Assembly: GCA_011033025.1 (NCBI GenBank)
Contig: WFMF01000010.1
Coordinates: 248,001 to 312,000, forward strand
Direction: 5' to 3'
DNA from: Beroe forskalii
Taxonomy: Eukaryota; Ctenophora; Nuda; Beroida; Beroidae
DNA: 64,000 nt
The notes under the pieces are model-generated. The model was not told where the DNA came from. It made no database searches and saw only the letters and a list, made by a program, of their open reading frames with translations. Position numbers and translations under genes: made by a program. Positions 1 through 64,000 of the stretch are shown piece after piece; position 1 is the stretch's first letter; every line of letters begins with the position of its first letter.

Positions 1-3000
1 TCTTTCAGAAAACTGCCGAATAGAAGAATATGGCGGATTCATGAAGCATGTATGCTACGGTGACCAAGGAAAGATAGATCATTTCAAGTGTATGAGCTCG
101 ACTGGGACACACTACACTAGACATCTATCTTATAGAGGAAGGGTCACACATGTGATAGTTAGTGACATCTGTCCAAATGACACAGCCTTTTACCAAGGAT
201 GCGGACTCCAATCTCGCGATATCGATATCACATCTTTTCAGTTATGTGGAATCATTTGCCATGATCATAGTGGCACAAATGATGTCAAATTTTTCAGAAG
301 TATTCAAAGAACATGCGAAAATATTCTTAATGAAAATAGTTGTGCGAATAAAGCAGTTGGGGTCCAACTCTTGGAATCGGGAACATGCAAAAGTGAACCT
401 ATGGAAGACACAGGTAAGTGTGATGGGGTAGTAACATATGAGCGGATGGTTGATGGCGAGATCGATGATGAAGTAAACTGCAATGGTTTCACCTATGGAG
501 TTTTCTGTAAGAAAGTTACCAATCCACTTCATGCACATCAAAATTATGTATCGAGTGTTTACATAGGTTGTCTCCCACGGGAAAAACACTGTGAGGATCA
601 TGAGATATATAACCTGTGCTCAAAATTGAAGGAAACTCTACCTCACTGTGAAAGCCGTCTTCATAACGGTTCTCCAGAAATTCCTATGTTCAATTTCTCA
701 AGATGTGGTCCGATCTGGGAGGCAAGGAGAATTGAATTAGATAACAATCTTGCTTACGCTCCATTATGTAAAGGGTACAAGGAACAAACTAACTGCAGCG
801 ATGAGGCTAGAATCGGATTGACATGTAGTATAGGTGGGTATGAGTCAACTGTAGCTCGGCAGGTGATATGTCATCCGAAGTTGACGGACCGCCCAGCTCT
901 TTGTGATGATGGTTTGGACCTCAGGTGTGTTAGGTTGTCTGTCTCGTGTTACATCCATAAACACCAGTTCTGTGATGGCCTTCCTGATTGTTCTGATGGA
1001 GTCGATGAAGTTTCCTGTGAGGGAATAACCTGGAAGAAGTGTGAAAGAAGATACAAGAGTTCAGGTCCCATAGGAATTCCAATAGATTGGATTGAAGATG
1101 GTGAAGCAGATTGCTTGAATAATAACGATGAGTTGCAAGGTCAGTGGCCAACATGTGGCTTTTTGAAAACCAGGAGAATTTCTGTAGAGAATTCAACTTG
1201 CACAGAAGTTTACCTATGTCAAACAGGTTTTGTCGAGTTTTACCAACTTTGTGACGGTATAGAATCTTGTGGTAACGAAAACAGAGTATGCAAAGAATCA
1301 AGAAATCTCGAAAACATCTTTGAGACACCAATCATACAGAACCAGGTAAGGACAGTTCTTTACTGCTTGCATGGGATGGAAAGTCTGCATCGTCTAGCAG
1401 GTATGGAATGTGTCCCTGTGAACTTCTCGATTCCTGATTATTATGTATTTGGAAGAGACGAATACCATCACCTACTTATTCCACAGTATCTTGGTGAATC
1501 TGCGAATGCCAAGTCAATAACTGATTGCGATCATGTTTTTGGTGCTGTCTTTGTGTATTTGAGTTGCTTAGGCATGTGTGAACGATCTTCTTGCATACTG
1601 CAAAATCATATTAAGTTTGACTCATGCAAAGGTCAGTATAAGGAAAGAGTGTTTAGCATCAACAAAGTAAAGGAGCTTACTTTCTTAATAAAGAGTGAAA
1701 GGTATGGAACTTATCAAAATGACGTTTTTTCATGCACGAACGGTATTTGCTTAGACTATAGTAAGGTTTGCAACTTGATTGACGACTGCGGCGATGCCTC
1801 GGATGAAGTTAATTGTACCAACCATTTCCAGTGTGAAGAAAGTAAAGACTACATTCCAATAACGAAACTTTGTGACAGCAATATTGACTGCAGTGATATG
1901 AGTGACGAATGCAACACATACTGTAATAAAAAGATGGTACAAAGTTCATACGAGATTCTAACAGGATCGATCTTCGGAATTTTAGCAATTCTATTGAATA
2001 TGGGAGCCATTCCGACTACAATAGATGCAATGAAAACAGCAAGGTCGATCGAATCTTTGGCCAACAATGCAATGATCTTCCTTATAAGTATCGGTGACTT
2101 ATTTGTTGGTGTTTTTATGACAATCATCCTTGGTAATAACTTCTACCACGGATTAGATTACTGCAAAAGGCAGCTGGAGTGGCTTACCAGTACAAGCTGC
2201 TCTGTCATTGGAGTGATCAATTCCTTCGGAGCACTGGTTTCTGTCTTTGCCATGACATCACTAAGCCTGATCAGAATGTCAAATGTGACACGTGACATCA
2301 GCATGCCTTGCCCGGTAACAAGAAAAGGAGCTTTGCAGATTTCATTAATATGCTGTCTTATAGTGGTTGCAGCAATTGCAATTTCCATAATTCCATTGTT
2401 AGAATTCTTTGAAGATTACTTTGTGAATGGTCTTTTTCACGGATCTGAAACTAGGCTGTTTCATGGTGCATCCGACAAAGTCGAGCACATCAAAATTCTA
2501 AGAGCTTACCATGGCAGACTTCTTACAGAATCCATAAGATGGGATCACATTGAGCTGCTCATTTCTGAAATGTTTTCTAACGATTACACTGGCATACCTC
2601 ACAAGAAAATACAATTCTATGGAAATGATGCAGTCTGTATTTTCAAATACATGGTCACATATGAAAATCCGCAACATGCATTTGTTTGGGCTGTTCATAC
2701 TTTGCTCATAGTTTGCTTTCTTGGAGTCACCATTGCTTACATAAGAATAGAAAGAACATCACGTAAATCAGTTCCAACTGTTGCCGATGATGGAACCAAA
2801 AAAGTTCTCAAAAATCGAACGAGGGCTATTCAGAAAAAAGTTGCGATCTTGATAATCACAGATTTCATGAGTTGGATTCCCTTCATAACCATATGCATCT
2901 TGCACTCAGCTCAAGTTCTGGATTCTAGCAGCTGGTATTCTACCTTTTCTATGGTTCTGAATCCTTTGAACTCTGTCATCAATCCTCTGATATTGAATAC

Positions 3001-3130
3001 CATTATAGTCACAAAATTGGAAAAGTTCAAAGAATTTGTCTGGAAGAATCTGAAACCAGCACCTGCACAAGGCAGTAAAAAGGAAAGTATTGAAATGGTA
3101 GAAAGGATGCATTCAAAGTTACAAAGTTAA
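1..3130 (+). CDS. LDL-A-module seven-transmembrane receptor (LGR/relaxin-receptor-like), last exon
   Basis: The window opens with a splice acceptor (tttcag, positions 3-8). The frame is open from there through Met at 41, so that Met is not the true start and at least one upstream exon is missing. The ~1040 visible residues begin with a long Cys-rich extracellular region. LDL receptor class A modules follow, with the acidic CDGxxDCxDxxDE signature: about residues 288-326 (counting Met41 as 1), a degenerate one at ~387-417, and two at ~563-593 and ~597-624. Seven hydrophobic helices run from ~640 to ~990. TM2 carries SIGDLFVGV, TM6 IITDFMSWIPF and TM7 NPLNSVINPLILN, which resemble the glycoprotein-hormone/relaxin LGR group of rhodopsin-like receptors. 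No leucine-rich repeats are visible, unlike classical LGRs, and the E/DRY position after TM3 reads LIRM. The tail is short. Likely a plasma-membrane G-protein-coupled receptor; ligand unknown. The seven-helix call is firm, the subfamily is inference. Confidence 0.88.
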   Translation, partial: LSENCRIEEYGGFMKHVCYGDQGKIDHFKCMSSTGTHYTRHLSYRGRVTHVIVSDICPNDTAFYQGCGLQSRDIDITSFQLCGIICHDHSGTNDVKFFRSIQRTCENILNENSCANKAVGVQLLESGTCKSEPMEDTGKCDGVVTYERMVDGEIDDEVNCNGFTYGVFCKKVTNPLHAHQNYVSSVYIGCLPREKHCEDHEIYNLCSKLKETLPHCESRLHNGSPEIPMFNFSRCGPIWEARRIELDNNLAYAPLCKGYKEQTNCSDEARIGLTCSIGGYESTVARQVICHPKLTDRPALCDDGLDLRCVRLSVSCYIHKHQFCDGLPDCSDGVDEVSCEGITWKKCERRYKSSGPIGIPIDWIEDGEADCLNNNDELQGQWPTCGFLKTRRISVENSTCTEVYLCQTGFVEFYQLCDGIESCGNENRVCKESRNLENIFETPIIQNQVRTVLYCLHGMESLHRLAGMECVPVNFSIPDYYVFGRDEYHHLLIPQYLGESANAKSITDCDHVFGAVFVYLSCLGMCERSSCILQNHIKFDSCKGQYKERVFSINKVKELTFLIKSERYGTYQNDVFSCTNGICLDYSKVCNLIDDCGDASDEVNCTNHFQCEESKDYIPITKLCDSNIDCSDMSDECNTYCNKKMVQSSYEILTGSIFGILAILLNMGAIPTTIDAMKTARSIESLANNAMIFLISIGDLFVGVFMTIILGNNFYHGLDYCKRQLEWLTSTSCSVIGVINSFGALVSVFAMTSLSLIRMSNVTRDISMPCPVTRKGALQISLICCLIVVAAIAISIIPLLEFFEDYFVNGLFHGSETRLFHGASDKVEHIKILRAYHGRLLTESIRWDHIELLISEMFSNDYTGIPHKKIQFYGNDAVCIFKYMVTYENPQHAFVWAVHTLLIVCFLGVTIAYIRIERTSRKSVPTVADDGTKKVLKNRTRAIQKKVAILIITDFMSWIPFITICILHSAQVLDSSSWYSTFSMVLNPLNSVINPLILNTIIVTKLEKFKEFVWKNLKPAPAQGSKKESIEMVERMHSKLQS

Positions 3131-3176
3131 AGAATGTGATCTGTTCCGCTATTGCTGACCATGAATATTGAAAAGA

Positions 3177-3182
3177 AATAAA
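3177..3182 (+). terminator. Probable poly(A) signal of the receptor gene
   Basis: AATAAA lies 47 bases after the receptor stop codon on the same strand. It is the first such hexamer downstream and fits a short 3' UTR. Confidence 0.5.
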
Positions 3183-3183
3183 A

Positions 3184-3824
3184 CGACTTGGGCAGTGGGC
3201 ACCTGAGCACCAGGATATTGCTGGTTTTGGTTGATGAACCTGCATAGGTACAAGACTTACACAACTCACAAAGAAAAAAACTCCTTGGATATTGCTTTCC
3301 CTTAGCACAACCAAGAAGCTTCTTCATATGACTGCAGGAAAAATATATGCTGTAATTGTGCTGTAAAAATTATATTCATTTCATTTCATGTCGAAATTTG
3401 TGTACCTGATGTTATTCATAAGTTTTTATTTTTCAAATAGGGGCAATTTTGGGGTTACTCATAGGGCTAAAAAGAGGATCTTCGTTAATAACTCTGAAAC
3501 AAAAGGGGTTAGGACTTTAAAACCATGTTCAACCCCCCCTCCCATAATGTGATGATTCTGCATAGTCTACAGTCCTCGTTCAATTCTCTACAACCTTCAG
3601 ATTTTACTTACCTATTAAAAAAGGGACAATTAAATATTGGGGTAACACGTTGGACTAAAAACGGGGTTTTCGACAATAACTCAAAACTAAAGGGGTCACG
3701 ACTCCGGGGAGGTTTTTTTGGTGAATCTATGGACTATGAACCACCGAAAAACGTTCTCAGTCCTACTTAACTATTTAGTTCACAGGGGGTTGCAGTTCGA
3801 AGCACATACGACCCATGGGGATCG
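3184..3824. other. Intergenic, no gene seen
   Basis: AT-rich sequence with no coding signature. An 81-codon open frame at 3525-3770 has no recognisable motif and lies in pyrimidine-rich repeat-like DNA, so I do not call it. Confidence 0.5.
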
Positions 3825-3825
3825 T

Positions 3826-3946
3826 TCACATATTACGTAATCAATTTTTGGCCGATTTTAACCCCCCCTCCCCCTCGTAATAAAGTTTACAGTAGTTGAA
3901 TTTGTTACAACACCCCCCTCCCCCAAGGTGATTACGTAATATGTGA
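3826..3946. mobile_element. Short inverted-repeat transposon (MITE), copy 1
   Basis: The ends are inverted repeats: ttcacatattacgtaatca on the left and tgattacgtaatatgtgaa on the right, a ~19-bp perfect match around a C-rich centre. A related copy lies at 34257-34370. Size (~120 bp), terminal inverted repeats and lack of coding capacity fit a nonautonomous DNA transposon; the superfamily is not determinable here. Confidence 0.75.
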
Positions 3947-3949
3947 ACT

Positions 3950-5460
3950 AAAATATGTGCATGAGTTTTTTGAAGAATGATAAAGTTACGTCGTGAAGTA
4001 TAAACTTATAAATATTCACGAAAATACAGGGCAGGGCGTCAATAAACGGTGACACAGCTTGGTGTGAACATAAACGGTCAATCAAACAAAATGACGCGAA
4101 ATCGACGACGAACTGAGACCAAAAACTTGGCACAAATTGAAAGCGCCCCAATTTTAGAAGACTCGGCACGCACTTATAGGCGTTCCCAGTGGTAACGTGC
4201 CGCATCGGAGCGATATTTATACTCTCACTAGGATTGTGTGTTGTATCAGGATGTTAAGGTAACATCAACCAACGTTGGGGAGGGAAATTAAGCGCCTGCA
4301 TACGGGAACATCGGACAAGAAGAATTGTGCCGGCAGGCGCAATTTTTGTTAATAATGTTCAAACGGAATTTTCTCATAAACTTACCAATTCATATCAGTA
4401 TATTAATCAGTTGCTCAAGGCAAGATTAGGTCATGCAAGGAGAAAATAGACCGCTGTAAGACATCGTTGCAATGCCAAAGAGAGGACCTGAAACGACTCT
4501 ATCTTGATAGTGTTACAAACGGTCAGATATTGGACCTTCTTGCTAGAATGTAAGTAGTCCGTTTGAATTGATCTGACTTTCTAATTAGCGTACATTATGA
4601 AACGAAAAGGTAGTTTGGAAGCGTGCCCAAATAACCGCCGCAAGTGGAGCCGAAACTTAAAATTCTATCCATGTTGACTCAATCCTAAATACGCCTACTT
4701 TGGCTATGAGTGACTAACAGCTACCTAGAGTCATAACAATGTCACCAATATTTCAGTGACAAGGTAAGAGAAGTCTCGGGGATCCTTGATAACTACATCA
4801 AGCATAAGCATTACCAGAATGCAACGCAACTGCTCAAAACCAATGGTATGTTTCTGTGTACGTTATGCAGTCGCTTTATACCTTTGCAATTCCACCACAC
4901 TGATGACGTATTTTATTCCTTCCTGCGAATTTTTCATCCATACAAGTGCATTCTCGGTCACTTTTTGGAACTGGTGTAATTTGACATTTTTCTTCGTCCC
5001 CATATGGTCCGATCTCAATGATATTTATTAGGGGTCTTCGTTCCCTTGCGGCCTTCGTTCCCTTGCGGCTTGCATCTTCTCTAATCATCATAAAGCTGAG
5101 TGGGCCAAACTGCCACCTTGGTGAAGTGAAAGAATTGATATCCTTGATGCAGTCCGCTGCCTTTTTTGCTGAGGACTATGGTTTCTCCTCATGATAATCT
5201 TGAGTTGGGACATTCACTGTCGGTCACAGAGAAGGTGTTCGGGCATTATTGTCACAAAATCGTCACAATTTTTACATGAAGCCTGTTAAGGTTCAATGAG
5301 ATTAATGTTACAATTTTTACAATAACTTTATATGAATTCCGTAATAACTTTATATGAATTCCGTATAATCATGTCTGTACCGCTGGAGCCTGGAGGGCTC
5401 TCCCTCCCTCTCTGTCTCCTCCTACTCTTCGATCTGTGGCTTTTATTATGTCAAATTGTC
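3950..5460. other. Intergenic, no gene seen
   Basis: No conserved coding frame. There are two direct short duplications: taactttatatgaattccgt at ~5324 and ~5344, and ttcgttcccttgcggc at ~5037 and ~5053. Confidence 0.45.
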
Positions 5461-5463
5461 AAG

Positions 5464-5690
5464 CATTGATCAGCGACGTAGCCAGAGGGTATGCAGACTG
5501 CCAGACTATGCATTGCACACTCTGAAAAAGTCCCTTGCATAGTCTAAAATTTTAGGAAAAAATCTAATCATGGCTGATTAGGCCTAATTTGCCTGTCAAG
5601 TGTGAAAATCTACATACCTACCCTGGAAACATTTTGCATGCTCTGATCCCAAATCCTGGATACCTTACTGCCCTATTAGTGCAGAGTTAT
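5464..5690. mobile_element. Inverted-repeat element related to the one at 8244-8383
   Basis: It begins cagcgacgtagccag and ends ctggataccttactg, which are imperfect inverted repeats of each other. The element at 8244-8383 has the same termini and a similar interior (…ctgatc.caaatcctggata…). Interpreted as a MITE family. The right end abuts the foldback element that starts at ~5692. Confidence 0.55.
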
Positions 5691-5691
5691 C

Positions 5692-6428
5692 CTCTTAAGG
5701 GGGCGGGGGGGGTCTTCGGGTTGTCGATGGCCAAAATGGAGTTTTTGGCTAGAAATGATAGAGGAGCATCATAGCTACCAGAAAAACTTTACGGAATGAA
5801 AAAATCTTGTTCCTAGCCTGAGTTATGCGATTTTGAAAATCGGAATTTGCCTGTAATTACACTACGCGCACAAATTTCAATCGCGATTTGCCAAAAATGA
5901 TCTTAAAAATCTATCTCCTCCTACATTTTTTGGAGAATCGTCCTGAAATTTTCCAGATATGTTCTAGGGATTAAAATGAAGAGATTTGTTTAGTAGATTT
6001 TTGATTTAGGCCTTTAAACCGAAAATATTCGATTTTGAAATTTCGAACCTGCCAAAAATCATCAAAATTTGGAACCTCAAAATTTCAAAATCGAATATTT
6101 TCGGTTTAAAGGCCTCAATCAAAAATTTACTAAACAAATCTCTTCATTTTAATCCCTAGAACATATCTGGAAAGTTTCAGGACGATTCTCCAAAAAATGT
6201 AGGAGGAGATAGATTTTTAAGATCATTTTTGGCAAATCGCGATTGAAATTTGTGCGCGTAGTGTAATTACAGGCAAATTCCGATTTTCAAAATCGCATAA
6301 CTCAGGCTAGGAACAAGATTTTTTCATTCCGTAAAGTTTTTCTGGTAGCTATGATACTCCTCTATCATTTCTAGCCAAAAACTCCATTTTGGTCATCGAC
6401 AGCCCGAAGACCCCCCCCTGCCCCCTTA
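5692..6428. mobile_element. Foldback element with ~360-bp inverted arms
   Basis: The two halves are near-perfect reverse complements. For example tgatcttaaaaatctatctc at ~5898 is answered by gagatagatttttaagatca at ~6207, and the outer ends carry ggcgggggggg(t) and its complement near 6410. The loop is only a few bases around 6066. No coding frame is present. A diverged fragment of one arm is recognisable at about 29030-29160, so this is a dispersed family rather than a one-off inversion. Confidence 0.8.
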
Positions 6429-6429
6429 A

Positions 6430-7140
6430 TTGACCCACTAACCCATTTACTAACCTAAAGTGACCCCAATTAGCGCAGAATTGACCCTCTTTGGTGACCC
6501 ACTGACCCTTGTCCTAAACCCTAACATTTCATCAGATAACGCCAGATAAATTAATGTTGAAGACAGTAAAAGTCATTCAGTGAATTGTGTTTGAAACTCT
6601 AAAACCATGATAGCTGTATTTGGATATTACGATTGATCATGAATTCAATGTCTTCTTGATAGATCTGATGATGTAATCCCTGTCGTCATCTGTCTTCTTT
6701 CTGATCTTTTTAGTCCCTGTCGTTGGTAGAATCCCCGCTAGCGTCGTTGTCTGGCCGTTGAATCTGATTAAGTCGTCATCTGCCTGCAAAATCTGAGTGT
6801 GGCTTTAGCAATGACATGCGAGTGTGGCTGGTTGTAGTGTTGATAGCCTAAAGATTATAGGCCCCTGTCCCCTGAAATGGAATTGATGTCATATATCAAA
6901 CTAAAATTACAATGCATTGAAAATGTAATAGAGGCTAAATGAATAACTTGCATTGCAGCCACTTCTGCGGAATGATATAGGAAAATCAGTGAAATGTAAA
7001 ACGAATGAATCATGTCTTTACCTGATGAAAGTCTTGTAGTAAGGGGCACTTGTCTGAATCTGAAATGGTTAATACCTACCTGTTTGCTGTAACGTATGGT
7101 TAGTGATGATGAATACAAGATTTCCTATCAAATAATATCT
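6430..7140. other. Intergenic, no gene seen
   Basis: It contains short degenerate repeats of the form tgacccact/ctaaccc at 6430-6530 and otherwise nothing coding. Confidence 0.4.
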
Positions 7141-7149
7141 GGTCTAGCT

Positions 7150-7470
7150 TTTCTCGAACAAAATCAAACGACATCAGACCATTTGGTCGTCATAAATGTT
7201 GGAAACTTGTTCGAGTCAAGTTTACCAAAACACCATTTAAGTAAACTATGACCTATACCCTAAGATATGATATGCACAAGTCCAAAGTTTGCCGAACAAA
7301 ATCAAACGACATCAGACCATTTGGTCGTCATAAATGTTTGAATTTCGATCGAGTCACGTTGAACTTAGCACAGTATGAAATATGGACAATCACAGGACAT
7401 GTTATCAGGTTCAAATCGCCTCAACAAATTCAAACGACATCAGACCGTATGGTCGTCATAAATATCTGAA
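7150..7470. repeat. Three-copy ~135-bp direct repeat with a palindromic core
   Basis: The segment (a)aacgacatcagaccatttgg followed by tcgtcataaat occurs at about 7168, 7303 and 7433. Each copy contains the palindrome gaccatttggtc (third copy gaccgtatggtc). Spacing and homology between copies suggest local tandem duplication. Function unknown. Confidence 0.65.
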
Positions 7471-7530
7471 TATGTGTGATTTGACATGAACCTAAGAGTA
7501 AGAACAAATGAAAATGGACCCTAAACCTAA

Positions 7531-7929
7531 CTAGTAGCCCCTGTCAAAATAGTGGAAATCCAGAAAAACAGGCATTTGTTCTTCTGGGTATTCCCAAGCT
7601 ATGATGACCGGAAGGGGCTCGAACTGCTCCCCTTCCTCTGTTTTGGGTGGCAAGTCCCCCTCGAGAGTGAGGACCTCCACCCCCTCCACCTCCCACTCCT
7701 CCCCCTCCACACTGGTGCTGCGGGAGAGGAGTGGGAGTGGAGACTCCCTATCCCTAACCTCAGGCTGATACTTCTGGCGCTGTGGAATATGGATGAACCC
7801 CAACGCCCCGTAGAACCGTGCGAACCTTGACCTCCTGTATGCTTCTACCTCCTCATCGTAAACGTAAACCCTGTCACTCTTCTTCCTGAAACATTTCGTC
7901 ACTTTCTTCAAAGTCTTTGACATCTTCAT
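7531..7929 (-). CDS. Uncharacterised small protein, basic N-terminus and acidic C-terminal half
   Basis: An open frame of 133 codons counted from the Met at 7929 (a second Met lies two codons later at 7923); the frame extends upstream to 8130. The first ~30 residues are Lys/Arg-rich (MSKTLKKVTKCFRKKSDR). A Tyr/Arg stretch follows (YRRSRFARFYGALGF), then a Glu-rich acidic region and an aromatic end (FLDFHYFDRGY). There is no signal peptide, membrane segment or family I recognise. Composition is coding-like and differs from surrounding DNA, with CCC/GAG-rich sequence. It could be a single-exon gene, one exon of a larger gene, or chance. Confidence 0.4.
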   Translation of the reverse strand: MKMSKTLKKVTKCFRKKSDRVYVYDEEVEAYRRSRFARFYGALGFIHIPQRQKYQPEVRDRESPLPLLSRSTSVEGEEWEVEGVEVLTLEGDLPPKTEEGEQFEPLPVIIAWEYPEEQMPVFLDFHYFDRGY

Positions 7930-8243
7930 TTTCAATAAAATGTTCGAAAGTTTGGCAGAGTTTAACAGTTGTGAGCAAATAGCAAAGCGGGCAACTGGAA
8001 ATGAGCATGTGACGGGGATATAGGGGCTCCGCGTTGCCATGGGGATTTTCCTAATTTCAAACTGCTCCTTCAGAATATTTTTCTCTTTTGCACGTAACTC
8101 GAATAATTTCTTTACAAGTGCGCGTCGCACCGTATTTCACAATACATGCTAACTCAGATCCTATCCGTGCTGACTGCTCAATCGGAAAAGTCTCTCTGGA
8201 GTGACCCACTGGCCAAACCTCACATTAAAGTGACCCTTAACCC

Positions 8244-8383
8244 AGTGACGTAGCCAGTGTCAAATTTTGATAAAGTTTTTGATCATAGCTGTTTTGGCCT
8301 TATTTACCAGTGAACTGTGAAACTATGCATACCCAGGGAATATTTTGTATGTCCTGATCTCAAATCCTGGATACGTTACTGGC
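8244..8383. mobile_element. Short inverted-repeat element, second family
   Basis: The ends cagtgacgtagccag and ctggatacgttactg form imperfect terminal inverted repeats. The interior resembles 5464-5690. It is noncoding and probably a MITE. Confidence 0.6.
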
Positions 8384-8654
8384 ATTGACATAATGATATG
8401 AATATATTATTATGACGTCCTATCACTGCACATAACCATTACATAAATACCTGATTACCTGGCACTTCTGCCCTTGGTTGGTAAAATGCAAGTGAAACTC
8501 AATATCTCTGTTCTGTAGCGTGATGTATCCGCTTGCTTGTGTTTCAACACAAGAGCTCTATGCGCGTTGCAAGTTTTGTTGAGGACTGATCGGTAATCTT
8601 TGTGACAATTTTGAGCTCGAACATCTACTGCGGTCACGAGTTAGACTTTCGTGT

Positions 8655-9890
8655 ACGCAATGTACGCTGCGTACAAATTTCGAAAAAGTCGATTTACTCA
8701 AAATTTCTCTTACCGATTTTCACCAAACTTTCAAGATATCTTGGGGCACATAATTGGAGTGTACTGTATAAGTTTCAAGGAATTTCTATGTGCCAAATCC
8801 GAGATATTACTTGAAACGCAAGGATATATTTTGAATGCGTACAAATTTCGAAAAGTCGATTTACTCAAATTTCTCTTACCGATTTTCACCAAACTTTCAG
8901 GATATCTTGGGGCACATAATTGGAGTTTACTGTATAAGTTTCAAGGAATTTCTATGTGCCAAATCCGAGATATGACTTGAAACGCAAGGATATATTTTGA
9001 ATGCGTACAAATTTCGAAAAAGTCGATTTACTCAAAATTTCTCTTACCGATTTTCACCAAACTTTCAGGATATCTTGGAGCACATAATTGGAGTGTACTG
9101 TGTAAGTTTCAAGGAATTACTATGTGCCAAATCCGAGATATGACTTGAAACGCAAGGATATATTTTGAATGCGTACAAATTTCGAAAAGTCGATTTACTC
9201 AAAATTTCTCTTACCGATTTTCACCAAACTTTCAGGATATCTTGGGGCACATAATTGGAGTGTACTGTGTAAGTTTCAAGGAATTTCTATGTGCCAAATC
9301 CGAGATATGACTTGAAACGCAAGGATATATTTTGAATGCGTACAAATTTCGAAAAAGTCGATTTACTCAAAATTTCTCTTACCGATTTTCACCAAACTTT
9401 CAGGATATCTTGGGGCACATAATTGGAGTTTGTATAAGTTTCAAGGAATTTCTATGTTAAATTGTTTTGAACGCAAGGATATATTTTGAATGTGCACAAT
9501 TTTCGAAAAAGTCGATTTACTCAAAATTTCTCTTACCGATTTTCACCAAACTTTCAGGATATCTTGGGGCACATGATTGGAGTGTACTGTATAAGTTTCA
9601 AGGAATTTCTATGTGCCAAATCCGAGATATGACTTGAAACGCAAGAGAAATTTTGAGTAAATCGACTTTTTCGAAATTTGTACGCATTCAAAATATATCC
9701 TTGCGTTTCAAGTCATATCTCAGATTTGGCACATAAAAATTCCTTGAAACTTACACAGTACTCTCAAATTATGTTCCTTAACATATCTTGAAAGTTTGGT
9801 AAAAATTGGTAAGAGAAATTTTCAGTGAATCGACTTTTTCGAAATTTGTATGCATTCTAAATATATCCTTGCGTTTCAAGTCATTTCTCG
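8655..9890. repeat. ~169-bp satellite, six direct units followed by inverted copies
   Basis: The unit contains acaaatttcgaaaaagtcga, ttaccgattttcaccaaact and gaatttctatgtgccaaatc. It recurs with about 169-bp spacing from 8670 to 9640, with a shortened unit near 9430. From ~9645 to 9890 the same sequence continues in reverse complement (gagtaaatcgactttttcga), so the array ends in a foldback. Open frames inside it are repeat-derived. Confidence 0.85.
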
Positions 9891-10253
9891 AGTGTGTCAC
9901 CCGAAAGCTTGCTAATGGGTTCCAATTATCGGCATCATATAACCCTTTTAAACTTCAAAATACACCAACATTAACTTCAAAGTTTTTTTTGAAAGATCAC
10001 AAATCGCTGTTCATTGCGTACAATATTGGAGAAAGTCCTACTGGCGGTCACACATTATCAGTACATCTGCGTAGCGCGCGTGTATAAAGTTGTATCGCTG
10101 GTTTTCATTTACAATGCCAGCTGCACGACCGTTTCTCAGTTCACATTAGTGCTTTCTATCGGAATGTGCAGTTAGAATTAACTTCTTCACATTGCAGTGA
10201 AGGCAACACGATGGTACATTCTTTTCGATACATCAAAATATTCTGTTTTCAGT

Positions 10254-11989
10254 GGCTCTACTAGAGGGTAACCTTTCCAGTGTGGAAGCGTTGAAAGATA
10301 TCAAGGAGGATTTGAAAAAAGAAAAGACGTGAGTTCTTTGAATAGCTGCGGTAGTTCTGAATCATGGGTTTTCACACTTTCAAATGATCTATCGATAATT
10401 GCAATCGACTTTGTTTTCTCATCATGAAATCATGATTTAAACGAAACTCCGTTTTTCAGACGCTACATCTAGAAATGATCCAACAACTTCAGAACCACTT
10501 GTACCTCAAAGCTCCTTCAGCTAAAGAGAAGGTTCAACTTTTCAGGAGTGGTAAGAATTAAATTCAATATGAAGTCACTACAGAGTTTTGATACAATGTA
10601 TGCGAGAATCCTTGTTTTTACCTTTCGGCATTAATATTTATTCTGATTTTTTTCCTTTTGCCTCTCATGGGATTCCTTCCGTCAACAAACCGTAAGTCCA
10701 AAACAGTGGTTTACATATACATGGAAATGGTGAAAATTTCGTGTTTTGTATTATTTTCAGAACTATAAAATTCCATTTTAGTGAACTAAAACTATTAATT
10801 CCACCTTGAGTGTTCATGATATCATTAGACTAATCATTACCCTGATCCCCAGAAGTATGAAAAAACTTTTAAAAGCCTATGAAATGGATAACACAAATGA
10901 ACTACAGCTCCAAAATCACTGTGTTTTTACCGAAAAAAATACGGCATAAGATTTTTTTTATGTAATTTGGATTACGTTTTGAAGCTGATTGTTAATATTT
11001 CATGCTGCTAAAATTTCACGGTTCAAATCGCATGTAAAACAACGTTGATGCAGTCCTGCTATGGCACCCTTCTGTACATGGAAATGGTGAAAAGTAATGT
11101 TATTGTATTACAGTCGAACCGACTACACCTTACCACTCTTCGTCCATTGTAACTTGCATCTCATCGTCACAAAAAACCCCACTGGTTTGTGTACAGGTTA
11201 AGCCTTTGAAATGGATAACACGCATACCTACAGCTCATGGGTCGCTGTGAGTTGCCGGTTACGGCATAAGAATAGTAAGTTGGGTTGATGCGACCTTTCA
11301 CCCGCTGACTTTTTATTCCTGGCCCTTTCACCACCCTAGGTAAAAAGTCACACTTGGAGCTTAGGGTGGTAAAAGGGCGGGGATAAAAAGTCCATGGGAG
11401 GGGGTAAAAGTGGCATACTCTAAGTTGGTGTGTTGCAGGCGAGCCCCCGGGGTTGGATAACGAGGGGGGTAAAAGTGGCATACTCTTTCTTGGTGTTTTG
11501 AAGAAAAGGTTGGATAACGAGGGGAGGGGGTAAAAGTGGCATACTCTAAGTTGGTGTGTTGCAGGCGAGCCCCCGGAGATGGATAACGAGGAGGAATATG
11601 AGGATGAGGAGGAGAACCTGAGCAAGGACCCGGAGGAGGACACCTACAAGTTCCTGAAACTCCTCATCCAGAGCCTGCAGCAGCTCGGCAGACTCGACGA
11701 GACCATCGAGGTAGCGTTACGAAACTTCGGAGTAGATTTTTTTGCATAATACCTCTTCAACTTTTTCTATATCTCTGTACCAATAAAAGAACATTAACAA
11801 GTGTGCGTCTGGTAGGTGATAGAGAAGAGCATGGAGTCGGAGTTGCGGAGCATTCTGAACAACACGGCTCAGGACCTTCTCTACAAGAAGAGACTCACTA
11901 ACCAGATTGACAACCAGCCGACCCTCTTCCCTGAGCTACTGGAGGAGTGTTTTGCCAAATACCGGGCTGTCGCTGCCTCCCACCACGTG
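10254..11989 (+). CDS. EXOC4: Sec8 / exocyst complex component 4, exons 1-4 seen (N-terminal coiled-coil part)
   Basis: Exons: 10254-10328, 10460-10550, 11565-11710, 11816-11989. Acceptors are tttcag, tttcag, ttgcag, ggtag; donors gtgagt, gtaaga, gtagcg, gtatga. Translation reads ALLEGNLSSVEALKDIKEDL, then LHLEMIQQLQNHLYLKAP, then an acidic stretch MDNEEEYEDEEENLSKD, then SMESELRSILNNTAQDLLYK and a segment ending AVAASHHV. This follows the order of vertebrate Sec8, whose matching region has …HLVLIDELHRHLYIK…. Sec8 is a subunit of the octameric exocyst that tethers secretory vesicles to the plasma membrane. Oddities: the exon 1-2 junction does not keep frame with canonical sites (two bases too many), and the usual N-terminal ~150 residues are not found upstream. 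The acceptor of exon 3 lies in a short tandem repeat. Confidence 0.88.
11395..11590 (+). repeat. Tandem copies of a Sec8 intron end plus exon 3 start
   Basis: The block gtaaaagtggcatactct…ttgcag followed by gcgagcccccgg and tggataacgagg occurs at ~11402, degenerate at ~11472 (ttgaag in place of ttgcag) and ~11530. Only the last copy runs into conserved Sec8 coding sequence. Each unit spans the splice acceptor. Confidence 0.8.
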
Positions 11990-11999
11990 GTATGAAGTG

Positions 12000-12500
12000 T
12001 GTCTGCAATTTAAATAGTGAAACGAGCAAATAATGACATCCCAAAGTTTCGTGAAGAAACTCCGAACGCGATAAGAGTTATAGTGCTCTACTTTTGTCTA
12101 ATTTCGATGTGTGGTGACTTGAGTAAACCTCAAAGCTTTTTCAATATTTCTGCCAGGTTTCATCGCATCTAAATTCAATATAGTAAACATTCAATATCAA
12201 AGCAATACAAATTTAAGAATTGGGGCATACCTCGTCTGCGTGTCGTTGTTCTCTTTTACATGGAATCAAATTCCTGGAATAATAATGGAAAATGTTCAGG
12301 TAATTAACGCAATAGAGCACCTGCGATACGGTCGACAAGCTAGCAGATACACCAACAACATTGTGTGGAGTAACATACAAACATGCGTAAGTGTGGCCGA
12401 CTGTACTTAGACTGCACACGATCTGCGACCTGACTGTACACATTCCCCCTACTCACGCAGTATAAGGCCCCTTACCCCCACTACATTTCCCTCTAAACCC
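12000..12500. other. Sec8 intron, unique part
   Basis: Intronic DNA between exon 4 and the repeat block. Vertebrate Sec8 has about 25 further residues between these exons; I see no exon encoding them here, and the flanking phases (0 and 0) allow direct joining. Confidence 0.45.
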
Positions 12501-12529
12501 CTCCTAGAGACCACCTCCTGACTTCCCCC

Positions 12530-13711
12530 AGGTCTCACCCCGCTCCTCAGCCCCCCCCCTCAGTAGTGACCCCTCCCCCTCAGATGGAGACTCCCCCCTC
12601 CTCAGGTCTCAACCCCCCTACTCAGGTGGAGACTCACCCCCCTCCCCAAGTCTCACCTCCTCCCTCACCCCCGGCCCCTCTTAGGCCATACCCCCATCCT
12701 CCTCACCTCCCCCCTCTCAGGTGGAGCTGCTCCTCAGGGACTACATGGCAGTGGACGAGGACGTGGCCGCTCAGCCCCCCTCCTCCTCCTCCACCTCACC
12801 TTCCCTCCTCACCCCCCCTCTTACTCACCCCGCTCCTCCTCACCCCCCTCCCCCCCTAAGGTCTCATCCCCCAGGTCTCACCCCCTCCAGGCCTCACCCC
12901 AAGGTCTCACCCCCCTCCAGGTCTCATCCCCCAGGTCTCACCCCTCCAGGTCTCACCCCCAGGTCTCACCCCTCCAGGTCTCACCCCCAGGTCTCACCCC
13001 CTCCAGGTCTCATCCCCCCTAAGGTCTCACCCCCTCCTCAGGTCTCACCCCCCCTCTCAGGTGGAGCTGCACCTCAGGGACTACATGGCAGTGGACGAGG
13101 ACGTGGCCGCTCAGCCCCCCTCCTCCTCCTCCTCCTCCTCACCTTCCCTCCTCACCCCCCCCCCTCTTACTCACCCCGCTCCTCCTCACCCCCGGCCCCT
13201 CTCAGGCCTTACCCCCATCCTCCTCACCTCCCCCCTCTCAGGTGGAGCTGCTTCTCAGGGACTACATGGCAGTAGACAAGGACGTGGCTGCTCAGCCCCC
13301 CTCCTCCTCCTCACCTTCCCTTCTCCTCACCCCCTCCTCCTCCTCACGCTCCCTCCTCCTCACCCCCCTCTTACTCACCCCCCTCCTCCTCATCCCCCTC
13401 CCCCCCCTAAGGTCTCATCCCCCAGGTCTCATCCCTCCAGGTCTCACCCCCTCCAGGTCTCATCCCCCTAAGGTCTCACCCCTCACAAGTCTCACCCCCC
13501 CTCTCAGGTGGAGCTGCTCCTCAGGGACTACATGGCAGTAGACGAGGACGTGGCCGCTCAGCCCCCCTCCTCCTCCTCCTCACCCCTCCTCCTCACCCCC
13601 TCCTCCTCACCCCCTCCTCACCCCCCCTCAGGTCTCACCCCCCCTCAGGACTAACCCCCCCTCAGGTCTCCCCCCCTCCCTCTCAAGTCTCACCTCCCCC
13701 CCCCTCTTCAG
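12530..13711 (+). repeat. Four extra partial copies of Sec8 exon 5 start with acceptor, inside a C-rich array
   Basis: The acceptor ctctcag plus the ~72-base exon start (encoding VELLLRDYMAVDEDVAAQPP) occurs at 12721, 13061, 13242 and 13508, before the true exon at 13712. Between copies lies a nested repeat of ~16-18 bp (aggtctcaccccctcc). The copies differ by a few substitutions (VELHLRDY at 13061; MAVDKD at 13242). In two frames the block stays open for 100-180 codons, but those frames are Pro/Ser/His repeat translations. Confidence 0.9.
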
Positions 13712-15942
13712 GTGGAGCTGCTCCTCAGGGACTACATGGCAGTAGACGAGGACGTGGCCGCTCAGCCCCCCTCCTCCTCCTCCTCCGCTGCTGTGTCCTA
13801 CAACCCTGTCCGTAACGATGTCTCCTCCTTCTTCTCCAGGAGTGGTCGCAGACCGGAGCGTGCTCAGCACAACCTCTTCTCCTTCGAGTCCAGTGCCACC
13901 GGTTTGTCAAATATCAGGGGGCAACGCTACTGCAGACTGGTCTCATGTCAAAAAGTGGATTTTGAAACTGCGGCCTTTGCCCTTTATTAGTCTCAAATAG
14001 CTTTCCAAATATTTTTCTATCATTTCGATTCATCCAGGGCCGTTTTATCGATATTGGGGTGGCCTAAAAGAGCCCTTAGTTTTGGCGAATATTGGTAGGC
14101 ACTGTTCTAAAGTTCTAAAACTCCACAGTCTACATTCATCAATTATCAAAAATTTAAATACGGTTTTTGTTGAAAGACGTGTTTGATGAACCTCTTTGAA
14201 TATGAGAATCTTAGTGTCTTCTGCACATCGTACAGGACTAACTAGGTCGTCGGAGTGTCGGAGCCAACAGTACAGCACTGTGTCTGCTACCACCACCGCC
14301 TACGAGCTACCTGCCCTCTGTCAGAAGGTATAGGGTTACTTATTGCTACATGTCATTTGTTTAACTGCCCCCCCCCTTATTGTGAATTCAAATTAACCGG
14401 GTCTGTGCCAACGAAAATCGAGCATGATTCTCCGTCTTCTTTCAGAGTCCTCACAACATAACCCTGGTGTTCAAGCAGATAACCAACTTCATTAAGGAGA
14501 TTAACAACGTCATCAACATGACCGGCAGGTATATGATTGTAGTCAATACCCCTATTAGTAAAATGTAATGATCTCGGATGGTAATAATTCCCTACCGTTT
14601 TGTATCACTTGACTCATTTTCCGAGAATAATCGACCTCTCAGTCAGTTGATTATTATCTCTCAGTCAGTTGATCCCGCTGCAACACTTCCTGAATGACTT
14701 TGTGGATAACAAGTTCCTTCCTACACTCCAAGCTAAGGTTAAACGGGACATTGCAGATGCCACCGAGGGTTTGTAGCCATCCATTTCAACTTATTGTGAC
14801 TTTGTTTTGTCTTTCCAGAGGGTACAGAGTAATCTGTTGTATTGATAAGTTCGGTCACCTTTTATTCATTGATAAAGAAAAGGAACAAAATTCTGTACGG
14901 AACATCATCAAGAACGAACTTTATACTTTCAAACTTAACAAATTTACATAATATTCACTATTCGTGTGACTTGAATGCTGATCGTGGTCAGGTAATTCAG
15001 GTCTAAACATGGTGAAGCTACCAGCAAGCAAGATAGGATGGCCAAGACCTCTCCTGCAGGTGATATTTGTCATTGTTTTGAACATTCCTAATCATAATAT
15101 TCAGGAAAATACTATTTACTGATGTTTGGGATTAGTTGTAATATAGTTCAACGACAAAATATGTTTGTAGAAAACTTGTTATGATCAGCTGTTGGCATGA
15201 GATGATTGATTGACATAACTGGTTCTGCAGGGCACGCTGAAGGTTCAGGAGGAGTTGGTAGAGCTGAGATCTCTCATGAACCGAATGCCCAAATACTGCA
15301 ACAAGTTCCTGGATATTATCTACGATGTCTTGAAGTCCTACAAGAAGATATGTCACAATACATTCAGCAGTGAGTCAAATTATCAAACCATAATCCCGTC
15401 TTTTAATCTGCGTCCATTCAGAAGAGAAATTCAGTAAAGATTTACTATATCGGTATCATGATTCAACAGTTCAACACTTGACTTGGGTGTAGCGTGTTAT
15501 TTATTAATTCCTCGAGCCTCAGTAAAGCTTTCCCAACCTTCAGATATTGTGGGAATTAACTCAATGAGCGAGACGGTGTGTCACGTGTGGTTTAAAGACG
15601 AGAATCTGAAACAGCTCATTCGGTGAGTGGGTCTCTGGAGGAATATCTCGGTCCTTGGTTCAACGTTTTTCTAATTTAAAGTATAGTTGAGGAAGTATTG
15701 GGGAAGTAGTCAACTTATCATTGAATTGCTTTAGTGGAAAGATGAAATTGATTAACTTGGGGTGTGATTCATCATTCAGTGTTCTAAAACCAGCAATTTG
15801 ATAACCGTAATACCCTATTCACATCAACCATCCCCTGCAGAGAGTTACCGTTGTGGGTGGAGATGTTTAACCCTGACAAGCCCGTACGGGAAACATCCAC
15901 TACCAATGCTGACATCGTCAACTCTATCAACTCCGCACCTAG
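13712..15942 (+). CDS. EXOC4: Sec8 / exocyst complex component 4, exons 5-12 seen (central region)
   Basis: Exons: 13712-13901, 14236-14327, 14446-14528, 14665-14768, 14992-15059, 15231-15369, 15544-15622, 15841-15942. All join in phase (0/1, 1/0, 0/2, 2/1, 1/0, 0/1, 1/2, 2/2) with GT-AG borders. Diagnostic matches to vertebrate Sec8, in order: HNLFSFESSAT (KNSLFKFESSS), SPHNITLVFKQITNFIKEI (ARNITVIFHPLLRFIQEIE), FVDNKFLPTLQAKVKRDI, WPRPLLQ (QRPLLQ), CNKFLDIIYDVLKSYKKIC, and RELPLWVEMFNP. These are the helical rods of a CATCHR-type exocyst subunit. Each exon is conserved and uninterrupted, which argues this part is under coding constraint. The exon 8 acceptor is duplicated (ctcagtcagttgat at 14636 and 14659). 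Confidence 0.92.
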
Positions 15943-15959
15943 GTAGGCAATTCTTTGTC

Positions 15960-16480
15960 TTGTGGTAGTCGACTAGTCAGTGGTAATCTAGTCGATTAGT
16001 CGGTGGTATTCTAGTCGAGAAGTCTGTGGTATTCTAGTCGAGTAGTCGGTTGTATTCTAGTCGAGTTGTCGGTGGTATTCTAGTCGAGTAGTCGGTGGTA
16101 TTCTAGTCAAGTAGTCAGTGGTATTCTAGTCGAGTAGTCGGTGGTATTCTAGTCAAGTAGTCAGTGGTATTCTAGTCGAATAGTCAGTGGTATTCTAGTC
16201 GAGTAGTCGGTAGTATTTTTGTCGAATAGTCGCTGGTATTCTAGTCGAGTAGTCGGTGGTATTCTAGTTGAGTAGTCGGTAGTATTTTTGTCGAATAGTC
16301 GGTGGTATTCTAGTCGAGTAGTCGGTGGTATTCTAGTTGAGTAGTCGGTAGTATTTTAGTCGAATAGTCGGTGGTATTCTAGTTGAGTAGTCGGTAGTAT
16401 TCTAGTTGAGTAGTCGGTAGTATTTTTGTCGAATAGTCGGTGGTATTCTAGTCGAGTAGTCGGTGGTATTCTAGTCAACA
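15960..16480. repeat. Intronic 23-bp minisatellite in Sec8
   Basis: About 22 copies of gtcgagtagtcggtggtatt plus cta, starting ~20 bases after the donor of exon 12. Variants exchange gag/gaa/tga and ggt/agt. This array starts close to the donor but its unit contains no exon sequence. Confidence 0.9.
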
Positions 16481-16735
16481 CAAGAGGGTGGGGTGTCTCT
16501 ACTGAGTGGTGCCGCCACTTCGAGAAATGGGATTCATTCTGAAATTTTTGATCGTGCGGGACCACATGCCCACATACGTTCTGGATATACTGTTAAATCG
16601 GTACCACGTACAAATGGTGGATATGAGGAAATTTCAGACACCGATCTCAGAGGTGGCGACATCTCTGTTAGGATGTATGGAATATCAGAACTTTTCCATT
16701 TCGTTGAGCCCCTCACTGACCCCACGCCTCCTCAG

Positions 16736-17310
16736 GTATATCAGGAAGTACGCTGCACCCGGCCTGTCACCCCACGTGCCACCTCACCTGCTACATCGCA
16801 TACCTCATGACACGATCCGTCAACCTCAGGTGCGCCACCTCACCGCTCTCTCACCGGTCTGTGTTGCACTCAACATCGCCAAAACTAACGCAAATTCGCC
16901 AAAAACTAACGCAAATTCACCGGAAAATCACGCAACATCGCCTACCACAAGCCCGTCAGAAAGTGGCGCAACCTCACCCAGCAGTCCGGGAGATGGGGTT
17001 GGATTGGGTGATCACTACAAGTACCACCGACTTTCCACCAATCGCGTGCATCACGTGATCAGACACGATAACGACAGTAATTACACTGTCGTCAAGCAGC
17101 TAACTTTCCGTGACAGCTGCGTCACTACCACTGACATGACGCAGTGTAGTGACATAACCAGCGATGTCATGACGACGTGTAGTGATGTCATGACGACATG
17201 TAGTGACGTCATGACGACGTGTAGTGACGTGTCACGTGACAACTCGTATCACGAACTGGACTCACTCTCCTCACTCCTCACCTCCTCATCCTTCACTTCC
17301 TCATCTTCAT
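16736..17310 (+). CDS. EXOC4: Sec8 insert exon: Ser/Thr/His-rich, 192 codons
   Basis: It fits between exons ending 15942 (phase 2) and starting 17535 (phase 1): acceptor cctcag at 16735, donor gtgaga at 17311, frame open throughout. The join reads APR-YIRKYAAPGLSPHV at the start and SSSC-KEILDKN at the end. The interior is low complexity: NANSPKTNANSPENHATSP, then four imperfect repeats of SDVMTTC (21-bp period, ~17148-17235), then a Ser-rich tail. Vertebrate Sec8 has only a short linker here, so this would be a lineage-specific disordered insertion. The frame remains open upstream to 16506, so an earlier acceptor is possible. It is assigned by phase and open frame, not by homology. Confidence 0.55.
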
Positions 17311-17385
17311 GTGAGAATAGTTACTGTGTGTTAAAATATAATTGCAGGGATCAGGTTAGGTTGATAAAGTGGTTAGCTGGTTCGG

Positions 17386-17545
17386 GTCCGGGCAAGGAAG
17401 TGACTTTCCACAAGTCATTTGCTCAGAGTTTTATTTAAGGCGTTCTTCCCTGTCTGCCAAGGAGATCTTTGACTAAACCAATTATCTTGTCCCAGGCAAG
17501 GAGATCCTCCACAAAACCAAACATCCTATCCTAGGCAAGGAGATC
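17386..17545 (+). repeat. Four tandem copies of the acceptor and start of Sec8 exon 14
   Basis: The motif (c)caggcaaggagatcctc with variants occurs at ~17388 (gggcaaggaagtgact), ~17456 (gccaaggagatcttt), ~17493 (cccaggcaaggagatcctcc) and 17531 (ctaggcaaggagatcctcg). Only the last continues into conserved coding sequence. Units are 37-68 bp and each carries, or has mutated away, an AG acceptor. Confidence 0.75.
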
Positions 17546-17671
17546 CTCGACAAGAACTCGGTGATAGCTGAGAGTGAGCGGTTGATCCAGCTGGCACAAC
17601 TCCAAGACAGCATCACGTGGTTGCTGGAGTTCGTTAACGGATTAGTGGAGAACTTACAGGCCGACAAAGAG
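17535..17671 (+). CDS. EXOC4: Sec8 / exocyst complex component 4, exon 14
   Basis: Acceptor cctag, donor gtaaga, phase 1 in and 0 out. It encodes KEILDKNSVIAESERL followed by AQLQDSITWLLEFVNGLVEN. This matches the vertebrate Sec8 segment [20 protein letters not shown] followed by ANMHESLEWLAGRTKSAFSN in position and spacing, and should be followed by the exon beginning LQEQLSG. Confidence 0.85.
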
Positions 17672-17699
17672 GTAAGAAAGGGGACCTTCTGTTATCTCT

Positions 17700-18465
17700 T
17701 TGTAGCACTCAAATACAGACGGGTCAAAAACCGAGTTGTGATAAGTTGGAAATGAAGCATTCTCTTTCATGATCCGATGTTATCTATCGTGATCTGATAT
17801 ATTATTGCAAAGAATTCGAACTGACCGGAAATTTCTGTTTCTTCCTCCCAACCAGGGTAATTTTCAGTTAAACGCTTTAAGAGCCCAAACAAAGAAACTG
17901 ACTGGAATCAGTTCCGTGATCAGTCCAGCATATTACCTGGTATTGATGGGGCTATGCTTTCTCCAATCTCACTTCAAACAACATTAGTTTCTTAAACACA
18001 GTTCACAGCACACACTTGCTTCTTGTCATTTACTCGTTTATCTTTTATCTCATCATGTCGCTGTCAGCCACAGCATGTAACTCAATGGGAACTGACACAT
18101 CATAGGAGCATGGTATCTGTATGACAGCTTGCTACCCCTTCAAGAGCTGCACGTATTTGTCTTACATAGCTACATGTCACTTGCTTCCGATCCATTTGGA
18201 TCATGACGACTCTTATTTGTTTTATTGACAATCTTTATTTGCATCATGTGCTTATTTTTAATGACTTTTATACCAAACACGATATAATTTATAAAACTTA
18301 GAACTTAACCATTTCCTTATCATAAAACTTACTTATTTCCTTATCATAAAAAATCATTTAATTTTCCCAACTTCCATTTCTAATCACCCACTCCCTCTCT
18401 CATTGAACCATTTCCTCCCCTTATCTACCCATCCCCCTCCCATTCACCCTCCCTCACTACCTCAC
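17700..18465. other. Sec8 intron, unique part
   Basis: AT-rich intronic DNA leading into the 81-bp array. No exon or element recognised. Confidence 0.5.
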
Positions 18466-18469
18466 CCTG

Positions 18470-21400
18470 ACAGTTACAAGAGCAGCTGAGTGGGAGTAAC
18501 GCTAAGCTGCCATCCCCCTCCCATTTACCCTCCCTCACCACCTCACCCTGACAGTTACAAGAGCAGCTGGAGTGGGAGTAACACTAAGCTGTCATCCCCC
18601 TCCATTGCCTCCCTCACCACCTCATTTGACAGCTACAGAGCAGCTGAGTGGCAGTAACACTAAGCTGCCATCCCTCCCATTTACCCTCCTCACCACCTCA
18701 CCCTGACAGCTACAAGAGCAGCTGAGTGGTAGTAACACTAAGCTGCCATCCCCCTCCCATTTACCCTCCCTCACTACCTCACCCTGACAGCTACAAGAGC
18801 AGCTGAGTGGGAGTAACGCTAAGCTGTCATCCCCCTCCCATTTACCCTCCCTCACTACCTCACCCTGACAGCTACAAGAGCAGCTGAGTGGCAGTAACAC
18901 TAAGCTGCCATCCCCCTCCCATTTACCCTCCCTCACCACCTCACCCTGACAGCTACAAGAGCAGCTGAGTGGGAGTAACACTAAGCTGCCATCCCCCTCC
19001 CATTTACCCTCCCTCACTACCTCACCCTGACAGCTACAAGAGCAGCTGAGTGGGAGTAACACTAAGCTGCCATCCCCCTCCCATTTACCCTCCCTCACCA
19101 CCTCACCCTGACAGCTACAAGAGCAGCTGAGTGGCAGTAACACTAAGCTGCCATCCCCCTCCCATTTACCCTCCCTCACCACCTCACCCTGACAGCTACA
19201 AGAGCAGCTGAGTGGCAGTAACACTAAGCTGCCATCCCCCTCCCATTTACCCTCCCTCACCACCTCACCCTGACAGCTACAAGAGCAGCTGAGTGGTAAT
19301 AACACTAAGCTGCCATCCCCCTCCCATTTACCCTCCCTCACTACCTCACCCTGACAGCTACAAGAGCAGCTGAGTGGTAGTAACACTAAGCTGCCATATC
19401 CCTCCCATTTACCCTCCCTCACCACCTCACCCTGACAGCTACAAGAGCAGCTGAGTGGGAGTAACACTAAGCTGTCATCCCCCTCCCATTTACCCTCCCT
19501 CACCACCTCACCCTGACAGCTACAAGAGCAGCTGAGTGGCAGTAACACTAAGCTGCCATCCCTCACTACCTCACCCTGACAGCTACAAGAGCAGCTGAGT
19601 GGTAGTAACACTAAGCTGCCATCCCCCTCTCATTTACCCTCCTCACCACCTCACCCTGACAGCTACAAGAGCAGCTGAGTAACGAGTAACACTAAGCTGC
19701 CATCCCCTCCCATTTACCCTCCTCACCACCTCACCCTGACAGCTACAAGAGCAGCTGAGTGGGAGTAACACTAAGCTGCCATCCCCTCCCATTTACCCTC
19801 CCTCACCCTCACCCTGACAGCTACAAGAGCAGCTGAGTGGCAGTAACACTAAGCTGCCATCCCTCCCATTTACCCTCCTCACTACCTCACCCTGACAGCT
19901 ACAAGAGCAGCTGAGTGGTAGTAACACTAGCTGCCATCCCCTCCCATTTACCTCCCTCACTACCTCACCCTGACCTTTCACAAGAGCAGCTGAGTGGTAA
20001 CATCTGCCATCCCTCCCATTTACCCTCCCTCACCACCTCACCCCTGACAGCTACAAGAGCAGCTGAGTGGGAGTAACACTAAGCTGTCATCCCCCTCCCA
20101 TTTACCCTCCCTCACCACTCACCCTGACAGCTACAAGAGCAGCTGAGTGGGAGTAACTAAGCTGCCATCCCCCTCCCATTTACCCTCCCTCTCACCACCT
20201 CACCCCTGACAGCTACAAGAGCAGCTGAGTGGCAGTAACACTAAGCTGTCATCCCCCTCCCATTTACCCTCCCTCACCACCTCACCCTGACAGCTACAAG
20301 AGCAGCTGAGTGGCAGTAACACTAAGCTGCCATCCCCCTCCCATTTACCCTCCCTCACCACCTCACCCTGACAGCTACAAGAGCAGCTGAGTGGGAGTAA
20401 CACTAAGCTGCCATCCCCCTCCCATTTACCCTCCCTCACCACCTCACCCTGACAGCTACAAGAGCAGCTGAGCAGCTCACCCTGCTGCCATCCCTCCCAT
20501 TTACCCCTCCCTCACCACCTCACCCTGACAGCTACAAGAGCAGCTGAGTGGCAGTAACACTAAGCTGTCATCCCCCTCCCATTTACCCTCCCTCACCACC
20601 TCACCCTGACAGCTATAAGAGCAGCTGAGTGGGAGTAACACTGCTGCCATCCCCTCCCATTTACCCTCCCTCACCACCTCACCCTGACAGCTACAAGAGC
20701 AGCGCTGAGTAACACTAAGCTGCCATCCCCTCCCATTTACCCTCCCTCACCACCTCACCCTGACAGCTACAAGAGCAGCTGAGTGGCAGTAACACTAAGC
20801 TGCCATCCCCCTCCCATTTACCCTCCCTCACCACCTCACCCTGACAGCTACAAGAGCAGCTGAGTGGGAGTAACACTAAGCTGTCATCCCCCCTCCCTCA
20901 CTACCTCACCCTGACAGCTACAAGAGCAACTGAGTGGGAGTAACGCTAAGCTGCCATCCACCTCCCATTTACCCTCCCTCACCACCTCACCCTGACAGCT
21001 ACAAGAGCAGCTGAGTGGGAGTAACACTAAGCTGTCATCCCCCTCCCATTTACCCTCCCTCACCACCTCACCCTGACAGCTACAAGAGCAACTGAGTGGG
21101 AGTAACGCTAAGCTGCCATCCACCTCCCATTTACCCTCCCTCACCACCTCACCCTGACAGCTACAAGAGCAGCTGAGTGGGAGTAACACTAAGCTGTCAT
21201 CCCCCTCCCATTTACCCTCCCTCACCACCTCACCCTGACAGCTACAAGAGCAGCTGAGTGGGAGTAAAACTAAGCTGTCATCCCTCCCATTTACCCTCCC
21301 CACTACCTCACCCTGACAGCTACAAAGAGCAGCTGAGTGGGTAGTAACACTAAGCTGCCATCCTCCCATTTACCCTCCTCACCACCTCACCCTGACAGCT

Positions 21401-21745
21401 ACAAGAGCAGCTGAGTGGCAGTAACACTAAGCTGCCATCCCCCTCCCATTTACCCTCCCTCACCACCTCACCCTGACAGCTACAAGAGCAGCTGAGTGGC
21501 AGTAACACTAAGCTGTCATCCCCCTCCCATTTACCCTCCCTCACCACCTCACCCTGACAGCTACAAGAGCAGCTGAGTGGGAGTAACACTAAGCTGTCAT
21601 CCCCCTCCCATTTACCCTCCCTCACTACCTCACCCTGACAGCTACAAGAGCAGCTGAGTGGGAGTAACACTAAGCTGCCATCCCCCTCCCATTTACCCTC
21701 CCTCACCACCTCACCCTGACAGCTACAAGAGCAGCTGAGTGGCAG
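18470..21745 (+). repeat. 81-bp minisatellite (~40 copies) made of Sec8 intron end, acceptor and first ~36 bases of exon 15
   Basis: Each unit is an intron tail (cccatttaccctccctcacc … ccctgacag), the acceptor, and exon start ctacaagagcagctgagtgg + (g/c)agtaacactaag encoding LQEQLSGSNTK. Some units are shortened by 3-20 bases. On the plus strand a TGA (ccc tga cag) in the exon frame closes each unit, so reading through is not possible. The long minus-strand frames here are antisense translations of the repeat. The last unit (21719 on) is cut after gcagta and does not lead into the rest of the exon, which survives only at 59979-60146. Confidence 0.95.
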
Positions 21746-21747
21746 TA
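21719..21747 (+). pseudogene. Truncated Sec8 exon 15 (copy A)
   Basis: After the final acceptor the exon reads LQEQLSGS and then passes into unrelated sequence (tag stop). Compared with 59979-60300, about 280 bases are missing, including the remaining ~48 codons and the donor; homology resumes at atcaaattaacattcttgac. This makes copy A unable to encode a full Sec8. Confidence 0.8.
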
Positions 21748-21854
21748 GGAGTTTAGTATGTTAATTTTATCAAATTAACATTCTTGACTCCTTGTCGCAT
21801 TGAACTCCTTTTCAAGTGCAACATCGAATCTGATGAAATGCGATACTAAGTATT

Positions 21855-22835
21855 ATGCAACTACCTTATTGTAACAAATTTAGTAAGCAACTAATCAATC
21901 CGCAGGAAAATAAGAAAGCAGCAAATTAAGAAACTTTTTTAAGGCTGAAAATTAATTAAGAAACTTTTTTGGAACTGGAATAAATTAAGAAACTTTCATG
22001 GCTCCATAGAATCTGAATATAAATTGTTACTGAAAATTTTTTCAGACGAGCAATTTATGCCTTTAAGTTTGTAAAATATTCAAATTCCGTGCTCAACCCG
22101 GCAAAAGGATATAAAAGTAAGTCAACCGAGTGTGGTCTTGAGTCTTTTTAGCTTTCGAAGTATAATTTTTTCTAATATTAATGTAAAATTAATATTACAT
22201 TAAATAAGAGTCACGAAATTAAGGTACATAAAATTAATCTACATATAATTAAAGAAACATTAAATTAAGAAGCAGTTTATTAAGAAACTTTTTTGCCCGG
22301 TTTCTTAATAAACTGCTTTCTTAATTTCATGTAGTAAGGTACTAAGGAGGTTTACGCAGTGCTACTTTATACCCATTATGCACGCTAAAACAGTTACATT
22401 TTTTTAAAAGTGCAACTACGGTGCCAAAAAAACGGAACTACAGTTGATAATAAAACCATTTTGGCATTGTACTTTGGTGTTTTTCAAAACGTGACCTTAC
22501 TATAGGAGGGAGAGGTGTTAGAAATGAACACTGGGGTGACATACCGCAGATTTCACACTGAAGGATACAGTAGCTGCACTTATTACAATAGCTCAAATAC
22601 TAGACAAGCCAATAACACTACATATTCTCATATTCTTGCTTGAATTATACATAATTACGAAATATGCCTTCATGTATTTGTCGTTGCATAATTCCGGTTT
22701 TTGTAACCAAAATTAAAACCTTCCATTAAAACCTCGACCTTCGGTCTTAATAATTATGCCCTCGCGCTTCGCGCTCGGTGCATATCGCGGTTTGCAATTT
22801 TTGCTAGTTACAAAACCTCTCATTTTCTGTAGTTT
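21855..22835. mobile_element. ~980-bp insertion in copy A relative to copy C
   Basis: Sequence on both sides matches 60300-60390 (…gaatctga.gaaa.gcgat… and …ttttctgtagcgagaacttg), but the middle is absent there. The insert repeats attaagaaacttttttg several times and contains an inverted pair near 22265-22320 (gcagtttattaagaaact / gtttcttaataaactgc). No coding frame. Exact ends are uncertain by ~20 bases. Confidence 0.65.
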
Positions 22836-22958
22836 CTGTAGCGAGAACTTGACCAGAACAACACCACGAATTTCTTCAGTCCTAGCATTATCCACAGGTG
22901 ATATTTAATGATTATTGATTGTAACCTATCGGATGTTGACCCCCTTTCTCTCCCTTAG

Positions 22959-23077
22959 CAAGATTACAAGATCGACATAGTGAGTTCGGATCCTGACTCG
23001 GGTGTCACGCTGCTCAACAAGTTTCTCTCCCAACTAGAGGAGAAAGTTAGGGACTACCTTCCCCTATCCCATACCAA
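22959..23077 (+). CDS. EXOC4: Sec8 / exocyst complex component 4, exon 16 (copy A)
   Basis: Acceptor cccttag, donor gtaagt. It encodes QDYKIDIVSSDPDSGVTLL, NKFLSQLEEKVRDYL and PLSHT, phase 0 in and 2 out, matching the region after the conserved LxVRVxCxxYLI segment of vertebrate Sec8. The same exon is at 60510-60628 with only synonymous-looking changes. Its 3' end and donor are tandemly repeated downstream. Confidence 0.8.
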
Positions 23078-23535
23078 GTAAGTTATTGCAGTGCCAACTT
23101 GAGGAGAAAGTTAGGGACTACCTTCCCCTATCCCATACCAAGTAAGTTATTGCAGTGCCAATTAGAGGAGAAAGTTAGGGACTACCTTCCCCTATCCCAT
23201 ACCAAGTAAGTTATTGCAGTGCCAACTGGAGGAGAAAGTTAGGGACTACCTTCCCCTATCCCATACCAAGTAAGTTATTGCAGTACCAATTGGAGGAGAA
23301 AGTTAGGGACCACCTTCCTCATATATACCAAGTAAGTTATTGCAGTGCCAATTGGAGAAAGTTAGGGACTGCCCCCTATCCCATACCAAGTAAGTTATTG
23401 CAGTGCCAACTGGAGGAGAAAGTTAGGGACTACCTTCCCCTATCCCATACCAAGTAAGTTATTGCAGTGCCAACTGGAGGAGAAAGTTAGGGACTACCTT
23501 CCCCTATCCCATGCCAAGTAAATTATTGCAGTGGC
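23033..23535 (+). repeat. 64-bp tandem repeat of Sec8 exon 16 end plus splice donor (about 8 copies)
   Basis: The unit is gaggagaaagttagggacta, then ccttcccctatcccatacca and ag|taagttattgcagtgccaa. Every unit has the donor GTAAGT in the same position, and the sequence ttgcag just before the next exon-like block resembles an acceptor. Units near 23295 and 23350 carry deletions. Copy C has only two units (60590-60706). Confidence 0.93.
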
Positions 23536-23539
23536 AAGT

Positions 23540-25440
23540 TTTTATTTGATTTTGTACATGAAACTTTTCATGGTAATAATTAATGCTTTAACTTGATAAG
23601 TTGATAAATAGAGGTGAACTAAAGAAGACGAGCTTTGACAACAAATGAATATTAGAAACCGAGAACCAAAACCACAGTCATACCTGCTAAGATATGTTCA
23701 TTACCGACCTTATAACAATTCAATATTCATGATCTCAGATAAAAAGGAAATATCAAATAAACGTTATATTCAAATATATAACAATTAATAAGCCCATATG
23801 TATGAAATCTACAATTCACAATTTAACTAAATGTCATTAAGAATATCTTTTATCGGTAACTGTTATTTTATTCTAGATTTCTACAAGCATCTCAATATCA
23901 TCTCAATTAATAAACCACTCATTTTGAATGTTGTTAATTCACTGCAATATTTATTCAGTATTGAGGAGAGTCCTTGGTTCAAATCCTCGTAACTTCGTAA
24001 TCAGTACTCCGTAGCCATTAAAAGGGTGATACCCATCCTTAGCGCGCAACACTCCGACATTTGAAAGGTTCGTGCTCCAAACTACGTGCACAAGAAGTGC
24101 ATGCGACCTGAAATCAAAATATTTTTGATAGAGGAGCAAACCGTTTATTATGGACATCCTGCGCCAAGGATCCTAGTCGCCTGGGGGAGTGGGAACGAGT
24201 TCCGTTCCTACCTAGGAATTACCTGATTTGTCAACTGGTTATCATGTTACTCGTGTGACATCATGTAATATTGTAGTAGAAGCTCTGAGGGCAACAATCC
24301 CGACACCACCAGCTAGCCGACCAGTGACCAGCCAGCTAGCCTACCGGCGGGCTGGTTGGTCAGCAGACCGGCGCCTGAATTTCCAATATTCTACAAGCTT
24401 TACATACATACTATTTCTCTGTTTTGCCCCAATGCCTTTTGGAAAAGGGAAAGGAAAATCCAACAAATTCACCCCGCGGCAATCCCTGGTATACTTACTC
24501 GCGCTTCCCTTTATTTCCATGCTCAATCACCACTCGCTACGAAAGGTAACATCGCTCTCTCTCCGTTTTTAGAAGAGTCCTCGTTGCAAATCCTCCTCTG
24601 CTCGTTCTCTGTACTCCGTAGCCATCTCAGGAATGCATCAGCCACCTGAAGTTGAAGTAGTTTCTTATATTATCATGGACTCGCGGAGATCCGCCGAAGA
24701 TGGCAACTGTTTTGCTAAGAATCACTTTGCAATAAGAAATCGATGCGCTGTAGTTTTTATAACGTTGACATTGAAAATTCTGGTTTTCTATAATCACCCC
24801 ATTACCTGTTTTCAACGTGTTACCATGTTACTCGTGTGACTTCATGTAGTGGAAGCTCTAAGATTCCTTTTGGAGCGAATTGCTGTGTTTTCCTGTGAAT
24901 CTCTAAATAGTCTGTTATCATGTGAGAGTCTGAGAGATGCCTGTTCCCAGAACCGTATCCTGATAGTGTTATACCGGGAGACCTACCGTATGAGCAAAAC
25001 ACTAAAAGGAAGAAATGAAATAGGAAAGGGCTACCCACCACGTGTCCACCCTCTGGGGATTTTCCGACCCCACGTCCACCGGTCCACACTCCACACTGGT
25101 TTTCCGTCGCCGACCATGCGTCCACCGACCACGCGTTCACTGGCTGATAACTGATAAGTACTGGCATATCTATGTTACAGAAGGCTGCTTCGGGAATTTC
25201 AATTTATCTGCATAAAATTTCTCTTGGCATGTACTTCTCGTTCAAAAAGCAGAGATCCACACTGCGGAATTCGTTGTCTGACGCGCGCGGAGGGGGTCAG
25301 GCGACGCCTGACAAGGAATATGTATAAAAAGAACCTTGATGATCAGAGTGGGAGTACGCTCTGCACAAACAAATCCTGCTGGCTGTGTCCCAAGCAGGCT
25401 GTCAAACGCACACGGTTTGTGCACTATACAGTGTTTTTAT
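23540..25440. other. Noncoding part of the duplicated block (copy A)
   Basis: Matches 60707-62650 nearly base for base with small gaps. No conserved coding frame; open frames in both copies contain different stops. It contains the words ggttcaaatcc (~23977) and a GC-rich patch acgcgcgcggagggggtcag (~25281). Confidence 0.6.
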
Positions 25441-25451
25441 CTTCAACTCAC

Positions 25452-27522
25452 GCATACAGAACGGTAGTTCTAAAGGGATGTTGATATCCTGACAAGTGAG
25501 AGTCGCTGAGGTTGCTGGAGTATAACCATCGTTACATGTTGCTACAGTTGTACTTCCCAATTGGAGGGGCAGTGGCTGGGTTAATGTCATGAGATTGGGG
25601 GTACGATTGTTCTCACAATTACCTGAAGTATTGTTTGTTACCCCTGTTAGGACCTAGGACATACGTTGAAGGATATTCACAATTCACAATCTGGATGTTA
25701 GTTTGACGATAGGAACTCACGATTCGAGTATACGGTTAATGTAATATAGGACTATAGGTCGAAGGAGTAACCTAATACCACATATATGTAGTGAGCGCGA
25801 AGCGCGAACTATATATAGACGCATTATTGGCCGAAGCGAAGCTGAGGCCAATAATGGTTTGTTTTGGACGAGGCGAAGCCGAGTTCAAAACAATGTGGTA
25901 TTTAGGTATTAGGTACTCCTGAGACCTATGGTGATATTACATGGCGAAATTACATAAATTATGTGGTGGAATCTCATAAGAAATATGAAACATGACGTCT
26001 CATAGTTGTACTTGTATCAGGCGTCATGGTAAGAATGCTCTCGCCGGTAATTGCATTTTTGTCAGGCCTCAAGACGTGAACTTGTAGACATATGTCGGTG
26101 GAATGCATATTGCGATGCCATGTAGCAATTTACCACAGTGAAGCAAGATAACGGCGTCATTTGAACAGCCTGTTGATCATTGGAGTCTCAAATACCACAA
26201 AACTCGAATATCTGCGTTCCAACCAAATTATTCAAATTGAATTGGCAAGGTATCGTGACCCGTGTAATGGTCCGCAAACAAATGCAGGCAACTCACGTCA
26301 TAAACTTTCTTATTGAATATACAACGATGTCATCATTGTAAATAACCTATCAACTCTAGGAAAATCCCATAACATGGGGTTATAGGATCCGAACGACGCT
26401 AAAAAATATGTAGGCAACTCACGTCATAAACTTTCATATTGAATCTACGTCGGAGTCATCACTGTAAACACAGCTTATAGGGTCGGAAACGACCACATAA
26501 CATGGGGTTATAGGATCTATCCCGACCCTATAATATTGAAATAACCCGATGTATATGGTTGCAAATAAGGGCTTATGAGCCATGTAATATAGAACTATAG
26601 GACAGCATTGAGATGCATATTAGTGCATATTGTACGAGGCGAAGCCGAGTTCAATATGCACAATATGCATCGAAATGATGTCCTATAGTTATATTATAGG
26701 GTGAGCAGAATATAAGTATGCATAAGCATGCATAATATGCATGTGAAAAGTGAGGGAACCTTATAATATGTTCTATGCACTCACAATTTGTTACTTCGTC
26801 ACTTTCTGATTTATCAATCTCCCATAGGGCAGTTCCGTCAGCACAAAGCACGAGTTTACAGCTGTTTGTAACAAAGAGAACCATGTGAGCCCCTGTTAGT
26901 GTTAGTGGAGGATCTGGGGAGTACAGTTCCTTGTAGGACCCTTTATCGTACTTTAGTTCAATACTGCCATCGGAGTCTAGCGTTAACTTCGTTTTCTTGT
27001 ATTTACCACTCCATGTATGAGAAGACCATTTGGCCTCTGGACAATAAAGCACAAAATTCCCATCTTTTTGCACTTGGAAGCCATTGATTCCGTTAGGTGC
27101 TTTGAGGGTTGCTTCCGCCATTACCTCAATTATTTCTCCAGGTTTTCTGACACAGTAAGATAAACCATCACCCTCTGAAGGGTAGACATATGATTACACA
27201 CTCAATACAATACATGTTGTACTTGGATTTTAACAAACATTGGGCTGGTTACTTATTAATTAATAATTATTAATTATTATAAATCTTGTATACCAACGTC
27301 TGAGTTTTAGCTTGAATAAATGTCATAACCGGTCATAACGGCCTTGTTTCATCATTTTTTTGCATTTTTGGCTTAATCTTTTATTTGCTGAATTGTCGGT
27401 AACTAATCGGTACATGTCTGTTACATGCCCTAACTATTCGGCACTTTTATTTGTGCTTGTGTAAAACAGCACATTCTCTTACCTGTCTGTCCGCTGTAGA
27501 TCACCATGAGGAGCAAGAACAT
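25452..27522 (-). CDS. Secreted bulb-type lectin with sushi domain, copy A
   Basis: Three exons read from right to left. 27483-27522 encodes a signal peptide start, MFLLLMVIYSGQT, donor gtaaga. 26785-27174 (acceptor cttcag, donor gtgagt) encodes a bulb lectin (B_lectin-like) domain: CVRKPGEII, then NGFQVQKDGNFVLYCPEAKW, and later MVLFVTNSCKLVLCADG and ALWEID. 25452-25622 (acceptor cttcag, donor gtgagt) is a single phase-1/1 sushi/CCP exon with four Cys (CENN… TCND… TCQD… FCM). All joins are phase 1. The final exons after the sushi are not identified. Bulb lectins usually bind mannose through QxDxNxVxY; here the match is QKDGNFVLY, so one classical motif is close to intact (Gly for Asn-side variants not assessed further). 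Probably extracellular carbohydrate recognition. Confidence 0.78.
25748..26769. mobile_element. 1.0-kb insertion in the lectin copy A intron
   Basis: In copies B and C the sushi and lectin exons are 179 and 137 bases apart; in copy A they are 1162 apart. The extra DNA is flanked by taatat on both sides (25742-25747 and 26764-26769), consistent with a target duplication. The inside has hairpins: cgaagcg…gaggcc type stems near 25800-25900, and a longer one near 26580-26700 (ctataggaca / tgtcctatag). It also has a ~125-bp direct duplication (26283-26400 and 26405-26530, both with caactcacgtcataaacttt and cataacatggggttatagga). Confidence 0.75.
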
Positions 27523-27529
27523 CACTCTC

Positions 27530-30060
27530 TACGATGTCTTGCTCAGTCCTATTCCAAATCATAGAATTTAGATTTTTCGTGATAAATAAGGGTTCATGAA
27601 ATTTATATCGGGATCAAAGAAATTAGAAAATTACACGTTGAATGGCTGGACTAAATTTTAGACATTAGGGACCGCAGTACTCCTGTCTTGTCTGGCTATT
27701 TACCAATTTACAAGTAATAAGCGGTTACATGTCGAATTGGTGGCCTTAACATGGTCGAGGAGTCGCCGAGAGTCGATACTTTAAGTTGGATTATGGACGA
27801 GGCGTGCGGAGCTCATTATCGAAGGTATACGGCCGCAACTGAGATCAGGGAGCCTCATTTTACTCCGACCAAAAGTAGTGAGAACTGACATTACTGGGAC
27901 CGTCGACGGGCGATGTCCGTCCCTTTCTTCTGACTTGTTGTTGGACAAGGCGCAAAGTGACGTCCAAATGTGGAACGTTGCGCCGCGCGCGCGAGGGTAG
28001 GGTAACATCCTACGACTGGGACCGACAACGATATTTTATATTTTCCTTTCACTCGGATTTTTGAGTGCTTTTCCCTCCTTTTTTCTTCCTTTACAGTTTT
28101 TCGAGTGCTCCTTTGACCCCTATAAAATCAAATTTCATTAGAAGCTTATTGCACTGTAATTTCCTGGCGACCGTATCACACCACAACTTGTACAGTCGCT
28201 AAACAGCTTGGGAGGGGCATGATATGCGATAAGGTACCGTTCATTACTTGGAAACTTAGGTGTCCTATAATATAGGACACCTAAGTTTCCAAGTTTGATC
28301 ATATTATGATCAAAGTGGTAAACCTCGACACAGCTGATGATGTATCCCTACTCGTACAAATTCGAAACACCAAGCAAGCGAAATGTGAAGGTTTCCTCGC
28401 TTGGTAGGCCTGGTTTAGCCATGTTTAATGAGCTTCTAATATGTCCCCTCTCCAAGAGACAAGACAGCACGATTAGAATTCATGTTATTCGTGTTTATTC
28501 GCGAGAAGCATCTATTTGCGCTCATTATGCATTGTCTTACATATATTATGTATATTAGGAGAAAGTTAAGGCTTTCGGTTATATGATTCGCTAAGGGATG
28601 TGACCATGGCATTTTGGCTTGCTTGTGATTGGATCATGAATAGCACATTAACCTAAGCTCTCAGCACGGCATTGTTACTTATAAATCACGCGGAACCTCT
28701 TTCAAGACATTGCGTTAATTAGCCTAATGCGAATTGTGACCCTAATAATAATCATATGCAGAAATGCCGAGATGAACGCTCATATTACTCCAATCTAAGC
28801 ACGTTGGGCATGTTCTAGGGCATAAAACGAAACCTTCCTGCAAGCCAATTCTTGATATGGAAGTGAATTGTGAAAACATGGATTTTCAAAGCTGACACCT
28901 TTCCCAAAAAATGAGTATCTTAAATTTTCAATATGGTAATAATATTTTGGAAATTCTGAGGCCTAAACCAAATATTGGATCCCATGAAAGATTAACTTCA
29001 TGCCCTACATAAGGCACTGTTCTAAAATTTCGGAGAATATTTTTGGCAAATCGAGATAGAATTTCGCGCGTGCACTGCAATTACTGGTAAAATTCTAGAA
29101 TTGCGATTTGAAAACTTCATGGCTTCGGCCAAGAGAATATTTTTTATAGGGTAAAGACTGAAGTACTGAAAGCTAGCGTTGATTTCTATCAAAAACAGCA
29201 AAGGACCGAAACATGACCTTGGACATTAGGACATCTCGAACCGGTGAAGTCAGTGAATGTCATTGCTGAACAAGGAATTGAAGCTGAGGTGAAAACGAAT
29301 TACCGTGTCCAATATTGGTTCCTTGCGCGCAGTAAATTATGACTGGTGACAGGTGAAAGCGTTACTTTCCCTTATCTCAGGATGTCTTATCTTACTATCT
29401 GGAGAGAAGGTTATCTTGTCTTCAGATTTTCTTGTTATATGCAACCTCAGAGCATAATCAGTCACCTAATAAATTAACAACAAAAATGTGCACTGATGTT
29501 AGAAAGATCACACCACACCCTAATTCGCATCATTTCTGATGGCAAACATATAGGTACCATAAATGGCAAGGAGTCAGGGTATTACAAGAAAAATGTCACC
29601 CACCTATAGAAGCCCTCAGTATCCCCATTCCCCATCCACAGCAGTGCCACATCTGCCCATCAGCTGTTCTCATATCCTCCCAACCACAATCCTACAATAG
29701 TCTTTCTGTTGGAGGAATTCCGTCTGACAGAGTGACAGAAGCATTTCCTGTTCACTCCTCATCCAGCAGTCCGAGAACACAAGGTTCCTCAGAGCATCTC
29801 ACATGGACAACAACACCTCTGTGTTAGGGGGTGCCACTGTTCCAATTGTCCCTAACTCAAAAAAGGGGATTGGGACATGGACAGGCAGGACACCAACATA
29901 TCTGTGTTAAGGAAGGTTGTTGTGTATGTTCAAATTTCAATTTCCCTACAAAGAATTATACCAATTGTTATAGTATTTTTCTCTCAAACACCAATAACCA
30001 CAGTTTCACAATATGCCATGCGAATTTGTCGAGCAACCTCCATAGTTTTTGCCCAACTCA
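27530..30060. other. Intergenic between lectin copies A and B
   Basis: No convincing gene. It holds the short perfect palindrome at 28246-28294 and a degenerate fragment of the foldback family at ~29030-29160 (tttttggcaaatcg.gat.gaa and further matches). Confidence 0.5.
28246..28294. repeat. Perfect 24-bp-arm palindrome
   Basis: acttggaaacttaggtgtcc followed by tata, one central a, then the exact reverse complement. It could be a cruciform-forming relic of a transposon end; no function assigned. Confidence 0.85.
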
Positions 30061-30061
30061 C

Positions 30062-31085
30062 GCATACAGAACGGTAGTTCTAAAGGGATGTTGATATCCT
30101 GACAAGTGAGAGTCGCTGAGGCTGCTGGAGTATAACCATCGTTACATGTTGCTACAGTTGTACTTCCCAATTGGAGGGGCAGTGGCTGGGTTAATGTCAT
30201 GAGATTGGGGGTACGATTGTTCTCACAATTACCTGAAGTATTGTTTGTTAGTAGGACGTAAGTTTAGGAATAGAAATTTGGAACGTAATTCGAACATTAG
30301 GTTGAAGATATGATGTCAAAATTTGAGTATAATTACTAATTAGGTTGAGGAATGAAGATAGGAACTCTCTATTCGAGTATTGTGTTAATGTAATATGTTC
30401 TATGCGCTCACAATTTGTTACTTCGTCAATATCTGATCTATCAATCTCCCACACGACAGTTCCGTCAGCGCAAAGCACGAGTTTACAGCTGTTTGTAACA
30501 AAGAGAACCATGTGAGCATCTGTTAGGGGAGGATCTGAGGAGTACAGGCTCTTGTAGGACGCGGTAGCCCACCTTACTTGCAGGTTCCCACTCTCGTATA
30601 AGATGAGCTTTCCCTCCCTAAAGCCACTGTTGTGCGTCTGAGAAGTCCATCTTGGGCGCTGCGAGCAAGTCACTAAGTCAGTACTGCCATGGCGTCATAT
30701 TGCACTTTGAGGTAGTTCTCTTCGTTAGGAGAGAAGATTTTATTCCCGGCATCCACAGAAACCTGGCCTCCCCCAGCTTCTCTCACACACTTCGTGTCGT
30801 CACAGTAGCCTTGAGCGTAACTTCCTGTCAATACAGTCATTTAACTTAGCTTGAAATATACTGTCTTAGAAAACCCATGGCAAAATAATGCTGTGTTTTG
30901 CCGTTGATTTGGTCTCTAAATTTGTTTCTGAGAGGAGAATACCACTTACCAGGTTTTCCAATGTTTTTTTCGTTCACATTCCGCCGCATTAAGTGAAACG
31001 CGTAAATTCGAAGGTGCCTACCTAGTTTCCCGTCGTAGTCCATCACAAGGAGTGCCAACAACACTTTATAGGCTGTTAGTAGCAT
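30062..31085 (-). pseudogene. Secreted bulb-type lectin with sushi domain, copy B, frame broken
   Basis: Exons from right to left: signal exon 31022-31085 (MLLTAYKVLLALLVMDYDGKL, phase 1 donor gtaggc); lectin exon 30412-30824 (acceptor tgacag, donor gtgagc); sushi exon 30062-30232, nearly identical to copies A and C. In the lectin exon the first half (GYCDDTKCVREAGGG … NYLKVQYDAMAVLT) runs into TAG TGA. The second half (CSQRPRWTSQTHNSG … LVLCADGTVVWEID) is in another frame. The break is at an 8-base near-duplication, gacttagt/gacttgct (~30670-30684); without one copy the frame would continue. So it is a recent pseudogene, an allele, or a sequencing error. The lectin part is much more diverged from A/C than the sushi exon. 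Confidence 0.75.
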
Positions 31086-31089
31086 TCTC

Positions 31090-32140
31090 AGACCGAGCCA
31101 GGTGCTTTAGACTTGCCGTGATCTATACTTGTCTCCTCCCTCAGTCAACCATGCCTGATGTTGTGTTTTATTGTATTCATCCCGAATATACTTGCAATGG
31201 CCCATAGTCCGTAAGACTGAAATGGGAGCACATAACATTATCTATTATTTCCATCCTGACCCATGTCGTACATGGCAACCAAACCATTTAGGATAAACGA
31301 GAAAACTATAGTTAATAATTAATACTGCCAGATCTCTGAATGTTTTAAAACGTATAAAAACTGCACTGCATTAGAACTAACATACGCGCATGTTACAAAT
31401 CTAACCATGGCAGTGAACATTTTGCAAGTGGAGAGTCAGAGACTGTCGATAAAGGAACAGAAAACTACCCACAAAGGGACCCAAAACGCAGAAACATAAA
31501 ATTCCAAGTATATAGTGGTAGATGTGGTATTTCGGTGCCTGTTAATAAAGTTTAACTCCATTTTAGCGCTACCAAGTAATATTCTGTCCCGTGTGTAATC
31601 TAAGTAAACCCTGAAACTGGCCCTCTATTGAACGCACTTCCTTGAGTAAACCAGAGACAATTACCTAAGTTGTGAATTGTGGATGATGCCCAGGCTCTAA
31701 CTCTAGAAATTGGTCGGGTATGTTAGGGGAAATCTATGAGCTTGATGTTCAGCTATTCTCCTTTGTTATATTATAGACAATTTCCCCATTGTAGTAATAG
31801 CAATTATGTGTGTTAATCTCAATAATATAATAGTCTGTGCCGTTGCTGTCTAGGTTAGTAGCTTTCTCTGTGCTTGCTCAATGATTTGCCACAGTACCAA
31901 ATACTCAATTAGTCACATTTAAACGACATTTCGCTTCCAGAATTATTAATAGACTACTGTACTACCGCAACGCATGGATTCACAATATCTATTAAAATTA
32001 TTAAATACTATTAAATCAAAATGGTGGATGAAACTGAAATCAAAACTGAAATCAAAACATTGCAATACATTTTTCTTCAATTATGAAGAATATCTTTAGT
32101 GTTTTAAACAATATACAGCTCTTTCTTTATGTTTCCCGAT
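31090..32140. other. Intergenic, no gene seen
   Basis: AT-rich DNA upstream of lectin copy B. A promoter is expected near 31100-31200, but no clear TATA or other element could be fixed. Confidence 0.4.
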
Positions 32141-32144
32141 TTGG

Positions 32145-32650
32145 GGGTTTTAAACTAAAACACTAAAAAAAATTTTTCCCAAAAGACAAAACAGTTTCCC
32201 CTGCTTTCCCAAAACCCCTTTTTTTGGGGGTTTTTTTTTTTTGGGGGAAATTTTCCCCAAAATTTCCCCCAAAATTTTTTTGGGGGGGGGAAAGGGTTTT
32301 TTTCCCCCCCCCCCCAAAAAAAAAACCCCCTTTTTTAAAAACCCCCCCTTAAAAAATTTGGGGGGTTTTTTCCCTTGGGGGGGAAACCCTTTTTTTTCCC
32401 CAAATTTTTTTTTAAAAAACAAAAATTTTTAAAAAAAAAAATTTTTTTTTTGGGCCCCCTTTTCCCTTTTTGGTTTTCCCCCAAGAAAAAATTTTCCCCC
32501 CCAAAACGCCCTTTTTCCCCCCCTTTTAAAACCGGAAAAGGGGCCCTTTTTTTTTTTTTTTTTTTAAAAAAAAAACCCCTTTTTTGGGGAAAAAAAAAAT
32601 TTTTCCCTTCCCAAACCTTAATTTTTTTTGGGGGGTTATGTACCAACTTT
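32145..32650. other. Low-quality sequence: homopolymer runs
   Basis: Almost every base is in a run of 3-18 identical bases (tttttttttt, gggggggggg, cccccccccc, aaaaaaaaaa), unlike anything else in the window. This is how poor chromatogram tails look after base calling. Open frames here (Lys/Phe/Gly/Pro only) have no meaning. Milder run inflation continues at 33000-33300. Confidence 0.85.
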
Positions 32651-32699
32651 AGTTCCACTAGTCACTAAGGTTCCGAAATCTGACTTTATCCAGTCAAAT

Positions 32700-33750
32700 C
32701 TCCTTAATAATTACTGCCAGAAATACTGGTATACAACTGAACGAATTTCCAATCTATTTTACCATATTCATAATACATCAAGATTGCGATATCAGTTTCG
32801 AAATTGATCATTCCATTTTTGAGGCCTTACTGCCTTAGTCGTTTAAGGAAAATTCCATTTTCAAACTATTTCTCAAAACTGCCCAACCATCAATTGAAAA
32901 TATATATTTTAGTTGTTTTAAATTGTAAATACTGCTTTTGTTTGAAACCCATGAAGGGTACCGCAGAGGCTTCTAAAACAAAAAATAATATACAATAAAT
33001 AATCCCTTAAAAAAGGGCCCAAAATTGGGTTTCTACACCCAATCAAAAGGGAACAAAAACAAGTGTGGAAGTGCTGTTTTTAAAAAACCAAAGGGGTTTA
33101 AGGATTTGGAAAAAAATTAAGTTTTTTGTCCGGCCCCCTTGAACGCCAAATTACTTCCCCGCTATCCACAAAAAACACATGTTAAAATCCCGGTTCAAAA
33201 ACAAAAAACACGTTTTTAAAAAAACCCCATATGGGCCCCCATCAAATTTCTAAAAGGGCGACACCGCACACCCTTCCCCTTCCTGATGAAAAGACGCTTG
33301 TCCTTGTCCCAAAACCGTTAACCCTTGACCCCTCCTTCACCAGCTCCCTTTCCCCCTGCTCCGGTGGGGGCAGGATTAAAGTACACCCTCTTGGCCCTCC
33401 AAGACTAGTTTCCCCTTCTGCATCAGCTGATCTGCTACGGTGGAGGAGTAGTCACTACCTTACCGGTCTCGGGGAGCCACCGGGGAAAATGTTTCCCCCC
33501 TCTGCAGACGTCGATTGTGGTTTCTCCCCAACGCATCGAACAGCTCCTTTTTTTTGGCACTCGTGTCCTCATTCGTCTCTCCCAGTCCGAAAATCCGACG
33601 TTCTTTCTGCGATCTTCAGTCTTAACGACGTCCCGAACGACTTTTCTTTCAGCACCGACTTTGGGTCAATGGCTTTCGGAGCCCCCCCTGTACTTCTCTG
33701 GGCAAAGAGAAAAGGGTTTCATTCTTCTTTCACGGTTACACTGATGACTG
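32700..33750. other. Unassigned, partly low-quality
   Basis: It contains a 175-codon frame at 33231-33758 without a recognisable domain. Its start lies in run-inflated sequence, so the frame is unreliable. Sequence from ~33310 looks normal. Confidence 0.35.
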
Positions 33751-33754
33751 TAAG

Positions 33755-34255
33755 CTGAATCTGAGTCGTCGAGTCAAGTCGAGTCGTCGAGTCCAGTCGT
33801 CGAGTCCAGTCGTCGAGTCGTGAACTTGAAGTTGTCGAGTCGAGTCGACGAATCGATGACTCTACTCGACAACACGACTCGACTGAATCTGCTTAGAGTT
33901 AGCTGAATCCACATAGCTGAATCCGCTAAGTTGAATCGGCTTTGTGAATTTTCTTGAATCTGCTCAACTGAATCCGCTCAGCTGAATCTGCTTGGCTGAA
34001 TCTACTTCTATTTCTAAGCTGAATCCACTAAGCTGAATCCATTAAGCCGAATCCGGTTAACTGAATCCACTTAACCGAATTCAATTACCTGAATCCTCTC
34101 AGCTTATAATTCAAAGGCGAATCCGCTAAACCGAATACTCTCAGCTGAATCTGCTAAGCTTAGCGGATCCGCTTAGCCGAATTCGCTAATCCGAGTCATC
34201 TCACTCTCAGGCAGTCAGCTGAATCCTCTCAGATGAAGATTGAATCCGCTTAGGG
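33755..34255. repeat. Degenerate simple repeats: (gagtcgtc)n then (gctgaatccgcttaa)n
   Basis: 33755-33890 is built of gagtc/gtcgagtc units. 33890-34250 is built of 15-20-base units with core ctgaatccgct or gctgaatc. A related palindromic block, gctaagcggatccgcttagc, recurs at 34157-34190 and 34785-34850. Confidence 0.75.
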
Positions 34256-34256
34256 A

Positions 34257-34370
34257 TAATTCACATATTACGTAATCAATTTTTGGGCATTTTACCCCCT
34301 CCCCCTCCGTAATCAAACGTAATCACAGCCAAATCCCCCCTCTTTTTGGTAAAATATTACGTAATCATGG
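34257..34370. mobile_element. Short inverted-repeat transposon (MITE), copy 2
   Basis: ttcacatattacgtaatcaa plus the C-rich centre matches copy 1 at 3826-3946. The right end is diverged (tattacgtaatcatgg). Followed by a C run at 34378-34392. Confidence 0.65.
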
Positions 34371-34432
34371 CCCAACCTCCCCCCCCCCCCCCACCAAAAA
34401 CTATATATTTACCGACGAAAATTTAGAACAGT

Positions 34433-34756
34433 GTGTTTCAATTCAAATTCAATCATCAACATCATGGACTGAAGATAACATTCAAAGCTCCTTTTGCCTC
34501 CGGAGATCCCGCCTACGACAGCTCCTCTGACAGTGAGATGGACACCTCTTCCTCTTCCTCCAAGTCCAACGAATCCTCTTCATCCTCCTCTACGTCCAGT
34601 TCATCATCCTCCTCCTCTTCTACACCAGAGACTCCCAGTTCCACTATTAAGAGCTGGAAATCTATGTCTTGGTCTCACCTCAACCTCCTTCAAAACCGCC
34701 TTATCCCAAGATCCAGATCAGAGTCCCTTTCCCCTAAGTGTCAGATCAGAGTCTAG
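34433..34756 (+). CDS. Possible Ser-rich exon or ORF
   Basis: 107 codons: a short N-terminal part (MFQFKFNHQHHGLKITFKAP), then DSSSDSEMDTSSSSS and a poly-Ser tract, then WKSMSWSHLNLLQNR. It lies between simple-repeat blocks. A Ser tract translated from a tcc/tct microsatellite is the simplest explanation, so a real gene is only possible. Confidence 0.2.
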   Translation: MFQFKFNHQHHGLKITFKAPFASGDPAYDSSSDSEMDTSSSSSKSNESSSSSSTSSSSSSSSSTPETPSSTIKSWKSMSWSHLNLLQNRLIPRSRSESLSPKCQIRV

Positions 34757-34869
34757 CAACAGACAGCTAAATCCGTTGACTTTGAGCTAAGCGGATCCGC
34801 TAAGCTAAGCGGATCCGCTTAGCAGTTAAGCAGTAGCTAAGCGGATCCGCTTAGGTACTAAAGACTATG

Positions 34870-35780
34870 AGTTTTCTTAGATCTTTTGACTCTTTTGTTC
34901 TCTCGTATTCTTGATGATGCCATCTTTGAGTCATTTTTGCTAAATCTGCTTAGTTAAACCCGCTTCTTCTGAAGTATTGAAAGATTGAACAAAGAAACTA
35001 ACTCGATCTCGATAAGTTTATGCGTTTCTTTATAGTATTGGTGAGCTTTAAAAGTTGAAATAGTGGACCTAGCCTACCACTGCCATGCTAATCTCTTACA
35101 ATGCCATCAGACCACAGATCCGCGAACGCGCACAGTATAGCAATCGAGCGCAGTGCAAAGTACTAGCAGATGGGTCACGGATGACACGTGACATGACGCC
35201 CGAAAAAAAAGGGCCCCCGGACAAGGAAGGTTTCCTTTTAAAAAACTTGATATATTCGTGATCAGCTCATTGAGATCTACCAGTGAACCATTGAGCCCAA
35301 AAAACTTTGAAAAAAGGGCGCACCCTATTATTAGATCCCTAGTTTTACACGTGACACCCCTGGTTAGGGGAAAGCTGCACTGTGTACTAGATTTCCATCA
35401 CAGTCCTTTAATGTTTAAGTAATACTATGTAGGTACTGTAGGCAGCAGCAATATTTAAATAAGTGATACCAAGATGGCAAGAAGGGTGATGTGCAGGCAC
35501 CATCACTATCAGTCTGGACACATGGTAAAATTATAGGGCAGTGCCCAGTGGTCACTCCTTGGTACCTTCCAGGGATAATCACTGTTAAGATGTGCAGTGA
35601 ACAATGCCCACCTTTTTAAATGAAACTGAATAGATGTCTTTATTAACTTACAACACAACAATTATCTTTGGGACACAACACAGTACATATTAAATTACCT
35701 AACTGACGATGATTAACATTCACACAGATCCTGAAGATGGAATCTAGCAGTAGATTTTGTGGTTGTGTGAAATAGTTAGA
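34870..35780. other. Intergenic, no gene seen
   Basis: No conserved frame. Contains short run-inflated spots (aaaaaaaagggccccc at ~35203). Confidence 0.4.
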
Positions 35781-35781
35781 T

Positions 35782-35917
35782 TCATTCCGTTTCTTATCAT
35801 CCTTGAGTTTCACTCGTATCTCATTCACTTGATATCATAATATATATATATATATATATTATGATATCAAGTGAATGAGATACGAGTGAAACTCAAGGAT
35901 GATAAGAAACGGAATGA
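35782..35917. repeat. Perfect inverted repeat, 68-bp arms around (AT)n
   Basis: The left arm starts tcattccgtttcttatcatc and the right arm ends gatgataagaaacggaatga; the centre is a run of ~11 AT. No mismatch was found along the arms. It could extrude as a cruciform or be an inverted duplication formed by replication template switching. Confidence 0.9.
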
Positions 35918-35919
35918 TT

Positions 35920-37915
35920 AAAGACGGCTTTATGTCTTTAGTCTTTCCTCCAAGATATTAAGTACATTACACATTAGTGTAGAGAAGAAGAGGACTAATT
36001 GATGGATTCAGTTCACTTTTTGCCTAGCTCTCCTCAAAGAAAACCACTACCCTGACAATGACTCAGCCTGAAAAATTACGTACTTCTTACATTAAATTGT
36101 ACACAACCACCAATGAGTACAATGCCTCTCAGCATGTTCTTTTTAATAATATCACTAACCCTAGAACAAGTGTTGCCTTCAAGCATCAAGGCAATGTCAT
36201 CCTGCAACAGCAGCACTGGGCTTCCAATGCTTGCAATGTCAATATATTTAGTTTTCAATAACAAGATGAAAATGATGCCAGAATTTTCAAGTCATTGAGG
36301 CCTATAATGCTTGTGACATGATGTGATGTCTAGATTCACCTTTGGTGAAACTAGTAAGTCCCTTTCCATAGTAACAGCCCACTTTTCCCCCTCTACCCAC
36401 CATTTCCTTTGGGAGACCTAAGGCGGACTCACTTTAACAGACCTATTGAGAACCTTATCGGGGAAGGATAAGGATTTGGATGATGATAAGGGTTAGGGTG
36501 AGTGTTGGGATTCTAGTTGGGGCAACAAATAGAGCTATGGTTAGGATTAAGGTGGGTCTGATGTAGGTCTGCTGAAGGAATGTCGGCGTTCCTCTAGACT
36601 GCACAAAATATGTCTGCAAGTGGTTTACATGTGGAGCTTTACTAAATTTATTTAACCACTGTTTGCTTTTATTGTATTTGATCTTACATATGGAATTAAT
36701 TTTCAATATTACACTGAGAAACAGTATAGTATGTTTAACAGAATTACTAAACTAAAATACAGTCATTATATTATCTTGAAGTGTATGTTGAAGAGGCTTG
36801 ATAGTATAAACTATATGCTATTGTTAGATTTAATAATAATGACACTTGGTGTGATTTGTAATAGAATGAGAGGTTGGTCTTGTAATCCTGTGGGGGTTAC
36901 TAGACCAACCCTCAATGATTTTGATGGTGATATCTTCACAAATGTATGTAGTTTGAATCCACTTTACATGCCCAAGTGCTGTTCAGACCTGTGTAACTTG
37001 CCCTTATATAAGTATATAGGCACTTGCTTTCTTGCAGTTTGAACCCATGCATGTCACCCTAATGAAATCCAAAACTATGTTATTCTAACTATCAAAATGG
37101 AGTTTTCTGAAGACGAGAAATAATATAATCAATTTTAATGTTGTATTCTCGAAACTGGCACTAAATCAGTGGTGAAAAGTAGATCTGATTTGAATCCATT
37201 TTTGCATTCTTAGTGTTTTACTATGGGGTCTCCCTCAGTCAATGCTAAAAGCAATCAAGTTCAACATATCAAAATTTATGTTTTCTTAAGTTCTACAAAT
37301 CCCCCACATGAAATCACATGCTGAAATATAGCATCCAGATCTAATTTCATGAGCATTTTTCTTCTTCTTACATGAGCATTTGTGGTATTTGAATTCTTTT
37401 CAACTTAATCAAGTCAAAAATCCTGTTAAGACATCAATTTCTTGAAATCCTTTGATTTCTACAAAAGGTCCACATCAACTTGCATGCTGACAAACAGCAA
37501 CTGGCTCTAATTTTGTGTGAATTAGTCGAATTTGTAGTTATTTCAGCATAATTACGTAAGTCGAAAATCCTGTATCAATATGCAAAATTTCTACAAAACG
37601 TTGACCTTAACTCATGCGAACCACAATTTGATCTATAATTTCCCATCCTTATTTACTACCAGACAAGTAGAAACCATAAATAGGTCATTATCATATCACT
37701 TGACAATATCACAAATGAGACAAAATGGATTGACCACATCTAAATCTGTGGTGGTTAAAAGTCAAACTGTCCAATGCTCCAATGGTTTTGGTGGTGATTA
37801 CAATATAGAGTGATTGGTATTTCGATTATGACTGATTTTAAACATTTATTTGATTACCTATTTGAGATATCATGTCCTTCAATTACTTGTATGAATGAAT
37901 GAGCAGGCTGGAAAC
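35920..37915. other. Upstream region of the myosin V gene, no firm gene
   Basis: Plausible promoter and 5' UTR space for the exon at 37917. A 103-codon frame (36731-37042) ends in a Cys-rich segment, CNPVG … TNVCSLNPLYMPKCCSDLCN, whose CCxDxCN ending recalls Ly6/three-finger domains. Too few cysteines are visible to call it. Confidence 0.35.
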
Positions 37916-37916
37916 T

Positions 37917-40900
37917 ATGGACACATCTGCACTGTACACAAAGGTAAAATATCTAAATATAATGGCTTTTTGGCACTTTTTCATCACTCATCTTTCTTTT
38001 CAGCAGAATCTTATACCTGTGCCCAATTACTACCTAATTACTTAATACATTGAAAGCTAGATTTCTTTGAATACTATCTGGTCCTTATGATTGAGTTACT
38101 ATGTCTGGTCAATCAACCTCAATCAATTTAGTTCTTCGAATTATGTTATACCTGAGAACTCAGAAATCTATCTATGTACCTATCATTTTACCCAATCTGC
38201 TACCAAATCTGTTTCAAAAATGGGGGGGGGGGTAAATGATTAGGTTAATTGATTTTTTCAAAAAATAGTCTTGTACACATTTATACCTTCTTGCAAACTC
38301 TCAAAGAAAAATCTTACTGGAATTAAAAAAACTGAGTTAAACAGTCACCATGAAACGATTCCTGCTGATTCCCATTGAAATTGTTTGCCCATATATAACT
38401 CAGGAAGTCATCTATTTCAAAGGAATTAGCACAATACAATGTGGTCCATTGTTCAGTCTCGTGCTAACTATACAGCATTTCTCACTCAACTACAACTAGG
38501 TATAATGACTCTCTTGCTCTATCAACCTCTTGGTTCACATTTTCCATTGACTCATCGAACTTGTTGTATAATAGGTACTCCTTTGCTATAGTAGATGTTT
38601 CATAAGTTTTGGCAAAACTTTTACCGCCGACAGTCATTTCAAGATGATATTGTTCTTGATAAGGTAAGTTGATTAGCCTCTTTTGAACAATCAAGCAGTG
38701 AATATTCTGTTTCTCTAAATGTCATTATTATCAGGTGCATTACATGGATTTCGAATAGATGTTTCATTGACTTGTACCTATATCTTATGAAAGTGAAAAG
38801 AAGTCATTTTTCGTAATCGGCAGCTTTATTGGTCATATACTCGTACATCTAAATAAGTAAATAATTGTCACAAAATCCAGTTAGTTTTATCAAGTCCATA
38901 AACTTAGATATTAGCCCACACCTAAACAGTTAGATTGTGTATGAGCTGTAAATTACATGCCCCTTCTCACGCACTTGTCTGACACCTAAAGGTTTAGAAG
39001 CATGATACCTATCCCTAAATTAGAAGATGTATCCACTACCAATGTTTTTAATAAAATTATAAAACTAAATAATAGATACACTATAAATCGATAGTTTATC
39101 GTTGTGTGGGACTGTGCAAGAAAGAATGATTCGTATAGGGAAATAGAAATCAAATTTTAGTTATAGTTATTGGTTGATTGAAGAAATTGAGTGCCAAAAG
39201 GACAAAATCTCTTGGCGAGAGATTTTGTCAATCTATCAATAGCAACTGTCTTATTTTTTTCAGATAAAACAGATATATAAATACTGTACACATTACATAG
39301 GTTAAAAATATCGAAACGTGCAGTTCATGATTTTTGGGCAGAAAAAATGAAATAAGGTCTAATTTATTGTCGACTGAAGAACTCCTTGTACACCTACAGG
39401 TTCTGACCTGGTCTCCCCTCTCCTAAGTTACCCCCCCCCCTAAGTTAATAATATTTCTACATTTGCATAACCATGACCTGTCCTCTCCCCGCACAGGGCA
39501 CGCGGGTGTGGATATCTGACAGAGATGAGGTGTGGAAGGATGGGGTCGTGGTCTCCTACACCCCAAGGGAGAACATCCTCGTATCAGACGCAGCTGGCAC
39601 GGTATGGAGCATCACTCTTCTTGAATCTATTACTCTATTATGATATCTTCTCATCTGTTGATCTGTCCACTAACCTGTGCTTAGTTCTTTAGTTTTATAG
39701 TTTTATGAAATCTTGGAAAATGTAGCAGATTCCTTGTGTCTCTCACAAGATAATTTAGTAATCTATGATCTACTGCAATAGGTTATACTGTAATAGTTCC
39801 GACGCTGAGCATCATGCATGTAATTGGTTCAAATACTGAATTAGCAATAAGTTAGTAGAGACTTGTAATGCGCTGTGGATAATTTCCTACATGTTCTGTA
39901 GCTCTCAGTGAGCCTCTCTCAGACACATGAAATTGTTGGTGGAATGTCTGACTTTAATCGCTATAATTTGGTGCACCAATCGGTGAAGTGGCTCTATAAT
40001 TCCTTGCTCATGTGCACTGTATTGCGTCACTGAGTGGGTGTGTACAGTGTACACACTAAGACCTGTACACACACCATACATACATACATACATACTGCAC
40101 AGTGCACACGCTGTATGATTGTTGTATGATTTGTATACAATAGCTACTGAACTATAAGTGTATTGTAGAGTGGCTGGTCCGCGTTTACATGATCTCACAG
40201 TGGCCTATTAGAGTTCAGGCAATGCTCAGTAATTGCCTGAATTAGCAGTATTTCTCCTCTTCTCAGACTCAATGTCATGTCTCACAGGGTAATTATGACT
40301 TCATGAACTGTGTGTTAAAGTACAGGCCATGTGGGGCTCTGTGCTGAATCCTTTGGTGCAGGAGGGAAAATAAGGCTCCGAAGTCCGACCCGTGAGAACA
40401 CGGTATTTTATGCTGAATTTTTTTTATCCGGAAATCTCCAAATGAAAGCTATTACTCTATTATAACTCTCATTTAGCCTTTAAAAGCGTCACCCTCTTAC
40501 ACTGCCTTATGAATGAAATGTTAGGAAGATAGAAAACAGTACGAAGTTATAATGTTTAAATGGTATAAACTGATAAAACATGTAGGCATATGTTATTGAT
40601 ACCTGTCCGCATTATGCAAGCAGGTATTGTAAACGGGTAAAGTGATATACGGGGTTGTAAGGAATAGACGGGTAATGACCGGTTGAGTAGAGCTCTACAA
40701 TGATGAAAAGTACAATGCTCCCCTATGACACACAATACGGAGGAACGTTTGACCCTTCGAAGGAAGTACACGCCGTGGTAGCTACATTCCTAACATTTCC
40801 CCGGCTGTTGTGTGGTAAACACACGCACAATCGCCAATGACTCTCCACACGAAACACTGACGAGGGATGCAGCTCAAGGTTTTGTTGTTTTATCTCCAAA

Positions 40901-43900
40901 GAAATTTGCGACTTATTGTACATGGAAGGTTCCTTATTCTCATCAGTGACAGCTGATGCTATAAATCGTGCTACAATGAGAGAATGGCGTCTGTGGTAAC
41001 TTAAAAACTGGTTGAAGAAACAGTATTTCTTATGAAGTTACAGTAAAGATAATAGGAGTTCATCCGAGGAATACTTCAATTTTAACCGGGAACCTGGTCG
41101 GTTATGAAGAAACGCGTTATGGTCAACATTAGTCATTACAGTAGTCAAACATTTCATCAATCCTGTCAAAACTTTCGCATGAGATTGAGATTTTACAAGC
41201 TTCTGTCTTGTGAGCATCACGGAAGTAACTCGAGAACCTAGGATATATTCACCGATCTTAACCTAATAGGAAGTTTTCCGGGCGTATACTCCCAGACAGT
41301 GGATAGGTATTTCCAGGTATTTACTGCGGGTTTAGCCTGGAGGTATATGCCGAAAAAACACAGTCCGCATCCTTCATGATCTGTGGTTCTCCGGGCTCTA
41401 GCTAGATAAAATATGTACAGTGGAGGACTGGAGGAGCTTGTTAGGAACTGACGTATCATATAAAGCCACTAAGATGCTGTCTGCTGTCTTAGTGTGTATA
41501 ACAGGTCATGTCTGTAATGGAGATTCTAAGGTAGTTCATTGGCAGCTGTCCGCGTCCTCCAGACCTATTGGTAATACAGTTTGTGGCAAAGGATTCCCAC
41601 ACATAATTGTAGGCTGTATATTTCTACTTTCTAGTAGCAAGGTTGTACACCAACCACACAGCGACAGAGGTTTTACTTTTCTTAAGACGTGGACAAGGAA
41701 ATGGGATTTTTGTTGAAAAAGTAGAAAGTCCAATTGTTTGAAGAGTTGAGTGTTTTGACGATTTGAAAGATTGCAAATAATGAAATCCTGAAAGCAGAAC
41801 GTTTTATTTCTGTAATTAATTTACTCAGATAATTTTCAGAAGTGTAAAAACTTCTCTAAAACCACCTCTCATTCGAGGATTTGCTGATCAGATAAAAGAT
41901 GCAGTAAATATTGTGCAGTCTACCTCAGACACTATCTTTAGTCAAAAGCAGTTCTCTAATCCCTTGGTACCTGGACCTAGTCAGATCTATCACTACTACT
42001 TCTACTATAGTACTATGAAAACATATGATAATATGCGATGCTAAATGGAGGGCATCACGCTGGCAGCACCACATCGTAATGTCGTTGGGAGTTAATGACA
42101 AGTGCAACTGCTTGATCTGACATGCTGGGCATGTATTTAGTACGCTTACCAGCCACTTCTCCACTTGCTGTAGTGTCGCAGGGCATTGGTATTGGTGCAA
42201 TATCTGTACAGTGAGACAGTGAGACAGTGAGACAGTGTGCAGTGAGACAGTGTACAGTGAGACAGTGTGCAGTGAGACAGTGTGCAGTGAGACAGCACTG
42301 TGCAGTGAGACAGTGTGCAGTGAGACAGTGTACAGTGAGACAGTGAGACAGTGAGACAGTGTGCAGTGAGACAGTGTACAGTGAGACAGTGTGCAGTGAG
42401 ACAGTGTGCAGTGAGACAGTGTACAGTGAGACAGTGTGCAGTGAGACAGTGTGCAGTGAGACAGTGTACAGTGAGACAGTGAGACAGTGTGCAGTGAGAC
42501 AGTGTACAGTGAGACAGTGAACAGTGAACAGTGAGACAGTGTGCAGTGAGACAGTGTACAGTGAGACAGTGAGACAGTTTTCAGTGATACAGTGTCCAGC
42601 AGTGCACAACTTTAGCTCAAGACTATTTGAAATGTACAGATTTCTGATGGTTTATGGTGACTGGTGGCTTACCGCCTAACTTCCAAGAGGTAGGTAACAC
42701 ATTAAAAGTTCTTTATGGGTACTTTTATAATGAGAAGCTACTTTGGCAACTTGCCAAACAAAAACAGCCGTTTTCATCTTTGATACTTAACGACAGTGCC
42801 TGCCTTTAAAATCACATGTAAAATGTGGTGTACTAATGAGAATCGTTCACGTGAAGCATTTAGGATATATTCGGGTAATTATGTAATTCCTCCATGTTAT
42901 GATATTTAAACTTGCGATGGAAGATAGTGCTCTCTTCTCCTGCACTCAAATAATAGCTGTTCAACGTCATCAACGCTCAAAACATACCTGTTCAACGTCA
43001 TCAACGCTCTATAACGTTGAGCTATGAACATGACGTTATATAAATGTCAGCCGCTGATTTATTATCTGCCGAGCACATTTGAATATCCCTGTGTGGAAGA
43101 GGGTGGGGGCGTGGTATGAAAACGAAGCAACCTGCGGTGACGTAGCGCTTTAACGGTATCTAATCCACTAATTCCCGACATCTCTATGATTACAGTACAA
43201 CGGAGGGCTATAACACGTGGATTAGTGAGTTTGTAGCATCTTGTGAAGGGGATACGTTCTGTGCTTCATTGTATTTTATTGTCATGGATAAAGCATATAA
43301 TATCTAAGAGCATAATAAGGCACTGGAGGCGAGATGAAACGGTTTGATAGTAAAGCGCACGACCACATCTAAGTGCTTCTATTACCTAAGTGGTAGAAAT
43401 AAACTTCTGAAAACTACACAGTTTCTGTGATTCATGGAAATATGATTAGTTATAAACAAAGAGTTACTTTTCAAATGAAAACATCTTCGTTCCTAGTAGG
43501 TAAATGTTTTCCTGTCCATTAAAGCATTAATTCTTTCAAAATTTGAAAAGTATAAAGGCACTTCTTCAGTAAGTCTTTCAATACGAAGCCAATGATTGGT
43601 GATCATGATTGTACAGAAGAATGCTAATTTGTACCGTATATCATTCTATCCAGCTGTTATACACACTTACACAGTACATGAGTCCAAAATACAAATTACA
43701 CACTTACACAGTACAATAATGAGAGCCTGAAAAGGTACATGTCACACTGACATGATCACACTACCCTAGGGATGTACGGCATGATGTATCTTTAGTAGTA
43801 CAGTATACAGTACACACTACACAAGCCTCCGTTATCTGTAAATTCTTATCAGTGTAATAATATCCATCAACCTCATAGCAGTTCCAAGATATCAATCATT

Positions 43901-46389
43901 AAACTTCAATTATGCGAAAATGGGATCTTCAACTTAATTGCTTTTGTGCGTGGCGATGCTTTAGAGCCTTTAATCAATTAATCACTCTTTATACTTTCCT
44001 AGATTATACTTTCCTAGATTTTTTATAATACTTTACATGAGGTATATCTTTAGCAAATCCTTTAACTTTGTACTCTAATCATGTCTTAATCGACCTAATG
44101 TTGATCTAAATATAACTCAGTAGACTGTCCTATGACGGTCGGTTGCTATAATTAAACACATGGAATTATGAAACTCCTTATTCAGATTCCATATAATAAA
44201 GGTTTCATATATTAGTTATCAGAATACCTATTGTGTTCATATGATCCGAAAAGAGAAGAATGCGAAAGATTTATTCTCATTTACAAAGCCTAACATTTGT
44301 AAGCAATACGAAATTTACTATTTAGGTAGGTAGCGCTGGTGTTGAATTCAAAATTCATTGGATCATTGTATTTTACTTCGTTTATCTATAATAAAGTAAT
44401 TTAACCATTGCCACTCCTACCTGAGTACCTGGTAAGACCAAATTCCAATTTGAAGTCTGAATATAGGAATCAAAATTATCAATCCGATTCGACCATCATC
44501 ATCAAAAGAGAGGCCGGACCCGAGGGTCCGCAAGAGGATAGTCCCGGAGTGGGACTGTGCCTACCTCTAGTCGCCGAGGCGACGGGGGGTGAGGGTGAAA
44601 GGTGATGGAGGTGGTGGAGGGTGAAATGAGGGTGTGGCTAGCGAGGGAGAAAACCTTTGCAATACAATACCAGATACTTCAGAGCTATCGGAGAGATGAG
44701 TAGATGCTATGTCACCCTGTATTGTCCGCCTCCTCCTCTGTTCGCTGTAGTCTTTTGGTTTGGAGTGTGTAATTGATCAGTGCGTCCATACTGTTGTTGT
44801 CCATGATGTCGTTAATGGAGTCATAGTATGTCCGAGTGTGTTGCCTCTGATTCTCATAAAAGCAGGGCATTGTCCAATGAAGTGTGCCACTGTCTCCTCA
44901 GTGTCAGTGCAGTAAGGGCAGTTTGGTGTGTCAGCGCGTGTTATTCTGTGCAAGTGTTTGTTCAGTCCTATGTGTCCTGTGATAATGGAGATAGCAGTTC
45001 GGTACCGGATACGGTTGCCAGTGTTGTTGTTAAGTGTGTGAAAAACCTTCTTCTGATGGTTACCTATGATCATGTCAGTGTGAGCATGTTTGTTGGTGAT
45101 CCACCTGTCGTGGCTGAGGTTGGTTACCTTGGTATTGATTAAGTGTTTGATGAATGAAATGGGGACAAGGCTGGTGACGGGGTTACCATCTTTTGGTGCC
45201 AGCCTTGGCAAGCTGGTCTGCTTTCTCGTTTCCCCAGTGTCCGATGTGGGCTTTTATCCATCTGACTTGGACTGTGTTGTCATGAGCTAGGGAGGTGAGT
45301 GACTTGTGACAGTCTGCAACTGATTTGTTCCTGTGGATTCCTGTGGATTCGACCATTCTGATGAGTAAATTTCTTGCAGATCCACCCACCTTTCCACTAG
45401 TAGGTCTGTGAATTTTGCAAAGAAATAATGACATGCAAGTCTCACTACTTTACTAGCACAATATCCCGTGCAGAGTGCACATGTCATTGGTGAGTGGTGG
45501 GGAAAGTGAGTGGTTTTGGAATGATTGGAGCCGGGTAATTGCTGTAGAAGCTAAACACTGGCAGACTGCTGCAGCTCCCAATATCATGATCTGATGACAT
45601 ATTCTGCTGCAGCACTCGAAGATGCAACCTCCTGCATTACATATATCATTTGTATAGATTGAGCGATATAGTAGCTTTGTTATACTGTAGGATAGAATGG
45701 AAATTATAATTCTGTGGAACTAAGAAAGTTAGAAGGAGGGAGAGAGTTCGTAAATATCTTATTAACATTTGAATATGATTTACTGAGTAAGTCTCTGTTA
45801 TCGATAATGGAGTGTAAATGGGAACCACCCCATTTTAAAATAGAACTTACTAACTTCCTGGGGAGGTACGGGGCTTGTTCCCATCCACAGTAGCCCTGGC
45901 ATCAGGGACCTCCCAGAGGGAGGTCCCGAGCCGGGGACTCTGTTTGAATCTCTCGTAGATCTATCCCCCGTTTAGTAGTAGAAGAATTACTGCATCATGT
46001 TACTATGGTTGAAAAAAGTTCAAACTTCAAACTACGCCACTAATATTATTTCATCAGAATTTTGTTCTTGCCCAGCTTTATCCTCATCTCAACTGCCCTT
46101 CGCCCCTCGTTACTGCTTTACTGATCTTATTTACTCCCCAAAATTTGCTCTTCTCAACTCCCTTGAAGTTGAGGCAGTTGCTTTAAATTTTAGAAATTTT
46201 AAGTTATTCCCTCCCTTCAGGAGACGCTGATAGCGCTGAAAGATGGCAGCAAGATCCCTCCTCTCCGTAACCCTGAGATACTCACCATGGAGAACAACCT
46301 GACGACGATGAGCTACCTGCACGAGCCTGCCGTACTGCACTCCCTCTCCCAGCGCTTCACTCTCTCAAACAACATCTATACTTACTGCG
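37917..46389 (+). CDS. MYO5: Myosin V heavy chain, first three coding exons (N-terminal SH3-like part and motor start)
   Basis: Exons: 37917-37943 (MDTSALYTK, donor gtaaaa), 39497-39601 (acceptor gcacag, [16 protein letters not shown], donor gtatgg), 46221-46389 (acceptor ttcag; [34 protein letters not shown]; donor gtaagc). Phases 0/0 and 0/0, then 1 out. The start MxxSALYTKxxRVWIxDxDEVW and the motor sequence [13 protein letters not shown]…IYTYCG are diagnostic of class V myosins. They are actin-based cargo motors that act downstream of vesicle traffic in the same pathway as the exocyst. The P-loop exon (GESGAGKT) is not in the window. The start was chosen because it matches the class V N-terminus in length and sequence. 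Confidence 0.92.
37944..39496. other. Myosin V intron 1
   Basis: No coding homology on +. A 70-codon minus frame (38482-38694, containing [17 protein letters not shown]) is compositionally protein-like but has no family match that I know. Confidence 0.5.
42198..42590. repeat. Minisatellite of gtgagaca / gtgtgca / gtgtaca units
   Basis: Composite units of 8-16 bases: agtgagacagtgtgc and agtgagacagtgtac alternate for about 390 bases. The long minus frame ([15 protein letters not shown]) is repeat translation. Confidence 0.9.
44777..45490 (-). pseudogene. 3' end of a non-LTR retrotransposon (RNase H and C-terminal region), decayed
   Basis: Read on the minus strand, the frame around 45434-45190 has the C-terminal RNase H signature [20 protein letters not shown]. 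After a frameshift near 45195, the next frame (to 44777) has [14 protein letters not shown] followed by a CPYC…[13 protein letters not shown] zinc-knuckle-like motif. These are typical of the end of I/Jockey-type LINE ORF2. A further fragment in a third frame at 45287-45487 shows another shift. No reverse transcriptase is present, so the copy is 5'-truncated. Confidence 0.82.
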
Positions 46390-47005
46390 GTAAGCCAGAC
46401 AACATCTACACTTACTGCGGTAAGCCAGACAACATCTACACTTACTGCGGTAAGCCAGACAACATCTACACTTACTGCGGTAAGCCAGACAACATTTACA
46501 TTTACTGCGGTAAGCCACACAACATCTACACTTACTGCGGTAAGCCAGACAACATCTACACTTACTGCGGTAAGCCAGACAACATCTACACTTACTGCGG
46601 TAAGCCAGACAACATCTACACTTACTGCGGTGAGCCAGACAACATTTACACTTACTGCGGTAAGCCACACAACATCTACACTTACTGCGGTAAGCCAGAC
46701 AACATCTACACTTACTGCGGTAAGCCAGACAACATCTAAACTTACTGCGGTAAGCCAGACAACATCTACACTTACTGCGGTAAGCCAGACAACATCTACA
46801 CTTACTGCGGTAAGCCAGACAACATCTTCACTTACTGCGATAAGCCAGACAACATCTATACTTACTGCGGTAAGCCTGACAACATCTACACTTACTGCGG
46901 TAAGCCAGACAACATCTACACTTACTGCGGTAAGCCAGACAACATTTACACTTACTGCGGTAAGCCACACAACATCTACACTTACTGCGGTAAACCTTTA
47001 CTGTG
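46371..47005 (+). repeat. 30-bp tandem repeat of myosin V exon 3 end plus splice donor (about 21 copies)
   Basis: The unit is aacatctacacttactgcgg + taagccagac. The first 19 bases are the end of the exon (NIYTYCG) and gtaagc is the donor, so each unit carries a complete donor. The exon frame stays open ([10 protein letters not shown] repeated) to a taa at ~46737. Degenerate extra units occur at 46990-47010, 47025 and 47318-47380. Confidence 0.95.
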
Positions 47006-47424
47006 GTAAGTATTGCGCAAACAACATCTATCTTATACTTAGATATTCTACACGATTTCAGCACTCAATGATCTTTTACCTCTACTGAACTCTTTCTTTT
47101 TCCTCCCCCTTCCCTCTAAACTGTGTAGCTCAGGAATCCGGAGTCCTGGGTGGCCAGCCTTGCAGTTGTAAGCTGTGAGGGGTGCTTGGGCCGAAACCCC
47201 TCCGTTTCCCTTTGCCACCTGCTGATGGGAGATGGGACATCTACATCGCAGATGGCAGGGAAACCTTACAACTGTAGGGTAACCGCTGATGATTCACAGT
47301 TTAGAGTCTTGCTCAAACAACATCTACCTTTACTGTGGTAAGTCTTGGTCAAACAACATCTACGCTTACTTTAGTACGTCTTGTCATTCTGCTATCTTGT
47401 TACCAGGCGGCACATTATTAAAAG

Positions 47425-47790
47425 CAGCAAACGAGCCAAATCAATCCGACCGCAGCCAAATCAACCCGACCGAAGCCAAATCAACCCGACCGAGGCCAAA
47501 TCAACCCGACAGAATTAGCCAAATCAACCCGACCGAAGTCAAATCAACCTGACTGGAGCCAAATAAACCCGAACCAAGTCAAATCAACCCGACCGCAGCC
47601 AAATCAACCCTACCGAAGCCAAATCAACCCGATCGAAGCCAAATCAACCCGACTGAAGCCAAATCAACCCGACTGAAGCCAAATCAACCCGACTGAAGCC
47701 AAATCAACCCGGACGAAGCCGAATCAACCCGACCGCAGCCAAATCAACCCGACCGAAGCCAAATCAACCCGACTGAAGCCAAATCAACCC
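47425..47790. repeat. 20-bp minisatellite aaatcaacccgaccgaagcc
   Basis: About 18 copies of a 20-base unit with variants gactgaagcc, gaccgcagcc. It is followed at 47790-47945 by two copies of a ~95-base segment (ttaggttgtgggtttttcta … gaatgttgacgg). Confidence 0.9.
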
Positions 47791-48293
47791 GTTTAGGTTG
47801 TGGGTTTTTCTATGTTGAATGAGTGAATGTTGACGGGTTGTTGTCGGTCCGGAAATTTGGGTTTGTTTCGTTTGCTTCGAGTTGATTAGGTTCCGTTTAG
47901 GTTGTGGGTTTTTCTATGTTGAATGAGTGAATGTTGACGGATTGAACCTGAATCAGGTTCAATCAACCTGAAACAAGGCAAAACCTGAAACAACTCAAAT
48001 CAATTCAAAACTTCCTACTTTATTCAAAATTTCCTACTACTTTATTCAAACATTCCGAATCAAAGTGAAACAAGCCAAACCGCTTCGACCGTATTCTTCT
48101 GAGATCTTTCAGGCTTGGCTGAGCTGGCTTTTCCAGGTTTAATTGATTTGCTCGGCGTTGATTCGGCTTGTTTCGGCTGGATTTGTCGTTGATTCGGGTT
48201 GTTCCGCTTGATTCGGGATCGGGTTCTTTTGCAGCGTGTTTCAAAACGTTGTCTCAATGCAACGATCAGTATTTTTGCCGTCCAAAAATGCCC

Positions 48294-49505
48294 TTACCGG
48301 CATGATAATATCATCATAATTGAAGGGATAAGCGTTTGGATATCCATTAGCAACCTTACAGCTCTGTTTTCGGCGCTTTCAATAATAATTATTGTTCCAT
48401 TATGGTCTATTTTGTGCCCCTGTACACTGCAAGTATACCAGTCCGTGGGTTGACAAAAAACATCGCAATTTGCTCTAAAGTAGCCTTCGTAGCACACTTT
48501 TATTCCGGCATCAGAACAGTTATATCTCCCATCCACTGCTTTGCAGCTGACATCACAAATACCGGTTGGATAATGGTTCTCGATGCAGGAACCACAATTC
48601 TCTCCTGTCTTGTTTTGCGCACATACTATTTCTCCGTTTGAGTTGCAAGTGTAATAACCGTCAAGTGGCTCGCAGAATTTGCTACATGTTTCTGTATAGT
48701 AGTTCTCAATGCAGTAGTTGCAAGAAGGACCTCCAAAGTTCTTGCTACAGCTTAATCCAAGTTTTACAGCCACTTCCTTCTTATTTGGCTCATCTAGAAT
48801 TGGGATCTTCGTCCTGACAGGCTCGGTATTCGAAGTAGTGACTAAGTAGAAAGGGATATCTATATCTTTGAACTTCATTTCCCTGGAATTGTCTAGAGCG
48901 ACTCCGCTCATATAGACTCGTTCGTGGGTGTCTATCTCGAAAGTACCATTGACTTCTCGATCAATAAAAGCCATTTCAAACCACAGCAGATAATCTCTCG
49001 CTCTGGTATAAATTTGCACGTCTACGATTTGATAAACTGGTTTCCCAAGCTGTCTTATCAATTCGATACTTGCAGTTCCTTTGGCTGTTGTATGTCTCTG
49101 AAGTGAATATTGTATAAATGCAGAAAAGTTTTTCTTAGTATTTTGATATCGCAACTGCTAGTAAGGACGCACATAATATTTAGGTATTTAGATAAGTTTT
49201 GTTGCAAAACTGCCAAAAACGAAGTGCAGCTGCGACATATAATAATGATTTGGATCGTGCGAAGCGAAGTTGAACCAAGTACTCCATTTTCCAACTTTCA
49301 AAATACTCAAAATCAAATATTTCTGCCGTGAGTTCGAGCGTCTATACTACTAGTCTATTTTTAACTACCATTTTTATAATCTAATAATTTAATTTGGAAT
49401 TTGGATACGAGTCTTGAAACTCCCTGTACATTTTCAAATGGCAATAAAATAGCATACCATTGTTGATGAATAGATCAGTATCGAAACCAGAATCTTCTTA
49501 AACAT
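48294..49505 (-). CDS. Secreted protein with Delta/Jagged-like N-terminus and repeated DSL domains
   Basis: Two exons: 49458-49505 encodes MFKKILVSILIYSSTM (signal peptide, donor gtatgc, phase 0); 48294-49157 (acceptor actag) continues QLRYQNTKKNFSAFIQ. The first ~150 residues are rich in beta strands and resemble the MNNL/C2-like region of Notch ligands in position only. Three DSL-type modules follow: YYTETCSKFCEPLDGYYTCN…C, HYPTGICDVSCKAVDGRYNC…C, and YFRANCDVFCQPTDWYTC, the last incomplete. DSL modules of Notch ligands have CxxxC…H/YYTCxxxGxxxC…GxxC spacing, which is seen here. No EGF string or transmembrane helix follows; the frame ends after NGTIIIIESAENRAV. So it is either a secreted Notch-ligand relative or a gene whose 3' exons I missed. 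Confidence 0.7.
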
Positions 49506-49509
49506 GCTG

Positions 49510-51552
49510 CCAGATCTAGAAAAGTAGAATACCAATGATAGGTAGAATAATCATGGAATCATGTAAATTAAAGTTTCCTGTAACAGGAATCCTGTTGGAA
49601 AAGATTGAAAGAAAATTTATGGCGCATTTATTGGTGTTACGAAAAGAACTAAAAAAGATCTAAAATTGGCCATGAATAATATTCAGTAATCTCTTGGCCC
49701 AGCGAAGTGAAACGCCGAGCCAAGAAGAGAACACTGAAAATTACCCTATGATAGTATCTGAAATAGAAATAGGAATAAAAATAATGTTTCCGTTAATTCT
49801 GTTGAAATCTTGAATTGACCTGAGTTTCCCAATTACATTCAACTTCATCTACATTATTTTATTACTGTCTCTCGAATAACTGCAGACAAACAATGATGAA
49901 CTAAAGATCTAATGTGATCATTGGCCATCCAGGTTGACACTACTAAAGACGAAAGTTTAGGTCTCTCGGATATTTTCAAAAAACCATTTTTTAGTACTAG
50001 TGACAGAGAGATAAACTAAATACTTAAATATAATACAAAACTACTCAAGAGATGGAAGTTTAATAAACGAAATAACTGATACGAGAGAATTGTAATCAGA
50101 AGCTTTCGAAAATCGTGTGATTATCGTCGTCAGTTACTCAATTCGTACTGCATCGACGACAGCCACTACTCTTAGAAAGGTTACAGCTAAGAATAATTAA
50201 TGCATTGCATGGCTCGACAGAGGAAGTGTAATAATTTGGGTTATGCATAGAAGGCATCAAGAAATGTTACACATATCACAGCAATTAAACTGCCCGATGG
50301 CAATGAAATTAAGGGTTGACTTAATGCCAGTTAGCTAATCATAAAACGATGATATCTCGATTGATGACAGGTATAAGGAATTAAGAGCAAGCTGATATTG
50401 ATTGCATGAAAACGTGAACTATTTATCACAAAGTCACAATAGGAATATCACAAAACAATTTAATGTTTTAAGTTGAATATTAAAACACTGTAAATACTAA
50501 ATACGGCTCGACAAGGAACTGGAAGCATTATAATTTGGGTTAGGCATCAACATGCAACTGCAAGATAATAGATATAGGTATCGCAATTAATAATTGCAGG
50601 ATAAAACTGTCGAATGAAAGTAAGAGTTGAATTAAATCCCAGCTACTCGAGGCCTCATAAATGGCATGATAAATGATATCTCGATTGATGACAGGTAAGG
50701 AAGTAAGGAAAGAGCAAACTGATATTGATAGGAACATGTTTTTCACAAAGCAATTTAATGTTTAAACATGGCTCGACAGCAGACAGAGGGACTGGGAGCA
50801 ATACACTGCACAATACACTGCATAATACACAGCACAATACACTGCACAATACATAACATTAGTTTACACTCAAGCTTATCCAGTGCCGAAGAATTGGCGG
50901 TTTCGCAGGGTTTTTTACTGAATCGGACTCGCAGTGCGCGGCGTTTCGGACATTTGGCACCAGTCTAGACTGGTGCCAAATGTCCTAACTGTTCGCCAGA
51001 AATAGAGCCCTGGTTTGGAGCAAGGCGCGGCGCGCGCGTAAAACTAGGGATCTGGTTAGAGCAACTATGTGGGCCGGGCTTAGTAACGCCGAAGGCTTCC
51101 CTTAAAACCAGGGGCGTCGCGTTTAGTGGCTTGCCGCGCACTCCGTGCGCGAAACCTGGAAACCAGGGCGCTGGTTAGGGTTCCTAAGCCCGCATAGGTG
51201 TGCGTACGCGCGCCGCGCTACCCTACTGTTGACTGTTCTGAGGAAGCGCGCCGCGCAACGCAGACAGGGATATACGTGTTTAGCAATGGTTAGGGCAACC
51301 GAAGGGAGCAGACAAACATTTGCACTTTCGCCATTTGTTAATGTTTACTATCCAGTCAGAAGATATGGACGGGCAATTACGTCTGTCGACCAAGAAAGAG
51401 ATTTAATAGGAATTTATCCTACCTTCTGTCGCGCGCCCTTTTTTGCTGAATACGTATACCCCGTTTGCGTTCGGGAAGCGCGCGGCGCGTACCTTGTGTG
51501 ATGTCGCCAGACCCATTATTTGACAGGGGGTCTGGCAATGCCTGACAACGCG

Positions 51553-51594
<42 letters not shown>

Positions 51595-53070
51595 AGAGTA
51601 AGTGGGTTACCACATGTTACGTGTCCCTGTTTGTTCGCGCTTGCGCGCGCTTTTCGTAGAAAAGTCACCTTCTCCGAAGAGGCGCGCTTGCGCGCGCAAA
51701 ATAAGGCTCCGTAACATGGAGTAAGTAAGTGGGCTTTGGAAGTACTTTTTCTAAGTGTTCATGTTGCGCCAGTAAAGGCAAAGAAATGGGAAAAATCCGC
51801 ATACAAAGAACGTCTGACAAGCAATTTATGGAAGCCCGCATAGTCGTGTGTACGCGCTGCGCAATGCTGAACACGTTTATCACTGTTTGCGCCGTTGGGA
51901 AGCGCTTAGCGCGGGCTTAGGAACGCAACGCAAACAGGGGTATACGTGTTTAGCAACGAAAACGTGTCCGACTCTAATATTAATAATTGGTCACAGTAAA
52001 ACATGTTAGATCGAGGGTGAACTTGAAAGGAATTTCTCAATCATGTCCAAACATGTATAAAACAATTTTATAAATATTTAAATTTTCTCATTAGCCTCAA
52101 CTATATTGAAAGGTTTTACTCTTAGATGGATTTCACCTCATTAGCGCTGAAAGTCGTGTTGCAGACGGAAAGGGGTCAAATCTTAAACACTCTAAACTGG
52201 AACTGAAGGGGCAAACCCTTCTTAATTTGAATTTTGAACACAAATGTGATAAGTACAATTTAAGAAATTAATGAAATGGAAACCGCGACCGTGACTTGTC
52301 TGACCACTTCGCCTCCGGCGGGCGCGCGAGCTGAAATAATGGTCAGACAACGTCTGACAAACCGTGACGGACGACGGTGAACAAAGTTTAGGTCGTGTTG
52401 ATATGATTATGAAATATGAATTTGATATGCAAATGTTTCAGCATGTTATACTTATTGTGAGTGGCAATGCCTAAAATAAAACCTTTTTTAAATTGATTAA
52501 CTTTAAGTTGGGGGCCAACCATAATGATAAAGAACGTCTACAAGTAAACTACGATAGAATTAATCTAAAAATAGAAATAAACGAATGTAATTGATAATAA
52601 TTGTATGTACTTGTAGCATAAGTTGAAACATAATCGATAGCAATAGCATGTTTTAACTATAAGTTAACATTCCTTTCATTCAAATTTCAAGTTCAAGGCA
52701 GCATATCAATATGAATATCATAGTCCCTGTCCACAACAAAAAGTTTTTGAAAAACACAAATCAAAAATTCCATCAAATCATTCTTCAACAACCAAAAAAT
52801 TTTGTTCATATTATAATGACGAAACTATAAAATTCTGAAAATTTCACTTTCTCACACAATCATATATAAAACAAAGTACGCATTAATCAGGGGAAATAAC
52901 ATCCAACTTACTGATTAAAGTCCAATGATACATTTAATTTTAATGATATTGTAAAAGGATTTTACACTACCTTCCGTTGCGCGCACTGTTTTCCACAATA
53001 CAACCCTCCAATTTATGTCAGAGTGTTGCGCGCTAAGGCTGTGTGAAATCCCTGTTCATTGACAATGCCA
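49510..53070. other. Intergenic, repeat-containing
   Basis: Noncoding. It includes two copies of a ~300-bp segment at ~50205-50450 and ~50508-50760 (both with tgatatctcgattgatgaca and gagcaa.ctgatattgat) and short acaatacactgc repeats at ~50803. A GC-rich CpG-containing patch lies at 50880-51960. AT-rich DNA follows to 53000. Confidence 0.55.
50935..51960. other. GC-rich, CpG-rich patch with direct duplications
   Basis: Many gcgcgc/cgcgcg words, sharply different from the AT-rich flanks. The segment gcaacgca.acagggatatacg + tgtttagcaa appears at ~51255 and ~51928. It contains a (CA)n run at 51557-51591. Open frames (for example 118 codons at 51145) show no domain. Possibly a GC-rich mobile element. 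Confidence 0.55.
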
Positions 53071-53074
53071 CAGT

Positions 53075-53786
53075 TCACGGGGTCATGTCGAGGTGGTTGT
53101 CAGGGTGGTTGTCGGCCCCGTTGCTGACCGGCTCGTTCTCCATGATGTCGTTGAGTTTGAGGAGGTGGAGGTTGAGCTGCTTCTCAGCTCGCTTGTTGCT
53201 GTTCTTAGTGTTGCGGTTGCTGCGGTAATACAGCTGGATAAGCTCCACGTACTCCGGCTTTGTGAAACGCTTCTGTTGCTCCACGATGTTCCGCAGTATC
53301 TCCTGACGAACAGAATGAGGGTTACTGATGCTAATAAACGGGGGAAGGATCTACAAACAGAAAACCCAGCACAGCTCAGAGTTAGTGCAAGTCTGAACTG
53401 CAGGTTCAGTGCGTTTATTGGTTCGGTACGATTGTGCAGCACGGTATATTTCAATGTAATTTCAATGTAATTTGTATACTAAAAAACGGTGCAATTGCTT
53501 CAAATCACAACATCATTCACTATGATATTCCATATTTGTGCAGACCGCTCGATTGAAAAAGGCCTCGATAATTTTTCCCCGAAAGGATACTTGACAAATT
53601 TATTATAAAGTTAAGCGCGAGGAAATCCGCGCGTCTTTATCGATACAATCCCTTGACCTCACCTCTGGTTTCTGATAAAGTAGTTCGTAGTAGAACCTGG
53701 CCCGTTCAAGTTCCAGAATCAAGGTTTGTTGTGAGGTCAATCTGCTGTGAGCCAGAATATTCCTCTGGTTTTGTAATAGAGGGGTT
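53075..53786 (-). CDS. EXOC4: Sec8 / exocyst complex component 4, last two exons (C-terminus), opposite strand
   Basis: Exon 53663-53786 (acceptor cttccag, donor gtgagg) encodes TPLLQNQRNILAHSRLTSQ and ELERARFYYELLYQKPE. Exon 53075-53302 (acceptor cgtcag) encodes EILRNIVEQQKRFTKPEYVE, LIQLYYRSNRNT and ends NHLDMTP-stop. Vertebrate Sec8 ends with …CRNIFVLQQNLTNI…ARQYYEMLYNTADELLN, LVVDQGVKYTELEYIHA and LTLLHRSQTG, an unambiguous match. The exons are in phase with each other (0). The incoming phase is 2, the same as the outgoing phase of exon 16, leaving room for one missing 2/2 exon (the vertebrate FEGLGHLISCILINGAQY part). These exons lie on the strand opposite all other Sec8 exons. Confidence 0.9.
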
Positions 53787-53824
53787 CTGGAAGAGGAGTG
53801 GGTGAGGTTCGGTTCCAGGTGAGT

Positions 53825-56800
53825 GAAGTCAGAGTGATGAGGAGTGAAGGCAGTGAGGAGTGAAGGCAGTGAGTGAGGACTGAGGCAGTAGTGAGGAGTG
53901 AAGGCAGTGAGTGAGGAGTGAAGGCAGTGAGTGAGGAGTGAAGGCAGTGAGTGAGGAGTGAAGGCAGTGTGGGAGGAGTGAAGGCAGTGTGTGGGACTGA
54001 AAGCAGTGTGAGAGTGAAGGCAGTGTGTGAGGAGTGAAGGCAGTGTGTGAGGAGTGAAGGCAGTGAGTGAGGAGTGAAGGCAGTGAGTGAGGAGTGAAGG
54101 CAGTGTGTGAGGAGTAAAGGCAGTGTGTGAGGAGTGAAGGCAGTGTGTGAGGAGTGAAGGCAGTGAGTGAGGAGTGAAGGCAGTGTGTGAGGAGTGAAGG
54201 CAGTGTGTGAGGAGTGAAGGCAGTGTGTGAGGAGTGAAGGCAGTGTGTGAGGACTGATGGCTGTGTGTGAGGAGTGAAGGCAGTGAGTGAGGAGTGAAGG
54301 CAGTGAGGAGTGAAGGCAGTGTGTGAGGAGTGAAGGCAGTGAGTGAGGAGTGAAGGCAGTGTGTGAGGAGTGAAGGCAGTGAGTGAGGACTGATGGCTGT
54401 GTGTGAGGAGTGAAGGCAGTGAGTGAGGAGTGAAAGCAGTGTGTGAGGACTGAAGGCAGTGAGTAAGGATGGAAGGCAGTGAGTGAGGAGTGAAGGCAGT
54501 GTGTGAGGAGTGAAGGCAGTGTGTGAGGAGTGAAGGCAGTGTGTGAGGACTGAATGCAGTGTGTGAGGAGTGAGGGCAGTGTGTGAGGAGTGAAGGCAGA
54601 GTGAGGAGTGAAGGCAGTGTGTGAGGAGTGAAGGCAGTGTGTGAGGAGTGAAGGCAGTGTGTGAGAGTGAAGGCAGTGTGAGGAGGACTGAAGGCAGTGT
54701 GTGAGGAGTGAAGGCAGTGTGTGAGGAGTGAAGGCAGTGTGTGAGAAGTGAAGGCAGTGAGTGAGGACTGAAGGGAGTGTGTGAGGAGTGAAGGCAGTGT
54801 GTGAGGACAGAAGGCAGTGAGTGAGGAGTAAAGGCAGTGTGTGAGGAGTGAAGGCAGTGTGTGAGGAGTGAAGGCAGTGTGTGAGGCGTGAAGGCAGTGT
54901 GTGAGGAGTGAAGGCAGTGTGTGAGGAGTGAAGGCAGTGTGTGAGAAGTGAAGGCAGTGTGTGAGAGTGAAGGCAGTGTGTGAGGAGTGAAGGCAGTGTG
55001 AGGAGTGAGAGTGAAGGCAGTGAGTGAGGAGTGAAGGCAGTGAGTGAGGAGTGAAGGCAGTGAGTGAGGAGTGAAGGGAGTGTGTGAGGAGTGAAGGCAG
55101 TGAGTGAGGACTGAAGGCAGTGTGTGAGGAGTGAAGGCAGTGTGTGAGGAGTGAAGGCAGTGTGTGAGGAGTGAAGGCAGTGTGTGAGGAGTGAAGGCAG
55201 TGTGTGAGGATTGAAGGCAGTGAGTGAGGAGTGAAGGCAGTGAGTAAGGAGTGAAGGCAGTGTGTGAGGAGTGAAGTCAGTGTGTGAGGAGTGAAGGCAG
55301 TATGTGAGGAGTGAAGGCAGTGAGTGAGGAGTGAAGGCAGTGTGTGAGGAGTGAAGGCAGTGTGTGAGGAGTGAAGGCAGTGTGTGAGGAGTGAAGGCAG
55401 TGTGTGAGGAGTGAAGGCAGTGTGTGAGGAGTGAAGGCAGTGAGTGAGGAGTGAAGGCAGTGTGTGAGGAGTGAAGGCAGTGTGTGGGGACTGAAGGCAG
55501 TGTGTGAGGAGTGAAGACAGTGTGTGAGGAGTGAAGGCAGTGTGTGAGGACTGAAGGGAGTGAGTGAGGAGTGAAGGCAGTGTGTGAGGAGTGAAGGCAG
55601 TAAGTGAGGAGTGAAGGCAGTGTGTGAGGACTGAAGGGAGTGTGTGAGGAGTGAAGGCAGTGTGTGAGGAGTGAAGGCAGTGTGTGAGGAGTGAAGGCAG
55701 TGAGTGAGGAGTGAAGGCAGTGTGAGGAGTGAAGGCAGTGTGTGAGGAGTGAAGGCAGTGAGTGAGGAGTGAAGGCAGTGAGTGAGGAGTGAAGGCAGTG
55801 TGTGAGGAGTGAAGGCAGTTTGTGAGGACTGAAGGCAGTGAGTGAGGAGTGAAGGCAGTGTGTGAGGACTGAAGGGAGTGTGTGAGGAGTGAAGGCAGTG
55901 TGTGAGGAGTGAAGGCAGTGTGTGAGGAGTGAAGGCAGTGAGTGAGGAGTGAAGGCAGTGAGTGAGGAGTGAAGGCAGTGTGTGAGGAGTGAAGGCAGTG
56001 TGTGAGGAGTGAAGGCAGTGTGTGAGGAGTGAAGGCAGTGTGCGAGGAGTGGAGGCAGTGTGTGAGGAGTGAAGGCAGTGAGTGAGGACTGAAGGCAGTG
56101 TGTGAGGACTGAAGGCAGTGTGTGAGGAGTGAAGGCAGTGAGTGAGGAGTGAAGGTAGTGAGTGAGGAGTGAAGACAGTGTGTGAGGATTGAAGACAGTA
56201 TGTGAGGAGTGAAGGCAGTGAGTGAGGAGTGAAGGCAGTGAGTGAGGAGTGAAGGCAGTGAGTGAGGAGTGAAGGCAGTGTGTGAGGAGTGAAGGCAGTG
56301 AGTGAGGAGTGAAGGCAGTGTGTGAGGAGTAAAGGCAGTGTGTGAGGACTGAAGGGAGTGAGTGAGGAGTGAAGGCAGTTTGTGAGGACTGAAGGCAGTG
56401 AGTGAGGAGTGAAGGCAGTGTGTGAATAGTGAAGGCAGTGTGTGAATAGTGAAGGCAGTGTGTGAGGAGTGAAGGCAGTGAGTGAGGACTGAAGGGAGTG
56501 AGTGAGGAGTGAAGGCAGTGTGTGAGGACTGAAGGGAGTGAGTGAGGAGTGAAGGCAGTGTGTGAGGAGTGAAGGCAGTGTGTGAGGAGTGAAGGCAGTG
56601 TGTGAGGAGTGAAGGCAATGAGTGAGGAGTGAAGGCAGTGTGTGAAGACTGAAGGGAGTGAGTGAGGAGTGAAGGCAGTGTGTGAGGACTGAAGGGAGTG
56701 TGTGAATAGTGAAGGCAGTGTGTGAGGAGTGAAGGCAGTATGTGAGGAGTGAAGGCAGTGTGTGAGGACTGAAGGCAGTGTGTGAGGACTGAAGGCAGTG

Positions 56801-57690
56801 TGTGAGGAGTGAAGGCAGTGTGTGAGGAGTGAAGGCAGTGTGTGAGGAGTGAAGGGAGTGAGTGAAGACAGAAGGGAGTGAGTGAGGAGTGAAGGCAGTG
56901 TGTGAGGAGTGAAGGCAGTGTGTGAGGAGTGAAGGCAGTGTGTGAGGAGTGAAGGCAGTATGTGAGGAGTGAAGGCAGTGTGTGAGGAGTGAAGGCAGTG
57001 TGTGAGGAGTGAAGGCAGTATGTGAGGAGTGAAGGCAGTGTGTGAGGACTGAAGGGAGTGAGTGAGGACTAAAGGCAGTGAGTGAGGAGTGATGGCAGTG
57101 TGTGAGGAGTGAAGGCAGTGTGTGAGGACTGAAGGCAGTGTGTGAGGAGTGAAGACAGTGAGTAGTGAAGACAGTGTGTGAGGACTGAAGGGAGTGTGTG
57201 AGGAGTGAAGGCAGTGTATTAGGAGTGAAGGCAGTGTGTGAGAAGTGAAGGCTGTGTGTGAGGACTGAAGGCAGTGTGTGAGGAGTGAAGGCAGTGTGTG
57301 AGGACTGAAGGGAGTGTGTGAATAGTGAAGGCAGTGTGTGAGGAGTGAAGGGAGTGAGTGAGGAGTGAAGGCAGTGTGTGAGGACTGAAGGCAGTGTGTG
57401 AGGAGTGAAGGCAGTGAGTGAGGAGTGAAGGCAGTGAGTGAGGAGTGAAGGCAGTGTGTGAGGACTGAAGGCAGTGAGTGAGGACTGGAGGCAGTGTGTG
57501 AGGAGTGGAGGCAGTGTGTGAGGAGTGAAGGCAGTGAGGAGGAGAAGGCAGAATGAGTGAGTGAAGGCAGTGTGTGAGAGGAAGGCAGTGTGTGAGGAGT
57601 GAAGGCAGTGTGTGAGGAGTGAAGGCAGTGAGTGAGGAGTGAAGGCAGTGAGTGAGGAGTGAAGGCAGTGTGTGAGGACTGAAGGCAGTT
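53825..57690. repeat. 20-bp minisatellite of about 190 copies
   Basis: The unit is aggagtgaaggcagtgtgtg, with frequent agtg for tgtg and ct for gt, over 3.9 kb. It sits directly upstream (minus strand) of the acceptor of the Sec8 exon at 53786, so it fills the intron end. Because 60 bases contain no stop on the minus strand, enormous frames of 1343 and 929 codons arise (SLLTHCLHSSHTAFTPHT); they are translations of the repeat. Confidence 0.97.
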
Positions 57691-57949
57691 GTAAGATAAG
57701 TCATGAGACGGGTTGGGTATCATAAACAGCCTGAATAGTATATTATTAAATATAATAAGATATATCAAAATATATTAATCAATATATTACATCTTCCCCA
57801 TATTAGTGAATAAAAAGTAAATGATAAAATATAAATGTTAGTTTATTGGGAATACAAACAAGTATAATATATATCTCACCACTCTAAAGAAAAAAATCCA
57901 CAATTCATCAATAAGCAATGTCCTGATACTCAGGTGATAAAATTAAACA

Positions 57950-58900
57950 GAAAATTTTTAAAGGTTGGGGTAATACAAGTTAAATCTCTTACAAACTAAG
58001 TTTCAACCTGTTGAAACTTGTGATCATAACCTAGTATACAAGGTTTCGATATTTTGCTCCTGGAACAGGTCTTAAACTTGGGTAGTTTCAGGCAAAGAGT
58101 TAGGTGGTGCTTTACCAGTGTCAGAACTAGTATAAGCGGAGACAGGGGTTACCTGTGGACAGTGGAACCGTTTCAAGGCCTCACACTCCGACTCAGGCAG
58201 CAGTGTTTGTTCACTGTTATCCTGCTCGAAGAGTGGAGCAGTGAACGGTCTCTCATCACTCAACAAATGCTTTCTGTTTCTAACTAACTCTCTGCCTTTT
58301 TCATTTTATCAAATAGTTTCTGCCATTTATTTGTTGATCAATTCTGCTTTGTCCATCTTCTGGAATTTGCATGTTTTTGTATCAATTGAGTCACCGGTAG
58401 ACAACTCAGGAAGAGTTTTAGCATTTCTGTCATAATACTTCTCCTGCAGTTCCCTATTCTTTTCGAAACAATCAGCATGCTCATTCACAACAGATGAGTC
58501 AGCGTTATTTTGAAAATTCACGTTTAGTAGGTAATTGGATTCAGTCATTCTACCAAACATTAGTTCATTTGGTGATTTATCACAGTTTTGAGAGGGCTGT
58601 TGCGATATTCAACAGTGCCAGATGTTGATCACTTGATTTCCTCAAAATGCTCTTTGCAATAGCAACACTTTTTCAACCAGTCCATTGGATTAGGCATGTA
58701 TGAGGCTGAGTTTTCAAGTTTGAACCATAGCTCTTAGAAAACTCCTTTAGTTCATATGATTGAAATGGAGGGCCATTGTCCCAACACAGTTTTCTGGAAT
58801 GCCTAGTCGGCTGAACATATCCTTGAGGATTTCAATCACAGTTTTGCTGTGGAGTCATTTCTGAGTTTTGAATAGTCAGTAACGAGCACTGAAGTTATGC
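57950..58900 (-). pseudogene. Decayed Gypsy-type LTR retrotransposon, integrase and C-terminal part of pol
   Basis: Read on the minus strand from ~58900: TSVLVTDYSKLRNDSTAK, then TVIEILKDMFSRLGIPE, then WDNGPPFQSYELKEFSK, after shifts EYRNSPLK, then MFGRMTESN and QEKYYDRNAKTLPELSTGD. This is the usual order of the integrase catalytic core (VxDYxSK … SDNGPxFxS … YRNTP) and the post-integrase region of Gypsy polyproteins. Several frameshifts and stops interrupt it, and no LTRs were found within the window. Confidence 0.8.
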
Positions 58901-59870
58901 CTCGGTTACCTCGAGGTTCCTCCCCATCACCTCCTGTAACTGCCTGCCCTTCACCTCCGATGACGTACTGACCATCAACATCATCCCCGCAGCTGCTGCT
59001 CCTCGCAGTTGAGCTGAGCTTCAGGGACAGCTCAGCCTCAACCCGCGCCTTCACCCGTCTTCAAACTTCTACGGGTAAGACGAAGTTGAGCATTGATGAT
59101 GCTTCCTTCCACTAGTTCAGGAAGAACCAGAACGGAACAGTGCAGTGCTCTTCCGCTGTTTGAAGAGGAAGAAGTGATGTACAGCCTCCTTCACCCTGAC
59201 AGCAAACCGTGCTTGCGATAAATCTATAAATTTTCTGATTACATCCGACCTACACAAGTCTACAGTTACACACCGACACTACACACGGGAGTACAATGTA
59301 CATTGTCCCCTAGTGAGCAGTATTGTCCCCTGTTGTTCTACATGCACAGCAGCATATCATACTGGTCCTGTCATTTGCTTCATCCCACCCCAATAGCCCA
59401 TACTATGTCGATCAGTTTATCAAATGCTCAGCATCATCACCACGGCCACTTGACACTTCACCCTCATTAAAATTTGGAGCTAGTGTGTGATATTTCAATA
59501 AACACGGCCAATTCCGTCGTTGTTGTAAACTATATTTGGAAATTGCTTGAAATAACGGTCAAGTACACCACTACACCCTACTTCGATCTAGCAAATATCG
59601 GTCAAGTACACCCTACTTCGATCTATATCTCGCGGAACTGCAGCAGAATCTTGCGCGCGCGGATATAAGCGCGCGCGTAGAATCCGCGGATGGTCACGCC
59701 ATACCGCGCCTTCCATACAAGTATGGCCGATACAAATCGTCAACGCTCCAGGGGTTCCCGGGGTCCAATTTCAAAAAACCGGATATCCTCGGTCTTGTCT
59801 CACCGAGTTCTATCGCTCAGGGGTTGAGCACCTCAAATTTGATTTTTTTGGTGCACCCTACTCTCATTTA
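58900..59870. other. Noncoding between Gypsy remnant and Sec8 copy C
   Basis: No gene. A short duplication, cggtcaagtacacc…ccctacttcgatcta, occurs at ~59550 and ~59605. The 59650-59680 stretch is gcgcgcg-rich. Confidence 0.45.
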
Positions 59871-59874
59871 CCTT

Positions 59875-60630
59875 CCCTCACTACCTCACCCTGACAGCTA
59901 CAAGAGCAGCTGAGTGGTAGTAACACTAAGCTGCCATCCCCCTCCCATTTACCCTCCCTCACCACCTCACCCTGACAGCTACAAGAGCAGCTGAGTGGCA
60001 GTAACGCTAAGTTACTGGAGGACTGCAGAGGCCTGCTGGGGGAACGGATGAGTGAGTTGATGCAACTGGCGGAGGATTGCCTGATGATCCTGTATCTGGA
60101 GATCCGGGTTCAGTGCTACTACCACCTCCTTATCGTATTGAGAAAGGTAATAGTCTCAGGAGGCACTGTGGCTTAATGCATGGTGTTAAAGGGTTGGATT
60201 ACACAACCGCTTTAAAAGGTCGACCTTTAGCCCTAGGTGCTCCTTAAAACGGCCCAAACTGCAGTTGAAGGTCAACCTTAAAATTCCGTTTGATCGAATT
60301 AACATTCTTGACTCCTTGTCGCATTGAACTCATTTTCAGATGCAAAATATTATGTCGAATCTGAAGAAAAGCGATAAGTATTTTCTGTAGCGAGAACTTG
60401 ACCAGAACAACACCACGAATTTCTTCAGTCCTAGCATTATCCACACGTGATATTTAATGATTATTGATTGTAACCTATCGGATGTTAACCCCCTTTCTCT
60501 CCCCCTTAGCAAGATTACAAGATCGACATAGTGAGTTCGGATCCTGACTCGGGTGTCACGCTGCTCAACAAGTTCCTCTCCCAACTGGAGGAGAAAGTTA
60601 GGGACTACCTTCCCCTATCCCATACCAAGT
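59875..60630 (+). CDS. EXOC4: Sec8 / exocyst complex component 4, exons 15 and 16 (copy C, intact)
   Basis: Exon 59979-60146 (acceptor ctgacag, donor gtaata, 56 codons) encodes LQEQLSGSNAKLLEDCRGLL, ERMSELMQLAEDCL and ILYLEIRVQCYYHLLIVLRK, matching the vertebrate [23 protein letters not shown] segment. Exon 60510-60628 (acceptor cccttag, donor gtaagt) repeats the one at 22959-23077. One extra 81-bp junction unit lies upstream at 59890-59970. Phases 0/0 then 2 out fit exon 14 at 17671. This copy has the full exon 15 that copy A lost. Confidence 0.88.
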
Positions 60631-60706
60631 AAGTTATTGCAGTGCCAACTGGAGGAGAAAGTTAGGGACTACCTTCCCCTATCCCATACCAAGTAAGTTA
60701 TTGCAG
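60590..60706 (+). repeat. Two-copy version of the 64-bp Sec8 donor repeat
   Basis: Same unit as 23033-23535 (gaggagaaagttagggacta … accaagtaagttattgcag) present only twice, showing that copy number differs between the two duplicated blocks. Confidence 0.9.
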
Positions 60707-62650
60707 TGGCAAGTTTTTATTTGATTTTGTACATGAAACTTTTCATGGCAATAATTAATGCTTTAACATGATAAGTTGATAAATAGAGGTGAACCAAAGA
60801 AGACGAACTTTGACAACAAATGAATATTAGAAACCAAAAACCAAAACCACAGTCATAACTGCTAAGATATGTTCATTACTGATCTTATAACAATTCAATA
60901 TTCATTATCTCAGATAAAAAGGAAATATCAAATAAACGTTATATTCAAATATATAACAATTAATAAGCCCATATGTATGAAATCTACAATTCACAATTTA
61001 ACTAAATATCATACAAAATATCTCGTATCGGTAACTGTTATTTCATTCTAGATTTATACTGGCAAATATCATCATTAATAAAACACTCATTTTGAATGTT
61101 GTTAATTCACTGCAATATTCATTCAGTATTGAGGAGAGTCCTTGGTTCAAATCCTCGTAACTTCGTAATCAGTACTCCGTAGCCATTAAAAGGGCGATAC
61201 CCATCCTTAGCGCGCAACACTCCAACATTTGAACGGTTCGTGTTCCAAACTACGTGCACAAAAAGTGCATGCGACCTGAAATCAAAATATTTTTGATGGA
61301 GGAGCAAACCGTTTATTATGGACCTCCTGCACCAAGGATCCTAGTCGCCAGGGGGAGTGGGAACGAGTCCCGTTCCTACCTGGGAATTACCTGATTTGTC
61401 AACTGGTTATCATGTTACTCGTGTGACATCATGTAGTAGAAGGTCTCAGGGCAACAATCCCGACACCACCTGCTAGTCGACCAGCGGCCAGCCAGCTAGC
61501 CTACCGGCGGGCTGGTTGGTCAGCAGACCGGCGCCTGAATTTCCAATATACTACAAGCTTTACATACATACTATTTCTCTGTTCTGCCCCAATGCCTTTT
61601 GGAAAAGGGAAAGGAAAATCCAACAAATTCACCCCGCGGCAATCCCTGGTATACTTACTTGTGCTTCCCTTAACTTCCATGCACCTGCATAAGCTCAATC
61701 ACCACTCGCTACGAAAGGTAACATCGCTTTCTCTCCGTTTTTAGAAGAGTCCTCGTTGCAAATCCTCCTCTGCTCGTTCTCTGTACTCCGGAGCCATCTC
61801 AGGAATGCATCAGCCACCTGAAGTTGAAATAGTTATAACAGTAGAATGAACCGTTTGTTATCATATCATGGACTCATGGCAACTGTTTTGCTAAGAATCA
61901 CTTTGCAATAAGAAATCGATGCGTTGTAGTTTTTATAACGTTGACATTGAAAATTCTGGTTTTCTATAATCACCCCATTACCTGTTTTCAACTTGTTACC
62001 ATGTAGCTCGTGTGACTTCATGTAGTGGAAGCTCTAAGATTCCTTTTGGAGCGAATTGCTGTGTTTTCCTGAGAATCTCTAAATAGTCTGTCATTTTGTG
62101 AGAGTCTGAGAGATGTCTGTTCCCAGAACCGTATCCTGATAATGTTATACCGGGAAACCTACCGTATGAGCAAAACACTAAAAGGAAGAAATGAAATAGG
62201 AAAGGGCTACCCACCACGCTTCCACTCTGTGGGGATTTTCCGACCCCACGTCCACCGGTCCACACTCCACACTGGTTTTCCGTCGCCGACCATGCGTCCA
62301 CCGACCACGCGTTCACCCATAACTGGCTGATAACTGATAAGTACTGGCATATCTATGTTACAGGGAATTTCAATTATCTGCATAAAATTTCTCTTGGCAT
62401 GTACTTCTCGTTCAAAAACCAGAGATCCATACTGCGGAATTCGTTGTCTGACGCGCGCGGAGGGGGTCTGGCGCACGGTCTGACGCGCGCGGAGGGGGTC
62501 AGGCAACGCCTGAAAAGGAATTTGAATAAAAACAACCTTGATGGTGAGTGTGGGAGTACGCTCTGCACAAACAAATCCTGCTGGCTGTGTCCCAAGCAGA
62601 CTGTCAAACGCACACGGTTTGTGCACTATACAGTGTTTTTATCTTCAACT
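60707..62650. other. Noncoding part of the duplicated block (copy C)
   Basis: Corresponds to 23540-25440 with few substitutions and small gaps, including a 26-base duplication near 62450-62500 (tctgacgcgcgcggaggggg twice) and a missing stretch near 61850. No constrained coding frame. Confidence 0.6.
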
Positions 62651-62653
62651 CAC

Positions 62654-63351
62654 GCATACAGAACGGTAGTTCTAAAGGGATGTTGATATCCTGACAAGTG
62701 AGAGTCGTTGAGGCTGCTGGAGTATAACCATCGTTACATGTTGCTACAGTTGTACTTCCCAATTGGAGGGGCAGTGGCTGGGTTAATGTCATGAGATTGG
62801 GGGTACGATTGGCCTCACAATTACCTGAAGTATTGTTTGTTATCCCTGTAAGGACCTAGAACAAACGTTGGAGGATATGGACTCACAATTCGGATGTTAG
62901 TTTGACGATAGGAACTCTCTATTCGAGTATACGGTTAATGTAATATGTTCTATGCACTCACAATTTGTTACTTCGTCACTTTCTGATTTATCAATCTCCC
63001 ATAGGGCAGTTCCGTCAGCACAAAGCACGAGTTTACAGCTGTTTGTAACAAAGAGAACCATGTGAGCCCCTGTTAGTGTTAGTGGAGGTTCTGGGGAGTA
63101 CAGTTCATAGTAGGACCCTTTATCGTACTTTAGTTCAATACGACCATCGGAGTCTAGAGTTAACTTCGTTTTCTTGTATTTACCACTCCATGTATGAGAA
63201 GACCATTTGGCCTCTGGACAATAAAGCACAAAATTCCCATCTTTTTGCACTTGGAAGCCATTGATTCCGTTAGGTGCTTTGAGGGTTGCTTCCGCCATTA
63301 CCTCAATTATTTCTCCAGGTTTTCTGACACAGTAAGGTAACCCATCACCCT
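62654..63351 (-). CDS. Secreted bulb-type lectin with sushi domain, copy C (signal exon not found)
   Basis: Lectin exon 62962-63351 (acceptor cttcag, donor gtgagt) and sushi exon 62654-62824 (acceptor cttcag, donor gtgagt), both phase 1/1, differ from copy A by a handful of residues (YYELYSPEPP for YKELYSPDPP; a Leu/Ala change beside the first sushi Cys). In copy A the signal-peptide exon is ~310 bases upstream. Here homology stops at ~63455 and foreign DNA begins (ctagaaaggcccgttgggcc), so the signal exon has been lost or pushed beyond the window. Confidence 0.72.
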
Positions 63352-63455
63352 CTGAAGGGTAGACATATGATTACACACTCAATACAATACATGTTGTACT
63401 TGGATTTTAACAAACATTGGGCTGGTTACTTATTAATTAATAATTATTAATTACT

Positions 63456-64000
63456 AGAAAGGCCCGTTGGGCCTGCTAGATAATAAAGGAACAAATAATA
63501 AGCTCTCAAAAATTTTATAAAGGAGCAGAATTTGCCATTATTCGTTGGTTACTTTTAGTAATGCTGGACCGGGCAAGTTTTGATAATTATGATTTGCTTT
63601 TGTATGATGAAGTTTAATCTGAAAATTAAAACCAAATATCGTACTCATACTGAACGTTGAATTAAAGCATTGATTCACGCCAAGAGCAGTCTTCCAAAAT
63701 CGCAACGTGCTATGCCCAAATTCAAATCAATTTGATACAATCTTAAATTGCTCTAAATTCACATTTTCCCGTTACCATCAACTCAGCATTAATTTAAATC
63801 GATCGACATCTGCCACAGGTCTATGAAGAGATGCTATCGGAAAATGGAAATAGCCACAACGATGCTAGCCATGCCCGTCCTCCACCTTTAGATCTTGAAT
63901 TTCAAATGAAAAACAGTAAACAGGCCGTTCTTTCAAACGCTACAATGCAGCAGTCAACAACGTATCAGAAAGCTCTCGCATAGAACTGATCATAATCTGC
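63456..64000. other. Sequence unique to the right edge
   Basis: After the breakpoint a short inverted motif (ctagaaaggcccg … cgggcctgctag-like) is followed by AT-rich DNA. No gene recognised before the window ends. Confidence 0.4.

Follow-up and report, generated by a model that had tools for sequence, protein, structure and literature searches.

The window analysed here is a 64,000 nucleotide stretch of Beroe forskalii DNA, C2:248001-312000, in an assembly of 216 Mb and 1134 contigs. On its forward strand, positions 10253–17671 hold exons 1–14 of a Sec8/EXOC4-like gene, which are seen as open exons with splice signals whose edges were read from the sequence. The edges of exons 1–2 and of exon 13 are the least certain. 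A Pfam Sec8_C match lies at positions 11630–12025 (30 bits, against a cut-off of 25), and this match together with similarity to stretches of human EXOC4 suggests that the gene encodes the Sec8 component of the exocyst. Further downstream, an exon at positions 46221–46397 (+), with the translated sequence LRNPEIL...NNIYTYCG, displays 66–68% identity to human myosin V and on that similarity is assigned to a putative myosin V gene.

Seven exon-intron junctions in these two genes are present as tandem arrays, six in Sec8 and one in myosin V, all within one 36-kb stretch. This is as stated in the original prediction. In each array the repeat unit, as read from the sequence, consists of the exon edge, the splice site and the intron edge. 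Both ends of exons are affected, i.e. the acceptors of Sec8 exons 3, 5, 8, 14 and 15, and the donors of Sec8 exon 16 and of the myosin V exon. The TRF list contains six of the seven arrays; the Sec8 exon 8 duplication is absent from it. Most copies retain the AG or GT and some are without it. The units of the different arrays are unrelated, and a single element copied around is thereby ruled out as the source. The proposal that every array arose separately at its own junction is supported, and acceptors and donors alike are involved. The copy numbers given earlier stand for exons 3, 5, 8, 15, 16 and the myosin exon; exon 14 shows three clear copies rather than four.

The exon 3 acceptor array (positions 11400–11591, +) has three copies of about 65 bp, and TTGCAG/GCGAG (slash at the splice site) is kept in two of the three. 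Use of the sole other acceptor, which is upstream, would lead to an in-frame stop. The exon 5 acceptor array (12551–13786, +) is C-rich and irregularly spaced and contains five copies of the exon edge; CAG/GTGGAGCTGC is found at positions 12721, 13061, 13242, 13508 and 13712, and all four upstream copies run into a stop. The exon 8 acceptor duplication (14636–14680, +) consists of two 22-bp copies with sites at 14643 and 14665, and the alternative copy results in a 22-nt frame shift. The exon 14 acceptor array (17458–17553, +) has a 39-bp unit and three copies of the exon edge, two of them with AG. Splicing to the acceptor further upstream, at 17496, would keep the frame open and add 13 residues.

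Exons 15 and 16 of Sec8 are present in two copies. The second copy (copy B), which includes flanking sequence and is found at positions 59861–63460, had not been mentioned in the original prediction. Copies A and B are 93–98% identical. The segmental duplication aligns 59861–63460 with 22829–27283 and 30054–30560, and it carries a small gene in addition to Sec8 exons 15–16. A third partial copy of the small-gene region is located at 30 kb. The small gene is lectin-like by impression; a Pfam search gave it no name, only a sub-threshold POLO_box match.

The exon 15 acceptor array of copy A is at positions 18429–21747 (+) and is the largest of the seven, with 41.9 copies of an 81-bp unit by TRF. 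The sequence CTGACAG/YTACAAG is kept in 38 of about 41 copies. The body of exon 15 is missing downstream of the array, the last unit runs into TAA, and 33 of 37 units contain an in-frame stop. Because the exon body is absent, the 41-unit array fronts an exon that no longer exists. Tens of equivalent splice sites had been proposed to compete at one exon, and for this largest array the proposal fails.

In copy B, the exon 15 acceptor array (59861–60011, +) has 1.9 copies of the 81-bp unit. The duplicated segment begins within the array, which is therefore cut at its left end by the duplication breakpoint, and its small size is little informative. It is followed by an intact exon 15 body of 56 codons (59979–60146, +), with 50% identity over 44 aa to a human EXOC4 stretch (E-value 4e-12). 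In a DNA search of the genome, copy B is the only match to the exon body. The only places found beyond A and B are those matching an interspersed intronic element of approximately 100 bp. This element is at about 60178–60290, in the exon 15–16 intron of copy B, and is found at no fewer than 38 further places across the genome.

The exon 16 donor array of copy A (23030–23537, +) has eight copies of a 64-bp unit, all with GT, i.e. seven GTAAGT and one GTAAAT. An in-frame TAA lies just past the first donor and is included by all seven of the outer donors. The exon 16 donor array of copy B (60581–60712, +) has two copies of the same unit. The exon 16 junction thus displays eight units in one copy and two in the other, and the copies are paralogues, not alleles.

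An intact Sec8 tail exon, which also had gone unmentioned, is found at C2:324689-324802, 12.7 kb past the window, and a 20-bp array extends over more than 1.4 kb ahead of it. Within the window, sequence comparison shows an inverted and decayed copy of the tail exons at positions 53083–53790 (−). The acceptor side of this copy adjoins a 20-bp array of 194 units and 3.9 kb (53821–57689, −), the same array as that at the intact tail (C2:324.7 kb). A search for exon 17 with a human stretch gave no convincing match in the window or in C2:312001-317000.

The myosin V donor array (46369–46993, +) has 21 copies of a 30-bp unit, 20 of them with GT. It continues the reading frame of the exon across 12 copies, each adding 10 residues, until TAA at position 46737. 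Degenerate outlying copies of the exon end and donor are at positions 47305–47383 (+; 36 bp, 2.2 copies). A likely first myosin V exon is at 39503–39583 (E-value 0.001). Elsewhere in the genome, DNA searches gave no match to the array-bearing exon and protein searches none that was convincing, and the next myosin V exon was not found within the window. Contig C580 (C580:1225501-1245500, sampled below as stretches L020 and L021) holds an exon that matches the class V P-loop stretch with 91% identity; exon 3 was not found there in the approximately 9 kb upstream of exon 4. The 5′ exons of myosin V are thus on C2, inside the Sec8 locus, and the following exons apparently on C580. This represents either a misassembly or a relocated gene start, and the region has either undergone extensive rearrangement or contains assembly errors.

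Several other features are present in the window. A large inverted repeat at 5699–6424 has 348-nt arms of 97% identity and a 30-nt spacer, and a second one at 35782–35917 has perfect 68-nt arms and zero spacer. A 168-bp satellite of six units is at 8668–9900 and is adjoined by inverted copies of its unit. A DSL-domain protein (Delta/Serrate-type) is encoded at 48294–49157 (−) in an open frame of 287 codons.

In five of the seven arrays, sites other than the innermost lead nearly always to stops or frame shifts; the exceptions are exon 14 and myosin V. In those five the reading frames therefore predict that the innermost site would be the one used.

The frequency of arrays at junctions was determined in a sample of the genome that excludes the window. 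The sample covers 230,862 bases in 32 stretches: 20 contain myosin-head exons and are 10 kb long, and 12 shorter ones surround exons of kinesin and dynein. The stretches were chosen without looking at arrays. For kinesin and dynein, 60 of the 200 listed matches were used and the 12 short stretches were picked for exon density; Pkinase profile matches were left out of the sampling since many are full-length in a single frame. Arrays were counted as TRF rows with a period of 15–200 and a score of 50 or more, with the best row taken per overlap, except where the settings were varied. The searches also showed that at C291:171201-174881, kinesin-motor exons (profile positions 221–264 and 266–302) are found in several tandem repeats, partly with a spacing of about 0.8 kb. 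Dynein heavy-chain genes at C534:78781 and C1024:1426554 lie beside intron-rich paralogues; their open frames are 3010 and 3715 codons long.

Arrays cover 11.9% of the sampled bases. Four of 101 arrays straddle one of the 241 scored junctions, compared with 3.57 expected by random unit-length placement. This refined-junction count applied an upper limit of 600 bp to profile matches, which removed one of 138, in stretch L045, and thereby loses the array L045:608-695. The best-row choice loses L019:3409-5605, which likewise touches an exon edge, and the two dropped cases would raise the number of straddling arrays to six. The power is low, and by Poisson reckoning four to six observed cases are still compatible with an approximately three- to fourfold enrichment. 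When profile edges were used over all 32 stretches, the observed and expected numbers across settings were 5 and 3.52, 6 and 4.14, 4 and 3.34, and 8 and 4.09. The last of these was obtained under a 4-bp overlap rule and was reached in 42 of 1000 simulations. By subset, there were 4 against 2.07 expected in the myosin stretches and 1 against 1.05 in those of kinesin and dynein.

Arrays internal to exons are nearly lacking, with one found and 9.6 expected. The array inside a profile match, L045:608-695, is a donor-spanning duplication of 43 bp (AAAG/GTAAGG), and the match runs through an intron. Another donor case in the sample is L022:5206-5253 (ATAG/GTGGGT). The 42 introns that have adjacent profile ends give 84 intron ends. 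Arrays cover three of these at position 0 and five at a distance of 10 bp, and from 20 bp inwards the coverage is 8–18%; there is no peak at the ends. This is the pattern of purging from exons rather than that of a junction peak. Exons disrupted by arrays may escape the profile search, and the straddling and the exon-internal classes alike would then be understated.

The repeat units were also analyzed for splice-like motifs, with splice-site score tables and five donor cut-offs per comparison. At 9 bits, 10 of 101 units outside the window contain a donor-like motif, compared with 3.5 in random unique windows, and none of 200 draws reached the observed number. When units are grouped into families, 9 of 96 have such a motif. 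Shuffles that preserve composition give 4.6 on average, and the observed 9 is reached by 8 of 300 of them. The family counts and shuffle values are 26 and 19.9, 16 and 13.3, and 12 and 8.2 at 6 to 8 bits, where the excess is weaker, and 6 and 2.1 at 10 bits, where it is stronger. The degree of donor enrichment thus varies with the cut-off and with the control. The difference at 7 bits is not significant (reached by 72 of 300 shuffles), nor is the excess over random windows at 11 bits (2 against 0.8, 50 of 200 draws). With the window included, 24 of 129 units have a donor-like motif at 8 bits and 13.2 are expected. Acceptor-like motifs show no enrichment: at 8 bits they are found in 8 of 101 units, and 8.4 are expected. 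A bias toward pyrimidine tracts or acceptors is rejected on this count, and with it the suggestion that slippage begins at pyrimidine tracts. In stretch L037, positions 148–3381 (L037:148-3381) contain several arrays of a 27-bp unit that includes CAGGGTGAGTACC, a strong donor-like site; these arrays extend across 3 kb on the upstream side of a myosin exon and are interrupted by another array.

The arrays are of a kind that is already known. In lancelets, so-called mirage minisatellites are described in the globin genes BflGb6 and BflGb9 and in Adh3, TnC and PGBD5. They occur at either end of exons, have units of 10–160 bp, show length instability and reportedly leave splicing normal (PMC3087553, PMC3902484). 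Their anatomy is the same as in B. forskalii, namely minisatellite-like repeats built from intron edge, splice site and exon edge. Acceptors and donors are affected, the units are unrelated and many copies retain AG or GT. Unlike the lancelet cases, the arrays here have up to about 41 units and occupy seven junctions of two genes within 36 kb, in a host with a 216-Mb assembly. Human segmentally duplicated genes also contain minisatellites at exon-intron boundaries, which are expanded in recent copies and alter splicing (PMC2812944). Those repeats resemble the present ones in having units of about 30 bp and in their position at the boundaries of duplicated genes. They differ in that about half are within coding exons and that new introns can arise from those at boundaries, as supported by RNA, whereas in the units here the junction was present already. 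The gain of introns through tandemly duplicated proto-splice sites (PMC2891723) is similar in involving short duplications with splice signals; here existing junctions are multiplied and no new intron position is shown. A search of open-licence papers, which also covered repeat arrays and the splicing of human VNTRs, gave no closer precedent than the lancelet mirages. What is new is the addition of further members in an array-rich genome and a paralogue pair with eight and two units.

The arrays are probably mirage minisatellites, i.e. chance tandem duplications that spanned junctions and grew by slippage or unequal exchange in an array-rich genome with short introns, where arrays in exons are purged and those at junctions are nearly neutral. 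After a tandem duplication across a junction, the exon is still intact and is bordered by an intact site, and the additional copies become intron. Duplications inside exons would change the protein and would be removed by selection. If sites are paired across the exon (exon definition), the innermost site would be used and the rest spliced out, so that the arrays would be nearly neutral. Growth may then follow ordinary minisatellite dynamics, and restraint would be weakest in copy A, whose exon 15 is dead and in which selection is presumably relaxed; no counterpart of this dead-exon setting is known for the 21-copy myosin array. The premise that nothing would place ordinary minisatellites across splice sites so often neglects such selection, which removes exon-internal arrays and tolerates junction-spanning ones. 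The sample supports this account, short of proof. Several observations run counter to it: a local excess at Sec8, the count under the 4-bp rule, the excess of donor motifs, and the two arrays with usable outer sites.

The original prediction had attributed the arrays to a mutational process biased to boundaries. Such a process, most plausibly one acting at donors, e.g. through repair or slippage dependent on R-loops or on the transcript, appears rather unlikely as the source that seeds them. At the Sec8 locus, 4 of 18 arrays straddle a junction (5 of 13 when the exon 5 complex is merged) and 1.0–2.3 are expected, which gives P values of 0.003 to 0.08 depending on the mode of counting for a locus picked post hoc. 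The enrichment of donor-like motifs in units, outside the window and with the window included, and the clear donor cases L045:608-695 and L022:5206-5253 point in the same direction. Against this, the direct count in the sample is at expectation and shows no clear excess. Coverage does not peak at intron ends and acceptor motifs are unenriched. The donor excess is partly a matter of base composition, since at 8 bits the shuffles give 8.2 of 96 and the random windows 5.9 of 101, and at 7 bits it is not significant over shuffles. In at least one high-scoring unit, L034:7194, the donor-like motif is antisense to the local gene, as read by eye. A narrower form of the idea, that tandem duplications are seeded preferentially at 5′ splice sites, two- to threefold over background, by a process linked to transcription or splicing, is considered improbable.

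Assembly error may have contributed in part, in that misjoined or unmerged haplotypes at repeats would account for the array copy numbers, for the A/B duplication and for the split genes. A mirage of this kind, that of lancelet BflGb6, was misassembled in the draft genome (PMC3087553). The near identity of copies A and B together with the absence of the exon 15 body from A, the location of myosin V exon 3 on C2 and of the P-loop exon on C580, and the presence of the Sec8 tail twice, once inverted, are consistent with such an error. We regard this, too, as improbable: the units of the exon 3, 5, 8 and 14 arrays (2–5 copies) and of copy A differ by substitutions and indels, like those of real old arrays, and junction arrays are found on other contigs as well. 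That the arrays are functional, with copies serving as alternative splice sites for protein variants or tuning expression through nonsense-mediated decay, is very improbable, because despite the open frame of the myosin array and the in-frame exon 14 copy, the outer copies of the other five arrays nearly always stop or shift the frame and the unit number differs, eight to two, between paralogues.

Junction-spanning minisatellites have so far been described gene by gene, mainly in lancelets in the literature found. An array-rich genome with a paralogue pair of eight and two units could be used to measure how far selection alone explains the survival of such arrays. The arrays also offer a direct test of exon definition, i.e. 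whether splicing reliably takes the innermost of many equal sites. The excess of donor motifs, if it holds genome-wide, would point to a new mutational bias. If seeding at 5′ splice sites were true, the arrays would be a record of DNA damage associated with R-loops or co-transcriptional splicing and a steady raw material for new introns.
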